A DNA stretch of 64,000 nucleotides from Streptacidiphilus sp. 4-A2 (lineage in GTDB: Bacteria > Actinomycetota > Actinomycetes > Streptomycetales > Streptomycetaceae): assembly GCA_014284505.1 (NCBI GenBank), contig JAAFYY010000001.1, positions 5,381,845 to 5,445,844 of the forward strand, in the 5' to 3' direction. Each line of letters begins with the position of its first letter. The stretch's first letter is position 1. Below the pieces are notes generated by a model. The model ran no database searches. It was not told where the DNA came from and saw nothing but the letters and a program-made list of their open reading frames with translations. Positions 1 to 64,000 of the stretch are shown piece after piece. Made by a program: the position numbers and the translations under genes.

Positions 1-652
1 CCTGGACAACACACTGATCGACCGCAATCTCGCCTTCCGTGGCTGGGCCACGGAGTTCCTCGCGGTGCGCGCCCTTCCGGCGGAGGACCTCAGCTGGCTG
101 ATCACTCTCGACTGCGGCGGCCATCTCGACCGGATCACCCTGATGAGCGCCGCGGTCGATCGCTACGGACTCTCCGAGGAATCGACTCCCTGCTGAAGGA
201 GTACCGGGAGACCCTCACCCAGCTGACCGTCTGCCCGACCCCCCACCGCGAGGCACTGCGGACCGCACGGGCGGCCGGCTGGACGCTCGGCATCGTCACC
301 AACGGAGCGACCGGGCACCAGCTGGCGAAGATCCAACGCACCGGCCTGACGAGCTGGTGGACGGCTGGGTGATCTCCGGCGAGGTCGGCTGCGCCAAGCC
401 CGATCCGCGGATCTTCCGGATCGCCGCCCGCCGCTGCGGTTTCGCCGAACGCTCGGCCTGGGCCGCCGACACCTGGATGGTCGGCGACCACGCACCCGCC
501 GACATCGCCGGAGCAGTGGTATCCGGCCTGCGCAGCGTCTGGCTCGCCCACGGCCGCCCCTGGCCCGAAACCGCCTACGCGCCACCTCCATCACCGAGAC
601 CCTCCCGGACGCGGTCGGGCTGATCCTCGACTCAGCCAGCGTGCTCAGCTAG
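1..652 (+). CDS. HAD-superfamily hydrolase, 3' part, frame-disrupted
   Basis: The gene enters from outside the window; the first readable residues, LDNTLIDR, follow what should be the nucleophile Asp of HAD motif I. Motif II (GIVTNG, near 290), motif III (KPDPRIF, near 398) and motif IV (MVGDHAPADIAGA, near 478) are all present, as expected for a phosphoglycolate-phosphatase or haloacid-dehalogenase-like phosphatase in the cytosol. The protein is spread over different frames with breaks near 180, 345 and 575, and each is repaired by one base. After the last correction the frame ends at the TAG at 650-652. The substrate cannot be told from the sequence. Confidence 0.8.
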
Positions 653-1176
653 GCCGATCGGCCACCGCTCTGCGCCCCCTTGCGCGCCCCTGCACGCCCC
701 CAATGCCTCCGAACGCCGCTTTTCGGTCAACTTCGGGGCCATCCACCGCGATTGAATGGGGGCTGCTTCAAGACACCCGCACTGACCAGGGCCTTCTGTG
801 GAACCAGCCAACGGGGCGTGCGACAACTGGCCAGCACCTGACACGCCCCCTTCCCCGAAAGGCCATCGGGTGCGACCCTCGGTGATCGAATGCTTCACGC
901 CAAATTGCCATGTCGACATAGCGTTAGATGGTGAACTTGTCGCACCAGCATCGCTGAACGCAGTAGATTCGATCTTGGCGAGGGCAGGGGCCGAGAAGTG
1001 CAGCACAGGACAGAACAACCATGACGTCTCAGACGTGGGCCGCGCGCTCGGCAGTCCCGGAATTCCACCGGGAGACCCGATCGTTCGCAGCGCCCGCGTC
1101 GGCGGCACATACGACCGAGGGGGGCCGGAGCGCCTTGAGCAGGGTGAGCAGGAGCGCCACAACGACGGACGGCGCG
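653..1176. other. Long non-coding region upstream of adpA
   Basis: About 520 bases without a convincing gene. Open frames on both strands here have no recognisable domain and poor codon structure. The AT content is locally higher than in the flanks (around 880-970), as expected of promoter DNA. adpA genes usually have long, heavily regulated upstream regions, which is the simplest explanation. I could not identify an AdpA-, BldD- or ARE-type operator here with confidence. Confidence 0.5.
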
Positions 1177-2639
1177 ATGTCCCCGCAGAGCCGATATGGA
1201 GCGGTCCCCGCCCCCGGCCCCGTTGAACGCGGTGGCGTGGCCGCCCCCGTCCCCCTCGACGAGGCCCTGGCGCAGGCCTCGGCCCGCGGAAGCTCTCCGG
1301 GCGCCGCCGCCCCGAAGTTGTCGCCGTACTCCTGTTCAGCGGTGCGCCGATCTTCGAGAGCTCCATCCCGCTCTCCGTCTTCGGCGTCGACCGGCAGGAC
1401 GCCGGTGTGCCGCGCTACCGCCTGCTGGTCTGTGCCGGCGAGGAGGGCCCGCTGGCCACCACCGGCGGCCTGACGATGACCGCCCCTACGGGCTGGAATC
1501 CATCGGCCGGGCCGGGACCGTGGTCGTGCCCGCCTGGCGCTCCGCCGCCCAACTCCCGCCCCCGGAAGCCCTGGAGGCGCTGCGCAAGGCGCACCGCGAG
1601 GGGGCCAGGATCATCGGGCTGTGCACCGGCGCCTTCGTGCTCGCCGCCGCCGGACTGCTGGACGGCCGGGCGGCGACCACCCACTGGATGTACGCGCCCA
1701 CCCTCGCCAAGCGCTACCCGCAGATCCAGGTGGACCCGCGCGAGCTGTTCATCGACGACGGCGACGTGCTGACCAGCGCGGGCACCGCCGCCGGGATCGA
1801 CCTGTGCCTGCATGTGGTGCGCACCGACCACGGCACCGAGGCAGCCGCGGCCCTGGCCCGCCGGCTCGTGGTGCCGGCCCGCCGCACCGGAGGCCAGGCC
1901 CAGTACATCGACAGGTCTTTACCCGAAGAAATCGGCAACGACCCGCTGGCGGAGGTCGTGACCTGGGCCCTGGACAACCTCTCCAAGCAGTTCGACGTGG
2001 AGACCCTGGCGGCCCGCGCCTATATGAGCCGTCGGACCTTCGACCGGCGCTTCCGCTCGCTCACCGGCAGTGCCCCGTTGCAGTGGCTGATCTCGCAGGG
2101 TCCTCCAGGCGCAGCGGTTGCTGGAGAGTACCGACGTGTCCGTGGACGAGGTGGCCCGCAGGTGCGGTTTCCGCTCCCCGGTGGCCCTGCGCGGGCACTT
2201 CCGGCGGCAGCTGGGGGTCTCCCCCGCGGTCTACCGGACGTCGTTCCGCTCACGGCAGAGCACGGTTCCGTCCCTGGAGGCACTGCCCGTGCCCTCGTCC
2301 GGCGGGGCCGCCGGAACGCTCTCCGCGGTGCCCGGCGTCGGCATCCCGGCCCAGGGGCACCCGGTGCCGGGGCATGGGGGGCTGGTGCACCCGGTGCCGG
2401 GAGTACCGGCACAGGGCGGTCCGGTGCAGGGCCTGGAACCGGGCCGGCCGCCCAGGCCGAACACCCGGCCCCGGCGGCCCGGACATCCGGCGCCCGGTGA
2501 CCCGGGGGTCACCGACCACACAGCGGCGGCGGACGGCCGGGGCGAACGTGCCTACCCCGATCCGTCCGGCGGATCGGGCGCGGCCCGGTCGCATCCGGAC
2601 GGCGCCACCGTGGTCTACCAGCGCGGCGCCCGGGACTGA
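1177..2639 (+). CDS. adpA: AdpA, AraC/GlxA-type global regulator of development and secondary metabolism
   Basis: The N-terminal half is a DJ-1/PfpI (class I amidotransferase-like) domain beginning VVAVLLFSGAPIFESS and including GLCTGAFVLAAAGLLDG. The C-terminal half is an AraC HTH pair (MSRRTFDRRFRSLTG, then VARRCGFRSPVALRGHFRR). This architecture, the RKLSGRRR-like N-terminus, the neighbouring orn gene and the inter-domain TTA codon identify AdpA, the A-factor-cascade activator of Streptomyces. The ATG at 1177 gives MSPQSRY and fits known starts; an in-frame ATG at 1021 is less likely. Breaks lie near 1288 (one G), 1488 (one C) and 2098 (two bases). The Gly/Pro-rich tail after about 2260 is longer than in the S. 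coelicolor and S. griseus proteins. Confidence 0.92.
1919..1921 (+). promoter_or_regulatory. TTA leucine codon in adpA (bldA-dependent translation)
   Basis: In the AdpA frame the residues R-S-L-P-E-E are encoded with TTA for Leu, between the amidotransferase-like and HTH domains. This is the position of the TTA codon known in other Streptomyces adpA genes, where the bldA tRNA limits translation. It is one of only three in-frame TTA codons I found in the window. Confidence 0.9.
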
Positions 2640-2872
2640 GTCCCGGGCGCCGGGCCCGCCCGCCGACGGCCGCCCGCCGACGCATGCCGACCGACGCATG
2701 CCGACCGACGACCGTCCAGCGGCGGCCGTCCGCCCGCCACCCGGCACGCCCGGTTTGACTTGCGCGCCGGACGACAGATGATCGACTATGCGAGATCCGG
2801 TCGATCGCCTCGGCGCCGTCCGGCTCGGGCAAGGCCAGCAGCGGTAGACATCCACTCAGGACGGTGAAGCGC

Positions 2873-3470
2873 GTGAACGATCGCATGGTCTGGATCGACT
2901 GCGAGATGACAGGGCTCGATCTCGAACAGGACGCGCTGGTGGAGGTCGCGGCCCTGGTCACCGACTCCGAGCTGAACATCCTCGGCGAGGGCGTGGACAT
3001 CGTGGTGCGCCCCCGGCCGCCGCCCTGGAGACCATGCCGGAGGTGGTCCGGCAGATGCACACCTCCTCCGGGCTGCTGACCGAGCTGGAACAGGGGTGAC
3101 CCTGGCTGAGGCCGAGGCCCAGGTGCTCGCCTATGTCCGGGAGCATGTCCCCGAGGCCGGGAGGCCCCGCTGTGCGGCAACTCGGTCGCCACGACCGCGC
3201 TTCCTGTCCCGGGACATGCCCGCGCTCGAGGCGCACCTGCACTACCGGATCGTCGACGTCTCCTCGATCAAGGAACTGGCCCGGCGCTGGTACCCGCGCG
3301 CCTACTACAACAGCCCCAAGAAGCAGGGGAACCACCGGGCGCTGGCGGACATCCGGGAGAGCATCGCGGAGCTGGCGTTCTACCGCGAGGCTGTGTTCGT
3401 GCCCCAGCCCGGCCCGGACACCGACGCGGCCCGCGCCATCGCCGCACGTCACCAGCTGCCACCGGCCTGA
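2873..3470 (+). CDS. orn: Oligoribonuclease (DEDDh 3'-5' exonuclease)
   Basis: Degrades 2-5-nt RNA oligomers, including pGpG from c-di-GMP turnover, in the cytosol. The start GTG-AAC-GAT gives the conserved [15 protein letters not shown], whose D and E are the first catalytic acidic residues. The tail [15 protein letters not shown]...[16 protein letters not shown] contains the last DEDDh residues. Breaks sit near 3012 (run of C), 3093 (run of G) and as three separate one-base losses between 3165 and 3190. Together these restore the CGNSVATDRAFLSRDMP region. It lies directly downstream of adpA, the conserved Streptomyces order. The intact length would be about 200 aa, normal for the family. 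Confidence 0.93.
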
Positions 3471-3590
3471 CCTGCCGATACCTCTGGTGCGAACACGACC
3501 GCCGGTCCTGAGAAAGGCGGTCGTGAGCACCGGTCGGGATCCTGTAGAGTTATCTCCGTCAGCGCGACAGAGCATAGAGCGCGGACAGAT

Positions 3591-3667
3591 GGTGGGTGTA
3601 GCTCAGCTGGCAGAGCACTGGGTTGTGATCCCAGGTGTCGCGGGTTCGAGCCCCGTCACTCACCCCA
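3591..3667 (+). tRNA. tRNA-His (GTG anticodon)
   Basis: Cloverleaf with the anticodon loop TTGTGAT and GTG anticodon, the extra 5' G (G-1) typical of tRNA-His at 3591, and acceptor stem GTGGGTG paired with CACTCAC (one G-U pair). The T-loop is GTTCGAG. CCA is encoded at 3665-3667. Confidence 0.97.
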
Positions 3668-3672
3668 TCAGG

Positions 3673-3708
3673 ACCGGGCCCTGACCTTACAAAAGGTCAG
3701 GGCCCGGT
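3673..3708 (+). terminator. Intrinsic terminator after tRNA-His
   Basis: A perfect 16-bp inverted repeat (3673-3688 with 3693-3708) around the loop ACAA, starting 5 bases after the tRNA. It can also serve the convergent SPFH gene, which ends at 3763. The T tract is short (GGTTCGTT), as is common in actinobacteria. Confidence 0.85.
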
Positions 3709-3762
3709 TCGTTGTGCGGCGACCGGCTCCGGCACCGCCCGGCCGCAGCGGACTTGGGCCGC

Positions 3763-4750
3763 TCAGCCCTCCTCCGCCTTCCGCTCCCCCGGCTCGGCCG
3801 GCTCCACGCCCTCCACGCTCCTCAGCCCTTCCAGGCTCTCCAGCCGGGGGACGCCGTCGATCGGCAGGTCCTCGATCTCGGTGGGCTGCCCGGTGTCGGG
3901 GCGGGGGCGATGTCGGGCAGCGCGGCCAGCGCCTCGTCCAGCGAGACCGGTTCGGGCATCGGCCTGCGCGGTACGGAGGTCGGGGACTTGGCGTGGTCGG
4001 GGGTGGCCCCGTCCAGGAAGCGCAGCAGCTCGACCGGGAACGGCAGGACCAGCGTGGAGTTCTTCTCCGCGGCGACCTCGACCACCGTCTGCAGCAGCCG
4101 CAGCTGGAGCGCGGCCGGGGTCTCGCTCATGATCATGGCGGCTTCGGACAGCTTCTGCGACGCCTGGAACTCGCCGTCGGCGGTGATGATCCGGGCCCGG
4201 CGCTCACGCTCCGCCTCCGCCTGGCGGGACATCGAACGCTTCATGGACTCGGGCAGGGCCACATCCTTGATCTCCACCCGGTCGATCATGACGCCCCAGC
4301 CGGTGGACGGGCTCTCCAGCATCAGCTCCAGGCCCTGGTTCAGCGGTTCCCGGTTGGTGAGCAGGTCGTCCAGCTCGCTCTTGCCGATGATGGACCGCAG
4401 CGAGGTCTGGGCGACCTGGGACATCGCGAAGGTGTAGTTCTGCACATTGACCGAGGCCAGCACCGGGTCGTGGACCCGGAAGTACACCACCGCGTCGACC
4501 CGCACCGTGACGTTGTCGCGGGTGATGCCCTCCTGCGCCGGCACCGGCATGGTGATGATCTGCACATTCACCTTGCGCAGCCGGTCAGCGATCGGGATCA
4601 GCAGGGTCAGGCCCGGCTGCCGGATGGAACTGTGCACCTTGCCGAAGCGGAACACCACACCGCGCTCGAACTGCTGAACGACTCTGACCCCGGTGGCAAG
4701 CCATAGCGCACCCGCCCCAGCACCCCCAGAACTACATCGACCACGAGCAT
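3763..4750 (-). CDS. SPFH/band-7 (slipin-stomatin-like) membrane protein
   Basis: After a short hydrophobic N-terminal segment the protein reads ERGVVFRFGKV...PGLTLLIPIADRLRKVNV, the canonical band-7 opening. It continues through TRDNVTVRVDAVVYFRV and a helical region rich in Ala/Glu/Arg (RQAEAERERRARIITADGE), where these proteins oligomerise. The family organises membrane microdomains and is often a partner of NfeD proteases; no NfeD gene is adjacent. The start ATG lies at 4748-4750. One base is missing near 4710, and another break near 3900 precedes the acidic C-terminal tail ending at the TGA complement 3763. Confidence 0.85.
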
Positions 4751-4842
4751 GTCCAGCACCCCGACTCAGGTCCGCACGGCTATCAGAAGCGGTCGTCTAC
4801 CACGCTACTCGGCAGTCAGGGACACCGGAACAGTTGTGCCGA

Positions 4843-5586
4843 TCATCGGTTCAGCGGGACCACCTGGATGCCGAAGACCGCCACCAGGGCCGCCGCCTGC
4901 CGCTCGGAGACGACTGCCCCGCGCAGCACGGGCAGGTCGTCGACGGCAACCTCGCCCAGATCCGCACCGCGCAGATCCGCACCGGCGAAGCGGGCGGAGC
5001 GCAGCTCGGCCCCCGCCAGCCGGCAGCCGTCGAGCACCGCGTCCCGGAAGTCGCCGCCGCTGAGATCCGCCTCGGTGAAGTTCAGCCCGTCCAGGGTCTG
5101 CCCGCGGAAGTCCAGACCCGCGACATCGGCCAGGCCCAGATGGCAGCGGACGAAGACATAGCCGATCCCGCGGGCGGCGGAAAGCCGCGCACCCACCAGC
5201 CGGCACTCCTCGAAGCGGGTACCGGCGAGCAGCGCGGAGGCCCAATGGGAGTTGGCCAGGTCCACCCCCGTGAACAGGGCATCCGTGACGTCGGCCCGAC
5301 CGGCCTTGAGGAAGGACGCGCTGCCGCGCTCGAACCGGGCCTGCTCCAGCATGGCGCCGCCGAGATCGGCCCGGTCCAGCCGGCACTCCGTGAAGGCCGC
5401 CTCCGCCAGCTGGGCGCCGCGCAGGTCGGCGCCGTCGAAGGAGCAGTCGTGGAAGGTGTAGGGCGCGCCGGGCCGGGCGAGTGCCCGGCGCAGATCCAGA
5501 CCGGCGAAGTCGACCCCGCTCAGATCGCGTCGGTCGGACAGCAGGTCATGGGCGTCGGCGTCGTTTCCGGGGTTCTGGATGCTCAC
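4843..5586 (-). CDS. Pentapeptide-repeat protein
   Basis: About 247 aa made of A(D/N)LxX-type pentapeptides, for example SGVDFAGLDLRRAL, DGADLRGAQL, DRADLGGAML and AGADLRGADLGE, which fold as a right-handed quadrilateral beta-helix. Members include DNA-mimic gyrase protectors (Qnr, MfpA), but most have unknown roles and no specific gyrase-binding feature is visible here. I prefer the GTG at 5584-5586, which has GGGAG about 10 bases upstream; a TTG at 5616 is possible. The frame is intact. Convergence with cebR is excluded: both genes run on the minus strand, this one downstream. Confidence 0.85.
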   Translation of the reverse strand: MSIQNPGNDADAHDLLSDRRDLSGVDFAGLDLRRALARPGAPYTFHDCSFDGADLRGAQLAEAAFTECRLDRADLGGAMLEQARFERGSASFLKAGRADVTDALFTGVDLANSHWASALLAGTRFEECRLVGARLSAARGIGYVFVRCHLGLADVAGLDFRGQTLDGLNFTEADLSGGDFRDAVLDGCRLAGAELRSARFAGADLRGADLGEVAVDDLPVLRGAVVSERQAAALVAVFGIQVVPLNR

Positions 5587-5661
5587 CCGGACCACGCTCC
5601 CACACGCCACCGACAACCGGCCCGCGGAGGGGCCGCGTCAGGCCGCGGAGCGCGCCAGGCG

Positions 5662-5739
5662 GAAAGGGCCCTTCAGGCCGGAGGCAGATGGAAGGGCCTT
5701 CAGGCCGGAGGCAGATGGAAGGGCCCTTCAGGCGGAGGC
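5662..5739. repeat. Three imperfect tandem repeats with palindromic core at the cebR 3' end
   Basis: Units of 27-29 bases begin at 5662, 5691 and 5718; the third is shorter. Each carries the palindromic core GAAGGGCCCTTC (one copy has lost a C, one has GAAAGG) followed by AGGCCGGAGGCAGATG. The third copy covers the cebR stop codon (5728-5730). Stacked 12-bp palindromes just after a stop could act as a terminator or mRNA-stability element. Confidence 0.75.
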
Positions 5740-6771
5740 GCGCAGCACCAGCTCGGTGGGCAGCTCGACCCGGTGGTGCGTCCGGCTGGGCGCGGCGATC
5801 TCCTCCAGCAGCAGCCGGGCCATGGTCCGCCCCATCTGCTCGGTCGGCTGGCGGACGGTGGTCAGCGGCGGGTCGGTGTGCCGGGCCACCGAGGAGTCGT
5901 CGAAGCCGACGACCGCGACATCGTCGGGCACGCCGCGCCCGGCCTCGCGCAGTGCGCGCAGCGCGCCGACCGCGGTCAGGTCGGAGGCCGCGAACACCCC
6001 GTCCAGGTCGGGCCGCTGCCGCAGCAGCCCGGCCATCATCCGGTGGCCGGTCTCCTCGGTGAAGTCCCCGTGCACCACCAGCTCCTCGGTGTAGGGCAGT
6101 CCCACCTCCTCCAGTGCCTGCCGGTAGCCCAGCAGCCGGCTGCGTCCTGCCTCCATGCCGAGCGGGCCGGTGATGGTGGCGATCCGGGTGCAGCCGCGCC
6201 GCACCAGGTGGCGGACCGCGCTCTGGGCTCCGCCGCGGTTGTCGCAGTCGACATAGCTGAGCGGCTCGGTGAGCGAGCGGCGGCCGCCGAGGACAGCCGG
6301 CACCCCGATCCGTTCGAGCAGGTCGAGTACCGGGTCGTCGGTGCGCACGGAGACCATCAGCACGCCGTCGACCCGGTGCCCGCTGAGGTAGCTGGCCAGC
6401 CGGGTGCGCTCCTGGTCGGTGCGGACCAGTATCAGCAGCAGCTGCATGTCGGTCTCCGAGAGCTCGCTGGCCACGCCTCGGATGATCTGCGCGAAGAAGG
6501 GTTCGGACGCCAGCCGGCTCTCGGTCTCCGGGATGACCAGTGCCACCGCGTCGGTGCGGCTGGTGACCAGGGTGCGCGCGGCCCGGTTGGGGACGTAGCC
6601 GAGTTCGGCGATGGCCTGCTCGACCACGGCCCTGGCCTGCTCACTGACTCCGGGGGCGCCGTTCACCACGCGGGACACCGTGCCGCGGCCGACACCGGCA
6701 CGCCGGGCGACTGCCTCAAGTGTGGGCCGGGCGGGACGCCCTTCCGGCGACCGTTCGGTGGCATGGGTCAT
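5728..6771 (-). CDS. cebR: CebR-type LacI-family repressor of cellobiose/cello-oligosaccharide use
   Basis: 347 aa, intact. The N-terminal HTH reads [23 protein letters not shown] with hinge [22 protein letters not shown], followed by a periplasmic-binding-like effector domain ending in [20 protein letters not shown]. Location next to a GH1 gene carrying two perfect TGGGAGCGCTCCCA boxes, in the adpA-orn neighbourhood, supports CebR, which releases DNA on binding cellobiose. The start ATG at 6769-6771 is chosen because the HTH begins about 16 residues later; the longer upstream open frame has no family support. It is transcribed divergently from bglC. Confidence 0.88.
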
Positions 6772-6857
6772 CGCGCACCTCCTTCTCGTTCGTTGGCACC
6801 TTAGACCACCCCGGTGCGGATGGGCTGCTGTCCGGCCGGGAGGCCGAGCCGCATTGC

Positions 6858-6886
6858 TTGACAGCGGGTCTGCTGAGGGCGACGAT
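6858..6886 (+). promoter_or_regulatory. Predicted promoter of bglC
   Basis: TTGACA at 6858-6863, a 17-base spacer, then GACGAT at 6881-6886. The first CebR box starts 15 bases further on, so bound repressor would cover the transcription start or early transcribed region. Confidence 0.6.
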
Positions 6887-6900
6887 TTCGGCAGGCTTCG

Positions 6901-6914
6901 TGGGAGCGCTCCCA
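6901..6914. promoter_or_regulatory. CebR operator 1 (perfect 14-bp palindrome)
   Basis: TGGGAGCGCTCCCA, identical to the published CebR box of cellulolytic Streptomyces. It lies just downstream of the predicted bglC -10 element and about 130 bases from the cebR start on the other side, so it could control both genes. Confidence 0.9.
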
Positions 6915-7003
6915 TCACCATCCGGACAACCCTCGCGCCCCACCCGGCCGCTCTTGCGGACGGCCGCGCCGACGCCCGGCCGCCATCACCGACCATCAAC
7001 CAT

Positions 7004-7017
7004 TGGGAGCGCTCCCA
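7004..7017. promoter_or_regulatory. CebR operator 2, abutting the bglC start codon
   Basis: A second perfect TGGGAGCGCTCCCA ends one base before the ATG at 7019. It occupies the place where a ribosome-binding site would normally be; the GGGAG half of the palindrome may double as a Shine-Dalgarno sequence. Confidence 0.88.
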
Positions 7018-7018
7018 G

Positions 7019-8548
7019 ATGACCGCACTCCGTTCAGCCGCACCGGTCGGGACCCCCGGGGCGGCCGTACCCGTCCGCGAGCACCCGCGGGCCGGCACCG
7101 AGGACCGCACCGCCACCGCGGGCCTGCTGCGCTTTCCCGGCGACTTCCTCTGGGGCGCGGCCACCGCCGCCTACCAGATCGAGGGGGCCGCGGCCGAGGA
7201 CGGCCGCACCCCTTCCATCTGGGACACCTACAGCCACACCCCGGGACGGATCCGCAACGGGGACACCGGCGACACCGCCGCCGACCACTACCACCGCTAC
7301 CGCGAGGACATCGCGCTGATGTCCCGGCTGGGGCTGAAGGCGTACCGCTTCTCGGTCTCCTGGTCCCGGGTGCAGCCCACCGGGCGCGGACCGGCCGTCG
7401 AGCGCGGCCTGGACTTCTACCGCGCCCTGGTCGACGGGCTGCTGGAGGCCGGGATCACCCCGGTCGCCACCCTCTACCACTGGGACCTGCCGCAGGAGTT
7501 GGAGGACGCCGGCGGCTGGCCGGTGCGTGACACCGCCGAACGCTTCGGCGAGTACGCGGCACTGCTCGGCGAGGCGCTCGGCGACCGGGTCCGGCTCTGG
7601 ACCACGCTCAACGAGCCCTGGTGCACCGCCTTCCTCGGCTACGGCTCCGGTGTGCACGCCCCCGGGCGCACCGAGCCCGCCTCCGCACTCCGGGCCGCGC
7701 ACCACCTCAACCTCGGCCACGGACGCGCGGTCACCGCGCTGCGGGCCGCGCTGCCGGAAGGCGCGGAGCTCTCGGTCACCCTGAACCTGCACGAGGTCAG
7801 GCCGCTCAGTCCGAGCCTGGCCGACGGCGAGGCCGCGCGCCGGATCGACGCCGTCGGCAACCGGATCTTCACCGGTCCGATCCTGGACGGCGCCTATCCG
7901 CAGGACCTGCTCGCCGACACCGCGCACCTGCTGGACTGGGACGAGCTGGTGCACCCCGGCGACCTGGCGGCGATCTCCGCGCCGATCGACCTGCTGGGCG
8001 TCAACTACTACACGCCCACCCTGGTCTCCTCCCGGCTGGGGACGGACGGGCGGGGTGCCGGAATCGGCGCGGCGACCAGGAACGACGGCCACGGCAACAG
8101 CGAGCACTCGCCCTGGCCAGGCTCCGAGGACGTGGTGTTCCACCTGCCCCCGGGCGAGCGGACCGCGATGAACTGGAGCATCGACCCCTCCGGCCTGTAC
8201 GACCTGCTCGGCCGGCTCAGCCGGGAGCACCCGGGGCTGCCGCTGCTGGTCACCGAGAACGGCGCCGCCTTCGACGACTACGTCAATCCCGAGGGCGAGG
8301 TCCGCGACCCGGAGCGGATCGCCTATCTGCGGGGGCATCTGGCGGCGATTCACGCCGCGATCGCGGACGGCGCGGATGTCCGCGGCTACTTCCTCTGGTC
8401 GCTGATGGACAACTTCGAATGGGCGTACGGCTACGGCAAGCGTTTCGGCGCGGTCTACGTGGACTACGCGACCCAGCGGCGCATCCCCAAGGCCAGCGCC
8501 CACTGGTATGCGGAGGCGATCCGCCGCGGGGGCGTGCCCAGCGCCTGA
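7019..8548 (+). CDS. bglC: Glycoside hydrolase family 1 beta-glucosidase
   Basis: Intracellular hydrolase of cellobiose and cello-oligosaccharides. After a 35-residue leader the GH1 core starts [19 protein letters not shown]. The acid/base Glu is in TTLNEPWC (near 7612) and the nucleophile Glu in [10 protein letters not shown] (near 8253). The aglycone-site motif [17 protein letters not shown] is also present. About 509 aa, intact. The ATG at 7019 follows the second CebR box. In known ceb loci bglC closes the cebEFG operon; here it stands alone opposite cebR. Confidence 0.92.
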
Positions 8549-8562
8549 GCAGGGCTTGCGAT

Positions 8563-8598
8563 GCCGCGTCGCGCTCCCGTTACGGGGCGCGACGCGGC
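8563..8598 (+). terminator. Hairpin terminator after bglC
   Basis: GCCGCGTCGCGCTCCC pairs with GGGGCGCGACGCGGC around a GTTAC loop, starting 14 bases after the bglC stop and followed by TCGTTGT. It separates bglC from the small gene at 8664. Confidence 0.8.
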
Positions 8599-8663
8599 TC
8601 GTTGTGCGGGTCAGAACGCCGACGGCGGGGCTCGGCGTCCAACCCCGAGAGAGTTCCGACGCC

Positions 8664-8945
8664 ATGCGCCACACTCCCACGGCCCCTGCTCGACTGCGGC
8701 CCGCAATCCTCCTCGCCTCGCTGCTGTTCGTCTGGAGCTCGACCCAGCTGCCGTCGACCGCGGCCCAGCCGCCGCACTCGGCGCGGAGCCCACGACCGCA
8801 TGCCGGGCTGCACAACGTCCCGGCGTCGACGCTGCGCCCCGGCGGAGCCGAGGACCACAGCTCCGCGCTGATCCCCATCGCCATCGGCCTGGCACTGACC
8901 GGCATCGCCTCGTACAAGCACCGCGGACTCCCCCGGGGGCACTAG
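8664..8945 (+). CDS. Small exported or membrane-anchored protein, unknown
   Basis: 93 aa with ATG at 8664 and GAGAGAG about 12 bases upstream. It has a basic N-terminus followed by a hydrophobic segment (ILLASLLFVW) resembling a signal peptide. The middle is Pro/His/Arg-rich, and a second hydrophobic stretch (ALIPIAIGLALTGIASY) is followed by KHRGLPRGH. This is the pattern of a small membrane protein with a basic cytoplasmic tail. No family recognised. The codon third-position GC is high, supporting real coding. Confidence 0.6.
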   Translation: MRHTPTAPARLRPAILLASLLFVWSSTQLPSTAAQPPHSARSPRPHAGLHNVPASTLRPGGAEDHSSALIPIAIGLALTGIASYKHRGLPRGH

Positions 8946-8969
8946 CGGCCGCCCAATAGCACTGCCCGG

Positions 8970-8981
8970 GTAAGCGCTTCC
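8970..8981. promoter_or_regulatory. Imperfect LacI-type operator
   Basis: GTAAGCGCTTCC, matching 10 of 12 positions of the perfect palindrome at 9341-9352. It lies 25 bases after the small-protein stop, 370 bases upstream of the second site, a distance compatible with looping. The rest of 8946-9340 shows no gene. Confidence 0.5.
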
Positions 8982-9340
8982 AGACGCATCAGCAACGCGC
9001 ACGCGCCGCCGCGCGCGCGGCGCCGTCCGCCGCGCGCACCGGGATCAGTGGCGCCGGTTCAGAAATTCCCCCTGGGTTCGGGATCCGAAGCCGGCCGACC
9101 CCGCTGAAGTCGTTCCGGAACCCGCGCTTCCCCCATTCCACCTGCCTGGATGAGAGATTGACGGTCACTCGGCCCGGGGCCGGGCAATGCAGAGCCGACC
9201 CCTTGACCGTTCATTTCCTGAAGGAAAAACCGGGATTTCGGCCGAATGAACCGACGGAAAGTCACATCAGCGTAACGGGGCTGACGCCGACTCTTGCGGG
9301 ACCAAGGGCACGGTCCTACCTTCATCGCAGACAGCGCACG

Positions 9341-9352
9341 GTAAGCGCTTAC
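9341..9352. promoter_or_regulatory. Operator of the second LacI regulator
   Basis: A perfect palindrome GTAAGCGCTTAC, the CG-centred form expected for LacI/GalR regulators. It lies 31 bases before the start of the adjacent LacI gene, suggesting autoregulation of the gene and the ABC operon behind it. Confidence 0.75.
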
Positions 9353-9382
9353 GGAAATCCCCAGACCTGGAGAGGTCCCCCC

Positions 9383-10510
9383 ATGGACGCACGCACCGGC
9401 ACCGGTCCGACACCGACGATCTACGATGTCGCCCGCCGCGCCGGTGTCTCCATCGCGTCCGTCTCCCGCGTGCTCAACGGGCGGGACAACCCTCGGCCGG
9501 AGACCCGCGACCGGGTGCACAAGGCCATCAGCGAGCTCGGCTTCGTCCCGGACGGAGCCGCCCGCGCGCTGAGCAACCGGCTCAAGCAGGTGGTCGGCGT
9601 GGTCTTCCGCCGGGTCTACGGCACCGACGACGGCATGTTCGAGGACGAGACCGAGAGCCTGCTCTTCGGCGACCAGATCAACCGGGGGATCGAGATCGTG
9701 GCCCAGCGCCGCGGCTACGACCTGCTGGTCAGCTCCGTCAACATCGACGAACACACGCTGCCCAACCGGATCCTGACCATCGCCGGGAAGTGCGACGGGC
9801 TGATCCTGCACGACCAGGTGCTCTCCCCGGCGGGCATCGCCAGCATCGCCAGGACGGTGCCGGTGGTGACCCTGGCCGGTGCCGGCGGCGGACCGAGCGC
9901 CAATGTCCGCGGCGACAGCGCGACCAGCATGCGCGAACTGGCCAGGCATCTGGTCCAGGACCACGACTACCGGCGGCTGGCCTATATCGCGGGCCACGCC
10001 GACAGCCCCGACAACATCGTCCGCGGCCGCTCGTTCGCCGCCGAGGTGCAGGCGCTGGGCGCGGAGTGCCTGACCGGACCGGCCTGGCAGGGCGACTACT
10101 CGGCGGGCAGCGGGGTGCAGATCATTCGGGGCCTGATCGCCCTGGGTGCGACCCTGCCCCGCGCCATCGCCTGCGCCAACGACCAGACCGCGCTCGGCGT
10201 CATCTACGCCCTGGCCGAGCACGGACTGGATGTACCCGGCGATGTCGCCGTCACCGGCTTCGACGACCTGCCGTTCGCCCGGCACCTACGACCCCAGCTG
10301 ACCACCGTGCGCCAGCCGATCCAGGAGATCGGCGCCCGAGCCTTCGAGGTCCTCCACGACATGATCACCGCCGACAGCGGCGGGAGCGCTCCCACAGAGG
10401 GCGCGGACCACCCGCTGCCCGACATCGTGCTCCCCACCCGACTCGTCCGCCGCGAGAGCTGCGGCTGCCCGCCCGACTCCCACCCGCCCGTGTGGCGCCG
10501 GATCTTCTGA
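9383..10510 (+). CDS. LacI-family transcriptional regulator
   Basis: 375 aa, intact. The HTH is PTIYDVARRAGVSIASVSRVLNG with hinge GFVPDGAARALSNRLKQVVGVV. The effector domain ends FDDLPFARHLRPQLTTVRQPIQEIG and a Cys/Pro-rich tail follows (ESCGCPPDSHPP). The ATG at 9383 has GGAGAGGT 7 bases upstream. It sits 13 bases before a dipeptide-type ABC importer and carries its own operator upstream. It therefore most likely senses the sugar or derivative that the importer brings in. The effector is unknown. Confidence 0.88.
   Translation: MDARTGTGPTPTIYDVARRAGVSIASVSRVLNGRDNPRPETRDRVHKAISELGFVPDGAARALSNRLKQVVGVVFRRVYGTDDGMFEDETESLLFGDQINRGIEIVAQRRGYDLLVSSVNIDEHTLPNRILTIAGKCDGLILHDQVLSPAGIASIARTVPVVTLAGAGGGPSANVRGDSATSMRELARHLVQDHDYRRLAYIAGHADSPDNIVRGRSFAAEVQALGAECLTGPAWQGDYSAGSGVQIIRGLIALGATLPRAIACANDQTALGVIYALAEHGLDVPGDVAVTGFDDLPFARHLRPQLTTVRQPIQEIGARAFEVLHDMITADSGGSAPTEGADHPLPDIVLPTRLVRRESCGCPPDSHPPVWRRIF
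10381..10394. promoter_or_regulatory. CebR-like box inside the LacI gene, upstream of the ABC operon
   Basis: CGGGAGCGCTCCCA differs from the CebR box only at its first base and keeps the 12-bp palindromic core. It lies in the 3' end of the LacI coding sequence, 130 bases before the first permease start, and encodes S-G-G-S-A-P-T, a poorly conserved tail. It could be a CebR site for the importer genes or a chance codon arrangement. Confidence 0.5.
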
Positions 10511-10523
10511 GAGGAGCCGACAC

Positions 10524-11509
10524 ATGAACACCATCGTGCGCCGCCTCGGCTTCTACCTGATAGCCGCGTACGCCGCCGTCACCCTGAACTTCTTCCTGCC
10601 GCGGATGCTCCCCGGCAACGCGCTCCAAACCATCCTGCAATCCCTGCGCGGCACCACCCTCACCCGGGCGCAGCTCGCCGCGATGTCCGCCCAGTACGGT
10701 CTGGACAGCCACCAGAGCCTGCTCTCGCAGTACCTCGGCTATCTCGGCCGGCTGCTGCACGGCGATCTGGGCACCTCCACCCTCCAGTCGGTGCCGGTGA
10801 CCACGATCCTGGCCAACGACCTGCCCTGGACCATCGGGCTGATCGGCTCGGCCACCGTCGTCGCCTTCGTGCTCGGGACGCTGCTCGGCATCGTGATCGG
10901 CTGGCGGCGCAGCGGGCTGCTGGACGCGCTGCTGCCGGTGATGACCTTCTTCCAGGCGGTCCCCTACTTCATCCTGGCGCTGTTGCTGCTGCTCACCGGC
11001 GGCTTCTACTGGAAACTCTTCCCCTACAACGGCGGCTACACCACCGGGCGCAACCCGGTTCCGGAGGGCTGGAACTGGCCCTTCATCAGCAGCGTCGCGG
11101 AGCACGGGGTGCTGCCCGCGGCGACCGTCGCGCTGGCCTCGATCGCGGGCTGGATCATCGGCATGCGCAACATGATGGTGACCACCATGGACGAGGACTA
11201 CGTCCTGGTCGCGGCAGCGAAGGGGCTGCCGCAGTGGCGGGTGGTGGCGGTGGCGGCCCGGAACGCGATCCTGCCCAGCATCTCCAACTTCGCCCTGTCG
11301 ATCAGCCTGGTGGTCACCGGCTCCATCGTCACCGAGATCGTCTTCTCCTATCCGGGCGTCGGCTACGCGATCTACCAGGCCGTCCTCAACGCCGACTACC
11401 CGGTGATGCAGGGAATCCTGCTGGTGGTCACCTTCACCGTGCTCGGGGCGAACCTGCTGGCGGACATCGCCTATGTGATCCTCGACCCCCGCCCCGCAGG
11501 GAGGGCTGA
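10524..11509 (+). CDS. Dipeptide/oligopeptide-type ABC permease (DppB/OppB family)
   Basis: First permease of a five-gene importer. It starts at ATG 10524 after GAGAGGAG and opens with the family's N-terminal membrane helix (YLIAAYAAVTLNFFLPRMLPG). Further helices follow, with the EAA-type loop DEDYVLVAAAKGLPQWRV and a C-terminal GANLLADIAYVILDPR. One base is missing near 11485; the corrected frame ends REG-stop at 11507-11509. Transporters of this type import peptides, nickel or, in several bacteria and archaea, beta-glucosides. The LacI context favours a sugar. Confidence 0.88.
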
Positions 11510-11512
11510 CCG

Positions 11513-12721
11513 ATGGCTGTTCCCGCCGCGACCAACGCACCGAACAACGCACCGAACGAAGCGCCGAACCAAGCGCCGAACAACGCACCGGCCAACTCCT
11601 CGGCCGCCGCGCCGACCGCGCGCAGGGCCTCCCGCATACCCCGCTCCCCCAAGGTGCTCGTCGGCGGCGGACTGCTGCTGCTGTTCGCACTGCTGGCGGT
11701 GTTCGGTCCGATCATCGCCCCGCACTCGCCCAACTGGCAGGCGTCCACCAGCAACAGCGTCCCGCAGCCGCCCTCGGGCCGGTTCCCGCTGGGCACCGAC
11801 CAGTTCCAGCACGACATCCTGTCGCAGGTACTGGCCGGAGGCCGGGACACACTGCTGATCGCCTTCCTCGCCGGGGCCGTCGCCACCGTGCTGTCGGTGC
11901 TGGTCGGGGTGACCGCGGGCTACCTCGGCGGGGTCGCCGACGAGCTGCTCTCGGTCCTCGCGAATATCTTCCTGGCCCTGCCCGGGCTGCTGATCCTGAT
12001 CGTGGTGATGCGGCCGCTGCCGCCCGCCGACACCAACAACCCGCTGATCATCGGGCTGGTGATCGGACTGACCGCGTGGTCCTGGGGCGCCCGGGTGCTC
12101 CGGGCGCAGACCCTGGCGCTGCGCAACCAGGACTATGTGGAATCCGCGCGGGTGATCGGCGAACGCAAGCCCCGGATCATCGTGTTCGAGATCCTGCCGA
12201 ACCTGCTGCCGATCCTGGCCTCCTCCTTCATCTTCACCGTGATCTACGCGATCGGCACCTATGTCTCGCTGTCCTGGCTGGGCGTCATCAACCCCGCCAG
12301 CAACACCTGGGGCACCATGCTCAACAGCGCGCAGCAGTCCAGCGCGATGCTCAGCAACTACTGGTGGTGGTACGTGCCGCCGGCGGTGTGCGTGGCGCTG
12401 GTCGGCATCGCGCTGGCACTGCTGAACTTTCGGCATCGACGAGATCATCAACCCCCGGCTGCGCTCCTCCCGCTCCCGGCGGCACGGGGTGCGGTTCACC
12501 CTCGGCCTGACGCCGGTACTGCGCACCGCCGCGGCCGGTCCGACCGCGGTCGTCCGGGCCGACCCGGCCGAGGCCCGGCCCGATGTCTCGGCCGACGCCC
12601 TGGCCGACGCCTTGCCCGACGCCTTGCCCGACGCCCTGCCCGAGGCCCTGGCCGACGCCCGCGACGGCGCGGACCCCGACGCCGCGTCCGAGGCCACCGC
12701 CGCAGCGAATGGAGAGTCCCT

Positions 12722-12725
<4 letters not shown>
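11513..12725 (+). CDS. ABC permease (DppC/OppC family) with low-complexity tails
   Basis: Second permease, starting 3 bases after the first. A polar N-terminal extension of about 40 residues repeats APNNAPNEAPNQAPN before the first helix (VLVGGGLLLLFALLAVFGPIIAP). The core carries GTDQFQHDILSQVLAGGRDTL and the EAA-like loop NQDYVESARVIG. The frame breaks near 12430 and resumes as GIDEIINPRLRSS. The C-terminal tail repeats ADALPDALPDALPEALADA, unusual for a DppC protein. The stop overlaps the next start (GTGA). Confidence 0.85.
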
Positions 12726-13891
<1,166 letters not shown>

Positions 13892-13895
<4 letters not shown>

Positions 13896-15052
13896 CCCCG
13901 ACCTCCGGCGGAGCAGCCGCCACGGACCGCCCGGCCGACACGGCAGCCCCCGTGGTGCACGGCCCCAGGCGTCCCGGCGTGCCGGTACTCGAAGCCCGGC
14001 GGCTCACCAAGCACTTCCCGGTGAGCCAGTTCGGACCCGCGTCACGCAGGCAGGTGGTGCACGCCGTCGAGGACATCTCGCTCGCCCTGCCCCGGGGCAC
14101 GGTCACCGCCGTCGTCGGGGAGAGCGGCTCGGGGAAGTCCACCCTGGCCCGGCTGCTGACCCAGCTGATCACCCCCACCTCGGGGGAACTGCTGCTCAAC
14201 GGCGAGCTGGTGGGCAGCGACGGCCGCTCCCGCCGGGAGTACACCCGCCAGGTGCACCTGGTGCTCCAGGACCCCTTCTCCTCGCTCAACTCCGTGCACA
14301 GCGTGCGCTATCACCTGGAGCGCCCGCTGAAACTGCACCGCCGTTCCGGGCGCGGCGAACTCACCGCCAAGACCCTGGAGCTGCTGGAACGGGTCTCGCT
14401 CAGCCCCGCCGCCGACTTCATCGACAAGTACCCGCACGAGCTCTCCGGCGGCCAGCGGCAGCGGGTCGCCATCGCCCGGGGGCTCGCGGTCGAACCGAAG
14501 GTCCTGCTCGCCGACGAACCGGTCTCCATGCTGGACGTCTCGATCCGGCTGGGCGTGCTCAACCTGCTGGACGAACTGCGCAGCCGGGAGCAGCTGGCCG
14601 TCCTCTATGTCACCCATGACATCGCCTCGGCCCGCTATCTCGCCGACACCGTGGTGGTGATGTACGCGGGCGAGGTGGTGGAGTCCGGCCCGGCCGCCCA
14701 GATCACCGACGCGCCCGCGCACCCGTACACCCAGCTGCTGCTCAACGCCGCGCCGGATCCGGGGCGCACCGAACCGCCGGTGCTGCGCGGGCGGGGCTCC
14801 CCGCCCAGCCTGGTGAATCCGCCCGGCGGCTGCCGCTTCCACCCGCGCTGCCCGTTCGCCATGGCGGTCTGCGCGGAGAGCCGGCCCCCGGCCTTCAGCG
14901 TCGCCGCCGACCAGGTCGCCGCCTGCTGGCTGCACCGGCCGGGCGACCCGGAAAAGAACGCGCCCGGCCCCGCCGCCGACACCGCTGGTGACGTTCCGCG
15001 GGCCGCGGAGCCGGAGCCGGGCCCGGCTCCGGCTCCGAGCACCAACAAGTAA
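13892..15052 (+). CDS. ABC transporter ATPase (DppF/OppF family)
   Basis: 386 aa, intact. Walker [10 protein letters not shown], signature LSGGQRQRV, Walker [13 protein letters not shown], switch region [15 protein letters not shown]. The C-terminal Cys motif is [16 protein letters not shown]. The Pro/Glu-rich tail is not conserved. The ATGA overlap with the preceding ATPase (13892-13895) indicates translational coupling, so the two ATPases form the usual heterodimer. Confidence 0.93.
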
Positions 15053-15299
15053 CGAGCCACAGGGAGTTGTCATGGGAGACCCCGCGAGACCCGGCCGACG
15101 CCGGGGCCCGCCTTCCGCCCAGCCGCCAGGAGCGGCCCCGGTCGAGGTGCAACTCCTCCGGGGCCGCGGCCCGCACCGCAATGCACCACCGCACCAGCAG
15201 TCACAGATCCGCCAAGACCCGGCACGCCACGGTCGTCAATACCGTGGCCGCCCACCGCTGGCCGGCAGCGTGCCGACCGGACACAAGGAGCCTACGACA

Positions 15300-17016
15300 A
15301 TGAGTCGCACCACCACCATGAAGGGGCTTGCCCTGGTGGCCGTCATCGGCCTGGGCCTCACCGCCTGCACCAGCTCCAGCTCCAGCAGTTCCGGCAGCAG
15401 CAGCGCCGCCGCGGGCGGCAGCGCCAAGACCCTGGTCATCGAGGACAACCCGGAGCCCTCCTTCTCCAACGACTTCAACCCGCTGGTCCCCACCTCCGCC
15501 AGCACCATCGAGAACACCGACTCGCTGGTCTACGAACCGCTCTTCATGATCAACAGCATCAATGCCAGCGAGCCCCGATCCCGTGGCTGGCCAAGAGCTA
15601 CGCCTGGTCCAACGGCAACAGGACGCTGACCATGACCCTCCAGTCGGGCGTCAAGTGGAGCGACGGCAAGCCCTTCAGCTCCGCCGACGTGGCGTTCACC
15701 TTCAACCTGCTGCAGAAGTTCCCGGCCGCCAACACCGGCAATGTGCCGACGGCCACCAGCATCACCACCCCCGACGCCGACACCGTGGTGATGAACTTCG
15801 CCGCGCCGCAGTCGGCGAACTTCGTCGGCATCGCCAACCAGATGATCCTGCCGCAGCACCTGTGGGCCTCGGTCACCAATCCGGTGAACGCGGTGATCCC
15901 CGCCGCACAGGCCATCGGCACCGGCCCCTACCTGGTCGACAGCTTCAGCACCCAGGACATCACCTACAAGGTGAACCCCTCCTACTGGGGCGCCAAGCCC
16001 AAGGTGCCGCGGATCTCGCTGCCGGCCTACGCGACCAACGACGCCGCGACGCTGGCCCTGGCCTCCGGCGACGTCGACCTCACCGGCAACGACATCGCCA
16101 ATGTGCAGAGCGTGTTCGTGGCCAAGGACCCGGCGCACAACCACCTCTTCCAGTCCAGCGCGCCCTACTACCCGGCGGGCAACACGGTCTCGCTGCTGCT
16201 GAACAACAAGAGCGCGGACGCCCCGGCCCTGGCCGACGCGAAGGTCCGCCAGGCGATCAGCGCGGGGGTGGACCGGGCGAGCCTGGCCTCCCAGTGCGAG
16301 ACCGACTACGAGGCCCCGGCCACCTCCTCCGGCGGGGTCACCCTGCCCACCGACTCGGGGGCGCTCGACCCCGCGCTGACCAACGACCTCCAGTCGGGCC
16401 CGGACGCCGCCAAGGTCAGCTCACTGCTCCAGGCCGACGGCTACGCCAGGACCGGCGGCAAGTGGACCAAGGGCGGGAAGACGATCAAGTTCACCATCAT
16501 CGACCCCAACAGCTTCGGCGACTACTGGTGCGACGCCAAGGCCATCGCCGCCGGACTGGACGCCCGGGCTTCGACGTCTCCGCCAACGGCGGCTACACCG
16601 GCGACACCTGGGGCACCGCGGTCACCAACGGCAACTTCGACGCCACCCTGCACTGGGGTCAGGGCTCGACCACCTTCCAGCGCCTCCAGTTCATCCTGGA
16701 CCCGAGCGGCACCGCGCCGATCGGCCAGCCCGCCGGCGGCGACCTGGAGCGCTACAGCAGCCCGGCGGCCACCGCGGCGGTCACCGCCTACGAGAACGCG
16801 ACCACGCCCGCGGCGGAGACGGCGGCGCTGGACACCCTGCAACAGCTGATGTCCACGGACGTCCCGGCGGTGCCGGTGCTCTACGGCGCGGCCTGGTACC
16901 AGTACAGCTCGCTCAACTACACGGGCTGGCCCACCTCGACGAACCCGTACATCAGCCCCACCCCCAACAGCCAGGGGTACGAGTACATCATCCTGCACCT
17001 GACCCCGGTCAGCTGA
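15300..17016 (+). CDS. Extracellular solute-binding lipoprotein, family 5 (peptide/oligosaccharide ABC importer)
   Basis: Lipoprotein signal with lipobox GLGLTAC, then a Ser/Gly-rich spacer anchoring it outside the cell. SBP-5 hallmarks are TMTLQSGVKWSDGKPFSSADVAFTFN, AIGTGPYLVD and VRQAISAGVDRASLA. ATG at 15300 with AAGGAG 8 bases upstream; a 247-base gap without a gene separates it from the ATPases. Breaks near 15575 and 16562. Family 5 also includes cellobiose- and other sugar-binding proteins. With the LacI gene and bglC nearby, an oligosaccharide ligand is my preferred guess. Its last 8 bases overlap the convergent next gene. Confidence 0.9.
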
Positions 17017-17965
17017 AGGCTCCCGGCGGCGGCGCGGGTGAGGGTCTCGCGCTCCCGTCGGTGACCGGAGCGGCCCCCGCCTGGAAGTCCACCAGGCGGG
17101 GGCCGCTCTCCACCCGCCCGGGGAAGGGGTCGGTGGCGGTCCGCCGGGTCAACTCGTCGAGCGGCAGCGGCTGCTGCGCCGCCACCAGCACCAGGTTCCC
17201 GAACCGACGGCCGCGCAGCACCGTCGGGTCGGCGATCAGTGCCACCTCCGCGAACACCGCCCGCAGCGTGGCCACCTGGCCCCGGGCGAACGCCAACTGC
17301 CCGCCGTCGGTGATGTTCACCGCGAACCGGCCGTCCGGGCGCAGCGCCCTGGCGGCGAGCGCGGCGAACTCGACCGAGGTGCAGTGCGCCGGGATGCGCG
17401 CACCGCTGTAGATGTCGGCCACCACCAGGTCGGCCGCGGCCTCCGGGCTGCGCTCCAGGATGTCCCTGGCGTCGCCGCCGCGCACCCGCAGCTGCCAGGT
17501 GCGGTCCAAAGGCAGCTCGCGGCGGACCAGTTCGGTGAGCTCGGTGTCGATCTCCGCCACCTGCTGCCGCGAGCGGGGACGGCTGACGGCGACATAGCGG
17601 GCCAGGGTCAGCGCGCCGCCGCCGAGGTGCAGCGCGGTGACCGGTTTGCCCGGCGCGGCGGCCAGGTCCACCAGATGGCCCAGCCGACGCTGGTACTCGA
17701 AGGACAGATGACGCGGGTCGGCCAGGTCGACATGGGACTGCGGCGCGCCGTCGAGCAGCAGCGTCCAGGCATCGGCGCGGTCCCGGTCGCGGACGATCTC
17801 CGCCAGGCCGGAGCCCACCCGCACCCCGGCCGGCCCGGCCGCCGACCGCCCATCCTGCCGGTCGCGGCCGGAGTCAGCGCGGAAGGACTGGTCCTCGGCG
17901 GTCTGGTCGCGGGCGGGTCGCTGCCGCGCACCACCGTTTCTGCTGCCCTGCTGCTTGCGTGCCAC
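17009..17965 (-). CDS. Spermidine-synthase-like methyltransferase-fold protein
   Basis: 318 aa, intact, GTG start. The Rossmann core reads HLGGGALTLARYVA...EIDTELTELVRRELPL, then GDARDILER and DLVVADIYSGARIPAH, matching polyamine synthase/fused spermidine-synthase domains. The basic, Gln-rich N-terminus (about 50 residues) looks disordered. Actinobacterial members of this group rarely have a proven activity, and the substrate residues cannot be confirmed. Ends tail-to-tail inside the solute-binding-protein gene. Confidence 0.75.
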   Translation of the reverse strand: MARKQQGSRNGGARQRPARDQTAEDQSFRADSGRDRQDGRSAAGPAGVRVGSGLAEIVRDRDRADAWTLLLDGAPQSHVDLADPRHLSFEYQRRLGHLVDLAAAPGKPVTALHLGGGALTLARYVAVSRPRSRQQVAEIDTELTELVRRELPLDRTWQLRVRGGDARDILERSPEAAADLVVADIYSGARIPAHCTSVEFAALAARALRPDGRFAVNITDGGQLAFARGQVATLRAVFAEVALIADPTVLRGRRFGNLVLVAAQQPLPLDELTRRTATDPFPGRVESGPRLVDFQAGAAPVTDGSARPSPAPPPGAFS

Positions 17966-18002
17966 CTTCTGAGTATGCCGCCATCCGAGCGGGAGCCGCT
18001 GG

Positions 18003-18395
18003 TCAGGCCCCGTCCGAGCCGCTGGCGGCGAGGGTGCGGGCGGCCTCGCCGAGGGCCGCGCGGAGCAGCGCGGGGTCGGTGAGCGCCCGCCCGGGTGAGG
18101 GGGGGTACAGCCAGCTGCGGTCGTTCTCCGGCGGCGGGGCCTGGGTCCAGGAGTGGCCCGGGAGGTGCCAGGCGTCGGCCGCGCCGACCGGAACCAGGAA
18201 CGAGAGCGTGGACTCGGCGTCCTCCAGCAGCACCGGGCCGCAGGCCCCGCGGAGCCGCAGGATGTCCACGGTCTCCAGCCCCTGCCGCTCCGGGACGGTC
18301 ACCAGGTCGCAGGCCGGGGCCGCCCGACCGCTCCCGTCACCGGGCCGGTACGGGCCACTGCCGATGGGCGGGCCGCTGCGCACAACGCCGTGCAT
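18003..18395 (-). CDS. Conserved hypothetical protein, possibly related to the small primase-polymerase domain proteins of Streptomyces
   Basis: About 130 aa. The ATG at 18393-18395 is preceded by GAGGAGG, a strong ribosome-binding site. Visible features are CDLVTVPERQGLETVDILRL, GPVLLEDAESTLSFLVPVG and WLYPPSPGRALTDPALLRAAL. The alternation of hydrophobic strands and the WLxPP element recall short 'bifunctional DNA primase/polymerase' proteins of streptomycetes, but no catalytic motif is evident. Transcribed divergently from the HTH/TPR regulator, like many such regulator-partner pairs. Confidence 0.6.
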   Translation of the reverse strand: MHGVVRSGPPIGSGPYRPGDGSGRAAPACDLVTVPERQGLETVDILRLRGACGPVLLEDAESTLSFLVPVGAADAWHLPGHSWTQAPPPENDRSWLYPPSPGRALTDPALLRAALGEAARTLAASGSDGA

Positions 18396-18751
18396 GGGAA
18401 CCTCCTCAACCGTGCGCCTCGACAGTGGAGCCGAGCGCCGACGACATCCGGTGGCCGGCGACCGAGTATTCGGCGCCTCTGCCCAGAACAACGTCCCATC
18501 GTGGTGGAAAGCCACGGGTGGAATGCCAAGCAAGACATGGCATTTCATGGCGGATTGCGACGAAGGTGTCCGCTTTGTCGAAAACCCCACGTGTTCGATT
18601 TGCTACCGAGAGTACTGTCGTGCTCGCGGTGGCGAACCACGCACCACAGCAGCCCGCCGGACCTCCGTCCGGCCCGCTGGACCCGCTGCACCCGCTGCAC
18701 CCGCTGCACCTGTCAGACCCGTCAGACCCCCGCCAGACAAGGGGCAGGCCC
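18396..18751. other. Divergent intergenic region
   Basis: About 355 bases between the hypothetical gene and the HTH/TPR regulator. The stretch 18480-18620 is lower in GC than its surroundings and probably holds both promoters. Before the regulator start there is a short tandem run based on CCGCTGCAC (18680-18705). No gene seen. Confidence 0.5.
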
Positions 18752-20097
18752 ATGAGCAACACCCTCGACCGTTCCCCCAACCAGTTGATGCGCGCGCTTC
18801 GCGGGGATCTCTCCCCCGGCGAGTTCGCCGCCAGTGTCCGCCGCGCCGCCCGCGAGATCGGCGAGCACGTCTCCTGCGACGCGCGCTACGTTGGCCGGAT
18901 CGAGTCGGGGGAGATCAGATGCCCCAACTACGCCTATGAACGGGTCTTCCGGCATATGTTCCCCGGCTGCTCTCTGCCGGAGCTGGGCTTCGCCCCCGCC
19001 AGGAGGTGCGCCGCCCGCAGGCGGCCCGGCACCGACCCGGGGGCGGCCAGGAGCCGCGCCGGAGCGACCTGTTCGAGATCCACGAGGAGAACGACGACGT
19101 GCACCGACGCACGTTCCTGACCGGCGGTCCGGCCGCGGTGGCCACCGCACTCGGGCTGGACCAGCCGGCCGCCGCCGAGGTGCCCCTGGGCACCAGGGTC
19201 GGCGCCGCGGACGCCCACAGGGTCGAGGCCGCCGTACGCGACATCCGGTTACTGGACGACGCCCATGGCGCGGACGCCCTGTTCGACCGGGCCGGCCGGG
19301 CCCTGCGCCGGGCCTACCAGCTGTTGAACTGCGGCAGCTTCAGCGCCAGGGTCGAGCAGCGGCTCCAGGCCGCGGCCGGGGAACTGGCCATCTCCGTCGG
19401 CTGGTTGGCCCACGACTCGGGCCGGCTGGTCGAGGCCCGCTCCTTCTACGCCGAGGCCCTGGCCACCGCGCGGATGGCCGACGATGCCCGGCTGGAAGCC
19501 CACTCCTTCTGCAACAGCGCCTTCCTGGCCCGCGACGCGGACCGCCCCAGGGAAGCGGTCCGCGCGGCCCAGGCCGCCCGGCAGGCCGCCCAGGGGCTCG
19601 GCTCGGACCGGCTGCGGTCACTGCTGGCGATGCGCGAGGCCGGGGGCTGGGCGCTGCTCCAGGACCGCGGTGCCTGCGAGCGGTCGATCGGGACCGCCCG
19701 GCAAGCTCTTCGAGACCGGCCGCAGCGACGCCGACCCGAATGGATGTCCTTCTACGGTGAGGCCGAGCTGCTGGGGCTGGAATCCCAGTGCTGGTCGGCG
19801 CTGCGCGCCTGGGATCTGGCCACTGACCGGGCCCGCCGGGCGATAGAGCTCCAGCAGCCCCAGTTCGTCCGCAACCGCGCCCTCTACACGGCGGAGCTGG
19901 CCCGCGACCAGCTCGGCGCGGGCGAACCGGCCGCGGCCGCGGAGAGCGGCTGCCAGGTGGTGGCCCTGTTCAGCGAGGTGCGCTCGACCCGGATCAGGGC
20001 CATGGTCGCGGACACCGCCTCCCAGCTGCGCCCGCACCGGTCGGTGCCGGAGGTCGCGGATTTCATACAGCGCTACGACGCCGCGCTGGCCGGCTGA
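18752..20097 (+). CDS. HTH/TPR-type regulator with TTA codon
   Basis: About 449 aa. The N-terminal 75 residues form a Cro/C1-like HTH (SPGEFAASVRRAAREIGEHVSCDARYVGRIESGE). A linker carries HRRTFLTGGPAAVATALGL, common in this Streptomyces family. The rest is an all-helical TPR region with paired-helix repeats such as GRLVEARSFYAEALATARMA and CWSALRAWDLATDRARRAIELQ. Such proteins are NsdA-like or signal-responsive regulators. One base is missing near 19003. Leu at 19249-19251 is encoded by TTA. Confidence 0.78.
19249..19251 (+). promoter_or_regulatory. TTA leucine codon in the HTH/TPR regulator
   Basis: In the frame ending at 20097 the residues D-I-R-L-L-D use TTA for the first Leu, so translation should depend on the bldA tRNA. 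Confidence 0.8.
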
Positions 20098-20138
20098 GAC
20101 ACCCCTGCCGCCGGGCAGGGCCTGGTTAACCTGACGGC

Positions 20139-21194
20139 ATGACTACCCTCCGCTCCGTTCCCGCGCTGCGGGTCGGGCTCGTCGGCTACGGCCTCGCGGG
20201 TTCGGTCTTCCACGCCCCGCTGATCAGCGCCACCCCCGGGCTGTCGCTGGCAGCTGTCGTCACCGCCAACCCCGAACGCCAGGCCCAGGTGCGGGCCGGG
20301 CACCCGGGCGCGGCGGTGGTGGACGGGTGGAGGAGCTCTGGCCGCTCAATCTGGACCTGGTCGTGATCGCCTCCCCCAACCGGCTGCATGTGGCGCAGGC
20401 CACCGCCGCGCTGGAGGCGGGCGTGGCCGTGGTCGTGGACAAGCCGCTCGCTGCCTCGGCCGAGGAGGCACAGGGGCTTTCCGAGCTCGCGGAGCGGCTG
20501 GGGCTGCCGCTGAGTGTCTTCCAGAACCGGCGCTGGGACGGGGACTTCCGCACCGTCGCGGAGCTGGTCGGCTCGGGCAGGCTGGGCGAGGTGCACCGTT
20601 ACGAGTCGCGGTTCGAGCGCTGGCGTCCGCAGCTCAAGGGCGGCTGGCGGGAGCTCGGCGACCCGGCCGAGGCCGGCGGGCTGCTCTACGACCTGGGCAG
20701 TCATCTGGTCGACCAGGCGCTGACCCTGTTCGGTCCGGTCGGCGAGGTGTACGCCGAACTGGACTGCCGTCGCACCGGCGCGCAGACCGACGACGACGCC
20801 TTTGTCGCCCTGCGGCATCTCAACGGCACCCGTTCGCACCTGTGGATGAGCGCCGTGGCCGGCAGCCCCGGTCCGCGTTTCCGGGTGCTGGGCAGTGACA
20901 GCGCCTATGTCTGCCACGGCCTGGATGGTCAGGAGGCGGCGCTGCGCGAGGGCCGCACCCCGGCCGACGCGGGCTGGGGGTGACGCCTCCTGCCGGGTAC
21001 GGCCTGCTCGGCGCCGGGGACGCGGCCGTGCCGTACCCGACGCTGCCCGGCTGCTACCAGGAGTACTACGCCGGGGTGGCCGAGGCGCTGCGCGGGCGCG
21101 CCCCGGTGCCGGTCGAGGCCCGGGACGCGGTCTCCACGCTGGCGGTGCTGGCCGCCGCGCAGCGCTCCTCCGCCGAGCACCGGGCAACGGCTGA
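20139..21194 (+). CDS. Gfo/Idh/MocA-family oxidoreductase
   Basis: NAD(P)-dependent oxidoreductase. The nucleotide-binding motif is VGLVGYGLAGSVFHAPLI. VIASPNRLHVAQATAALEAGVAVVVDKPLA carries the conserved Lys-Pro. The C-terminal domain shows GGLLYDLGSHLVDQAL with the catalytic His. Breaks near 20322 and 20982, and one G lost near 21189. Restoring that base gives the natural end HRATG-stop at 21192-21194; uncorrected, the frame runs on antisense to the next gene. The substrate is unknown. No sugar-metabolism neighbour other than the distant ceb genes. Confidence 0.85.
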
Positions 21195-21297
21195 GCGCGC
21201 CGACCCCCACCGCCCCGACGCCGCCGCCCGACCCCCTCCGCCCCGACCCCAGCGCGCCGTCACCACAGCCACCTCTGCGGGCACCCGGCCGGGGCGG

Positions 21298-21935
21298 TCA
21301 GGCCAGGTGCGAGCCGTCGTTCCACAGCTCGACGGCTCGGGCGCCGTACTCCCAGGTGAGCACCGACAGGGTGGCCGGGCGCAGGGTGACGCGCTGGGCG
21401 TACTCGGGCGGAAGGCCGAGCCAGCGCGCGGTGAGGATGCGCAGCAGATGCCCGTGTGCGAAGACCACGATGTCGTTGTCGGCGCTGTGCATGGTGGTGG
21501 TGTCCGGATCGGGCACCCCGCCGGACTCGGCGGTCCAGTCGATGAACCGGTCGACCCGGGCCGCCACCTGGTCCAGGGTCTCCCCGCCCGGCACGCCGTC
21601 GCGCCAGATCAGCCAGCCGGGCTGGTCGCTCTGCCGAATGTCCGGGCCGGTGCGCCCCTCGTACTGCCCGTAGTCCCACTCCAGCAGGTCCGTGGACTCG
21701 ACGGCCCGTCCGCCGAAGCCCGCGAGCTCGCAGGTCTCGGCGGCCCGCCGGAGCGGGCTGGTGCGCACCTGGGCGTCGGGCAGCCCGCCCCAGGGCTCCC
21801 GCTTGAGCCGGTCGCCGAGCCCGGGCCATCTCCCGGCCCTCCTCGGTGAGCGGGATATCGGTCCGGCCGGTGTGCCGACCGGTGGCGGACCATGCGGTCT
21901 CGCCGTGCCGGACCAGCAGAATCCGCGAGGGCATG
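21298..21935 (-). CDS. Histidine phosphatase family protein (phosphoglycerate-mutase-like)
   Basis: The start [30 protein letters not shown] carries the RHG motif with the phospho-accepting His. The second His is in [22 protein letters not shown], and the acid residue region is [13 protein letters not shown]. One base is missing near 21825, at the MARxGLGDRL segment. About 213 aa when repaired, normal for broad-specificity cytosolic phosphatases of this family. Confidence 0.88.
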
Positions 21936-22106
21936 GACGACTCCTTCGGTGCGGGGCAGCGGTGGTACGGCTCGGACGGACCGACCCGCACCTCCATGAT
22001 CCCTGATCAGCCGTAGGCGGGCGGGCACCGAACCAGGCACCGGCCATTCGGTACAGATTGCTTTCGGCACAGATTGTCAGTGGCGGATGCGAGACTGGCC
22101 TGCACC

Positions 22107-23384
22107 ATGGACCACGTTGAATCCGGGGAGCACCGCACCCCGCTGGAGCAGCGCCTCGCCGGACTGCGCGGCGGCGCGCCGCAGCGCAGTCTCGACGCCC
22201 GGGCGCTGGCGGCGCTCGCCGCAAACCCCGGCTGCCGCCGCCGCGCGGTGCTGGACGCCGCCGGGGTCGACAAGACCGCCCTGGCCGCCCGGCTCGGCAG
22301 CCCCGCACCGTTCGGCCAGTCCCCCTTCGCGATCGCCCGGGGGCTGCGCTTCGAGAAGCGGGTGAAGTCGGAGGGGTACGGCGAGCTGCTGGAACTGCTT
22401 CGCCGACACCTGTCCCTGGCGCCCCCGTACGGCCGTGACGACGACTGTCCGGTGCGGATCGCCGAGCTGGTGGCCGATCCCCGGCTCCCGGCGCAGCGCG
22501 TCGCCTCCACCAGGGCCGCGCTGGCGCGGGCGACGGAGAGCCCGGGGGTCTGGACACTGCTCGACCATCCGCTGCTGCGGCTTGAGGTGGCCGGTTCCCC
22601 AGTGCTGCTGGAGCCGGATCTGGTCGTGGTCCAGCCGGACGGCCGCTGGACGGTGGTGGAGATCAAGTCCTTCCCGATCCTCGACGGCAGCGCGGACCCG
22701 GCGAAGGTCGGGGCCGCGGCCCGGCAGGCCGCCGTCTATGTGCTGGCTCTGCGGGCGACCGCCGCCGAGATGTCCGGGGAGAAGCCCTCGGACGACCCCT
22801 ACGATCCCTATGCCCGGCCGACGGGGCTGGCCGGGGCGGCCGCGGACACGGTGCTGCTGGTGTGCCCGAGGGACTTCTCCAACCGGGCGGCGGCGGCCTT
22901 GCTCGATGTCCGCAAGCCGATGGCGGTGACCCGCCGCCAGCTGGACCGGCTGACCCGGGTCGAGCAACTGCTGGACGCCCTGCCCGAGGGCGCGAGCTTC
23001 GACCTGGCGGCGTCCGGGGCCGACAGCGGCGGCGCCGTCGGTTCGCTGGCCGCCGCCTACTCGCCGGACTGCCTGGCCGCCTGCGAACTGGCCTTCCACT
23101 GCCGTGACGAGGCGCGCTGCGCCGGCTCGGTGGAGGTGCTCGGCCGAGGCGTCCGCGGCGAGCTGGGCAGCCTCGACACCGTGGCAGCCGCGCTGGCCGC
23201 CGCCTCCGGAACGAACGGAACAGGCGAAGCAAACGCAGCGAACGGAAGGGACGGGGCCGGGACGGGCAGTGGGAACGCGGGCGGCGCCGGGGAGGAGGCT
23301 GCCGCGAGGCTGGCCTATGCCGCGGCGCTGCGTGCCGAGGCGCTGTCCCCGGCACTCGCCGCCGCCGCGGGCGGTCGCGGATGA
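22107..23384 (+). CDS. RecB/Cas4-like PD-(D/E)XK nuclease with C-terminal cysteine cluster
   Basis: 425 aa, intact. The nuclease core is LLEPDLVVVQPDGRWTVVE followed by IKSFPIL, then ARQAAVYVLAL. It provides the Asp, the E-x-K and the downstream Gln of RecB-family motif III (Q-x3-Y). Four cysteines follow in CLAACELAFHCRDEARC, compatible with the Fe-S cluster of Cas4, AddB and Dna2-type nucleases. The ATG at 22107 is preferred; GTG 22080 and TTG 22074 are in frame. It overlaps the next gene by ATGA. With the helicase at 25086 it forms a split nuclease-helicase system. No CRISPR array or other cas gene is present. Confidence 0.75.
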   Translation: MDHVESGEHRTPLEQRLAGLRGGAPQRSLDARALAALAANPGCRRRAVLDAAGVDKTALAARLGSPAPFGQSPFAIARGLRFEKRVKSEGYGELLELLRRHLSLAPPYGRDDDCPVRIAELVADPRLPAQRVASTRAALARATESPGVWTLLDHPLLRLEVAGSPVLLEPDLVVVQPDGRWTVVEIKSFPILDGSADPAKVGAAARQAAVYVLALRATAAEMSGEKPSDDPYDPYARPTGLAGAAADTVLLVCPRDFSNRAAAALLDVRKPMAVTRRQLDRLTRVEQLLDALPEGASFDLAASGADSGGAVGSLAAAYSPDCLAACELAFHCRDEARCAGSVEVLGRGVRGELGSLDTVAAALAAASGTNGTGEANAANGRDGAGTGSGNAGGAGEEAAARLAYAAALRAEALSPALAAAAGGRG

Positions 23385-25089
23385 GCCTGCTCAGCACCCT
23401 CGCCCGGCTGGACGCCATGCACAGCGGCTACGCGGAGCCGCTGGCCACCGTCCGGCACCGGCATCTCACCGAGCGGCCCATGCTGCTGGTACCGCTCGCC
23501 GCCGCCGGCGAGACCGGCGCACCGCTGGCGGTATGCTTCGGCCAGGAGCGGGAGCGGCCCAGGCTGCTGACCGTCCCGCAACCGCTGGACCGGGATCGGC
23601 GGTTCACCTTCCTGGCCGAACTGGCGGACGAACTGCTGCCCTATCTGGAGTCCTTCGGCGGAGCGGTCGAGGTGCTCACCAAGGAGACCAAGGACCCGGC
23701 GACCGGGGAGAAGACGGAGGTCAGCCGGGAGCTCTGCCTGGACGCCCCGCAGCTGGTGGCCCCAACCGGGGCGGGGTGGAGCTGCTCGGGCTGCTCGGCC
23801 GCTCCACCCGGTTCCGGCGCACCGCCGACGATCCGGATCCCGGCCCGTTCCCCGCGCCCGCGCGGGTCCCGCTGCTCGGCCGCTGGCTGACCCAGCTGCG
23901 GGACCGCGCCCAGGTTCCGGGCTCCTCCATGCTGCTGGCGATGACCGACCTGCTCGGCAGGCACTGGGCCACCGGTCAGAGCTCTCTGGAGGATCAGCAC
24001 CTGGGCTCGCTGCTGGCCTGGATCGACCCGCCGGAGGGGACGACCGGCGCCCGGGCGGCGCTGCGCGCGGAGACGGAGCGCGACGAGAAGGGCCAGCTGC
24101 TGTGCCCGCCCGCCGGGCCGACCACCGACCCGCACTTCGACAGCGGTCTGCTCGCACCGGCGATCGTCCGCTACGACGCCGCCCGCCAGCTGGCGGACCT
24201 GCCCGCCGGGCAGCGGACCGGGCAGCGGCAGCAGGCGGAGCTTCGGCAGCAGGCGGAGCTCAGGGAGCAGCTCGCCGCCCGCGAACGCGATATCGACGGC
24301 CTGCTGGAAGGCATCCTGCTCCCGGTCTGGGAGCAGCTCTGGCGCGGCCTGGAGCTGCTGCGGACGCTGCCCCGGCCGCGCATCTGCCCGATCGCTGGAC
24401 GGGTGACCGCTGGTCCTACACCGCGCACCGGGACCGGGTGGCGGCGGGTGAGCCGCCGCAGCCGGTGTGGGACGACGCGGTCACCGCCGCCCGCAAGCTG
24501 GCGCAGCGCGAGCGGGAGCAGACCACGGTGGGGGTGCAGGAGGCGCTGGACGATCCGCTCGCCATGGCCGAGCACCGGCTGGCCGGCGAGGCGCTGGCCG
24601 GGGTGGTGCAGGAGGTCGAACCGGCGTACGACACCAGCGGGAAGACCCGCGGCCCAGGCCGCTGGTGACGGTGCGCACCGTCGACCAGCCGCACGCCGAG
24701 CCGGGCGCCGAACTGCACCGTGCGGGCGGCCCGACGAGTCAGCGGGCCGAGCTGGTGGCGGTGCGGCCCGGCGGTGTCACGGTCCGGCTGCTGAGCGGGA
24801 TGGGCCGGAAGCGGGAGCCCGAGGCGGGCACTGTCCCCGAGGTCGGCGAGCGGGTCTGCTTCACCCTGTTCGAACTGACGGCCCGCCAGTCCGCGCCGCT
24901 GCCGGAGCCGGAGGACACCCCTGGACCCACGGCGGCCCACCGGGCACGCACACCGCCGCGCCCGGGGCAGAGCCCGAACCCAGGCCCGTCACCAGCCCCG
25001 GCACCGGCACCGGCACCGCCCCCGGCGCCGGCCCGGTGTCCACGACCGAAGGAACCCGAGGATCCGCGATGGAAGGGGCCGACCAGTGA
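23381..25089 (+). CDS. Unrecognised middle protein of the nuclease-helicase operon
   Basis: About 570 aa after correcting breaks near 23760, 24375, 24655 and 24920. I do not recognise a family. The N-terminal part is mixed (MLLVPLAAAGETGAPLAVCFG, then FTFLAELADELLPYLES). A Gln/Glu/Arg-rich segment (RQQAELRQQAELREQLAARERD, near 24230-24290) predicts a coiled coil, followed by LPVWEQLWRGLELLRTL. The region LVAVRPGGVTVRLLSGM could be a small beta-barrel (OB or SH3-like). The tail is Pro/Gly-rich. It is translationally coupled at both ends (ATGA, GTGA), so it probably bridges the nuclease and helicase. Confidence 0.7.
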
Positions 25090-26434
25090 GCCCGCTGCCG
25101 CCCGCGCCCGCCCGCCCGGGGCCCCGGCGCCGAGGCCGAGCGCGCCGTCGCCGCCATCCTGGAGGCCACCCTGCACGGCGCCGAGCGCGGCACCGTGGTG
25201 GACTCCCCGCCCGGCGCGGGCAAGTCCACGCTGGTGGTCCGGGCCGCACGGGACCTGGTGGCGGCAGGCGAGCGGCTGATGATCGTCGCGCAGACCAACA
25301 GCCAGGTGGACGACCTGGTGGACCGGCTGGCCACGGCCGCCCCGGAGCTGACCGTCGGACGTCTGCACGGCAGCGACGCCGCCCCGGATCCGGCTGCCCT
25401 GCGGCATCCGCAGGTGCTGGCGTCGACCAAGGCGGCCGACCTGCTGGGGCAGTCGGTGGTGGTGTCCACCGCGGCCAAGTGGCAGTGGGTGAAGGGGTCG
25501 ATCCGTGGCGGCATGCCATCGTGGACGAGGCCTACCAGATGCGTTCGGACGCGCTGCTCGCCGTGGCGCGACTGTTCGAGCGCGCGCTGTTCGTCGGCGA
25601 TCCCGGGCAGCTGGATCCGTTCACCATCGTCGGCACCGAGCAGTGGGCGGGGCTCAGCTACGACCCGTCCAGCAGCGCGGTGGTGACGCTGCTGGCGCAC
25701 AACCCCCGGATCGTGCCGCACCGGCTGCCGGTCTCCTGGCGGCTCCCCGCCTCCGCCGCGCCGCTGGTCTCCGCCGCCTTCTACCCCTACGCCCCGTTCC
25801 GGGCCGGGACCGGCCCCGGTGACCGGCTGTTGCGGCTGCGCACCGCCGGTGACGGCTCGGCCACCGATCGCGTGATCGACATCGCCGCCGAAACCGGATG
25901 GGGCTGCTGGAGCTCCCGGCCAGGCACACCGTGCGCACCGATCCGGAGGCGGTGCAGGCGGTCGCCGGGACCGTCCGGCGGCTGCTGGAGCGGGGCGGCA
26001 GCTGCCTTTCCGAGCGCGGCGAGAGCGATCTCGGTGCCGACCGGATCGCCGTCGGCACCGCCCACCGCGACCAGGCCGCGGCCGTCCGCGCCGCGCTGAC
26101 CCACCTCGGGTACCCGTCGGCGGGGCGGAGGGGTGACCGTGGACACCGCCAACCGGTTGCAGGGCGGGAGTACGACGTGACGGTGGTGCTGCACCCGCTC
26201 TCGGGGCGCCCGGACGCGACCGCGTTCCATCTGGAGACCGGACGGCTGTGCGTGCTGGCCTCCCGGCACCGGCACGCCTGCATCGTGGTGGCCCGCGGCG
26301 GCATCGCCGACCTGCTCGACGAGCACCCCTCCACCGAGCCGGTACAGCTGGGGGTGAGCGTGAAGTTCCCCGACGGCTGGGAGGCCAACCACGCGGTGCT
26401 GGCGCATCTGTCCGCGCATCGGGCGCTCGGCTAG
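25086..26434 (+). CDS. Superfamily 1 helicase (Upf1/Dna2-like)
   Basis: About 450 aa after repair (breaks near 25125, 25510, 25898 and 26125). Motifs in order are Walker A DSPPGAGKSTLVV, motif Ia IVAQTNSQVDDLV, and VVVSTAAKWQWV. Walker B is AIVDEAYQM (DEAY rather than DEAQ or DEAA), followed by motif III FVGDPGQLDPF, SWRLP, motif V VDTANRLQGREYDV and motif VI LCVLASRHRHACIVV. This is a compact SF1 DNA or RNA helicase without a visible nuclease domain of its own; the nuclease is the first gene of the operon. GTG start overlapping the preceding stop. Confidence 0.82.
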
Positions 26435-26640
26435 GCACGGACGGGGCGTGCGCCCGGCGGGCACCCGGCAGTCGCGCTTTCATTGCCGTGGCACGGGAAT
26501 AGCGTCAGGGTGCCGCCCTGTTCCGTACCTGGCGGCCTGGCCGACAATGGAATATGGCTGGTCCGCCGGGTGCGCCCGGTAACCCGACCGCCGCGCTCCA
26601 TCCACCGGCCCTGACTCGCGACCCGCACGGAGGTGCCCAG

Positions 26641-26984
26641 ATGTCCGACTCCCCCGCCGACCGCTTGCCGCAGCGGAGGCTTCGGCCTGCCCGCTGCTCT
26701 TCGAGCCCGGGCTGGCGGAGCCGGAGCAGGAGCACTTCTTCGACCTGGATTCGATCGAGGATCCACGGGAACTGCTGCGCCGCTCCACCGAGCTGACCCT
26801 GGCCTTCCGCGCCGCCGCCGAGCGGGCGAGCGAGTTCCAGGCGCTCGCGGCCGCCCAGCTGGCCGACCCCCGGCACTTCGACCGGCTCAGCCTTGAGGAG
26901 ATCGCGGCCCGCGCGGACTGGACGCCGGACTACGCCGCCAAGATGGTCGAGCACGGCCGGGGACTCCAGCAGCGGCAGCACTGA
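26641..26984 (+). CDS. Small helical hypothetical protein
   Basis: About 114 aa once the C lost near 26663 is restored (MSDSPADPLAAAEASACPLLFEPGLAEPEQEHFFDLDSI and onward is continuous). Mostly alpha-helical and acidic, with DPRELLRRSTELTLAFRAAAERASEFQALAAAQLADP and a C-terminal HTH-like LSLEEIAARADWTPDYAAKMVEHG. No named family. Follows the helicase after a 206-base gap and could be expressed separately. Confidence 0.6.
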
Positions 26985-27000
26985 TCCGAAGCGGCACCGG

Positions 27001-27075
27001 CCGCACCGTCCCAGAGCCCACCACCCCAGAGCTCACCGCCCGAGAGCTCACCACCCCAGAACGCACGCCCCAGGG
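27001..27075. repeat. Imperfect direct repeats of a CCCAGAGCTCACC-like unit
   Basis: Four or five degenerate copies of a 15-17-base unit (for example CCCCAGAGCTCACC, CCCGAGAGCTCACC, CCCCAGAACGCACG) lie just after the small gene's stop. They contain the palindrome GAGCTC. Function unknown; 26985-27220 otherwise shows no gene. Confidence 0.55.
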
Positions 27076-27220
27076 CCGACCGTCCGGCTGTGCTGTGCTC
27101 CCGACAGGGCCGCCTCTGGCATATGCCGGGGAGGATACGCCGCACCTGCGGAGCCTGTCCGGCGTTCCCGCTTTTCGCCCTCCCGCCCGTTCCACCCCCG
27201 GTAGCTCTAGAGGGGTGGAC

Positions 27221-27967
27221 ATGTGGACGCATGAGTCGATCGAGTACGTCACCGTCGCCGGGGAGGCCTGGCTGGCCTCCGCGAGCGAGTACCCGCGCAG
27301 CATGCGCGCCCTGTGGGAGTCCCAGCCCTGGGCGCCCACGGTGCTGCCGTGCGGACGCACCTTCGATGCCGTGAACCTGCCGGGCCTGTTCGGGAAACGG
27401 GTGCTGGACGAGCTGTGGGAGTCGGGGCCGGGCTGCGGCCCGGTCGCCACCCACCGGGGCCGGATCCTGGTCTTCGTCGAGGTCGGCGCTGCCGCCCGGC
27501 TGCGCACGCTGCTGGTGTGGGAGGAGTGGGCCCGCCAGGTGCCGCCGCTGCTGTGCCACGGCCTGGGCGACGCGATCACCGTCCCGCCGGTACGGCGCAT
27601 GCTGGACGCCCCTGAGGCCCCCAACCGCTGGATCGTCGCCCCCGACTCCCACCAGCCCTGGCTGCCCGGCGCCTCGGTGCTGCTCTGGGCCTGCGTCCGC
27701 GCGGCCCGCAGCCAGCCCGACCCCACCGCCCCCCACAACCACCCCGGCCCCGAACCCGCAGTGCACTCCAGCCCCGCAACGCACCCTGACCCCACAGCGC
27801 ACCCCGAAACTCCAGCGGACCCCCAAGCCGGAACCGGGCCCGATGCCGGCCCCGGTCACCCGCCGCCCCCGCCCGCTGGAGACCGATCTGCCCTGGGCCT
27901 AGCCGAACGGATTCGGCATCTGGCACCTCCTTCATGTAATGTTCTGCACGTCAGCAAGCGCCGCTAG
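27221..27967 (+). CDS. Conserved streptomycete hypothetical protein ending inside tRNA-Lys
   Basis: About 248 aa. ATG at 27221 with AGAGGGG 5 bases upstream. The conserved-looking core reads ESIEYVTVAGEAWLASASEYPRS, VLPCGRTFDAVNLPGLFGKR, LRTLLVWEEWARQVPPLLCHG and RWIVAPDSHQPWLPGASVLLWACVRAA. This resembles short proteins annotated in Streptomyces as bifunctional primase/polymerase-related, an annotation I cannot verify. A His/Pro-rich disordered linker precedes a basic end (LHVSKRR). Its TAG stop (27965-27967) is T8-A9-G10 of tRNA-Lys. Confidence 0.7.
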   Translation: MWTHESIEYVTVAGEAWLASASEYPRSMRALWESQPWAPTVLPCGRTFDAVNLPGLFGKRVLDELWESGPGCGPVATHRGRILVFVEVGAAARLRTLLVWEEWARQVPPLLCHGLGDAITVPPVRRMLDAPEAPNRWIVAPDSHQPWLPGASVLLWACVRAARSQPDPTAPHNHPGPEPAVHSSPATHPDPTAHPETPADPQAGTGPDAGPGHPPPPPAGDRSALGLAERIRHLAPPSCNVLHVSKRR

Positions 27968-28031
27968 CTCAGTTGGTTAGAGCAGCTGACTCTTAATCAG
28001 CGGGTCCGGGGTTCGAGTCCCTGGCGGCGCA
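27958..28031 (+). tRNA. tRNA-Lys (CTT anticodon)
   Basis: Cloverleaf with acceptor stem GCGCCGC paired with GCGGCGC, anticodon loop CTCTTAA (CTT), and T-arm CGGGG-TTCGAGT-CCCTG with one G-U pair. CCA is not encoded. The 5' ten bases overlap the end of the preceding coding region. Confidence 0.97.
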
Positions 28032-28048
28032 CAGCGGATAGGCAGTTC

Positions 28049-28092
28049 GATCTGGGCCTTCTCCCTCCGGGGAGGGGGCCCAGATCGTTTTT
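28049..28092 (+). terminator. Intrinsic terminator of tRNA-Lys
   Basis: GATCTGGGCC (28049-28058) pairs with GGCCCAGATC (28077-28086). An inner CTCCCTCCGGGGAGGGG helix extends the stem, and GTTTTT follows immediately. A textbook terminator, unusual in such GC-rich DNA. Confidence 0.92.
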
Positions 28093-28130
28093 GCAGCTGC
28101 TGGTGGGAGCGCGGGCGCAGACCGGGCACC

Positions 28131-28526
28131 GATGGATGGCCGTTCTTCGACCCAGTGGCATACGCGGATCCGACCGTGCGGGCCGATCCGCGGCTGATGC
28201 CGCGGCTGGAAAGCTTCCTCAAGGCGGGTATCGGACCCAACGCGGAAGAAAGCTGTGTCGCCGCAACGCACTGGGCTGCTCTCCTGGATGCCCGCGCAGG
28301 GAGCCTGCCTGACCTTGCGGATCCGTTCGAACCACTGATGACACTGTTCGAGAGGGGCGGTGGCTTCGGAACCGAGAATCACTCGGCTGACTTCGTATAT
28401 TCGATGATCCGGTTCAGAAACCGGAAGCACCATCTCTCGGCGGAGCCGGTCGTCTCTCTCGAATCGGCTGTACTGGATGAACTCGACGTAAAAGGCTCGG
28501 AGCGGGTCTTTCCATACAGGACGTAG
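28131..28526 (+). CDS. Hypothetical protein downstream of tRNA-Lys
   Basis: About 130 aa. From 28155 the frame reads VAYADPTVRADPRLMPRLESFL and continues through CVAATHWAALLDARAGSLPDLADPFEPLM to a hydrophilic end. If one T is missing near 28145, the natural start is ATG 28131 (MDGRFFDPVAYADP). Codon usage is less GC-biased than in the neighbours (for example GAA, GTA, AAA codons), and it sits beside a tRNA gene, a common integration target. It may be a transferred remnant. No integrase or duplicated tRNA end is visible. Confidence 0.5.
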   Translation, partial: DGWPFFDPVAYADPTVRADPRLMPRLESFLKAGIGPNAEESCVAATHWAALLDARAGSLPDLADPFEPLMTLFERGGGFGTENHSADFVYSMIRFRNRKHHLSAEPVVSLESAVLDELDVKGSERVFPYRT

Positions 28527-28834
28527 TGTCAGGCCCTCCTTCCTGCCCCCGATACCAAAAGGCTTCCCGTTCCCCCGGCGGCGTGATGGAGTGGGCCTGG
28601 TCGACCTGCGTGTGGGGGGCCGACGCGGTCGCGCATCAACCAGGCGAGGGAACGGACGCGTTCGGCGGCGGCGCTGACTCGTGGGTTTTCCCCGCCGCTG
28701 CTGGAAAGCGCAGGTCCGCAAGGAGCGCAACCCGGCCGGATCCAGCGGGCGTTGAGCGGCCCGGAGGCCGGACGCCGGCCGGACCCGGCCGGCGGGCCGG
28801 GCAGCGGCTCGGCCGGCCGGCGGGCCGGGCGGGG
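28527..28834. other. Intergenic region between the hypothetical gene and the LAL regulator
   Basis: About 308 bases between two converging genes. It is rich in GGCCGGC-type repeats (28755-28840). I see no coding frame and no clean hairpin with a T tract. Confidence 0.45.
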
Positions 28835-31672
28835 TCAGGCCTCTGTGGCTTCTGCGTCCTGCTTCAGCACCCAGCGGGTCAGGGCCACCCGGCTGGACAG
28901 GCCGAGCTTGGAGAAGGTGTGCCGCAGATGGCTGTCCACGGTGTGCGGTGAGAGGAAGAGCCGCGCCGCCACCTCGCGGTTGGTGAGGCCCTCGGCGACC
29001 AGCCGGGCCACCTTGATCTCCGAGCGGGTCAGCTGGCTCCAGGCCGGGGAGGCGCGCCGGGCCGGCTCTGCCGCGGGCCGGGTTTCCAGGGGACGGCCGA
29101 GCCGCTCGGAGACCCGGTCGGCGTCCAGGCGCAGACCGGCCGTCGTGAACAGGGCCAGTGCCTCGCGGAGGAAGTCCGTCGCCTCGTGGCGGTAGCCGGT
29201 CTGCTGAAGCACCGCGCCCAGGTCCTCCGGGCCTCGCGCGCAGTGGCGTCCTGGGGCTGTCCTGGTAGGCCTCGACGGCGGCCCGCAGCATCGCCGGTCG
29301 CCTAGTCGCACCGCCGGGTCGCCTCCAGCAGTCCACGGGTGTGGGTGTCCGCGGCGGCCAGCGACAGACAGCCGTGGTTGCGCCGGGACAGTTCGCTGAT
29401 GGAGTCCGCCACGAGGCGGGCGACATCCCGGGCGCGGGTCCGCAGGGCGAGCCGCGCCAGTCTCGGGGCGGCGCCCGGCTCCTGGGTGAAGAGCACCACC
29501 CGGGCCGGCAGGCCGCGAACAGCGGGTTCAGGGTCTCCATCGCCTCCTGCGGCCGGCCTTCGGCCTCCTGGAGAGGGCGGTGCACCACATCAGGTCCTCG
29601 GTCCGCGAGCCGATGCCCTCCCCGGCGAGGCGGCGGGCGCCGTCCAGCCGTTGGCGCGCGGCCGCCAGGTCGCCCGCATGCATGGCCAAGCGGGACAGCA
29701 TGGCCAGCAGCGGCACGCCCATGGCCATCATGGAGAGCTGTTCGGCGATGCGCAGTCCGGCCTCGGCCTCGGCCACCGCGTCGTCGACCAGGCCGCGGGC
29801 CAGCCACAGTTCGGCCCGGTGGTAGTGCCACAGCGGCTGCGACCAGGCGGTGCCGAACCGGTGGGCCTCGCGCTGGCCGTACTCGTAGACGGCAGCGGCC
29901 TCCGTGAAGCGGTCCGCGGCCGCCATGGCGGCGCCCAGCCAGAGCCGCGGGTGGAGCTGCGCCGCCGCGCCGCCGTGCTCGTCGGCGATCCGGACCGCCT
30001 CGCCGGCCAGCGTGACGGCGGTGGCGATGTCGCCGGAGGCCTGCGCGGCGATACTCTGGGCGCGATGCCGAGGGCCATCGACGGGTGCTCGCGCCGAGCC
30101 GCGGGCGAGCTGGACGGCCTGGTCGGCCGCCGCCGTGACGTCCTCCAGGGCGCCGGTGTTGAGCAGCGCGTGGGCCTTGATGGCCAGCACCTGGGCGCGG
30201 ACCGGGTCGACACGCCCGGCAGTGCCAGCGCCCGCTCCGCGTAGTGGACGGCGGCGGCGTCCTGGCCGGCGTGCTTGAGCGCGGAGGCGACCCCGTACAG
30301 CAGCATCGCCTCGGTCTCGGGGGACATGCCGTCCGCAGGACCGCCTCGCCCAGTTCCTGCGCCTCGGCCAGCCGGCCGACCCTGGACAGCAGGCCGACCG
30401 CCTCCGCGGCCAGGCGCGGCCGTGCGCTGTGGTCCTCGCCGATGGCCTTCAGCGTGCGCAGGGCCAGGTCCGCGGCGGTACTGGGCGCGGTGCGGGCAAG
30501 CTGCTGGATGGTGTGTGCAGCGCGTCCACGGCCTGGCTGCTCCAGTGCGAGCTGCCGTAGATGAGGTGCTCGGCGATCTCGCTGGCCGGCCGGTTCTCGG
30601 CGCGCAGCACGGTGACCGCCTCGCGGTGCAGCACCCTGCGCACCGGACTGGGTATGGCGCTGAGGACGGACTCCCGGATCAGGTCGTGCCGGAACGCCAG
30701 CTCGGTCCCGGTCTCCATCAGCGCGTCCTGCTGCATCGCCTCCTCGGCGGCGGCGACGAGTTCGACGGCCCGCCGGCCCCACAGGCCCGCCGCCTCGTGC
30801 ACGGTGAACGGGCGGCCGAGCACGGCTCCCGCTTCGAGCAGCCGGTGGGCGTCGGGCGAGAGGCCGTGCAGGTGGCGCCGGACCGCGTCGACGAAGCCGG
30901 CCGGCAGGTCGGCTCCGTCGACGCCGTCACCGTCGGATCGGCGGCGCCGGCGGAGGCCGACAGCGGCTTTTCCCGGCTGCGCCGCCGGACCAGCAGCTCC
31001 TCCAGCAGGAAGGGGTTGCCGGCGCTGCGGCGGGCCAGCCCGAGCAGGCCCCGGTCGGGCTCCCGGCCGAGCAGCGCCGCGGACAGGGCGTGCACGGCGT
31101 CGTCGTCGAGCGGGCCGAGCTCGATGCGCTCGACGCCCTCCTGGATCAGCAGGTCGACCACGCCGCGCCCGGGCGATCGGGTGGGTGCGTTGCGACAGCC
31201 AGAATCCACAGGACGGGGACGACGCGAGCGAGGGGACCAGCAGCCGCAGCGCCAACGCGCTGAGCTCGTCGGCCCATTGGACATTGTCGATGGCGATGAG
31301 CAGCGGCCGCCGGGCGACATGGCGTTCAAGTCGTTCGCCGAGCTGGTCGATCAGCCAGAACTGGCTGGCGGCCGGGTCACCGAGCTGGTCGAACTTGTCG
31401 ATGACCGGGGGTGAGCCGTTCGTGAGCGGGCTGAGCAGGGTACTCAGGGGCGCGACATGGTCGAGTTCGGTTGCCTGGCCCACGGCCGTGGCCATGCCGA
31501 GTTCGGTGGCGTACGCGGTAGCGGCGGCCAGCAACCGGCTTTTCCCGATTCCGGGCGCACCCTCGATGATGAGACATTCACCGGCGCCACCCATCGCATT
31601 GTCCGTGTTGTCCAACGCCTTGCGGATACGAGCCAGTTCCCGCTCTCGTCCGACCAAGGGTGCCATGGTCAT
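28835..31672 (-). CDS. LAL-family (large ATP-binding LuxR/MalT-type) regulator of the biosynthetic cluster
   Basis: About 945 aa when repaired. N-terminal AAA/NACHT-like ATPase begins APLVGRERELARIRKALDN with Walker A EGAPGIGKSRLL and Walker B LLIAIDNVQWADELS. A long TPR-like helical middle follows. The C-terminal LuxR HTH reads LTRSEIKVARLVAEGLTNREVAARLFLSPHTVDSHLRHTFSKLG. ATG at 31670-31672 with GGGGGAG upstream. It is the most damaged gene of the window, with about eight one-base breaks between 29230 and 31190. It closes the minus-strand arm of the cluster and is its likely pathway activator. Confidence 0.85.
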
Positions 31673-31949
31673 CTGTGTATTCTCCCCCGAATCCACGCAC
31701 ACCGTTGACTGCTCCCTCGGACCTCCTGATGTGCCTCAGTCGGTCCGCAGCGAAAAGGTCGCACACGGCCACTGTATGGTCGAGTGACCAAATCGCGTCA
31801 ACTTCGATCCACTTGGAATGACGGGGCCTTCAACATCCTCGTGCCGGCGCTCGCAGCGGTCGGGACCGCGGTGGAGATGGCGGAAATCGGACAAAGCGCC
31901 GGCGCCCGACGGGCCTCGGCCGTCGGGCGCCGGTGACGCGGGGGTGCGG

Positions 31950-33156
31950 TCAGAAGCACCTGTCGATCAGTTGCCGCCCCTGTTCCGGGCTGAGCCGCGG
32001 GTCGCACAGCGTAGTGTAACGATGCGTCAGATCCTGTTCGGCGACCGGGCCGCCGACGCACTCGGTGACCGGCTCACCTGCGGCTTCCAGGTGGATTCCA
32101 CCCACCGGCACCCCCTGTTCCGCCAGCGTCCGCAGGAAGATCCGCACTTCGCCGACGAGGGTGTCGAGATGGCGGGTTTTCAGGCCGTTGGCGGCGGTGA
32201 CGGTGTTGCCGTGCATGGGTCGCAGAGCCACACCGCCGGATGCCCGCCCTCCCGGACCGCGGCGACCAGTCCGGGCAGCGCCTCGGCGGCACGTTCCCGT
32301 CCCATCCGCGCAATCAGGACGAGCCGCCCCGGCGTGCGGTCCGGGTCGAGCAGTTCACAAAGTCGCCGTAGTTCGTCAGGTCGGGCGGTCGGTCCGACCT
32401 TGCAGCCGACCGGGTTGGCGATGGAGCGGAGCATGCGCACATGCACCGAGTCCGGGTCGCGGGTGCGCTCGCCGATCCACGGCAGGTGGGTGGACGCCAG
32501 GTATGTCCCGAGTCGCGGGTCCTCGCGCAGCAGACCGGCCTCGTAGTCGACCACCAGGGCCTCGTGACTGGACCAGGGGCCGAGCGACCGGTCGCCGTGC
32601 CCCGCCGCCCGCTCCGCCGCCGCGCGCGCGGAGCGGTGGTCGTCCACCCAGCCCAGCGTGCGGGAGGCGGCCTGGTACGCCCAGAGCATGCGGCGGGGAT
32701 CGGCCTGGCGGGCGGCCCGGCCGCCACCTCGGAGTTGACCAGATGCCCGCGGAAGGACGGCAGCAGCCGGTCCCCGACCTGTTCGACCGGCTTCGACCGG
32801 GGCTTGGCGTACTGGCCGCCGATGCGGCCGATGCGCACCACCGGACGGCCGGTCCGCTCGCCCAGCAGTTCGGCGAACCCGTCCAGCATCCGCAGCCGGG
32901 CACCGACCGCCTCGGGCGTGCACTCGTAGAAGCTCTCCGCGCAGTCGCCCGCCTGCACCACGACCGCCTCGCCGCGGGCCACCCGGGCGAGCGCCGCCCG
33001 CAGCCGCGGCAGGTCACCGGGCCGTACCAGGGCGGGCGCCGCCGAGAGCGCCTCCATGGCGGACGGGTAGGCGGGGTGGTCGCGCCACTGCGGATTCTGC
33101 GCCGCCGGACCGCTGGTCCACTGGCGCAGGCCGGCCGGCGCGGGGGCGACGGTCAC
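31950..33156 (-). CDS. Class II DAHP synthase (secondary-metabolism, PhzC/AroF-II type)
   Basis: Condenses PEP and erythrose-4-phosphate to feed chorismate to the cluster. Class II motifs are VQAGDCAESF, RIGRIGGQYAKPRSKP, LLPSFRGHLVNSEVA, SSHEALVVDYE, NPVGCKVGPT and CDPMHGNTV, with metal-binding Cys, His and Asp residues. About 403 aa. GTG start at 33154-33156; the upstream context GGTCACGGCGGGGG is repeated twice and lacks a clear ribosome-binding site. Breaks near 32715 and 32220. Lies 37 bases after the preceding gene of the same operon. Confidence 0.92.
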
Positions 33157-33192
33157 GGCGGGGGGGCGGTCACGGCGGGGGCCGTGGCCGGT

Positions 33193-34284
33193 TCATTCGT
33201 CGGCGTCATCGGCGGGCCAGCCCTGTCGGGAGGTGGGAAGCGCGGACGCGGCGCACAGGGCGCCGGCGAGGGTGGACTGGGCCTGCGCGTACTTGACCGC
33301 GGAGGCGGAGCCGGCCTGGGCCGGGACGGTGTGGAAGCCCCCGTGCCGACGGTCGGCCAGGCGGCCGATCGCCGCCCGGGAGACCGCGGTGGCACCGCGG
33401 TCGTCATGACCGTCGGAGCGCAGCACCGCTCCCGCCAGCAGCAGGTACGCGGCGTCGCCGGCGCTGATCCCCACCGTGTCGTCCCTGGAGGCGAAGTGGC
33501 GCACGGCCTGGTCCAGGGTCCGGTGCGCGGCGTCGACCTGCTCGGCCGAGTCCAGCAGCCGGGCCGCGTGGGCCAGCGCCAGCGCGATCCGCGGATCGCT
33601 GCCGGGCGAGGGCAGTTCGCGGACCTGCCGGTCCAGGGTCGCGACCATCTGCGGGAGTTGTTCGGTGTCAAGGTCGGATTCGCCGAGCGCGTCCGCGATG
33701 GCCAGCGCCCGCAGCGCGGCGGCCGCGGTCAGCGGCGAGGGGTTGCCGTCCACCGTCTGTCTCCAGTCCTCGCTGACGCGGCCGGGGAAGGCCCCCTGCC
33801 GACAGGTGCTCAAGCAGCGGTTGAGCAGGTCGACCGCGCGCACCCGGGCGACCGGGTCGGCGGTGTGCCGGCTGCCCACGAGCAGCGCGGTGGCCGCATG
33901 GAACTGATGGCGCAGCGTCCGCGCCCGGCCTGCGGACTGCACCCGCCAGGAGCGGTCCGCCAGCTCGGAGAAGCCGGGCAGACCGTCCCTGTCGAGCAGG
34001 GCGTACAGCCCCTGGAGCGCGACCGGCAGCTCCTGCGGCGCGTTGTCGGCCAGCGCCAGCACCGCGTCGGACTGGTCGGACAGGTGCTTGTGGCCGGTGA
34101 TCGGCGGGCCGCCGACGGCGGGCGCGGCGCGGTGCACCCCGCCCTCCTCGCGGTCCAGGAGGTGCTGGGTCAGCCACCGCGTCGCGGAATGGCTGAGCAC
34201 CTCCGGCGACATGAGCGAACTGCCGGGTGGCGTGCCGCCCTTGAGCGCACTGCCGGGCAGCCCCTCGGCGGGAGTCTGCGGCAT
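33193..34284 (-). CDS. Unrecognised alpha-helical protein in the phzE-DAHP synthase operon
   Basis: 363 aa, intact, ATG at 34282-34284 with GAGGAA upstream. No family recognised. Features are SHSATRWLTQHLLDREEGGVHRAA, HQFHAATALLVGSRHTADPVARVRAVDLLNRCL, EDWRQTVDGNPSPLTAAAALRALAIADAL, and a C-terminal DAAYLLLAGAVLRSDGHDDRGA plus RRHGGFHTVPAQAGSA. Repeated helix pairs with Trp, His and Gly-Gly turns suggest an alpha/alpha-toroid (epimerase or lyase-like) fold. It lies 47 bases from phzE. A catalytic or accessory role in the aminohydroxybenzoate pathway is inference from position only. Confidence 0.65.
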   Translation of the reverse strand: MPQTPAEGLPGSALKGGTPPGSSLMSPEVLSHSATRWLTQHLLDREEGGVHRAAPAVGGPPITGHKHLSDQSDAVLALADNAPQELPVALQGLYALLDRDGLPGFSELADRSWRVQSAGRARTLRHQFHAATALLVGSRHTADPVARVRAVDLLNRCLSTCRQGAFPGRVSEDWRQTVDGNPSPLTAAAALRALAIADALGESDLDTEQLPQMVATLDRQVRELPSPGSDPRIALALAHAARLLDSAEQVDAAHRTLDQAVRHFASRDDTVGISAGDAAYLLLAGAVLRSDGHDDRGATAVSRAAIGRLADRRHGGFHTVPAQAGSASAVKYAQAQSTLAGALCAASALPTSRQGWPADDADE

Positions 34285-34331
34285 AGGAATTCCTCGTTGT
34301 CCTCGTTGTCCTTGGAATAACGTGGGCACGA

Positions 34332-37990
<3,659 letters not shown>

Positions 37991-38074
37991 GTCGGTCGGC
38001 TCCTTCAGAATCCCGCACGGCCCCCCGCTGGACACGCGGCGTTGCGCACCATCCTCACCGGGCGTCCAGTCCCC

Positions 38075-38100
38075 GGGGATCACGGCTTCGCGTGATCCCC
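38075..38100. promoter_or_regulatory. Inverted repeat between the two arms of the cluster
   Basis: A perfect 10-bp inverted repeat GGGGATCACG / CGTGATCCCC around GCTTCG. It lies in the 283-base divergent gap between the monooxygenase (start 37990) and aspartate kinase (start 38274), where both arms must be initiated. It can be read as a GNRA/UNCG-like hairpin or as a dyad operator with ATCACG half-sites. Confidence 0.6.
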
Positions 38101-38273
38101 GGCATCCCGTGCCGCGGTTCGGGCCCGCAGATATCCCGTGAAACGGCGATGACCCGAACCCCCGGCTGAACAAGGCTGGTTCACGCCGTTCGAACGGATG
38201 CCTGAGGCGCCACCGGGTCACCGGGACGCGCAGGCACCGAGACAGCCGGAAGCCAGAGTCGACGGGGGCGTAC

Positions 38274-39587
38274 ATGGGCGTGCTGGTACAGAAGTACGGT
38301 GGCAGCTCCTTGGCCGGTGCGGAGCGCCTGGACGCGGTCGCCGCGAGAGTCGCCGAGGCCCATCACCGCGGGGCGGCGACCGTGGTCGTCGTCTCCGCCC
38401 GGGCCGGTGCCACCGACGAACTGCTGGTGCAGGCCGCCGCGGCGGGCGGCTCCGGCTCGGGCTCCGGCTCGGGCTTCGCGGCGGGCTTCGGCTCGGGCTT
38501 CGGGGCGGAACAGCTGCGGGAGACCGACCAGTTGCTGGCGACAGGCGAGAGCGCCTCCGCCGCGCTGCTGGCACTGACCCTGCTGCGCCTCGGCGTGCCG
38601 GCGGTCTCGCTCACCGGTGCCCAGGCGGGAATCGCGGTGGTGGGCAAGCCCAGTGCCGGGATCGTCGACCGGATCGACGTCACCCGGATCAACGAACTGC
38701 TGAACCAGGGCAACGTCACCGTGGTGACCGGCTTCCAGGGCCAGAACGTCCTGGGCGACACGGTCACCCTGGGCCGGGGCGGCTCGGACACCAGCGCCGT
38801 CGCGCTGGCCGCCGCGCTGGGCGCGGAGTGCTGCGAGATCTACACCGACGTCGACGGGGTCTACACCGCGGATCCGACGCATGTTCCCGACGCCCGCAAG
38901 CTCACCTTCATCTCCGCCGCGGTGATGTCGGAGATGGCCTTCGCCGGGGCCAAGGTCCTGCACCCCAGGGCGGTGGAACTCGCCGCGCTGCACCGGGTCG
39001 AGCTGCACGTCCGTACCTCACTCGGAACTCAGGAGGGAACGCTTGTCGGACAAGGAGAGGAAGAGGACCCCATGACCTCGCTGGAAACCGGGGGCGCGGT
39101 CGTGGCCATCACGTCGGACCCCGACGTGGCGCGGGTTCTGGTCCACGCCCGGGGGCGCAGCGATCTCGCGGCCGAGGTGCTGTCGGTCCTCGCGGGGCAC
39201 GCCGTCCCGATGGACCTGATCGCCCGGTCGGGTCCCAACGAGGAGGAGTTCCGCATGGGCTTCACCATCCGCAGGAGCGATGTCGCGGAGGCCGGGCCCG
39301 CACTGGAGAGGGCCGTCGCCGCCCACGGCGGGGAGGTCCGGATCGACCCGGACGTGGCCAAGGTCTCGCTGATCGGCATGGGGCTGCTCAACCGCCCCGA
39401 GTACGTGGCCCGGATGACCGCGCTGCTCGCCGGCGCCGGGATCGCCACCAGCTGGGTTTCCTCCTCCCAGGTGCGGGCCTCCGTCACGGTGCCGGCGGAC
39501 CGGAGGGTGCAGGCGCTGCGGCTGCTGCACAAGGAGTTCGAACTGGCCGGAGAAGACGCCGGCACCAAGCAGACAGTGGCGCTTTGA
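38274..39587 (+). CDS. Aspartate kinase supplying aspartate semialdehyde for 3,4-AHBA
   Basis: 437 aa, intact. Kinase motifs are VLVQKYGGSS, VVVSARAGATDELL and TLGRGGSDTSAVALAAAL. Two C-terminal ACT domains follow (VAITSDPDVARVLVHARG onward, and VAKVSLIGMGLLNRPEYVARMTALLAGAGI). An unusual insert GSGSGSGFAAGFGSGFG at residues 62-80 replaces the loop before the RETDQLLATGE helix. Such dedicated kinases, often insensitive to feedback, accompany the GriI/GriH-type genes that follow. The substrate flux role is inferred from context. Confidence 0.92.
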   Translation: MGVLVQKYGGSSLAGAERLDAVAARVAEAHHRGAATVVVVSARAGATDELLVQAAAAGGSGSGSGSGFAAGFGSGFGAEQLRETDQLLATGESASAALLALTLLRLGVPAVSLTGAQAGIAVVGKPSAGIVDRIDVTRINELLNQGNVTVVTGFQGQNVLGDTVTLGRGGSDTSAVALAAALGAECCEIYTDVDGVYTADPTHVPDARKLTFISAAVMSEMAFAGAKVLHPRAVELAALHRVELHVRTSLGTQEGTLVGQGEEEDPMTSLETGGAVVAITSDPDVARVLVHARGRSDLAAEVLSVLAGHAVPMDLIARSGPNEEEFRMGFTIRRSDVAEAGPALERAVAAHGGEVRIDPDVAKVSLIGMGLLNRPEYVARMTALLAGAGIATSWVSSSQVRASVTVPADRRVQALRLLHKEFELAGEDAGTKQTVAL

Positions 39588-39613
39588 GCCACCGGATCAG
39601 GGAGGGACAGAGC

Positions 39614-40434
39614 GTGTCAGTCAACCATTTCGCCCGCAGTCTGCGTTTGAAGCGCCTCTTCCGCCACGGGACGAGCGGCTGATGATCGTGCCGCTGGATC
39701 ACTCGGTCGCGGACGGCCCGATCGCCCCGCGCGGCGGCATCGACGGCCTGGTCGGCCAGTTGGTCGGCACCGGGGTGGACGCGGTGGTGCTGCACAAGGG
39801 CAGCCTGCGGCATATCCAGACCGACCGGTTCACCGGGATGTCGCTGATCATCCATCTGAGCGCGAGCACCATGCACGCGCCGGACCCGGACGCCAAGTAC
39901 CTGGTCACCGGCGTCGAGGAATCGCTGCGCCTGGGCGCCGACGCGGTCAGCGTGCACGTCAACCTCGGCTCCGAGGACGAGCGGCAGCAGATCGCCGACC
40001 TGGGCGCCGTGGCGGACGTGTGCGACCGCTGGAACGTGCCGCTGCTCGCCATGATGTACCCGCGCGGCCCCCGGATCGGCGACCCGCGCGACGCCGCTCT
40101 GGTCGTGCACACCGCCTCGCTCGCCGCCGACCTCGGCGCGGACATCGTGAAGGTCCTCTACACCGGCACCCCCGACGAGATGGCGGACGTCGCCGCGGCG
40201 TGCCCGGTCCCGGTGATCGTGGCCGGCGGCGTCCGGCTGGACACCGAGGACCAGGTCCTGCGCTTTGTGGACGACGCCGTCCGCGGCGGCGCCGCGGGCG
40301 TGGCCATGGGCCGCAATGTCTTCCAGGCACCGGATCCCGGTGCGATGGCGCGCAGGATCGCCCGGGTCGTGCACGGCGGGGGCGCCCTGCCCCGGTCGCC
40401 CCGCCGGGAAGCCGTGCCCGCCGGTGTCGCGTAG
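39614..40434 (+). CDS. griI: GriI-like aldolase (2-amino-4,5-dihydroxy-6-oxo-7-phosphoheptanoate synthase)
   Basis: DhnA/LsrF-type class I aldolase joining aspartate semialdehyde and DHAP, the first step to 3-amino-4-hydroxybenzoate. Features are ERLMIVPLDHSVADGP, DAVVLHKGSLRHI, DAVSVHVNLGSEDERQQI, VPLLAMMYPRGP, ADIVKVLYTGTPDEM (Schiff-base Lys) and PVIVAGGVRLD. GTG at 39614 after GGGAGGGACAG gives VSVNHFARSLRLKRLF. A G lost near 39668 breaks the frame at H-G-D-E-R-L. About 274 aa. Also homologous to archaeal ADH synthase; the GriH neighbour decides the call. Confidence 0.88.
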
Positions 40435-40480
40435 TCCCGCACCAACTGCTGTCAACCAACTCTTGAGGAGTCGTGTACCC

Positions 40481-41587
40481 GTGAAGCTCACCTGGATCGA
40501 CGTCCGCTCGCTGAAGGGCGCCAAGAAGGCCGTCATCGAGGAGTCCGTGCACCAGCGGATCGACGGCGTCGTCAGCAACAGTCCCTCCGACCTCAAGGGG
40601 CTGCCGCCGACCGTGAAGAAGGTCCTCTTCCTTCAGGGCAAGGAGCTCCCGGCCGAGTTCGGCCCGGTCGACGTGGTGATCCTGTCCGACGACCGCCTCG
40701 GCGAGCGCGCCGAGCTCGCCAAGGCGCACCCGACCATCGAGTTCGGCCGCTTCGTCGAGATCGTCGACGCCGAGTCGCTGGAGGAGGCCTGTGAGGCCTC
40801 GCGGCAGGAGAAGTGGGCCGTCCTGCTCTTCCGCGACCCCACCAAGATCCCGCTGGAGATCGTGCTCGCCGCCGCGGCCCGCGCCGAGGGCAGCATCATC
40901 ACGGTCGCCGCGGACGTCGAGGAGGCCACCATCATCTTCGGCGTGCTGGAGCACGGCTCCGACGGCGTGATGATGGCCCCGGTCAAGGTCGGCGACGCCA
41001 CCGCGCTCAAGGCCTCCGCGCTGGCCCAGCCCGACGACCTCCAGCTCACCGAGCTGGAGGTGGTGCGCACCGCGCACATCGGCATGGGCGAGCGTGCCTG
41101 CGTCGACACCTGCTCCCACTTCCGCGAGGACGAGGGCATCCTGGTCGGTTCGCACTCCAAGGGCATGATCCTGTGTGTCAGCGAGACGCACCCGCTGCCC
41201 TACATGCCGACCCGTCCGTTCCGCGTGAACGCGGGCGCGATCATGTCGTACACCATCTCCGGTGAGAACGACCGCACCAACTACCTGAGCGAGCTCAAGG
41301 CCGGCAGCAAGGTCCTGGCGGTCGACGTCAAGGGCCAGACCCGGGTGGTCACCGTCGGACGGGTGAAGATCGAGTCCCGTCCGCTGATCTCCATCGACGC
41401 CGTCGCGCCCGACGGCCGCACCGCCAACCTGATCCTCCAGGACGACTGGCACGTCCGGGTCCTCGGCCCGGGCGGCGTGGTGCTCAACAGCACCGAGCTC
41501 AAGCCCGGCGACAAGGTCCTCGGCTACCTGCCGACCGCAGACCGCCACGTGGGCTACGCCATCGACGAGTTCTGCATCGAGAAGTAG
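40481..41587 (+). CDS. griH: GriH-like 3-amino-4-hydroxybenzoate synthase (dehydroquinate-synthase-II family)
   Basis: 368 aa, intact. GTG at 40481 with TTGAGGAG upstream. Conserved features are KLTWIDVRSLKGAKKAVIEES, VLEHGSDGVMMAP, RTAHIGMGERACVDTCSHF, EGILVGSHSKGMILCVSETHPLPYMPTRPFRVNAGA and DGRTANLILQDDWHV. In the grixazone pathway GriH turns the GriI product into 3,4-AHBA; archaeal homologues make dehydroquinate. The pairing with GriI and aspartate kinase supports the AHBA role. Confidence 0.9.
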   Translation: MKLTWIDVRSLKGAKKAVIEESVHQRIDGVVSNSPSDLKGLPPTVKKVLFLQGKELPAEFGPVDVVILSDDRLGERAELAKAHPTIEFGRFVEIVDAESLEEACEASRQEKWAVLLFRDPTKIPLEIVLAAAARAEGSIITVAADVEEATIIFGVLEHGSDGVMMAPVKVGDATALKASALAQPDDLQLTELEVVRTAHIGMGERACVDTCSHFREDEGILVGSHSKGMILCVSETHPLPYMPTRPFRVNAGAIMSYTISGENDRTNYLSELKAGSKVLAVDVKGQTRVVTVGRVKIESRPLISIDAVAPDGRTANLILQDDWHVRVLGPGGVVLNSTELKPGDKVLGYLPTADRHVGYAIDEFCIEK

Positions 41588-41600
41588 GGACGACCTCCTG

Positions 41601-42361
41601 ATGGAGCGGCAACCGGTCTTCGATCTGCACGCCCGGTTGCCCGCCGCCCCCGGCGCGCTCGACCGCCTGCTGTCCGCGATGGACAGCAGCGGGGTCGACC
41701 GCGCCGGGGTCGCGGCGGGCGGCGTGATCGATCTGGACGTACTCGCCCGCCAGCTGATCGAGGGCGGGCAGGTGACCTCCGACGCCGACAACCTGGGCGT
41801 GCTGGAGGCCGCGCGGGCCTCGGGCGGCCGGCTGGCCCCGTTCTGGTTCGGCAACCCGCACCACGGGGCGGCCGACTACCGCGCGCACGGCTCCGGGTTC
41901 GCCGCGCTGGAGCTGTCCCCGGCGGTGCACGGGATCCCCCTGGACGATCCGCGCAGCACGGACTTCCTGGACCTCGCGGCGGAGTTCGGGCACCCGGTCT
42001 ACGTCGTCTGCATCGACCGGGACGGCTGCCGGGTGTCGGACCTCGCCGCGCAGGCGGCGAAGCGCCCGCGGACCGTGTTCGTCCTCGGTCACCTCGGCAT
42101 CGGCCTGATCGACACCTACGGGATCGACCTGGTGCGCCCCGTCCCAATGTCGTCGTCGAGACCTCCGGGGGCTTCGGTTTCACCGTCCGGGTCGCCATCG
42201 AGCGGCTCGGCGCCGAGCGGGTGCTCTTCGCCGCGGAGCACCCGCTCCAGCACCCCTCGGTGGAGCTGGCCAAGTACCGGGCCCTCGGCCTGCCGCAGTC
42301 CGTGCTGGAGCAGGTCCTCTGGCAGAACGCCCACCGCATCCTCCGACTGGAGTCACCATGA
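41601..42361 (+). CDS. Amidohydrolase-family (TIM-barrel metal-dependent) protein, possible benzoxazole-forming cyclase
   Basis: About 253 aa after correcting a break near 42130. MERQPVFDLHARLPAAPGALDRLLSAMDSSGVDRAGVAAGG has the D-x-H start of amidohydrolase_2 proteins; FVLGHLGIG, NVVVETSGGFGF and RVLFAAEHPLQHPS follow the barrel pattern. In nataxazole and caboxamycin clusters a member of this superfamily closes the oxazole ring from an ortho-hydroxyanilide. That function here is inferred. It overlaps the ligase start by ATGA, tying the two steps together. Confidence 0.72.
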
Positions 42362-43678
42362 GCCGGCAGTCCTCGGCGCGCCTCCCCCAGCTGGGCGACT
42401 GGCGCGACCAGGAGCAACTCCGCAAGATCCAGGACGAACAGCTCCCCGAACTGCTCGTATGGGCGCGTCAGTCGCCCTTCTACCGGCAGCGCTTCGGCGA
42501 CGGGCCCGCGCCCGCCTCCCGCGGCGACTTCGAGGGCCTCGCCCTGACCAGCAAGCAGGACCTTCGGGACGCCTATCCGTTCGGCATGCTGGCCGTTCCC
42601 AAAGGCGAGCTGGCCACCTACCACGAGTCCAGCGGCACGGCCGGGAGCCCGACTCCCTCGTACTACACCGAGACCGACTGGACGGATCTGGCCGAGCGCT
42701 ACGCCCGCAAGTGGGTGGGCATCGGGCCGGACGACACCTTCCTGGTGCGCACCCCGTACGCGCTGATGATCACCGGTCATCTGGCGCAGGCCGCGGCCCG
42801 GCTGCGCGGGGCGACCGTCGTGCCCGGCGACAACCGCTCGCTGGCCATGCCCTACTCGCGGGTGCTGCGGGTGCTGCACGACCTCGATGTCAGCCTGACC
42901 TGGTCGATGCCGACCGAGATCCTGCTGTGGGCCGCGGCCGCGCGCGCCGCCGGGCTGGTCCCGAACCGCGACTTCCCCGCCCTGCGGGCGCTGTTCGTCG
43001 GCGGCGAGCCGCTCAGCCCCGCGCGCCGGGCCCGGATCAGCGAGATCTGGGGCGTCCCGGTGGTCGAGGAGTACGGCTCCACCGAGACCGGCAGCCTGGC
43101 CGGCGAATGCCCCCACGGCCGGCTGCACCTGTGGGCCGACCGGGCCGTCTTCGAGGTGTACGACCCGCGGACCGGCACGCTGTCGGCCGAGGGCACCGGG
43201 CAGCTGGTGGTCACCCCGCTGTTCCGGCAGGCCATGCCGCTGCTGCGGTACAACCTGGAGGACAACGTCGAGGTCTCCCTCGATCCGTGCCCGTGCGACT
43301 GGCAGCTGCCCACCGTGCGTGTCTTCGGGCGCTCCTCCTTCGGCCACCAGGTCGGTTCCGCGGCCATCACCCAGGCCCGCCTGGAGGAGCTGGTCTTCGG
43401 GCTGCCGGTGGAGTACGGCGTGATGTTCTGGCGCGCGCGCCGGGGCCGATCTCCTCGAAGTCGAGATCGAGGTGGACGCCCGGTACCGGGAGGCCGCCCG
43501 CACCGCCCTGGCGGCCGCCATCGAGGCCGAGTACGGCGCCGTCCCGGCCAGGGTCGAGGGCATCGCGCTCGGCACGCTCGTGCCCCAGGAGGTGCTCACC
43601 GGCGTCCACGACGTGGTGAAGCCCCGCAGCCTGTTCGGTCCGGAGGAGGACTGGAGCAAGGCCCTCCTCTACTACTGA
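42358..43678 (+). CDS. Phenylacetate-CoA-ligase-like adenylate-forming enzyme
   Basis: About 441 aa. ANL-superfamily motifs are TYHESSGTAGSPTPS (P-loop), ALFVGGEPLS, VPVVEEYGSTETGSLAGEC (A5) and AMPLLRYNLEDNV. The C-terminal PaaK-like region ends VKPRSLFGPEEDWSKALLYY. It activates an aromatic acid as the AMP ester (or CoA thioester); both aminohydroxybenzoates are candidates. One base missing near 43438. Translationally coupled to the amidohydrolase, as expected for activation followed by condensation and ring closure. Confidence 0.85.
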
Positions 43679-43767
43679 TCAACCCCCGAAGCACTACTGA
43701 GTGAGCTTCAGACACCGGACCGTCCACGGCTGCTCCGATCAGCCGGGTGCATGAAAGGAACAGACCA

Positions 43768-44988
43768 TTGGCAGAGGCACCCCCGAGGATCGCGATCGTC
43801 GGCGCCGGCATCGCCGGTGTCGCACTCGCCGTAGCGCTGTCGAAGCGCGGCCTCGCCTGCGACGTGTTCGAAAGGGCCCGGAACCTGCGTGAGATCGGCG
43901 CGGGAATCCAGATCTCGCCCAACGGCTCCCGGCTGCTCATCGCCCTCGGTCTGGGCCGCTGTCTGGACCACATCGGCGTGCGCCCCGAATCGATCGACGT
44001 ACGCACCTGGTCCGACGGTACGACACTGGCCCGGACCGTGCTCGGCGAGGCCTGCGAGGAGATGTACGGCGCGCCCTACCTCGCCCTGCACCGGGCCGGG
44101 CTGCACAGCGCCCTGGTGGAGCAACTGCCCGAGCCGGCCCTGCACCTGGGCATGGAGTGCGTCGAGGTACGGGAGGCCGACGGCCAGGTGACGCTGCGGT
44201 TCGCCGACGGCTTCGAGACCAGGGCGGACGTCGTCATCGGCGCCGACGGCATCCGCTCGGCCGTCCGCGGGCAGCTGATCGGCGACCAGCCCCGCTTCTC
44301 CGGGCAGTCCATCTACCGGGCGGTGGTGCCGGTGGAGGCCTGGCCCGCGGCGAAGGAGCGGCCGCACGTCTCCATCTGGATGGGACCGGGCCAGCACGCC
44401 GTGGCCTACCCGATCCTGGGCGGGAACTCGGTCAGCATCGCGGCCACCGCCCCGGCCGGCGACTGGCGGCGGGAGTCCTGGTCGGCCGAGGGCTCCAAGG
44501 AGGAACTGCTCGACGCCTACGCCGGCTGGGCGCCGGAACTGGTCTCGCTGCTGTCCGCGGCGCCCGAGGTCACCCGCTGGGCACTGTACGACCGCGACCC
44601 GGTGGAGCGCTGGAGCAGCGAGGTCACCCTGATCGGCGACGCCGCGCACCCGATGCTGCCCTTCGGCGCCCAGGGCGCCGCACTGGGCCTGGAGGACGCC
44701 CTGGCCCTGGCCGTCCAGCTGAAGGACGCGACCACCGCCACCGTCCCCGACGCGCTGCGCCGGTACGAGGAACTGCGGCGGCCGCGCGCCGACCAGGTGC
44801 ACCGGTTCATCCGCGAGAACGAGCGCAACCACCATGTCGACGACGGCGACCGGCAGCGCGAGCGGGACGCGGATCTCGACGCCGACTTCGGCCTGCGTCA
44901 GCGGGCCTGGCTGTTCGGCTACGACGCGGTGGCCGAGGCCGGCTCCGGCGTCGCCGGAGCCCAGGGGCAACAGACACCCACCCGGTAA
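43768..44988 (+). CDS. FAD-dependent salicylate-hydroxylase-like monooxygenase
   Basis: 406 aa, intact. Dinucleotide motif [22 protein letters not shown]; middle DG-like motif [18 protein letters not shown]; second FAD motif [30 protein letters not shown]. This is the p-hydroxybenzoate/salicylate hydroxylase group, which acts on small free aromatic acids and can cause oxidative decarboxylation. I favour the TTG at 43768, which has AAAGGA 8 bases upstream; GTG 43747 is in frame. The substrate is probably 3,4-AHBA, 3-HAA or their product. Confidence 0.87.
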
Positions 44989-45009
44989 CCAGAAAGGCAG
45001 AACCAGCTG

Positions 45010-45822
45010 ATGAGCGCCAGCGCTGTTGAATCGACCGAGACCCAGGGAGTGACCGGTCGCGTGGTAGTGGTCACGGGTGCGGGCCGGGGAATCGGGGCGG
45101 CCGTCGCCCGCCTGCTCGGCGCGCACGGCGCGCAGGTGGCGCTCTGGGACGCGGATCCGGTGACGGCCACCGATGTCGCGGCCGAACTCGCGGCCACCGG
45201 CGTGAAGACCGCGGCCATGTGCGTGGACGTGCGCGACAGCGCGGCGGTCGAGGCCGCGGCCGAGCAGGTGGAACGCGAACTGGGCCCGGTGGAACTCCTG
45301 GTGAACGTGGCGGGCGTGCTCCGCACCGGCGCCCTGGTGGACCTCACCGACCAGGAGTGGGACGAAACCTTCGCGGTCAATGTGCGCGGTGTCTTCGCGG
45401 TCTGCCGCTCCGTCGCCGGGCGGATGGCCCGCCGCGGCCGGGGCGCCGTGGTGACCGTCGCCTCCAACGCGGGCAGCGTGCCCCGCGTGGGCATGGGCGC
45501 GTACGCCGCGTCCAAGGCCGCGTCCGTGATGCTCACCAAGTCCCTGGGCCTCGAACTCGCCGCCCGGGGCGTGCGCTGCAACACCGTCTCCCCCGGCTCG
45601 ACCGACACCCCCATGCTGCGGGCCATGTGGGACACGGCCGGCGACGGGGCGGACGACGCCACCGTGCGCGGCTCGCTCGACGCGTTCCGCGTGGGGATTC
45701 CGCTCGGCCGGGTCGGCACGCCGGAGCAGGTCGCCCAGGCGGTCCTGTTCCTGCTCTCCGACCAGGCTTCCCACATCACCCTCCAGGACCTCTGTGTCGA
45801 CGGCGGAGCGGCGCTCGGCTGA
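45010..45822 (+). CDS. Short-chain dehydrogenase, probable 2,3-dihydro-3-hydroxyanthranilate dehydrogenase
   Basis: 270 aa, intact. NAD motif [29 protein letters not shown], the catalytic Ser in [24 protein letters not shown] with YxxxK, and C-terminal [10 protein letters not shown]. Next to phzD it matches the EntA-like dehydrogenases that aromatise DHHA to 3-hydroxyanthranilate in benzoxazole pathways. Generic SDR sequence alone would not prove this. Ribosome-binding site AGAAAGG upstream. Confidence 0.82.
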
Positions 45823-45858
45823 CCCGGCACCGACACCCTGCCGGAAAGGAGAATCGAG

Positions 45859-46526
45859 ATGGCGATCCCGCCGATCCGCCCTACGCGCTGCCCACCGAGA
45901 GTGAGCTGCCGCCCAACCGCGTGTCCTGGATGCCGTCGGCCGACCGGGCCGTGCTGCTGGTGCACGACATGCAACGATACTTCCTGGCACCCTTCGACCG
46001 CACCGCCGAGCCCGCCGGATCCATGCTGCACAACGTCCGCGCACTGCTCGACCTGGCCCGCGCCAGTGGCGTGCCGGTCGTCTACACCGCCCAGCCCGGC
46101 GACATGGACCGCGAACAGCGGGGCCTGCTCCAGGACTTCTGGGGGCCGGGCATGAGCAGCGCGCCGCACGACCGTGAGCTGCTCCCGGAGATCGCACCCG
46201 CCCCCGACGAGACCGTGCTGACCAAGTGGCGGTACAGCGCCTTCCACCGCACCGGACTGCTGGAACTGATGCAACGTCAAGAGCGCGACCAGCTGCTGGT
46301 GGTGGGCGTCTACGCCCACATCGGCTGCCTGGCCTCGGCGTTCGACGCCTTCGCCAACGACATCCAGCCCTTCCTGATCTCGGACGCGCTGGGTGACTTC
46401 GGCCCTGCCGAGCACCGGCAGGCACTGAACCAGGCCGCGGACCGCTGCGCCGCCGTGCTGACCACCCGCCAGGCGGTGGCGCACTGCGGCCCCGCAGCAG
46501 CCGCGAAACCGGGGAACCCGCGTTGA
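45859..46526 (+). CDS. phzD: Isochorismatase PhzD (ADIC to 2,3-dihydro-3-hydroxyanthranilate)
   Basis: About 223 aa. Very close to phenazine Phz[18 protein letters not shown] (catalytic Asp), [41 protein letters not shown] (catalytic Lys) and [34 protein letters not shown]. Hydrolyses the vinyl ether of ADIC and releases pyruvate. AAGGAGA 7 bases before the ATG. One C lost near 45882 separates MAIPPIRP from [12 protein letters not shown]. Confidence 0.93.
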
Positions 46527-46557
46527 CGCGGTGATCCACCACCGATGACGAGAGGAC

Positions 46558-47100
46558 ATGCCAGACATGAGCTTCGACGGATTCACATTGGCACCGGGTG
46601 AGGGCCGTCCCATCGGCCACCAGGTCAATCTGAAGGTGGGCCAGACCCACACACCCAACCTGCTGGCCGTCGAGTGCGAGTTCGCGCCCGGATTCGACGT
46701 CGGGGCACACAGCCACTCCACCCACGAGGAGGTCTTCTACGTCCTTGAGGGCGAGGTGGAGTTCTTCGCCTTCGAGCCGAAGGTGCTCACCTCGGAGCCC
46801 GGCTCGTGGACGACCTGGGAGTCCAAGTCCGGACAGAAGGTCACCCGGGCGACCCCCGGCACCGTGCTGTACGTGCCGAAGGGCTGCCCGCACGGCTTCC
46901 GCAACCCGGGGGACGTCCCCATGCGCTTCCTGCTCGTGGGGACGCCGGCCGGCCACGAGAACTACCAGCAGGACATCGCCGACCTGCTCGCCCAGCGGCT
47001 CACCGACGAGGCCGAGCTGCAACGGGCGGTGGAGGAGATCCGGCGCCGGCACCACACCAACCAGCTGACACCGGCGGTCCGCGCCCCTTCCGACATTTGA
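46558..47100 (+). CDS. Cupin-domain protein
   Basis: 180 aa, intact. Single beta-barrel with cupin motif 1 [20 protein letters not shown] (three His and Glu for metal) and motif 2 [18 protein letters not shown] (His). The C-terminal helical tail is [30 protein letters not shown]. Could be a dioxygenase, isomerase or metal-dependent condensing enzyme. It is not 3-hydroxyanthranilate dioxygenase by visible motifs. Start at ATG 46558 or 46567. Last gene before a hairpin. Confidence 0.8.
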
Positions 47101-47111
47101 CACTTATTCAT

Positions 47112-47126
47112 TTGACGGTGCGTCAA
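47112..47126. promoter_or_regulatory. Operator-like dyad TTGACG-GTG-CGTCAA
   Basis: A perfect 6-bp inverted repeat with a 3-base centre, 11 bases after the cupin stop and 140 before the next gene. Size and symmetry suit a TetR- or MarR-type protein, and TTGACG could also be a -35 element. Confidence 0.4.
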
Positions 47127-47128
47127 TC

Positions 47129-47178
47129 GAACGCCCCCGCACGGACGCCTCACCAGGGCCGCCGCCGCGGGGGTGTTC
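47129..47178 (+). terminator. Hairpin after the cupin gene
   Basis: GAACGCCCCCGC (47129-47140) pairs with GCGGGGGTGTTC (47167-47178) with one G-U pair and a loop of 26 bases. No T tract. Marks the end of the aspartate kinase-cupin gene run. Confidence 0.55.
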
Positions 47179-47266
47179 GCATTCCCCGAAATCGCGTGGT
47201 TGCGCGATGCCGCGGCCACCCCGGGCAACGGATCCTGGGGGTCCCGAATCCCAGGAGGATTGATCC

Positions 47267-47945
47267 GTGCCTGACCAACCCCGCACCATCACCATGTGGT
47301 CCGACCTGAGCTGCCCCTGGGCGACGCTCGCGCTGGACACGCTGCACGCCGAGGCGCAGCGGCTGGACGTCGAGCTGACGGTGGATCACCGCGTGTTCCC
47401 GCTGGAGCTCTTCAACGAGATGGCCACCCCGAAGCACATCATCGAAAGCGAGATCGTCGCCATCGCCGCCAGCCATCTGAGCGGAGGGGCTCTGGGGACG
47501 CCCCCGCGCACACCTACCCGGTCACCATGCTCCCGGCGATGGAGGCGGTCCAGGCCGCCAAGGACCCGGCCGTGGGCGGCCTGCCCGGCAGCGACCAGCT
47601 CGACGCCGCGCTGCGCCGCGCCTTCCTGGTGGACAGCAGGTGTGTGAGCGTCCCCTCGGTGATCCTGGAGGTGGCCGGGGAGTGCCCGCTCGTCGACACC
47701 GACCGGCTGGCGGACGCGATCGCGCGGGCAGCGGCCGGGCCGAGGTCTACCGGGACTGGGAGGAGGCCAGGCGGATCCCGGTCCAGGGCAGCGCGACGCT
47801 GTTCGGCGCGGACGGGGAGCCGCTGCACAACCCGGGCGTGCGGTACCACTGGTCGAAGGCCGCGACCCCGCTGGAAGGCGGCTTTCCGGTCGTCGAGGGC
47901 TACAGCCGTGAGTGGGCCGCCACCCTGCTGGGCAAGAAGGACTGA
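47267..47945 (+). CDS. DsbA/FrnE-like thioredoxin-fold oxidoreductase
   Basis: About 227 aa. WSDLSCPWATLALDTLH is the FrnE active-site region, but only one Cys is present (S-C-P-W). Later elements are DHRVFPLELFNEM, FLVDSRCVSVPSVILEVA and YRDWEEARRIPVQGSATLFGADGEPLHNPG. GTG at 47267 with AGGAGG 8 bases upstream. Breaks near 47505 and 47740. Single-Cys members include glutathione-type isomerases and FrnE-like chaperones; members occur in aromatic polyketide clusters. Role here unknown. Confidence 0.75.
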
Positions 47946-48052
47946 CAGCGCCTCGGCGGGCGGGTGGAACGCCCCCGCCCCGGGCCGACCGCCGTGTGAA
48001 CCCGGCAGTCGCCCTCGGCGCCGCGGCCGGAACGCAACCCGGCCCATTCGGT

Positions 48053-48086
48053 TCCCGATCGGGACAAGATCCCGCAATCACGTGAT
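48053..48086. promoter_or_regulatory. Two palindromes upstream of the 48149 monooxygenase
   Basis: TCCCGATCGGGA at 48053-48064 and ATCACGTGAT at 48077-48086. The second contains the same ATCACG/CGTGAT halves as the inverted repeat at 38075-38100, but fused. Both lie 65-100 bases before the start codon. Confidence 0.5.
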
Positions 48087-48148
48087 GCGACGACATGGCG
48101 GGGCGGCGATGCTGCGTACGTCTCCCCGCTAGCGGAGGTTTGGAAAGC

Positions 48149-49799
48149 ATGAATAACGTCCCCGTAGTCGTGGTCGGAGCCGGCCCGGTCGGGATGATGA
48201 CGGCACTGGAGCTGGCCCACCACGGTGTGCCGTGCCTGCTCGCCGAACAGAATTCCGGCCCCAGCGAGCACCCCAAGATGGAGTTCACCAATCCCCGGAC
48301 GATGGAGCACCACGCCCGGCTGGGGACGGCGGACGACATCCGACAGGCCGGCGTGCCCGCCGAGTACCCCTTCGACGTGCTCTCTCGACGGGCTCGACGG
48401 TGAGCGGCTGGCGATCTGGCAGCAGCCCTCGGTCGAGCAGAAGTGGAAGGAGATCCGGGAGAGCCGGGACGGCGGGCAGCCCAGCCAGCCGTACCAGCGG
48501 ATCTCACAGGCCCAGCTGGAACCGGTGCTGCTCGACCACTGCCGCCGTCACCCGCTGATCGACGTCCGGATGAACTGGCGGTTCGAGTCGCTCGAACAGG
48601 ACGCCGACGGCGTCACCGCCACCGTCCGGGACCTGACCACCGACACCTCGCTGACGGTCCGGTCGGCGTACCTCGCGGCCTGCGACGGCGCCGGCAGCAC
48701 GGTCCGCCGCGCCCTCGGGATCCCGCTGAGCGACGGCGGCGTCGCGGACGGCGAGGGCGGCGGCGTCCGCGAGCTGCCGGCCGCCTTCTCGGTCACCTTC
48801 CGCAGCTCCGACACCGAGAACCTGTTCCGGCACGGCTACTTCTGGCACTACTTCACCAACCGCTATGTGCTGATCTCCCTGGACGAGGCCGGAACCTGGG
48901 CCTTCCACTCGCTGCGGCAGGAGGACTTCGACCCGGCGCCGGCCGATCCGGCCGCATGGATCCGCTCCCAGCTCAACGTCGACCTGGACATCGACGAGGT
49001 GCATGTCACCTCGCGGTGGACGCCGAGGTACCTGATCGCCGACCGCTACCGGTCCGACCGGGTGCTGCTGGCCGGTGACGCCGCGCACCAGATGTTCCCC
49101 TCCGGCAGCCACGGCATGAACACCGGCGCGGGTGACGCGGTCGACCTGGGCTGGAAGCTGGCAGCGGTGGTCAACGGCTACGGCGGGCCGCACCTGCTCG
49201 ACAGCTACGAGGCGGAGCGGCGGCCGGTCGGCCTGCGCAACATGACCATGTCCCGCCGGCACCTCGACGTGCACTTCCAGTTCATGCGCCTCGGCCAGGA
49301 GGGCGCGACGCCGCAGGAGCAGGGCCGGTTCCTCGCGGCCCAGCCGGGCGAGAACACCTACGAGGGGATCTACCTGGACTACCGGTACACCGGATCCCCC
49401 ATCATCTGCCCCGACGGGAGCAGCGAGCCCCGCGCCGACCTGCTGCGCTACATCCCCAGCAGCTGGCCGGGCGCCCGGCCGCCGAGCCTGGTGCTGGCGG
49501 ACGGCGATCAGCTCTTCGACCGCTTCGGCCGTGAGTTCACCCTGCTGGACACGGTGGACGACGGAACGGCCGACGCGCTGCTGGCGGCCGCGGCCGAACG
49601 GGGCCTGCCGGTCAGCCATGTCGTGGTCAAGGACAACCAGGTACGCGATCTGTGGGGCTGCGACCTGGCGCTGGTTCGCCCGGACCAGCATGTCGCCTGG
49701 CGCGGAAACAGCTCCCCCGCCGACCCGTTCGCGGTCATCGACCGGATCCGGGGCGCGGCGGACGGCAGAACGCCGCAGGAGCAGGCAGCACATTCATGA
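48149..49799 (+). CDS. FAD-dependent aromatic monooxygenase (PheA/TfdB family)
   Basis: About 550 aa. VPVVVVGAGPVGMMTALELAHHG at the N-terminus, YLAACDGAGSTVRRALGI in the middle, and [36 protein letters not shown] as second FAD motif. Thioredoxin-like C-terminus with HVAWRGNSSPADP. ATG at 48149 after GGAAAG. One base lost near 48385. Same subfamily as 36352-37990, sharing RYLIADRYRSDRV-like and VDLGWKLAA segments. It may hydroxylate ring positions of the same scaffold. Confidence 0.88.
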
Positions 49800-49820
49800 C
49801 GGGCACGGTGAATTCGCTTT

Positions 49821-51270
49821 ATGGAGGCGTCAGTGGCGACCGAGCAGTTTGAAACAATCAGTACGGCCCGCGGTGACGCGGGAACAGCGAACGGACGGGC
49901 CTGGCTCGTCCTCGCGCTGGTATGTGCCTGCCAGTTCATGGTGATTCTGGACTCTTCCATCGTCAACGTCGCCCTGCCGACCATCCGCGGGGCCCTCGGC
50001 TTCTCGGACACCGGCCTGGCCTGGGTGGTCAACGGCTACCTGCTCACCTTCGCCGGCTTCATGCTGCTGGGCGGACGGGCGGCCGACCTGTTCGGCCCGC
50101 GCCGGATGCTGGCCGCCGGACTGCTGGTGTTCTCGGCGTCGAGTCTGGTCGCCGGCCTGGCCAACCGATCCGGCGGTCCTGGTGGGATCCGGGTCGCGGA
50201 GGGCGTCGGCGCGGCGATGATGGCCCCGTGCACCCTGGCCGTGATCAACACCGCTTTCACCGAGCCCGGCGAACGCGCCAGGCGTTCGGCGCGTGGGCCT
50301 CCTCCGGTGGTGTCGGCGGCCTGGCCGGCGCCATCGTCGGTGGCGCCCTGACCACCGGCCTGTCCTGGCGATGGGTCTTCCTGATCAATGTGCCGATCGG
50401 CGCGGTCCTGATCGCCGTCGCGCTGACCTCGCTGGCCGCCACGCACAACGCCCGTCGGGAGTCGCTCGACCTTGTGGGCGCGCTCACCGGCACCATCGGG
50501 CTGGCGGCGCTGGTGTTCGGCGTCATGCACATCGTCGGCAACGGCTGGACGTCCGGCTCGGTCATCGGCCCGGTGCTGGGCGGCCTGCTCCTGATCATCG
50601 CCTTCCTGGTGGTCGAGTCGCGCACCGCCAACCCGATGGTGCCGCTGCGGCTGTTCCGGATCCGCAGCATCGCGGTCGGCAACTCCATGCTGCTGCTGTT
50701 CGGCATGATCGCCATCGCCATGTGGTACTTCACCTCGCTGTTCCTGCAGAACGTGCTCGGCCTGAGCGCACTGGAGTCCGGGCTCGGGCAGACGCCCGCG
50801 GCGGTGGGCTTCATGGTGGTCGCCCGCTTCGCCTCCGGCTGGCTGCCGCGGTTCGGTGTGCGGCCCCTGGTGCTGGCCGGCAGCGCCTTCTTCGTGGCCG
50901 GCTTCGGCTGGCTCTCCCTGGCCGGCGCCGGCAGCACCTACGCGGCCGCCGTGCTCGGGCCCACGCTGCTCATCTCCGTCGGCATCGGTCTGACCTTCCC
51001 CACCTTCATGGCCGCGTCGACCGCGAACGCCCCGAGGGTGACGCGGGCATCGTCGGCGGTCTGGCCAACACCGGCAGCCAGGTGGGTGGTTCGATCGGTC
51101 TGGCCGTGCTCACGACCGCCGCCAGCGCCAAGGCCGACGCGATCGTCAAGGGCGGCAACAGCGTGCACGCCCTCGCGGCCGGCTACCAGGTGGTCTTCCT
51201 CATCGCCGCCGGGCTCGCGGTCGCCATCGCGGCGATCAGCCTGCTGGCACCGCGGAAGGAAAACGCCTGA
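49821..51270 (+). CDS. MFS exporter, DHA2 family (14 TM, EmrB/QacA type)
   Basis: About 483 aa after correcting breaks near 50290 and 51035. The first helix and motif are CQFMVILDSSIVNVALPTIRGALGF, then WVVNGYLLTFAGFMLLGGRAADLFGPRRML (motif A). Motif C-like GGLAGAIVGGALTTGLSWRWVFLINVPIG and many hydrophobic segments follow. Proton-driven efflux pump of the drug-resistance type, 21 bases after the monooxygenase. It is the likely self-resistance and export gene of the cluster. Confidence 0.9.
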
Positions 51271-51300
51271 CCCGGGGCGCCACCGCAGCACCTCTTGTGC

Positions 51301-51339
51301 GCCCACCGCCGGCAGCTCGCGACGCTGCCGGCGGTGGGC
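51301..51339 (+). terminator. Hairpin terminator after the MFS exporter
   Basis: GCCCACCGCCGGCAGC (51301-51316) and GCTGCCGGCGGTGGGC (51324-51339) form a perfect 16-bp stem with a 7-base loop, 31 bases after the stop codon. No T tract, as usual for L-shaped actinobacterial terminators. Confidence 0.8.
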
Positions 51340-51413
51340 GCGCCTTCTGCGTCGTACGACCGCTGCCGCGCACAGGACGCGTCCGGCTGCGCGGCCGTGG
51401 CAGCAGGGCCAGT

Positions 51414-51454
51414 AAGGCCCTCGGGGGAGCGTGTGCTCCCGCGAGGGGCCTTTT
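51414..51454. terminator. Second hairpin with T run
   Basis: AAGGCCCTCGGGGGAGC folds on GCTCCCGCGAGGGGCCTT around GTGT, followed by TTTT. A bipartite termination zone with the hairpin at 51301-51339. Confidence 0.65.
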
Positions 51455-51887
51455 CGGCGTCCGGGGCCGACCCGCCCGTGCGGGTGCCCCAGCGGGCCCT
51501 TCACCCGCCGCGGCGACCCGTCCGCCCCGCGCCCCGTCCGCCGCGCCGTCACTGCCGCGCCGGGCCCGCGCGCCCGAAAGCGTCCGACCGCGCCACTGGA
51601 ATCACGCGTCTCCCGGAACCACGCGTCACGGACCTCCGCGAAGGCGCGACAGGGCCGCATCGGAGATCGCATGAATACGTGATGCTCCTCATCTCCCCGT
51701 AGGACAGCCTTTATTCAAGCCTCCGCTGAGTGGCCGGCCAGACGCACTGATCGCGGTCCGTCTGAATTCATGGTGCTAACCGTCGCCGATATCGGCAAAC
51801 CAGGTGCAGGAGCGCATGGTTCGGTCACCAGCCGCGCGTGGAGTGCCACCGGGTATTCACAACGCACTGATTCTGGGAGTGAACAGG
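51455..51887. other. Intergenic region upstream of the methyltransferase
   Basis: About 430 bases without a supported gene. A direct repeat AATCACGCGTC / AACCACGCGTC occurs at 51600-51627 and ATACGTGAT at 51675-51683. These repeat the CGTGAT theme of the other cluster promoters. AT-richer DNA from 51690 to 51800 probably holds the methyltransferase promoter. Confidence 0.45.
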
Positions 51888-52936
51888 ATGTCGGACACCT
51901 CGATCGAACCCTCGACGAGTGCAATCGAGCCGCTGCGTGAGCTCTTCTACGGGCATTACCGGTTCCAGTACCTGAGCGCCGCCTGCCAGTTCGGGCTCTT
52001 CGAGCTGCTCGGCCGCGAGCCCGGCCTCAGCCGCAAGGACGTCGCCGAGCGCCTCGGGATCCAGGAGCAGCCCGCCCGTATCCTGCTGCTCGGCTGCACC
52101 AGCGCCGGTCTGCTGCGCAAGGAGGGTGACAGCTACTTCAACACTCCGGTCTCCGAGCCGCTCGCCGGCAAGCTGGACGACATCCCGGCGGCGTTCGTGC
52201 CGTGGGAGCAGCAGATCAACTACCGGCCGATGTTCTGGTTCTACGAGTCGCTGAAGGAGTACAGCAACATAGGTCTGCAGCGCGAGATCCCCGGGGAGTC
52301 GAGCACGCTGTACGGCCGTCTCGCCGAGGACCCGGCGAAGGAGACCGTCTTCCACAACATGATGGGCTCCGTGAGCCGGGTCATGGCCGAGGAGCTGGTC
52401 GACCGCCTGGACCTCTCCGGGTCACCCACCTGCTCGACATCGGTGGCGGTACCGCGGTCAACGCGACGCACCTCGCGCGTCGCTGGCCGCACCTGCAGAT
52501 CACCATCGCCGACCTGCCGACCGTGGCGGAGCGGGCGAACAAGAAGATCGCCTCGCTCGGTCTGAGCGACCGGGTCCGCGCGGTGGGCCTGGACGTCTTC
52601 AAGGACGAGTTCCCGAAGGGCTGCGACGCCGTCCTCTTCGGTCACTTCCTGGAGATCTGGTCCATCGAGCGCAACAAGGAGCTGATCGCCAAGGCGGCGC
52701 GTGCCGTCGAGCCCGGCGCCCACCTCTTCGTGGCCACGCCCAAGGCGGACGACGACGAGACCGGCCCGGACGTGGCGGCCGCGCTGTCCGCGTACTTCCT
52801 CACCATCGCCTCCGGCGAGGGCATGGTGTACACCATGCGCGAGTACGAGGAGTGGGCCGCCGAGGTGGGCTTCGAGGCGACCGGTCGCCTCCTGGTCGGC
52901 ATCGGCGACGCGGTCATCACCGGCGTCAAGCGCTGA
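51888..52936 (+). CDS. SAM-dependent O-methyltransferase (dimerisation plus AdoMet_MTase domains)
   Basis: About 349 aa. The N-terminal winged-helix dimerisation domain includes ACQFGLFELLGREPGLSRKDVAERLGI. The SAM-binding domain has VTHLLDIGGGTAVNATHLARRWPHL (motif I after restoring a base near 52420), ITIADLPTV, and DAVLFGHFLEIW with YTMREYEEWAAEVGFE. This is the plant-OMT-like family common in antibiotic clusters and should methylate a phenolic hydroxyl. ATG at 51888. The metK gene directly follows, supplying SAM. Confidence 0.88.
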
Positions 52937-52942
52937 ACACCG

Positions 52943-52988
52943 GCCGAAGGCCTGCTGCCGGTCCGCCGACGGGAAGCAGGCCTTCGGC
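52943..52988 (+). terminator. Hairpin between the methyltransferase and metK
   Basis: GCCGAAGGCCTGCT (52943-52956) pairs perfectly with AGCAGGCCTTCGGC (52975-52988), starting 7 bases after the methyltransferase stop. metK is therefore probably read from its own promoter or by read-through. Confidence 0.8.
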
Positions 52989-53121
52989 GCCGCCGCACCA
53001 CCTCCACGACGCCGGGCGGCGGGCATGCGGCCGCCGATGCCCCCTCCCGCCCGCGTCGCCCCGGCAGCCGTCCCCGCGGGCGCGGCCGGACCGACCGTTC
53101 GTCAACTGGCAGGAGTGAGCC

Positions 53122-54339
<1,218 letters not shown>

Positions 54340-54361
54340 CCGGCGTCCGCCCGCCCTGCGG

Positions 54362-55028
54362 CTACGCCGGGCCGCCGGTACATCGGACCGTGTACCGGTC
54401 CACCAGGTCGCGCCAGCCGTCCTCGACCCGCTCCAGGGGCATCCCGCGGCGGGTCAGCAGGTGGTCGACGAGCGCCGTCTCCAGATAGCCGAGCAGGGTG
54501 TGGGCGACGAGACTGATGTCGCAGTCCGCCCCCACCGCGCGCAGCAGCATCCGGACATGGGCCAGCCGGAGCTGGTACGACGGCGTCGTGCGCCGCCGGT
54601 CCAGGTCCATGTGTGCGGCCAGGTACAGGTCCCGGTGCGTGTGCTCCTGGCGGATGACGGCCGGACCGAAGGCCCGCAGCCGCTCCCCGGGCGGCGCGTC
54701 CGGGCCCAGCGGCGGCGGTCCGGAGAGGAAGGCGGCCTGGAGCTGCTCCTCGTGGTGGCTGAGCAGTTCCACCATGAGCCCGGTCCGGTCGCCGAACCTC
54801 CGGAAGACTGTCCCTTGCCGACGCCCGCGCCGCAGGCGATGTCGTCCATGGTCACGTTCGCGATCCGCGCTCGGCGGCCAGCCGGGCGGCCACCTCCAGC
54901 AGCCGGGTGCGGTTGCGGGCGGCGTCGGCACGCAGGCGCGCCGTCTCGCCGGTCGGCACGAGGGCGAGGTCCGTCGGGCCACCGTGATCCTTCTGCGGCA
55001 TGGAAAGCGGAGCAAATGGCTCGGTCAT
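54362..55028 (-). CDS. TetR-family repressor
   Basis: About 222 aa. The HTH, reassembled over breaks near 54858 and 54812, reads NRTRLLEVAARLAAERG..NVTMDDIACGAGVGKGTVFRRFGDRTGLMVELL. The effector domain has HRDLYLAAHMDLDRRRTTPSYQLRLAHVRMLLRAVG. It is transcribed divergently from the FMN reductase, the classical arrangement for a repressor of a redox gene. ATG at 55026-55028. Confidence 0.85.
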
Positions 55029-55066
55029 GGGCAAAGGGTAGCGCTCAGGGAAGACAATCGGACCGC

Positions 55067-55108
55067 AGTCCGGTACGGTGATCACGAAATGGACCCAAGT
55101 CCGGTTAC
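55067..55108. promoter_or_regulatory. Direct repeat AGTCCGGTTAC-like flanking GTGATCAC in the TetR/reductase gap
   Basis: AGTCCGGTAC at 55067-55076 and AGTCCGGTTAC at 55098-55108, spaced by 31 bases, with the 8-bp palindrome GTGATCAC between them (55078-55085). The 99-base divergent gap must hold both promoters and the repressor site. Confidence 0.45.
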
Positions 55109-55127
55109 ACATCCCGGGAGTTATGCC

Positions 55128-55685
55128 ATGTCCGTACGCATCCTGGCCCTGGTCGGCAGCCTTCGTTCCGGTTCCCACAACCGCCAGCTCGCTGAGGCCG
55201 CAGTCAAGAACGCCCCCGAGGGCGTCGAGGTGGTCCTTTACGAGGGACTGGCCTCGATCCCCTTCTACAACGAGGACATCGACGTCGAGGGCACCACGCC
55301 CGAGGCCGCGACCGCGCTTCGCACCGCCGTCACCGAGGCGGACGCGGTGCTCTTCTTCTCGCCCGAGTACAACGGCACCCTCCCCGCCGTCCTGAAGAAC
55401 GCCATCGACTGGCTGTCCCGCCCGTACGGCAGCGGCGCCCTGACCGGCAAGCCGGTCGCCGCCATCGGTACCGCCTTCGGCCAGTTCGGCGGCGTGTGGG
55501 CGCAGGACGCCACCCGCAAGGCAGCCGGCATAGCCGGCGCCCAGGTGCTGGAGGACGTCAAGCTGTCCATCCCCAGCTCCGTGATCCGCTTCGCCGAGCT
55601 GCACCCGGCCGACGACGCCGAGGTCGTCGAGGGCCTGGCCAAGGTCCTCGGGCAGCTGTCGGAGCTTGAGGCGGCCACCGCCTGA
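55128..55685 (+). CDS. NAD(P)H-dependent FMN reductase
   Basis: 185 aa, intact. Flavodoxin-like fold with RILALVGSLRSGSHNRQLAEAA (FMN phosphate loop), LFFSPEYNGTLPAVLKNAIDWLSRP (signature SPEYNGS-type) and IGTAFGQFGGVWAQ. Reduces FMN or quinones; it could supply reduced flavin or detoxify quinoid products of the aminophenol pathway. ATG at 55128, GGGAG upstream. Confidence 0.92.
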   Translation: MSVRILALVGSLRSGSHNRQLAEAAVKNAPEGVEVVLYEGLASIPFYNEDIDVEGTTPEAATALRTAVTEADAVLFFSPEYNGTLPAVLKNAIDWLSRPYGSGALTGKPVAAIGTAFGQFGGVWAQDATRKAAGIAGAQVLEDVKLSIPSSVIRFAELHPADDAEVVEGLAKVLGQLSELEAATA

Positions 55686-55699
55686 ACTGTCAGGACCAG

Positions 55700-55719
55700 G
55701 GGCTCCGGCACCGGAGCCC
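55700..55719 (+). terminator. Short hairpin after the FMN reductase
   Basis: GGGCTCCGG-CA-CCGGAGCCC, a 9-bp perfect stem with a 2-base loop, 15 bases after the stop codon. Confidence 0.55.
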
Positions 55720-55901
55720 GGCCCTGACCCGCCGTCCCGCCCCGGGACCCCCGGCGCCGGACGGCACCAGCCGCCACCGCCGACCGCGCCGTGAACATGG
55801 CTGAAGCACCGGGGGCGCCCGCCCGGCACAACTGCCGGGCGGGCGCCCTCCTTCGTTCAACTCCGTTTGCGAGCAGTCAGGTTGCCGGCCCGGCTCCGGA
55901 A

Positions 55902-57142
55902 TCAGCCGAGGCGGGCGGCGCGCAGCCGGGGGGTGAGCATGGTGATCACGCAGGCGGCGAAGGCCAGCGAGGAGAACGCCACCATCGCCCTCGCCGGGGC
56001 CGAGCGACGCGGCCAGCACGCCGAAGAGCAGGTTGGCCAGCGGGACGGACGCATAGACGACCAGCGACAGCACCGCCATCACCCGGCCCCGGAAGGCCCC
56101 CGGGTGAGCCGCTGGGTGATGGACACCAGAATCCCCCGACTGCCCGGTGACCAGGCCGAGCACCGCGTAGAGCGCCAGCACCGGCCAGAACGAGTGCAGC
56201 AGTCCGGCGCCCAGCAGACAGCCGCCGGCCAGCGCGGTGTCGACGGCCAGGGCCGGGCCACCGCGCCGCAGCGGCGGCAGCGCCATCGCCAGCACGGTGC
56301 TGGCGATCGCCCCGAGGGTGTAGCCGGTGAGCAGCAGCCCCGCGCCGCCGGCGCCGGAGTGCAACTGGTGGGACAGCAGCACCAGACCGAGGTTGACCGG
56401 CGGCGCGCAGGCCAGCTCGGTGAGCGCTATCAGCAGTACCGCCGTCATGACCCCGCGCTCGAACCGCAGATAGCGCAGCCCCTGGGCCAACTGCGGCCAG
56501 AAGCGCGGGCGTTCGGCCACCGGCGGCGGCGGCCGGTGGTACCGGACCGCCAGGAGGCGACCGCGGACACGGCATAGCCGAGCGCGTCCACCACCGCGAC
56601 CAGTGCGACCCGCCGATGCCCATCAGCCAGGCGCCCAGCGGGCCGCCCAGCGCCTGGCCGCCACGCAGCCCGAACACATACAGCGCGTTGCCGCGGACCA
56701 GGTCGCGATCCTCCAGCAGCAGCGGTTTGACCGCGCCGGAGGCCGGGATGAACACCGCGCTGAGCAGGGCCACCAGCACCGCGGCGACGAACAGCAGCGG
56801 CACCGAAGGCGTGCTGAGCACGATCAGGCCCGCCGCGGCCAGCATCACCAGGCAGCGGAGCAGGTCGGAGACCATCATCACCCGCCGTGGCCCACTGCGC
56901 CCGGCCAGCAGCCCGCCGCCGAGCAGGGCGACCATGCGCGGCAGCGCGGCCAGCGCCAGCAGCGAACCCACCACGGCGGGGCTGACATCGCGGGCGAGAG
57001 TCCAGGTGAGTGCGATGTACCAGGAGGCGTCGCCGAGGGCGGAGAGGCCCATCGCGCCGGTGAAGCCAAGGTAGTTGAGCCCGATACCGGTGGGCAGGGT
57101 GCGCGGTTCGGCGATGCGTACAGGGGTCTGGGCCTCGGTCAT
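55902..57142 (-). CDS. MFS transporter (12 TM, enterobactin-exporter/MdfA-like)
   Basis: About 415 aa after repair. GLNYLGFTGAMGLSALGDASWYIALTW at the N-terminus, motif A-like GGGLLAGRSGPRRVMMVSDLLR, central helices (LLFVAAVLVALLSAVFIPASGAVKP), and a second half beginning PQLAQGLRYLRFERGVMTAVLLIALTELACAPPVNLGLVLL. Ends with FSSLAFAACVITMLTPRLRAARLG. Breaks cluster at 56600-56530, 56140 and 56000. Divergent from a TetR gene at 57473 with an ARE-like site between, so butyrolactone-type control is plausible. Confidence 0.82.
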
Positions 57143-57472
57143 GACACTGCGCTCCGGCGCCTTCCGGGAGGTTCCTCCTCGCGGCCCCGGATCCGCCCCC
57201 CGACGGAGCCAGGACCGACCGTCGCTCTGCACCTGTCCCCGGAGGGGCCCGTACCTGCGGGCATGACGTAGCTGACGGGAATGGCCACGGGTCTCCTCGC
57301 TGGGGAGTGGTGGAGAACTGGCCGCAACAATACCGCGACGGAGGTATGTTTCAACCCCCAAGTCAAGTTGCCACAACGCACGCTTGACATTGACCCGCCG
57401 AGGTCAGATCACGGGTGCGCTAAAAAAGACTTCCTGGTATGTTCCTGCTCAGGCGGGACCTAGGAGCGGCAA
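57143..57472. other. Divergent region between MFS transporter and TetR gene
   Basis: About 330 bases without a gene, AT-rich from 57320 to 57450. Besides the ARE at 57326-57351 it holds a degenerate second half-site, TGGTATGTTC, at 57435-57444 preceded by an A run. Confidence 0.55.
57326..57351. promoter_or_regulatory. ARE-like autoregulatory element (butyrolactone-receptor site)
   Basis: AACAATACC-GCGACGGA-GGTATGTTT: the two 9-base arms match in 7 of 9 positions as an inverted repeat. They fit the ARE form known for ArpA/ScbR-type receptors (ACATACC/GGTATGT halves). Located between the MFS and TetR genes. Confidence 0.72.
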
Positions 57473-58164
57473 ATGAAGCAGGAACGGGCACGGCGGACGC
57501 GTGAGCAGGTACTCGACGCGGCCGCGGCAGAGTTCGCGGCACGGGGCTTCGCACAGACCCGACTTGACGCGGTGGTGGCTCGTACCGGTATGTCCAAGGG
57601 TGCCCTGTACGGCCACTTCCGCTCCAAGGAGGAGCTGGCCCGCGCCCTGCTCACGCACGCCGACCACGCCTGGACCGCCCTGGCCTACAACGCGGAGCAG
57701 CCCGGCCAGCCGCCACTGGTGTCGCTGGAGCGGCTCACCGTGGGCCTGGACGAGCAACTGCGGGCCGACATCCGGATCCGGGCGGCGCTGCGGCTGGCCG
57801 CGGAGCTGCCGCCGGACGAGCGCGGCAGCAGCGTCCCGCTCGGGCCGATCCCGAGCGGATGGTCCAGCTCGCCACCCAGGCGCAGTCGGCGCGGGCGATC
57901 CAGCCGACCCACACCCCGGCCGCGGTGGCGCATCTGCTGATCTCCGCGGTGCTGGGCGCCCAGGCACTGTCGTTCCTCCACCTCGACGAGGAACTGCCCT
58001 GCCGGATCCGGGATCTGTGGCAGTTACTGGCCGGAGCGGCCGCGGAACGCGGCCCGGTCCGAGCCGAGCCCCGGAGCAGGGCGGGGGTCGCGGCCGCCTG
58101 GGGCCTGCCGGGCGAGCGGGGAACCGCGGCGCCGCACACGGCCGTCGGCGTCACAGAGTGGTGA
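57473..58164 (+). CDS. TetR-family (butyrolactone-receptor-like) regulator with TTA codon
   Basis: About 230 aa. HTH EQVLDAAAAEFAARGFAQTRLDAVVARTGMSKGALYGHFRSKEELARALL closely resembles ArpA/ScbR-type receptors. The ligand-domain segment DEQLRADIRIRAALRLAAE is also typical. One break near 57862, then RMVQLATQAQSARAIQPTHTP. The C-terminal 45 residues look unrelated to the family. Leu at 58024-58026 is TTA. Being a second receptor homologue, it may be a pseudo-receptor answering to other signals. Overlaps the convergent SDR by 14 bases. Confidence 0.8.
58024..58026 (+). promoter_or_regulatory. TTA leucine codon in the TetR regulator
   Basis: In the frame ending at 58164 the residues D-L-W-Q-L-L-A use TTA for the first Leu after Gln, predicting bldA-dependent translation. 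Confidence 0.75.
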
Positions 58165-58919
58165 AGCCACCGTCCACCGGGAGCACCGCGCCGGTGACGA
58201 ACGAGGACTGATCGCTGCAGAGCCACAGCGCGGCCCGGGCGATCTCCTCGGGCACGGCGGTGCGCGGCTGGATCGAGGCCGCGTGCAACAGCTGCTCGAC
58301 CCCGGGGTTGGCCGCGAACCAGGTCTCGACAAGTTCGGTACGGGTGGTGCCGGGCGCGATCGCGTTGACCCGGATGCCCTGCGCCCCGTATTCGGCCGCC
58401 GCGGCCTTGGTCAGCCCGATCAGCGCGTGCTTGGCGGTCACATAGGGGCGGCCACCGGGGTGGCCACCAGTCCGCCGACGCTGCTGGTGTTGACGATCGC
58501 GCCGCCGCCCACCGCCAGCATCGCCGGGATCTCCTTGCGCAGGCAGTTCCAGACGCCGCGGACATTGACGTCCATGATGGAGTCGTAGACCGACTCGTCG
58601 AGGAATGGAGCGGGGTACGGTCGACGCCGTACCCGGCGTTGTTGAAGGCGACGTCCAGCCGACCGAATCTCTCGACCGCGGTGTCCACCGCCCGGCCGAC
58701 CTCCTCGGGCCGGGTCACGTCGGCGACCACGGCCACCGCCCGGTGGCCGGCCGAGCACAGCTCGGCCTCCAGCTCCTTCAACTGCCGCTCGCGGCGGGCC
58801 AGTAGCACCACCGCCGCGCCCTCGTCCGCGAACACGCGCGCGGCGGCCGCGCCTATCCCGCTGCTTGCCCCGGTGATCAGGGCGACCTTGCCGTCCAACA
58901 GGCCATTCCTGGAAGTCAT
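58151..58919 (-). CDS. Short-chain dehydrogenase, candidate butyrolactone 6-keto reductase
   Basis: About 257 aa. VALITGASSGIGAAAARVFADEG (NADP site), VADVTRPEEV, FNNAGYG, an interrupted active-site region and then AKHALIGLTKAAAAEYGAQGIRVNAIAPGTTRTE; ends ALWLCSDQSSFVTGAVLPVDGGF. Breaks near 58600 and 58445 remove the YxxxK context from one frame, but the Lys-containing helix continues in the other. Lying between a receptor homologue and the ScbR/AfsA pair, it could perform the keto reduction known for SCB-type butyrolactones. A generic SDR role is equally possible. Confidence 0.78.
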
Positions 58920-59122
58920 GGGCGCAAGGAAAGCAGCCAAAATGCCCGGTGGGAAGGGGTATCCGGACTCGGGAATTCCTCGGTGGCCGAACCAAGACGC
59001 CCACTGCGGGGCGAGCCGGCGCCGGCCGGCCGGGGCAGCACGGCCGAGCGGCGCCGGGAGCGCTCTCCCGGCCCGCGCCGCTGCCGCCCCCCGCACCCGG
59101 ACCAGCGGCTTCCGCTCCGCCG

Positions 59123-59755
59123 CTACTCCACCTCGACGCTCGCCCAGACCCTGGGCGAACCACCGGGGGCGAACCGCGCCAGCCGGGAGGCCGGGACCAG
59201 CCCCGGCAGCAGGGCCTGCCAGAGCAGGGTGACCCTGGCCTCCAGGTCCGCACGCCTGGTGAACAGCTGGGCCAGCGTCTGCACGCCCAGGAAGGAGCCG
59301 ACGATCAGTTCGGAGACCGCACCCGGATCCAGCTCGGGCCGGAAGTCCCCGGTCGCCTGCGCCAGCGCCATGAGCTCGGCCAGCCGCTCGGCCCAGGCCC
59401 GGTGCGATGCGCCGTCGGTCTGGGTGTAGGTATTCTCCAGCACCAGCCGCGTGCTGGCCCGGATCCGCACATCCTGGAGCAGCGCCCGGGCGAAGCCGTG
59501 CGAGAGGTCGATCACCACCTGCATCGGCGGACCACTGACGTCCACCTCCTGGTACCAGGTGGCCTCCTCCTCGACCACGGCCTCGGCCAGCTCCTCCTTG
59601 GACGAGAAATGGAAGTACAGGGCCCCCTTGGTCAGGCCCGCGCGGTTGTGGATCTCGGTGAGTGTGGCCAGCGCGAACCCGCGCTCGTCGAAGACCTCAG
59701 CCGCCGCCGTCAGAAGCCTGCGCCTGCTCTCCTCCGCGCGTTGCTGCCTCGCCAC
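59123..59755 (-). CDS. scbR: Gamma-butyrolactone receptor, ArpA/ScbR-type repressor
   Basis: 210 aa, intact. HTH RRRLLTAAAEVFDERGFALATLTEIHNRAGLTKGALYFHFSSKEELAEAVV matches receptor proteins closely (the TKGALYFHF signature). The ligand domain has LSHGFARALLQDVRIRASTRLVLE. GTG at 59753-59755 behind GGAGGAAATAG. Divergent from the AfsA homologue with an ARE in the 125-base gap, the standard scbA-scbR arrangement. It should repress afsA and perhaps distant targets until the butyrolactone binds. Confidence 0.88.
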   Translation of the reverse strand: MARQQRAEESRRRLLTAAAEVFDERGFALATLTEIHNRAGLTKGALYFHFSSKEELAEAVVEEEATWYQEVDVSGPPMQVVIDLSHGFARALLQDVRIRASTRLVLENTYTQTDGASHRAWAERLAELMALAQATGDFRPELDPGAVSELIVGSFLGVQTLAQLFTRRADLEARVTLLWQALLPGLVPASRLARFAPGGSPRVWASVEVE

Positions 59756-59778
59756 CTATTTCCTCCGTACATCCATTG

Positions 59779-59802
59779 AAAAAAACCGACTCGTAGGTAT
59801 TC
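59779..59802. promoter_or_regulatory. ARE in the scbR-afsA gap
   Basis: AAAAAACCGACTCGTAGGTATTCT: central CC-x-AC-xx-GT-x-GG dyad with A-rich left arm and ATT-rich right arm, as in characterised ScbR/ArpA sites. It lies 24 bases upstream of the receptor start codon and about 80 before afsA. Confidence 0.75.
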
Positions 59803-59880
59803 TACTACTCCGGCAGGTGACCCAGAGGGTACTCGCCCCTCGCCCCACCAGTGATGCACGGTGACTCGGGAGGTATCAGC

Positions 59881-60906
59881 ATGTCGGGCATCACACCTGG
59901 CATACCGGCACTGCACAGTTCCACCACAGCCATGGCGCCCGGACAAGGGCCCGGGAGCCGTCCCGGATCCGACGCCCGAACCGAGACCGGAACCGAAGCC
60001 GCGACCGGCGCCGGAGCCGAGGCCGGGCCGATGCCCGACGCCGAGCAGCCACGGAGCGCCGTGCCACGTCAACTGGTGCACCGGGAGGCCGGATCGCAGG
60101 TGCTGCTGACCGGCTGGCAGCGCGAATCCGCCGACTCCTTCACGGTCCGGGCCGAACTGCCCCGGTCGCACAGCTTCTACGCCACCACCGATGGCAGGCA
60201 CGACCCGCTGATACTGGCCGAGGCCGTCCGCCAGGCGGGCCTGCTGGTCTCCCACGCCGAGCTCGGGGTGCCCTTCGGCCACCAGTTCGTGATGCACAGC
60301 CTCAGCGTGGAGTGCGATCCGGACGGCCTGTGGCTCGACCGCGGAGCCACCACCCTGCTGATCCGGCTGACCTGCCACGACCAGCGCCACCGCGGCCGCC
60401 GGCTGGCGGGCATGGCCTACCACGCACACCTCTACCGGGACGACGCGCCGATAGGCATCGGCAAGGCCCAGTTCGACTGCCTGCCCCCCGGCGTCTACGA
60501 CCGGGTGCGTGCCCGTCCGCCGCAGGCGCCGGCGGCGCACCCGCCCGCGCCACCGCTGCTCCCGGCCCTGGTCGGCCGCGACCGGACGCAGGACACCGTG
60601 CTCTCACCGACGGCCGACCCCCGCACCTGGGAGCTGCGGGTGGACCAGACCCACCCGGTGCTCTTCGACCACGCCCTCGACCATGTCCCGGGGATGCTGA
60701 TGGTCGAGGCGATGCGTCAGGCCGCCTGGTGCGTGGGCCACCCGCGGCCGTTCGTGCTGCGCTCGCTCCAGGTCGACTTCCACCACTACGCGGAGCTGGA
60801 CCGGCCGTGTCTGGTCCGCTGCGCGCCCGGCGCCGGCCCGCTGACACTGACCGTGACCCAGGGCGGCGTGCTGATAGCCGACGGCCAGGTCTCCGGCCGC
60901 GCCTAG
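59881..60906 (+). CDS. afsA: AfsA/ScbA-family gamma-butyrolactone synthase
   Basis: 341 aa, intact. Two hot-dog AfsA domains. The first is VPRQLVHREAGSQVLLTGW through PRSHSFYATTDGRHDPLILAEAVRQAGLLVSHAELGVPFGHQFVM. The second is VDQTHPVLFDHALDHVPGMLMVEAMRQAAWCVG, containing the conserved HPVLFDHxxDHVPGM signature. Condenses a beta-ketoacyl chain with DHAP to begin A-factor-type signal synthesis. The N-terminal 50 residues are an Ala/Gly/Thr-rich extension. ATG at 59881 with GGGAGGT upstream. Confidence 0.93.
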   Translation: MSGITPGIPALHSSTTAMAPGQGPGSRPGSDARTETGTEAATGAGAEAGPMPDAEQPRSAVPRQLVHREAGSQVLLTGWQRESADSFTVRAELPRSHSFYATTDGRHDPLILAEAVRQAGLLVSHAELGVPFGHQFVMHSLSVECDPDGLWLDRGATTLLIRLTCHDQRHRGRRLAGMAYHAHLYRDDAPIGIGKAQFDCLPPGVYDRVRARPPQAPAAHPPAPPLLPALVGRDRTQDTVLSPTADPRTWELRVDQTHPVLFDHALDHVPGMLMVEAMRQAAWCVGHPRPFVLRSLQVDFHHYAELDRPCLVRCAPGAGPLTLTVTQGGVLIADGQVSGRA

Positions 60907-60926
60907 CGGGAGGTGATGACCGGTCG

Positions 60927-61307
60927 TCAGTTCTCCTTGGAGCGCCGGTTCCCCGGCCAGTCCAGCAGCAGTCGCTCGGCCCGTGGCAGCCGGGCGCAGA
61001 CGAGGTCGTAGGAGTCCTCGACCATCTCCAGGAGCAGCTCGTCCGGCACCGTGCCGTCGAGCCGCACGGTGTTCCAGTGCCGCTTGTTGAGGTGCCAGCC
61101 GCCGGTGATCGCCGGATGCGCCGCGCGCAGCCGCAGCGCCAGCTCCGGATCGCACTTCAGGCTGACGCTCAACTGCTCGGCGTCCAGGGCGCTGAGCGCG
61201 AAGATCTTCCCCCCGACCTTGAAGACCGAGGTCTCCGCGTTGAAGGGGAAGGTCTCCTCGGCTCCGTTCAGTGCCAGGCAGGCGGCCTTCAGCGTTTCGG
61301 GTGTCAT
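60927..61307 (-). CDS. MmcQ/YjbR family protein
   Basis: 126 aa, intact. MTPETLKAACLALNGAEETFPFNAETSVFKVGGKIFALSAL followed by SVSLKCDPELALRLRAAHPAITGGWHLNKRHWNTVRLDG is the YjbR pattern (double-wing DNA-binding-like fold, cyclase-like WHLNKRHW motif). Function of the family is not established. Start ATG at 61305-61307; no clear Shine-Dalgarno is visible, and an ATG at 61346 is possible. Confidence 0.88.
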   Translation of the reverse strand: MTPETLKAACLALNGAEETFPFNAETSVFKVGGKIFALSALDAEQLSVSLKCDPELALRLRAAHPAITGGWHLNKRHWNTVRLDGTVPDELLLEMVEDSYDLVCARLPRAERLLLDWPGNRRSKEN

Positions 61308-61373
61308 GAGGAGAGTCTGCCGGTCCGGTCCGACAGGGGGCGGCAACCGGGCTTCCGGGCCGCCCCGGGCCGG

Positions 61374-62629
61374 TCAGCGGGCGCGCTGCCGCAGCGGCCT
61401 CGACGGCCCCGGCGGCCCCGATCCCGGGGAAGGCGCCAGGGTCGGCGGCGGGGTGGGCTCCAGCGTCGGCGGCGGGGTCGTGACCGCCCCCGGCCCCGGC
61501 AGTGCGGACCCCGGCAGCGAGGGCTTCGGCTGCGGACGCGACGACGCGGCCGGCGACGTGGGTGTCGTCGGTGCCGGCGTCGCCGTCGGGCCGGGCCGGG
61601 GGCCCGGCTTCGGCTGCGGCTTCGGCTTCGGCTTCGACGGCGGACCGGGCTGGGCCGACGGCGGTCGCTGCTGCGCGAGCGTGCTCGCCCGGTAGTACGC
61701 CGCCCAGGCCCGCACCGCCGACACATAGGCGCCGTCGTCGTTGTAGGACAGCACCGCCTCGGTGTACTGCGCGGGATCAGCCAGGTCGCGCTCCTGGGAG
61801 CAGAGATAGTGGGCCGCGGTGAGCGCGGCGTCATAGATGTTCTGCGGATCGGCCCGGCCGTCGCCGTTGCCGTCGACCCCCACTCCGCCCAGGTGGCCGG
61901 CATGAACTGCATCGGACCGACCGCGCGGTCCCACACCGGATCGCCGTCCAGCCGGCCGTGGTCGGTGTCGCGTACCGCCGCATAGCCGTGCCGGCCGTCG
62001 AGGGTCGGTCCGTAGATCGGCGGGTAGGTGGTGCCGTCGGGCCGGACGCTGCCCTCGTTCGCCTGGGAGGACTCGATCTGGCCGATCCCGGCCAGCATCG
62101 GCCAGTCCAGCCGGCAGCCCGGCCGGGAGCGCCGCTCCCGGGACTCGGCCGCGAGATAGGCCAGGTAGACGGTGTGCGGCAGCCGGGGAACGCCGCCGTT
62201 CCTCGGCGGCATCGGCAGGTTGGACGGCGCATAGGCGGCTCCGGCCTGGCCCAGTCCGGCCTCGATGTCGGCGGCATCACCGTCCGGGACCATTCCCGCG
62301 CCGTCCGGCGGGACAAAGACAGTGCCGACACCGCTCACCGAGAGCGGCTGCGCACCGAAGGCCGGAACCTCCTCCCGCGCCGCCGCAGGGGCCTCGACAG
62401 CCGCCCTGCGGGGAGCAAACATGCCTTGCAGAAACGGAATCTGACTTGGCGTCATGGAAAGGTACGCATCGGAGGAGGAGCCCTCCGAGAGCGTTTCCCG
62501 AACGGAGTCCGATGCGATCGCCCTCGGCTCCGGCGCGGGTCCGGCTCCCACCAACGCCGCGAGCAACGCTCCGGCGGCACAGACCAGGACCACCTGCCCG
62601 ACGGCCAACGGCCGTTTGTGCTCGCTCAT
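61374..62629 (-). CDS. Secreted lytic transglycosylase-like protein with Pro-rich tail
   Basis: About 418 aa. N-terminal hydrophobic segment VGQVVLVCAAGALLAALVGAG acts as signal or anchor. The catalytic domain has LDWPMLAGIGQIESSQANEG (catalytic Glu), YGPTLDGRHGYAAVRDTDHGRLDGD, VWDRAVGPMQFMPATWAEWGVDGNGDG and ALTAAHYLCSQERDL, as in MltB-like SLT proteins. The C-terminal 100 residues are Pro/Lys/Thr-rich, a probable wall-spanning linker. One break near 61885. Start overlaps the stop of the upstream gene by ATGA. Confidence 0.85.
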
Positions 62630-63381
62630 CCGCGGGGCTGCGGTCGGCGACGGTGCAGGAAGACGACGGCCAGCGCCGTGCCCATGGAGAGCGCGATCGC
62701 CCCCAGCAGCCGTCCGAAGGACGGTGGTCTGCCGATTCTGGCGCCTGTACTGGCCGCGTCCGCGGCATGGATCCGGGCGTCCGTGGAGGTCACCGCGTCC
62801 CCGGCGGACACCGGAACCAGCGGGCGGGAGCCGGCCGGCAGCGCCGGCGACAGCATCGTACCCTTGGGCGCGACCACCGCCAGATCGGACTGACTGTCCG
62901 TCATGATCCTGACGCTGCCCGGGGAAAGACTCGCGGGCAGGGCGCGGGGCGAGGCCAGGTTCAGCTGGACCACCTGCTCGACCGGGGCCCCGAGGGCACG
63001 TCCGGCCAGGGTGAGCGCCAGCGGCCGGGCGAAGGGCTCCGACAGCGGGTCACCGGCCAGGGTGTACGCCTTGATGCCGACTGCGGCCACCGTCCGCTGC
63101 GAGGTGAGGCCCTTGTCCGCGAGCAGCCCGTCCACCCCGGACGGAGAGGCGGTGGTGACCCGGACGTCGGTCGGTCCGCGCAGCGCCTCCGGCGGCACCT
63201 CCAGGGTGATCCGCCCGGTCGGCACCAGGGCCGTGACCCGACCCCCGTCCGCACCGAGCACCCGGTGTGCGACGGTCAGGACGTTCAACCCGTCCGCGCT
63301 CGGGGCGGCGGCCCGCGCCGACGAGGCGCACAGGATCAGCACCGCGCCGACGACTACGGCGATTCCGCTGGATCTGGACAT
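62626..63381 (-). CDS. Exported, C-terminally anchored protein of unknown function
   Basis: 251 aa, intact. Signal peptide SSGIAVVVGAVLILCASSARAAA, then two similar beta-rich segments built around conserved 'VPPEALRGPTDVRVTTASPSG' and 'LPASLSPGSVRIMTDSQSD' blocks, suggesting a duplicated sandwich domain. A C-terminal membrane helix (LLGAIALSMGTALAVVFL) is followed by HRRRPQPRG. No LPXTG. Translational coupling to the transglycosylase suggests a joint job in the cell wall, but the family is not recognised. Confidence 0.7.
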   Translation of the reverse strand: MSRSSGIAVVVGAVLILCASSARAAAPSADGLNVLTVAHRVLGADGGRVTALVPTGRITLEVPPEALRGPTDVRVTTASPSGVDGLLADKGLTSQRTVAAVGIKAYTLAGDPLSEPFARPLALTLAGRALGAPVEQVVQLNLASPRALPASLSPGSVRIMTDSQSDLAVVAPKGTMLSPALPAGSRPLVPVSAGDAVTSTDARIHAADAASTGARIGRPPSFGRLLGAIALSMGTALAVVFLHRRRPQPRG

Positions 63382-63865
63382 CTGACGTGCAGTCCCTTCT
63401 GACAGAGGACAGAGGACGAGCAAGGTCGGACTTGGAGGGTCAGGAAGCGGGGCAGGAAGCGGGGCAGGAAGCGGGCAGGAAACGGACCGGACACGGGGCT
63501 GGGCATTGAGGGACGGGGTTCCATGGACGCGCGGCGCAAGACCGACGATGCACGCGCGACCGGATTTCCGGCCCCTCTGCCCGGACGAACCGCAGCGGAA
63601 CCGTCCGAATGTCGTATCGAATCCCACCCGGATGGCCGCGTCCGGCCCGCCTCCGGCCGACCTCAGCCCGCCGCGCCGCGAGCCCCCGCCCCGAGGCCGT
63701 CGACGGCGGGCGGCCGGATCTGTCAGAACCCTGGCGCACCCCCGGCCGCTCCCTACCATGAGCCCAGCCAAAAACATGAGCATTGCTCATCTAATGCCGC
63801 TCGTCATGTCCGCGAACACCGCTCAGCCCGCCCCGCCCCGCCCCGCCCCGCCCCGAGGAGCAGCA
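63382..63865. other. Intergenic region with simple repeats
   Basis: About 480 bases without a supported gene. Contains three to four copies of GGCAGGAAGCGG (63441-63485) and, immediately before the last gene, a CCCCG tandem run (63827-63855). AT-richer DNA around 63770-63800 (ACATGAGCATTGCTCATCT, a palindromic ATGAGCA-T-TGCTCAT) is the likely promoter/operator for the downstream transporter. Confidence 0.5.
63774..63790. promoter_or_regulatory. ATGAGCA-TTGCTCAT dyad upstream of the MFS gene
   Basis: ACATGAGCATTGCTCATCT contains a near-perfect 7-bp inverted repeat ATGAGCA/TGCTCAT about 75 bases before the GTG start. Suits an autoregulated MarR- or TetR-controlled efflux gene. Confidence 0.5.
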
Positions 63866-64000
63866 GTGGCGCATGTCACCGACGACAACCTCCCGCAGAC
63901 CGCGACCCCGTCCACACCGCCCGGGGCAGCGGTCGGCGGACGCTGGCTGCTCGGCTTCGTAGTCGCCAACTTCGGTATGCAGATCGCGTTGCAGACTCCG
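63866..64000 (+). CDS. MFS transporter, 5' end only
   Basis: 45 codons before the window ends. GTG at 63866 with GAGGAG directly upstream (63855-63860). After a polar, Pro/Thr-rich start the first membrane helix begins GGRWLLGFVVANFGMQIALQTP, typical of the N-terminus of MFS exporters in streptomycetes. Family and substrate cannot be fixed from this fragment. Confidence 0.6.
   Translation, partial: MAHVTDDNLPQTATPSTPPGAAVGGRWLLGFVVANFGMQIALQTP

What the first reader, a model, noticed from the sequence alone, without database searches (positions are those of the whole stretch)
28835..52936. One gene cluster with both the 3-hydroxyanthranilate and the 3-amino-4-hydroxybenzoate pathways
Seen: DAHP synthase, PhzE, PhzD and an EntA-like SDR (the ADIC/DHHA route to 3-hydroxyanthranilate) are interleaved with aspartate kinase, a GriI-like aldolase and a GriH-like synthase (the grixazone route to 3,4-AHBA). 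An ATGA-coupled amidohydrolase and adenylate-forming ligase lie between them, plus three flavin hydroxylases, an OMT and an exporter. Known: ligase plus amidohydrolase pairs build benzoxazoles such as nataxazole and caboxamycin from 3-HAA. Inference: the product is a hybrid of the two isomeric aminohydroxybenzoates (a benzoxazole, amide or phenoxazinone), further hydroxylated and O-methylated. I know of no described cluster that carries both routes.
Basis: partly seen in the sequence, partly recalled or inferred. Interest (0 to 1): 0.82.

Follow-up and report, generated by a model that had tools for sequence, protein, structure and literature searches.

The report
Two-precursor cluster, probably diazepinomicin-like scaffold
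A soil-bacterium gene cluster really does carry the genes for two different aminohydroxybenzoate building blocks; its core matches clusters that look like those for the antitumour compound diazepinomicin, so it more likely makes a fused dibenzodiazepine-type molecule than the benzoxazole first suggested.

Summary
One cluster carries PhzE, PhzD, an EntA-like SDR and DAHP synthase (3-HAA route) with aspartate kinase, GriI and GriH (3,4-AHBA route). Eight of 17 compared proteins are frame-broken here but intact in the Streptomyces globisporus twin.

The pairing is conserved: of 19 other actinobacterial neighbourhoods holding this amidohydrolase, 16 also hold PhzE and 19 hold GriI and GriH. Five of the 19 add an ABBA prenyltransferase and HMG-CoA reductase and resemble diazepinomicin clusters. 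So both routes together look like a diazepinomicin-type core, not a unique hybrid.

The benzoxazole reading weakens. The ligase is NatL2-like, but the amidohydrolase is not NatAM-like, and two of three zinc histidines are replaced in 18 of 20 sequences.

Best reading: an unprenylated, further hydroxylated and O-methylated dibenzodiazepinone, ring A from 3-HAA and ring B from 3,4-AHBA by decarboxylative hydroxylation. That would also change the published AHBA origin of diazepinomicin's ring B. The product is inferred; no chemistry was tested, and the published dzm sequence was not read.

The parts
28835..31161 (-). LAL-type regulator (my naming), broken into several frames (AAA_16, weak MalT-like TPR)
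   Evidence: Pfam; related fragments (reg1-reg3) occur in many related loci
32183..33171 (-). class-II DAHP synthase, frame-broken
   Evidence: PF01474 E 3.9e-39 and 2.1e-48
33196..34176 (-). protein of unknown family, one open frame, all-helical in a low-confidence model
   Evidence: no Pfam; 83% identical in S. globisporus L004; AF2 pLDDT 58.6
34335..36355 (-). PhzE-type ADIC synthase, three frames
   Evidence: Pfam; intact L004 ortholog best PDB match 3r74, 616 bits against 92 or less for the next
36355..38008 (-). hyd1, RebC-like flavin hydroxylase, two frames
   Evidence: Pfam; clade apart from hyd3 in the tree
38274..39587 (+). aspartate kinase (AK)
   Evidence: PF00696 plus ACT
39682..40434 (+). 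GriI-type aldolase
   Evidence: PF01791; L004 ortholog best NCBIfam match BagB/FevI
40481..41587 (+). GriH-type 3,4-AHBA synthase
   Evidence: PF01959 E 1e-108; L004 ortholog matches BagC/FevH 628 bits (cut-off 750)
41601..42361 (+). Amidohydro_2 protein with DxHxR motif, two frames
   Evidence: ATGA overlap with the ligase
42358..43678 (+). NatL2/BagE-type aryl adenylate-forming ligase, two frames
   Evidence: 6siw E 2.7e-160; L005 ortholog BagE/FevW 583 bits (cut-off 800)
43768..44988 (+). hyd2, flavin hydroxylase whose solved relatives include decarboxylative 1-hydroxylases
   Evidence: for the G995 ortholog the same top match and the same next relatives in another order
45010..45822 (+). 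EntA-like SDR (DHHA to 3-HAA)
   Evidence: L004 ortholog over the TIGR04316 cut-off
45867..46526 (+). PhzD (isochorismatase)
   Evidence: best PDB match PhzD 1nf9 E 9e-63
46567..47100 (+). cupin
47267..47945 (+). DsbA-like protein, three frames
   Evidence: L004 ortholog PF01323 E 6.3e-5, 23.3 bits, under its cut-off of 25.6; alignment
48149..49799 (+). hyd3, RebC-like flavin hydroxylase, two frames, grouping with those of ABBA-type clusters (support 80/87)
49890..51270 (+). MFS exporter, three frames
51888..52936 (+). O-methyltransferase, two frames
53122..54339 (+). S-adenosylmethionine synthetase, may supply the OMT
   Evidence: not between OMT and TetR-like gene in L004
54362..54817 (-). 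TetR-like regulator (named by eye)
   Evidence: no Pfam; 80% identical in L004
55128..55685 (+). NADPH-dependent FMN reductase
   Evidence: PF03358; 80% identical in L064

Best explanation
A two-precursor cluster with the same core as diazepinomicin-type clusters but without the farnesyl branch. DAHPS, PhzE, PhzD and the SDR turn chorismate into 3-HAA; AK, GriI and GriH turn aspartate semialdehyde and DHAP into 3,4-AHBA (gene identities shown; reactions inferred from the families). hyd2 replaces the C1 carboxyl of 3,4-AHBA with a hydroxyl, and an RebC-like hydroxylase adds the C5 hydroxyl, giving an aminohydroquinone (inferred). The NatL2-like ligase adenylates 3-HAA and joins it to this ring through an ester that becomes an amide (inferred). 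The 3-HAA amine then condenses with the quinone carbonyl that was C4-OH, closing a dibenzodiazepinone. The amidohydrolase, which lacks the usual zinc histidines, may assist that closure (speculative). The further hydroxylase, OMT with MetK, and MFS decorate and export it. The two-precursor part is about 0.9 likely, the dibenzodiazepinone ring about 0.55.
For: Both routes identified. Of 19 neighbourhoods with this amidohydrolase, GriI and GriH in 19, PhzE in 16, hyd2 in 17 (four of the 17 hyd2 hits are only 36-39% identical, and the G745 one is far from the core). In five of 19, an ABBA prenyltransferase and HMG-CoA reductase lie in the same cluster. Gene order PhzE / AK-GriI-GriH-amidohydrolase-ligase-hyd2-SDR-PhzD is shared by the window (with hyd1 after PhzE) and G995; the unassigned genes in the G995 operon were an MFS and a DUF485 protein. 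Each ABBA cluster has at least hyd2 and a hyd3-type hydroxylase, the two hydroxylations that diazepinomicin's ring B needs if it starts as 3,4-AHBA (structure recalled). hyd2's solved relatives include 4-hydroxybenzoate and vanillate decarboxylative 1-hydroxylases. Two of three zinc His are replaced in 18 of 20 amidohydrolases.
Against: No product or activity was tested. No PF11468 match in the window's genome and no mevalonate-gene hits in the window, so it is not diazepinomicin itself. The published dzm cluster was not read; its ring B is assigned to AHBA in print (PMC3871700, PMC6524458, passages). Only 6 of the 13 genomes with ABBA hits were fetched, and 3 of those 6 lack the core. The nearest solved relative of hyd2 is tropone 2-monooxygenase, so ipso hydroxylation is not proven. 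R. rhodnii (L006) has the core without hyd2 in its stretch. The ligase family also makes benzoxazole precursors and aryl esters.
Confidence: 0.57

Rival explanations
1. Hybrid benzoxazole: the ligase joins 3-HAA and 3,4-AHBA as an ester and the amidohydrolase closes it to a benzoxazole.
For: Ligase is NatL2-like with the NatL2 zinc cysteines and histidine present by eye. The amidohydrolase is related to one in a closoxazole-like cluster, L063.
Against: Amidohydrolase not in the NatAM family. By motif, the His77 and His253 equivalents are Arg and Val in 18 of 20; NatAM is zinc-dependent (PMC7204872, passages). hyd2, if decarboxylative, removes a carboxyl. The His290 equivalent, needed in NatAM, is kept, which does not speak against this rival.
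Confidence: 0.2
2. Aryl ester, amide or phenoxazinone of the two acids, as in bagremycin/ferroverdin or ahbamycin chemistry; the amidohydrolase has another role.
For: L005 ligase ortholog matches BagE/FevW at 583 bits; bagremycin-like L060 and L062 have GriI-GriH-ligase.
Against: In their 20-kb stretches, L060 and L062 show no amidohydrolase, hyd2 or PhzE. A phenoxazinone synthase was not specifically searched for.
Confidence: 0.15
3. The window copy is a decaying, inactive cluster.
For: Eight of 17 compared proteins are in more than one frame.
Against: The fragments stay 61-96% identical to intact S. globisporus proteins. Other genes are in pieces too, such as two further metK copies and the second GriH, and completeness is 76.5%, pointing to sequencing indels.
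Confidence: 0.08

Closest known systems
Diazepinomicin (dzm, ECO-4601) cluster, known here from passages only, and the ABBA-type clusters G517, G448, G995, G975, G812, read here
   Same: PhzE, PhzD, SDR, AK, GriI, GriH, amidohydrolase, ligase, hyd2 and a hyd3-type hydroxylase in the five ABBA-type clusters
   Different: Window lacks the ABBA prenyltransferase and mevalonate genes; adds hyd1, OMT, cupin, DsbA-like and the unknown 33196-34176 protein
Nataxazole / A33853 / caboxamycin benzoxazole clusters (represented by the 3-HAA-only loci here)
   Same: PhzE, PhzD, SDR and a NatL2-type ligase
   Different: NatAM-like amidohydrolase in 9 of the 10 3-HAA-only loci instead of this Amidohydro_2 type; no GriI/GriH in their stretches
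Closoxazole clusters (clx, pfx)
   Same: GriI/GriH-type genes, ligase and an amidohydrolase (PMC12118335, abstract, introduction and first part of results)
   Different: Two ligases and no 3-HAA genes among the five listed; L063, the closoxazole-like locus here, keeps the zinc histidines
Bagremycin / ferroverdin
   Same: GriI, GriH and BagE/FevW-like ligase
   Different: No amidohydrolase, hyd2 or PhzE in the stretches L060 and L062, which I take as this type
S. globisporus 1912-4Crt locus (L004/L064)
   Same: Whole cluster collinear, matched pieces 61-96% identical
   Different: metK not between OMT and the TetR-like gene; the 17 compared proteins in single frames

Membership tests
Chorismate/DHHA route to 3-HAA | PhzE-type ADIC synthase, PhzD and EntA-like SDR in one cluster | tested here: met
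   (PhzE and SDR also tested on the intact L004 orthologs)
3,4-AHBA (grixazone) route | GriI-type aldolase next to GriH-type synthase | tested here: met
   L004 orthologs over NF005556 and NF002625 cut-offs, under the exception cut-offs of BagB/FevI and BagC/FevH
NatL2/NatAM benzoxazole family | NatL2-type ligase | tested here: met
   residue numbers printed fit those of NatL2 in PMC7204872 after a shift by one
NatL2/NatAM benzoxazole family | NatAM-family zinc amidohydrolase | tested here: not met
   Amidohydro_2; NatAM-like in 0 of 19 neighbourhoods; zinc His replaced by motif alignment
Closoxazole type | two AMP ligases with a condensing amidohydrolase | tested here: not met
   one AMP-binding ligase among the 30 window fragments scanned; ClxD and PfxB sequences not available
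Diazepinomicin type | nine-gene core PhzE, AK, GriI, GriH, amidohydrolase, ligase, hyd2, SDR, PhzD | tested here: met
   the core is defined from G995-type clusters, not from the published dzm sequence
Diazepinomicin type | ABBA prenyltransferase and mevalonate genes | tested here: not met
Diazepinomicin type | dibenzodiazepinone product | not testable with these tools
   needs expression and NMR
Bagremycin/ferroverdin | BagE/FevW model cut-off | tested here: not met
   583 bits for the L005 ortholog against a cut-off of 800; the broken window ligase was not scored

The most novel reading that the evidence does not exclude
The amidohydrolase of these clusters is a relative of benzoxazole-forming condensing enzymes that has lost its zinc site (His to Arg, Lys to Glu, His to Val together) and now closes the seven-membered dibenzodiazepinone ring from 3-HAA and a 3,4-AHBA-derived aminohydroquinone; this would be the missing ring-forming step of diazepinomicin and would assign its ring B to the GriI/GriH pathway.
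Probability: 0.27. Interest if true: 0.8.

Novelty: new variant of a known kind. Interest (0 to 1): 0.6.

Why it matters
Diazepinomicin reached a phase II trial (PMC3871700, passage), yet in the papers seen here the origin of its second ring rests on a 2008 proposal from sequence. If clusters of this type make ring B from 3,4-AHBA, that proposal changes, and a rare drug-like scaffold becomes findable by genome mining across several actinobacterial families, with the window cluster as an unprenylated, O-methylated branch. An amidohydrolase that lost zinc ligands but kept a conserved polar site would be a new catalyst to test.

Tried and rejected
Mycemycin (dibenzoxazepinone) clusters were considered and rejected: PMC5867642 (parts 1 and 2 of 4 read) describes kynurenine-route genes and salicylate, not these routes. 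Microechmycin (PMC9864271, part 1 of 4) is described as 3-HAA based. Ahbamycin (PMC10179220, passages; no hit for 3-hydroxyanthranil or isochorismatase) is 3,4-AHBA based. S. globisporus LCY30 (PMC10817512, one passage) concerns phenazines. Identifying any fetched locus with S. griseoflavus Tu4000 or Micromonospora RV115 by the published primers failed: no primer matched. The unknown protein at 33196-34176 gave a low-confidence model, so its fold was not searched. The 'genus' search covered only 14 genomes; the other 13 gave no ligase match at E 1e-60. Literature searches for the two routes together or for the diazepinomicin precursors were. Of the 12 papers opened, none reports both routes in one cluster in what I saw of it; other papers were seen in listings only (in one search, 20 of 855), and only open-licence PMC papers are held.
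Full report
OBSERVATION. The window is G000:C4:5381845-5445844, in an assembly scored 76.5% complete. Codon-position scoring and comparison with S. globisporus proteins show that 8 of 17 compared proteins (PhzE, hyd1, amidohydrolase, ligase, DsbA-like, hyd3, MFS, OMT) lie in two or three frames here. DAHPS is also broken. Two metK copies elsewhere in the genome and a second GriH are in pieces too, so I read this as sequencing error, though true decay is not excluded.

THE TWO ROUTES. 3-HAA: the intact PhzE ortholog in L004 scores 616 bits against 3r74 (depositors' name anthranilate/PABA synthase component I; recalled as Burkholderia PhzE) and 92 or less against other entries. The window PhzD's best solved match is PhzD 1nf9. 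The SDR ortholog passes the 2,3-dihydro-2,3-dihydroxybenzoate dehydrogenase cut-off. This is the chorismate/DHHA route described in PMC5958127 (passages read). 3,4-AHBA: GriI and GriH orthologs pass subfamily cut-offs and score best against BagB/FevI and BagC/FevH, below those models' own cut-offs.

RELATIVES. The one genome-contig scan with the ligase gave 11 loci, L004-L014. The genome search found the ligase (E 1e-60) in 9 of 394 class genomes and 17 of 394 family genomes, both including the window's own; the amidohydrolase (E 1e-25) was in 3 of 394 class genomes, again including the own. Neighbourhoods were fetched. tabulates 36 neighbourhoods of up to 60 kb (35 genomes, G517 counted twice; window not counted). 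Left out of that table: L047 (own second locus), L053 (duplicate of L012), and L116/L117 (G823), L124/L125 (G108) and L126 (G898), fetched for an ABBA gene; one search shows no PhzE, ligase or amidohydrolase hit in the last three genomes' stretches. Of 19 with this amidohydrolase: GriI and GriH 19, ligase 18, hyd2 17, PhzE 16, PhzD 15, SDR 14, AK 14, DAHPS 8. P. ovalisporus, G671 and G655 have no PhzE in the fetched stretch; the first two have a PhzD-like gene elsewhere in the genome, G655 none at E 1e-20. Of 17 without it, 10 are 3-HAA-only, of which 9 have a NatAM-like amidohydrolase, 2 are GriI/GriH-ligase (bagremycin-like) and 5 have the ligase alone. NatAM-like and this amidohydrolase share no neighbourhood (0 of 19). 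Presence was called by identity thresholds that I set per gene, so distant members can be missed; hyd2 at 36-39% in D. sucinum, P. ovalisporus, D. vinaceum and G745 is near its threshold (the first three lie next to the ligase).

DIAZEPINOMICIN LINK. Five of the 19 (G517, G448, G995, G975, G812) also hold an ABBA prenyltransferase and HMG-CoA reductase, four of them with further mevalonate-route genes and G448 with HMG-CoA synthase. G517 and G448 were found by the ligase. Of 13 genomes with an ABBA hit (3; 10), I fetched six of the better-scoring (G108, G823, G995, G975, G812, G898); three hold the both-route core, three do not, and seven were not looked at. Pfam confirms PTase_Orf2, HMG-CoA synthase, HMG-CoA reductase and polyprenyl synthase in G517. 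PMC3871700 (abstract, passages and one methods section read) says the dzm prenyltransferase orf11 is flanked by HMG-CoA synthase and a two-component sensor gene, and that the cluster has PhzE-, PhzD- and MxcC-like genes, with ring B speculated to come from AHBA. G517 and G812 have HMG-CoA synthase next to the ABBA gene; G995 has HMG-CoA reductase there. PMC5958127 lists dzm orf33, 19, 27 and 26 as the DAHPS/chorismate-DHHA genes. If that list is in pathway order (PhzE 19, PhzD 27, SDR 26), six ORFs lie between PhzE and SDR, as in G995 (AK, GriI, GriH, amidohydrolase, ligase, hyd2). The list can also be read otherwise, and I could not read the dzm sequence. In the G995 operon the genes that no query of mine matched were an MFS and a DUF485 protein, so I saw no AHBA synthase gene there, but no specific search for one was run. 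So the two routes together very probably occur in diazepinomicin-type clusters, and ring B from 3,4-AHBA is my reassignment.

CHEMISTRY (inferred; diazepinomicin structure recalled). Mapping 3,4-AHBA on ring B: N3 becomes N10, C4-OH becomes the carbonyl that takes N5, C1 is hydroxylated with CO2 loss (8-OH), and C5 is hydroxylated (6-OH). Each ABBA cluster has at least two matching flavin hydroxylases, hyd2 and a hyd3-type; G448 also has a further ORF with a flavoprotein-like start, not identified (L049 6681). hyd2's solved relatives are tropone 2-monooxygenase first, then 4-hydroxybenzoate and vanillate decarboxylative 1-hydroxylases and 6-hydroxynicotinate 3-monooxygenase, in differing order. 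The window adds hyd1 (clade apart), OMT, metK, MFS, cupin and DsbA-like. Saccharothrix luteola (L014) shares hyd1, hyd3, OMT, MFS and DsbA-like.

AMIDOHYDROLASE. It is Amidohydro_2, while the 3-HAA-only locus L012 has a protein scoring 825 bits against 6sj0, an amidohydrolase entry recalled to be NatAM; it and those of L051 and L056 are Amidohydro_1. The ligase's best match 6siw is recalled as NatL2; its residue numbers fit those given for NatL2 in PMC7204872 after a shift by one. In 19 aligned amidohydrolases plus the window, the HxH motif is HxR in 18 of 20. The strand-4 Lys is Glu and the strand-5 His is Val in the same 18; L061 and L063 keep His, Lys, His. In the AF2 model (pLDDT 91.5) these positions sit in or just after barrel strands; the best-ranked folds are dihydroxybenzoate decarboxylases, at 16% identity. 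NatAM binds zinc through His75, His77 and His253, and H290A is inactive (PMC7204872, passages). The His290-equivalent H164 is kept. Equivalence is by motif, not by superposition. The site has changed in concert rather than decayed, so another reaction is likely. hyd2 goes with the change: 16 of 17 HxR neighbourhoods have it (R. rhodnii does not). Of the two HxH ones, G655 has none and G745 has only a 37% match far from the core.

RARITY AND LIMITS. Sampled genomes are one per species and unnamed; rows share ancestry, so the counts are not independent. Trees pair the window with S. globisporus (100/99) but leave the deeper order of both-route loci unresolved. Masses in the next steps were computed by hand.

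LITERATURE SEEN. PMC12118335 abstract, introduction and first part of results; PMC9864271 part 1 of 4; PMC5867642 parts 1-2 of 4; PMC3871700 abstract, passages and one methods section; PMC6524458, PMC7204872, PMC10817512, PMC10886168, PMC10179220, PMC5958127, PMC11093986 and PMC4583450 passages. McAlpine 2008 was not read. In what I saw of these 12, none reports both routes in one cluster or 3,4-AHBA as a diazepinomicin precursor (searches).

Noticed in passing
L061 and L094 (G745): AK-GriI-GriH-ligase with an amidohydrolase that keeps the zinc histidines, and 3-HAA genes about 17-21 kb away: a better candidate for a true hybrid benzoxazole.
   Followed up: partly
window 33196-34176 (-): 326-aa protein without any Pfam family, 83% identical in S. 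globisporus, not found in the other 18 neighbourhoods with the amidohydrolase.
   Followed up: partly
G000:C4:2644453-2665499 (L047): A second, frame-broken GriI/GriH locus with hydroxylase fragments and its own metK; the genome has metK at four places.
   Followed up: partly
window 53122-54339: metK sits between the OMT and TetR-like genes here but not in S. globisporus.
   Followed up: no
L091 8031-9443, L119 17443, L092 18861: Haloperoxidase-like gene (DUF6851, VCPO second domain) recurs in ABBA-type clusters, along with DUF6081 and a second SDR.
   Followed up: no
L006 (R. rhodnii): Smallest both-route locus: no AK, hyd2 or RebC-like hydroxylase found in the stretch; its genome holds three PhzD-like genes.
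   Followed up: no
L062 (G517:C2): The same genome holds an ABBA-type cluster and a separate bagremycin-like GriI-GriH-ligase locus.
   Followed up: no
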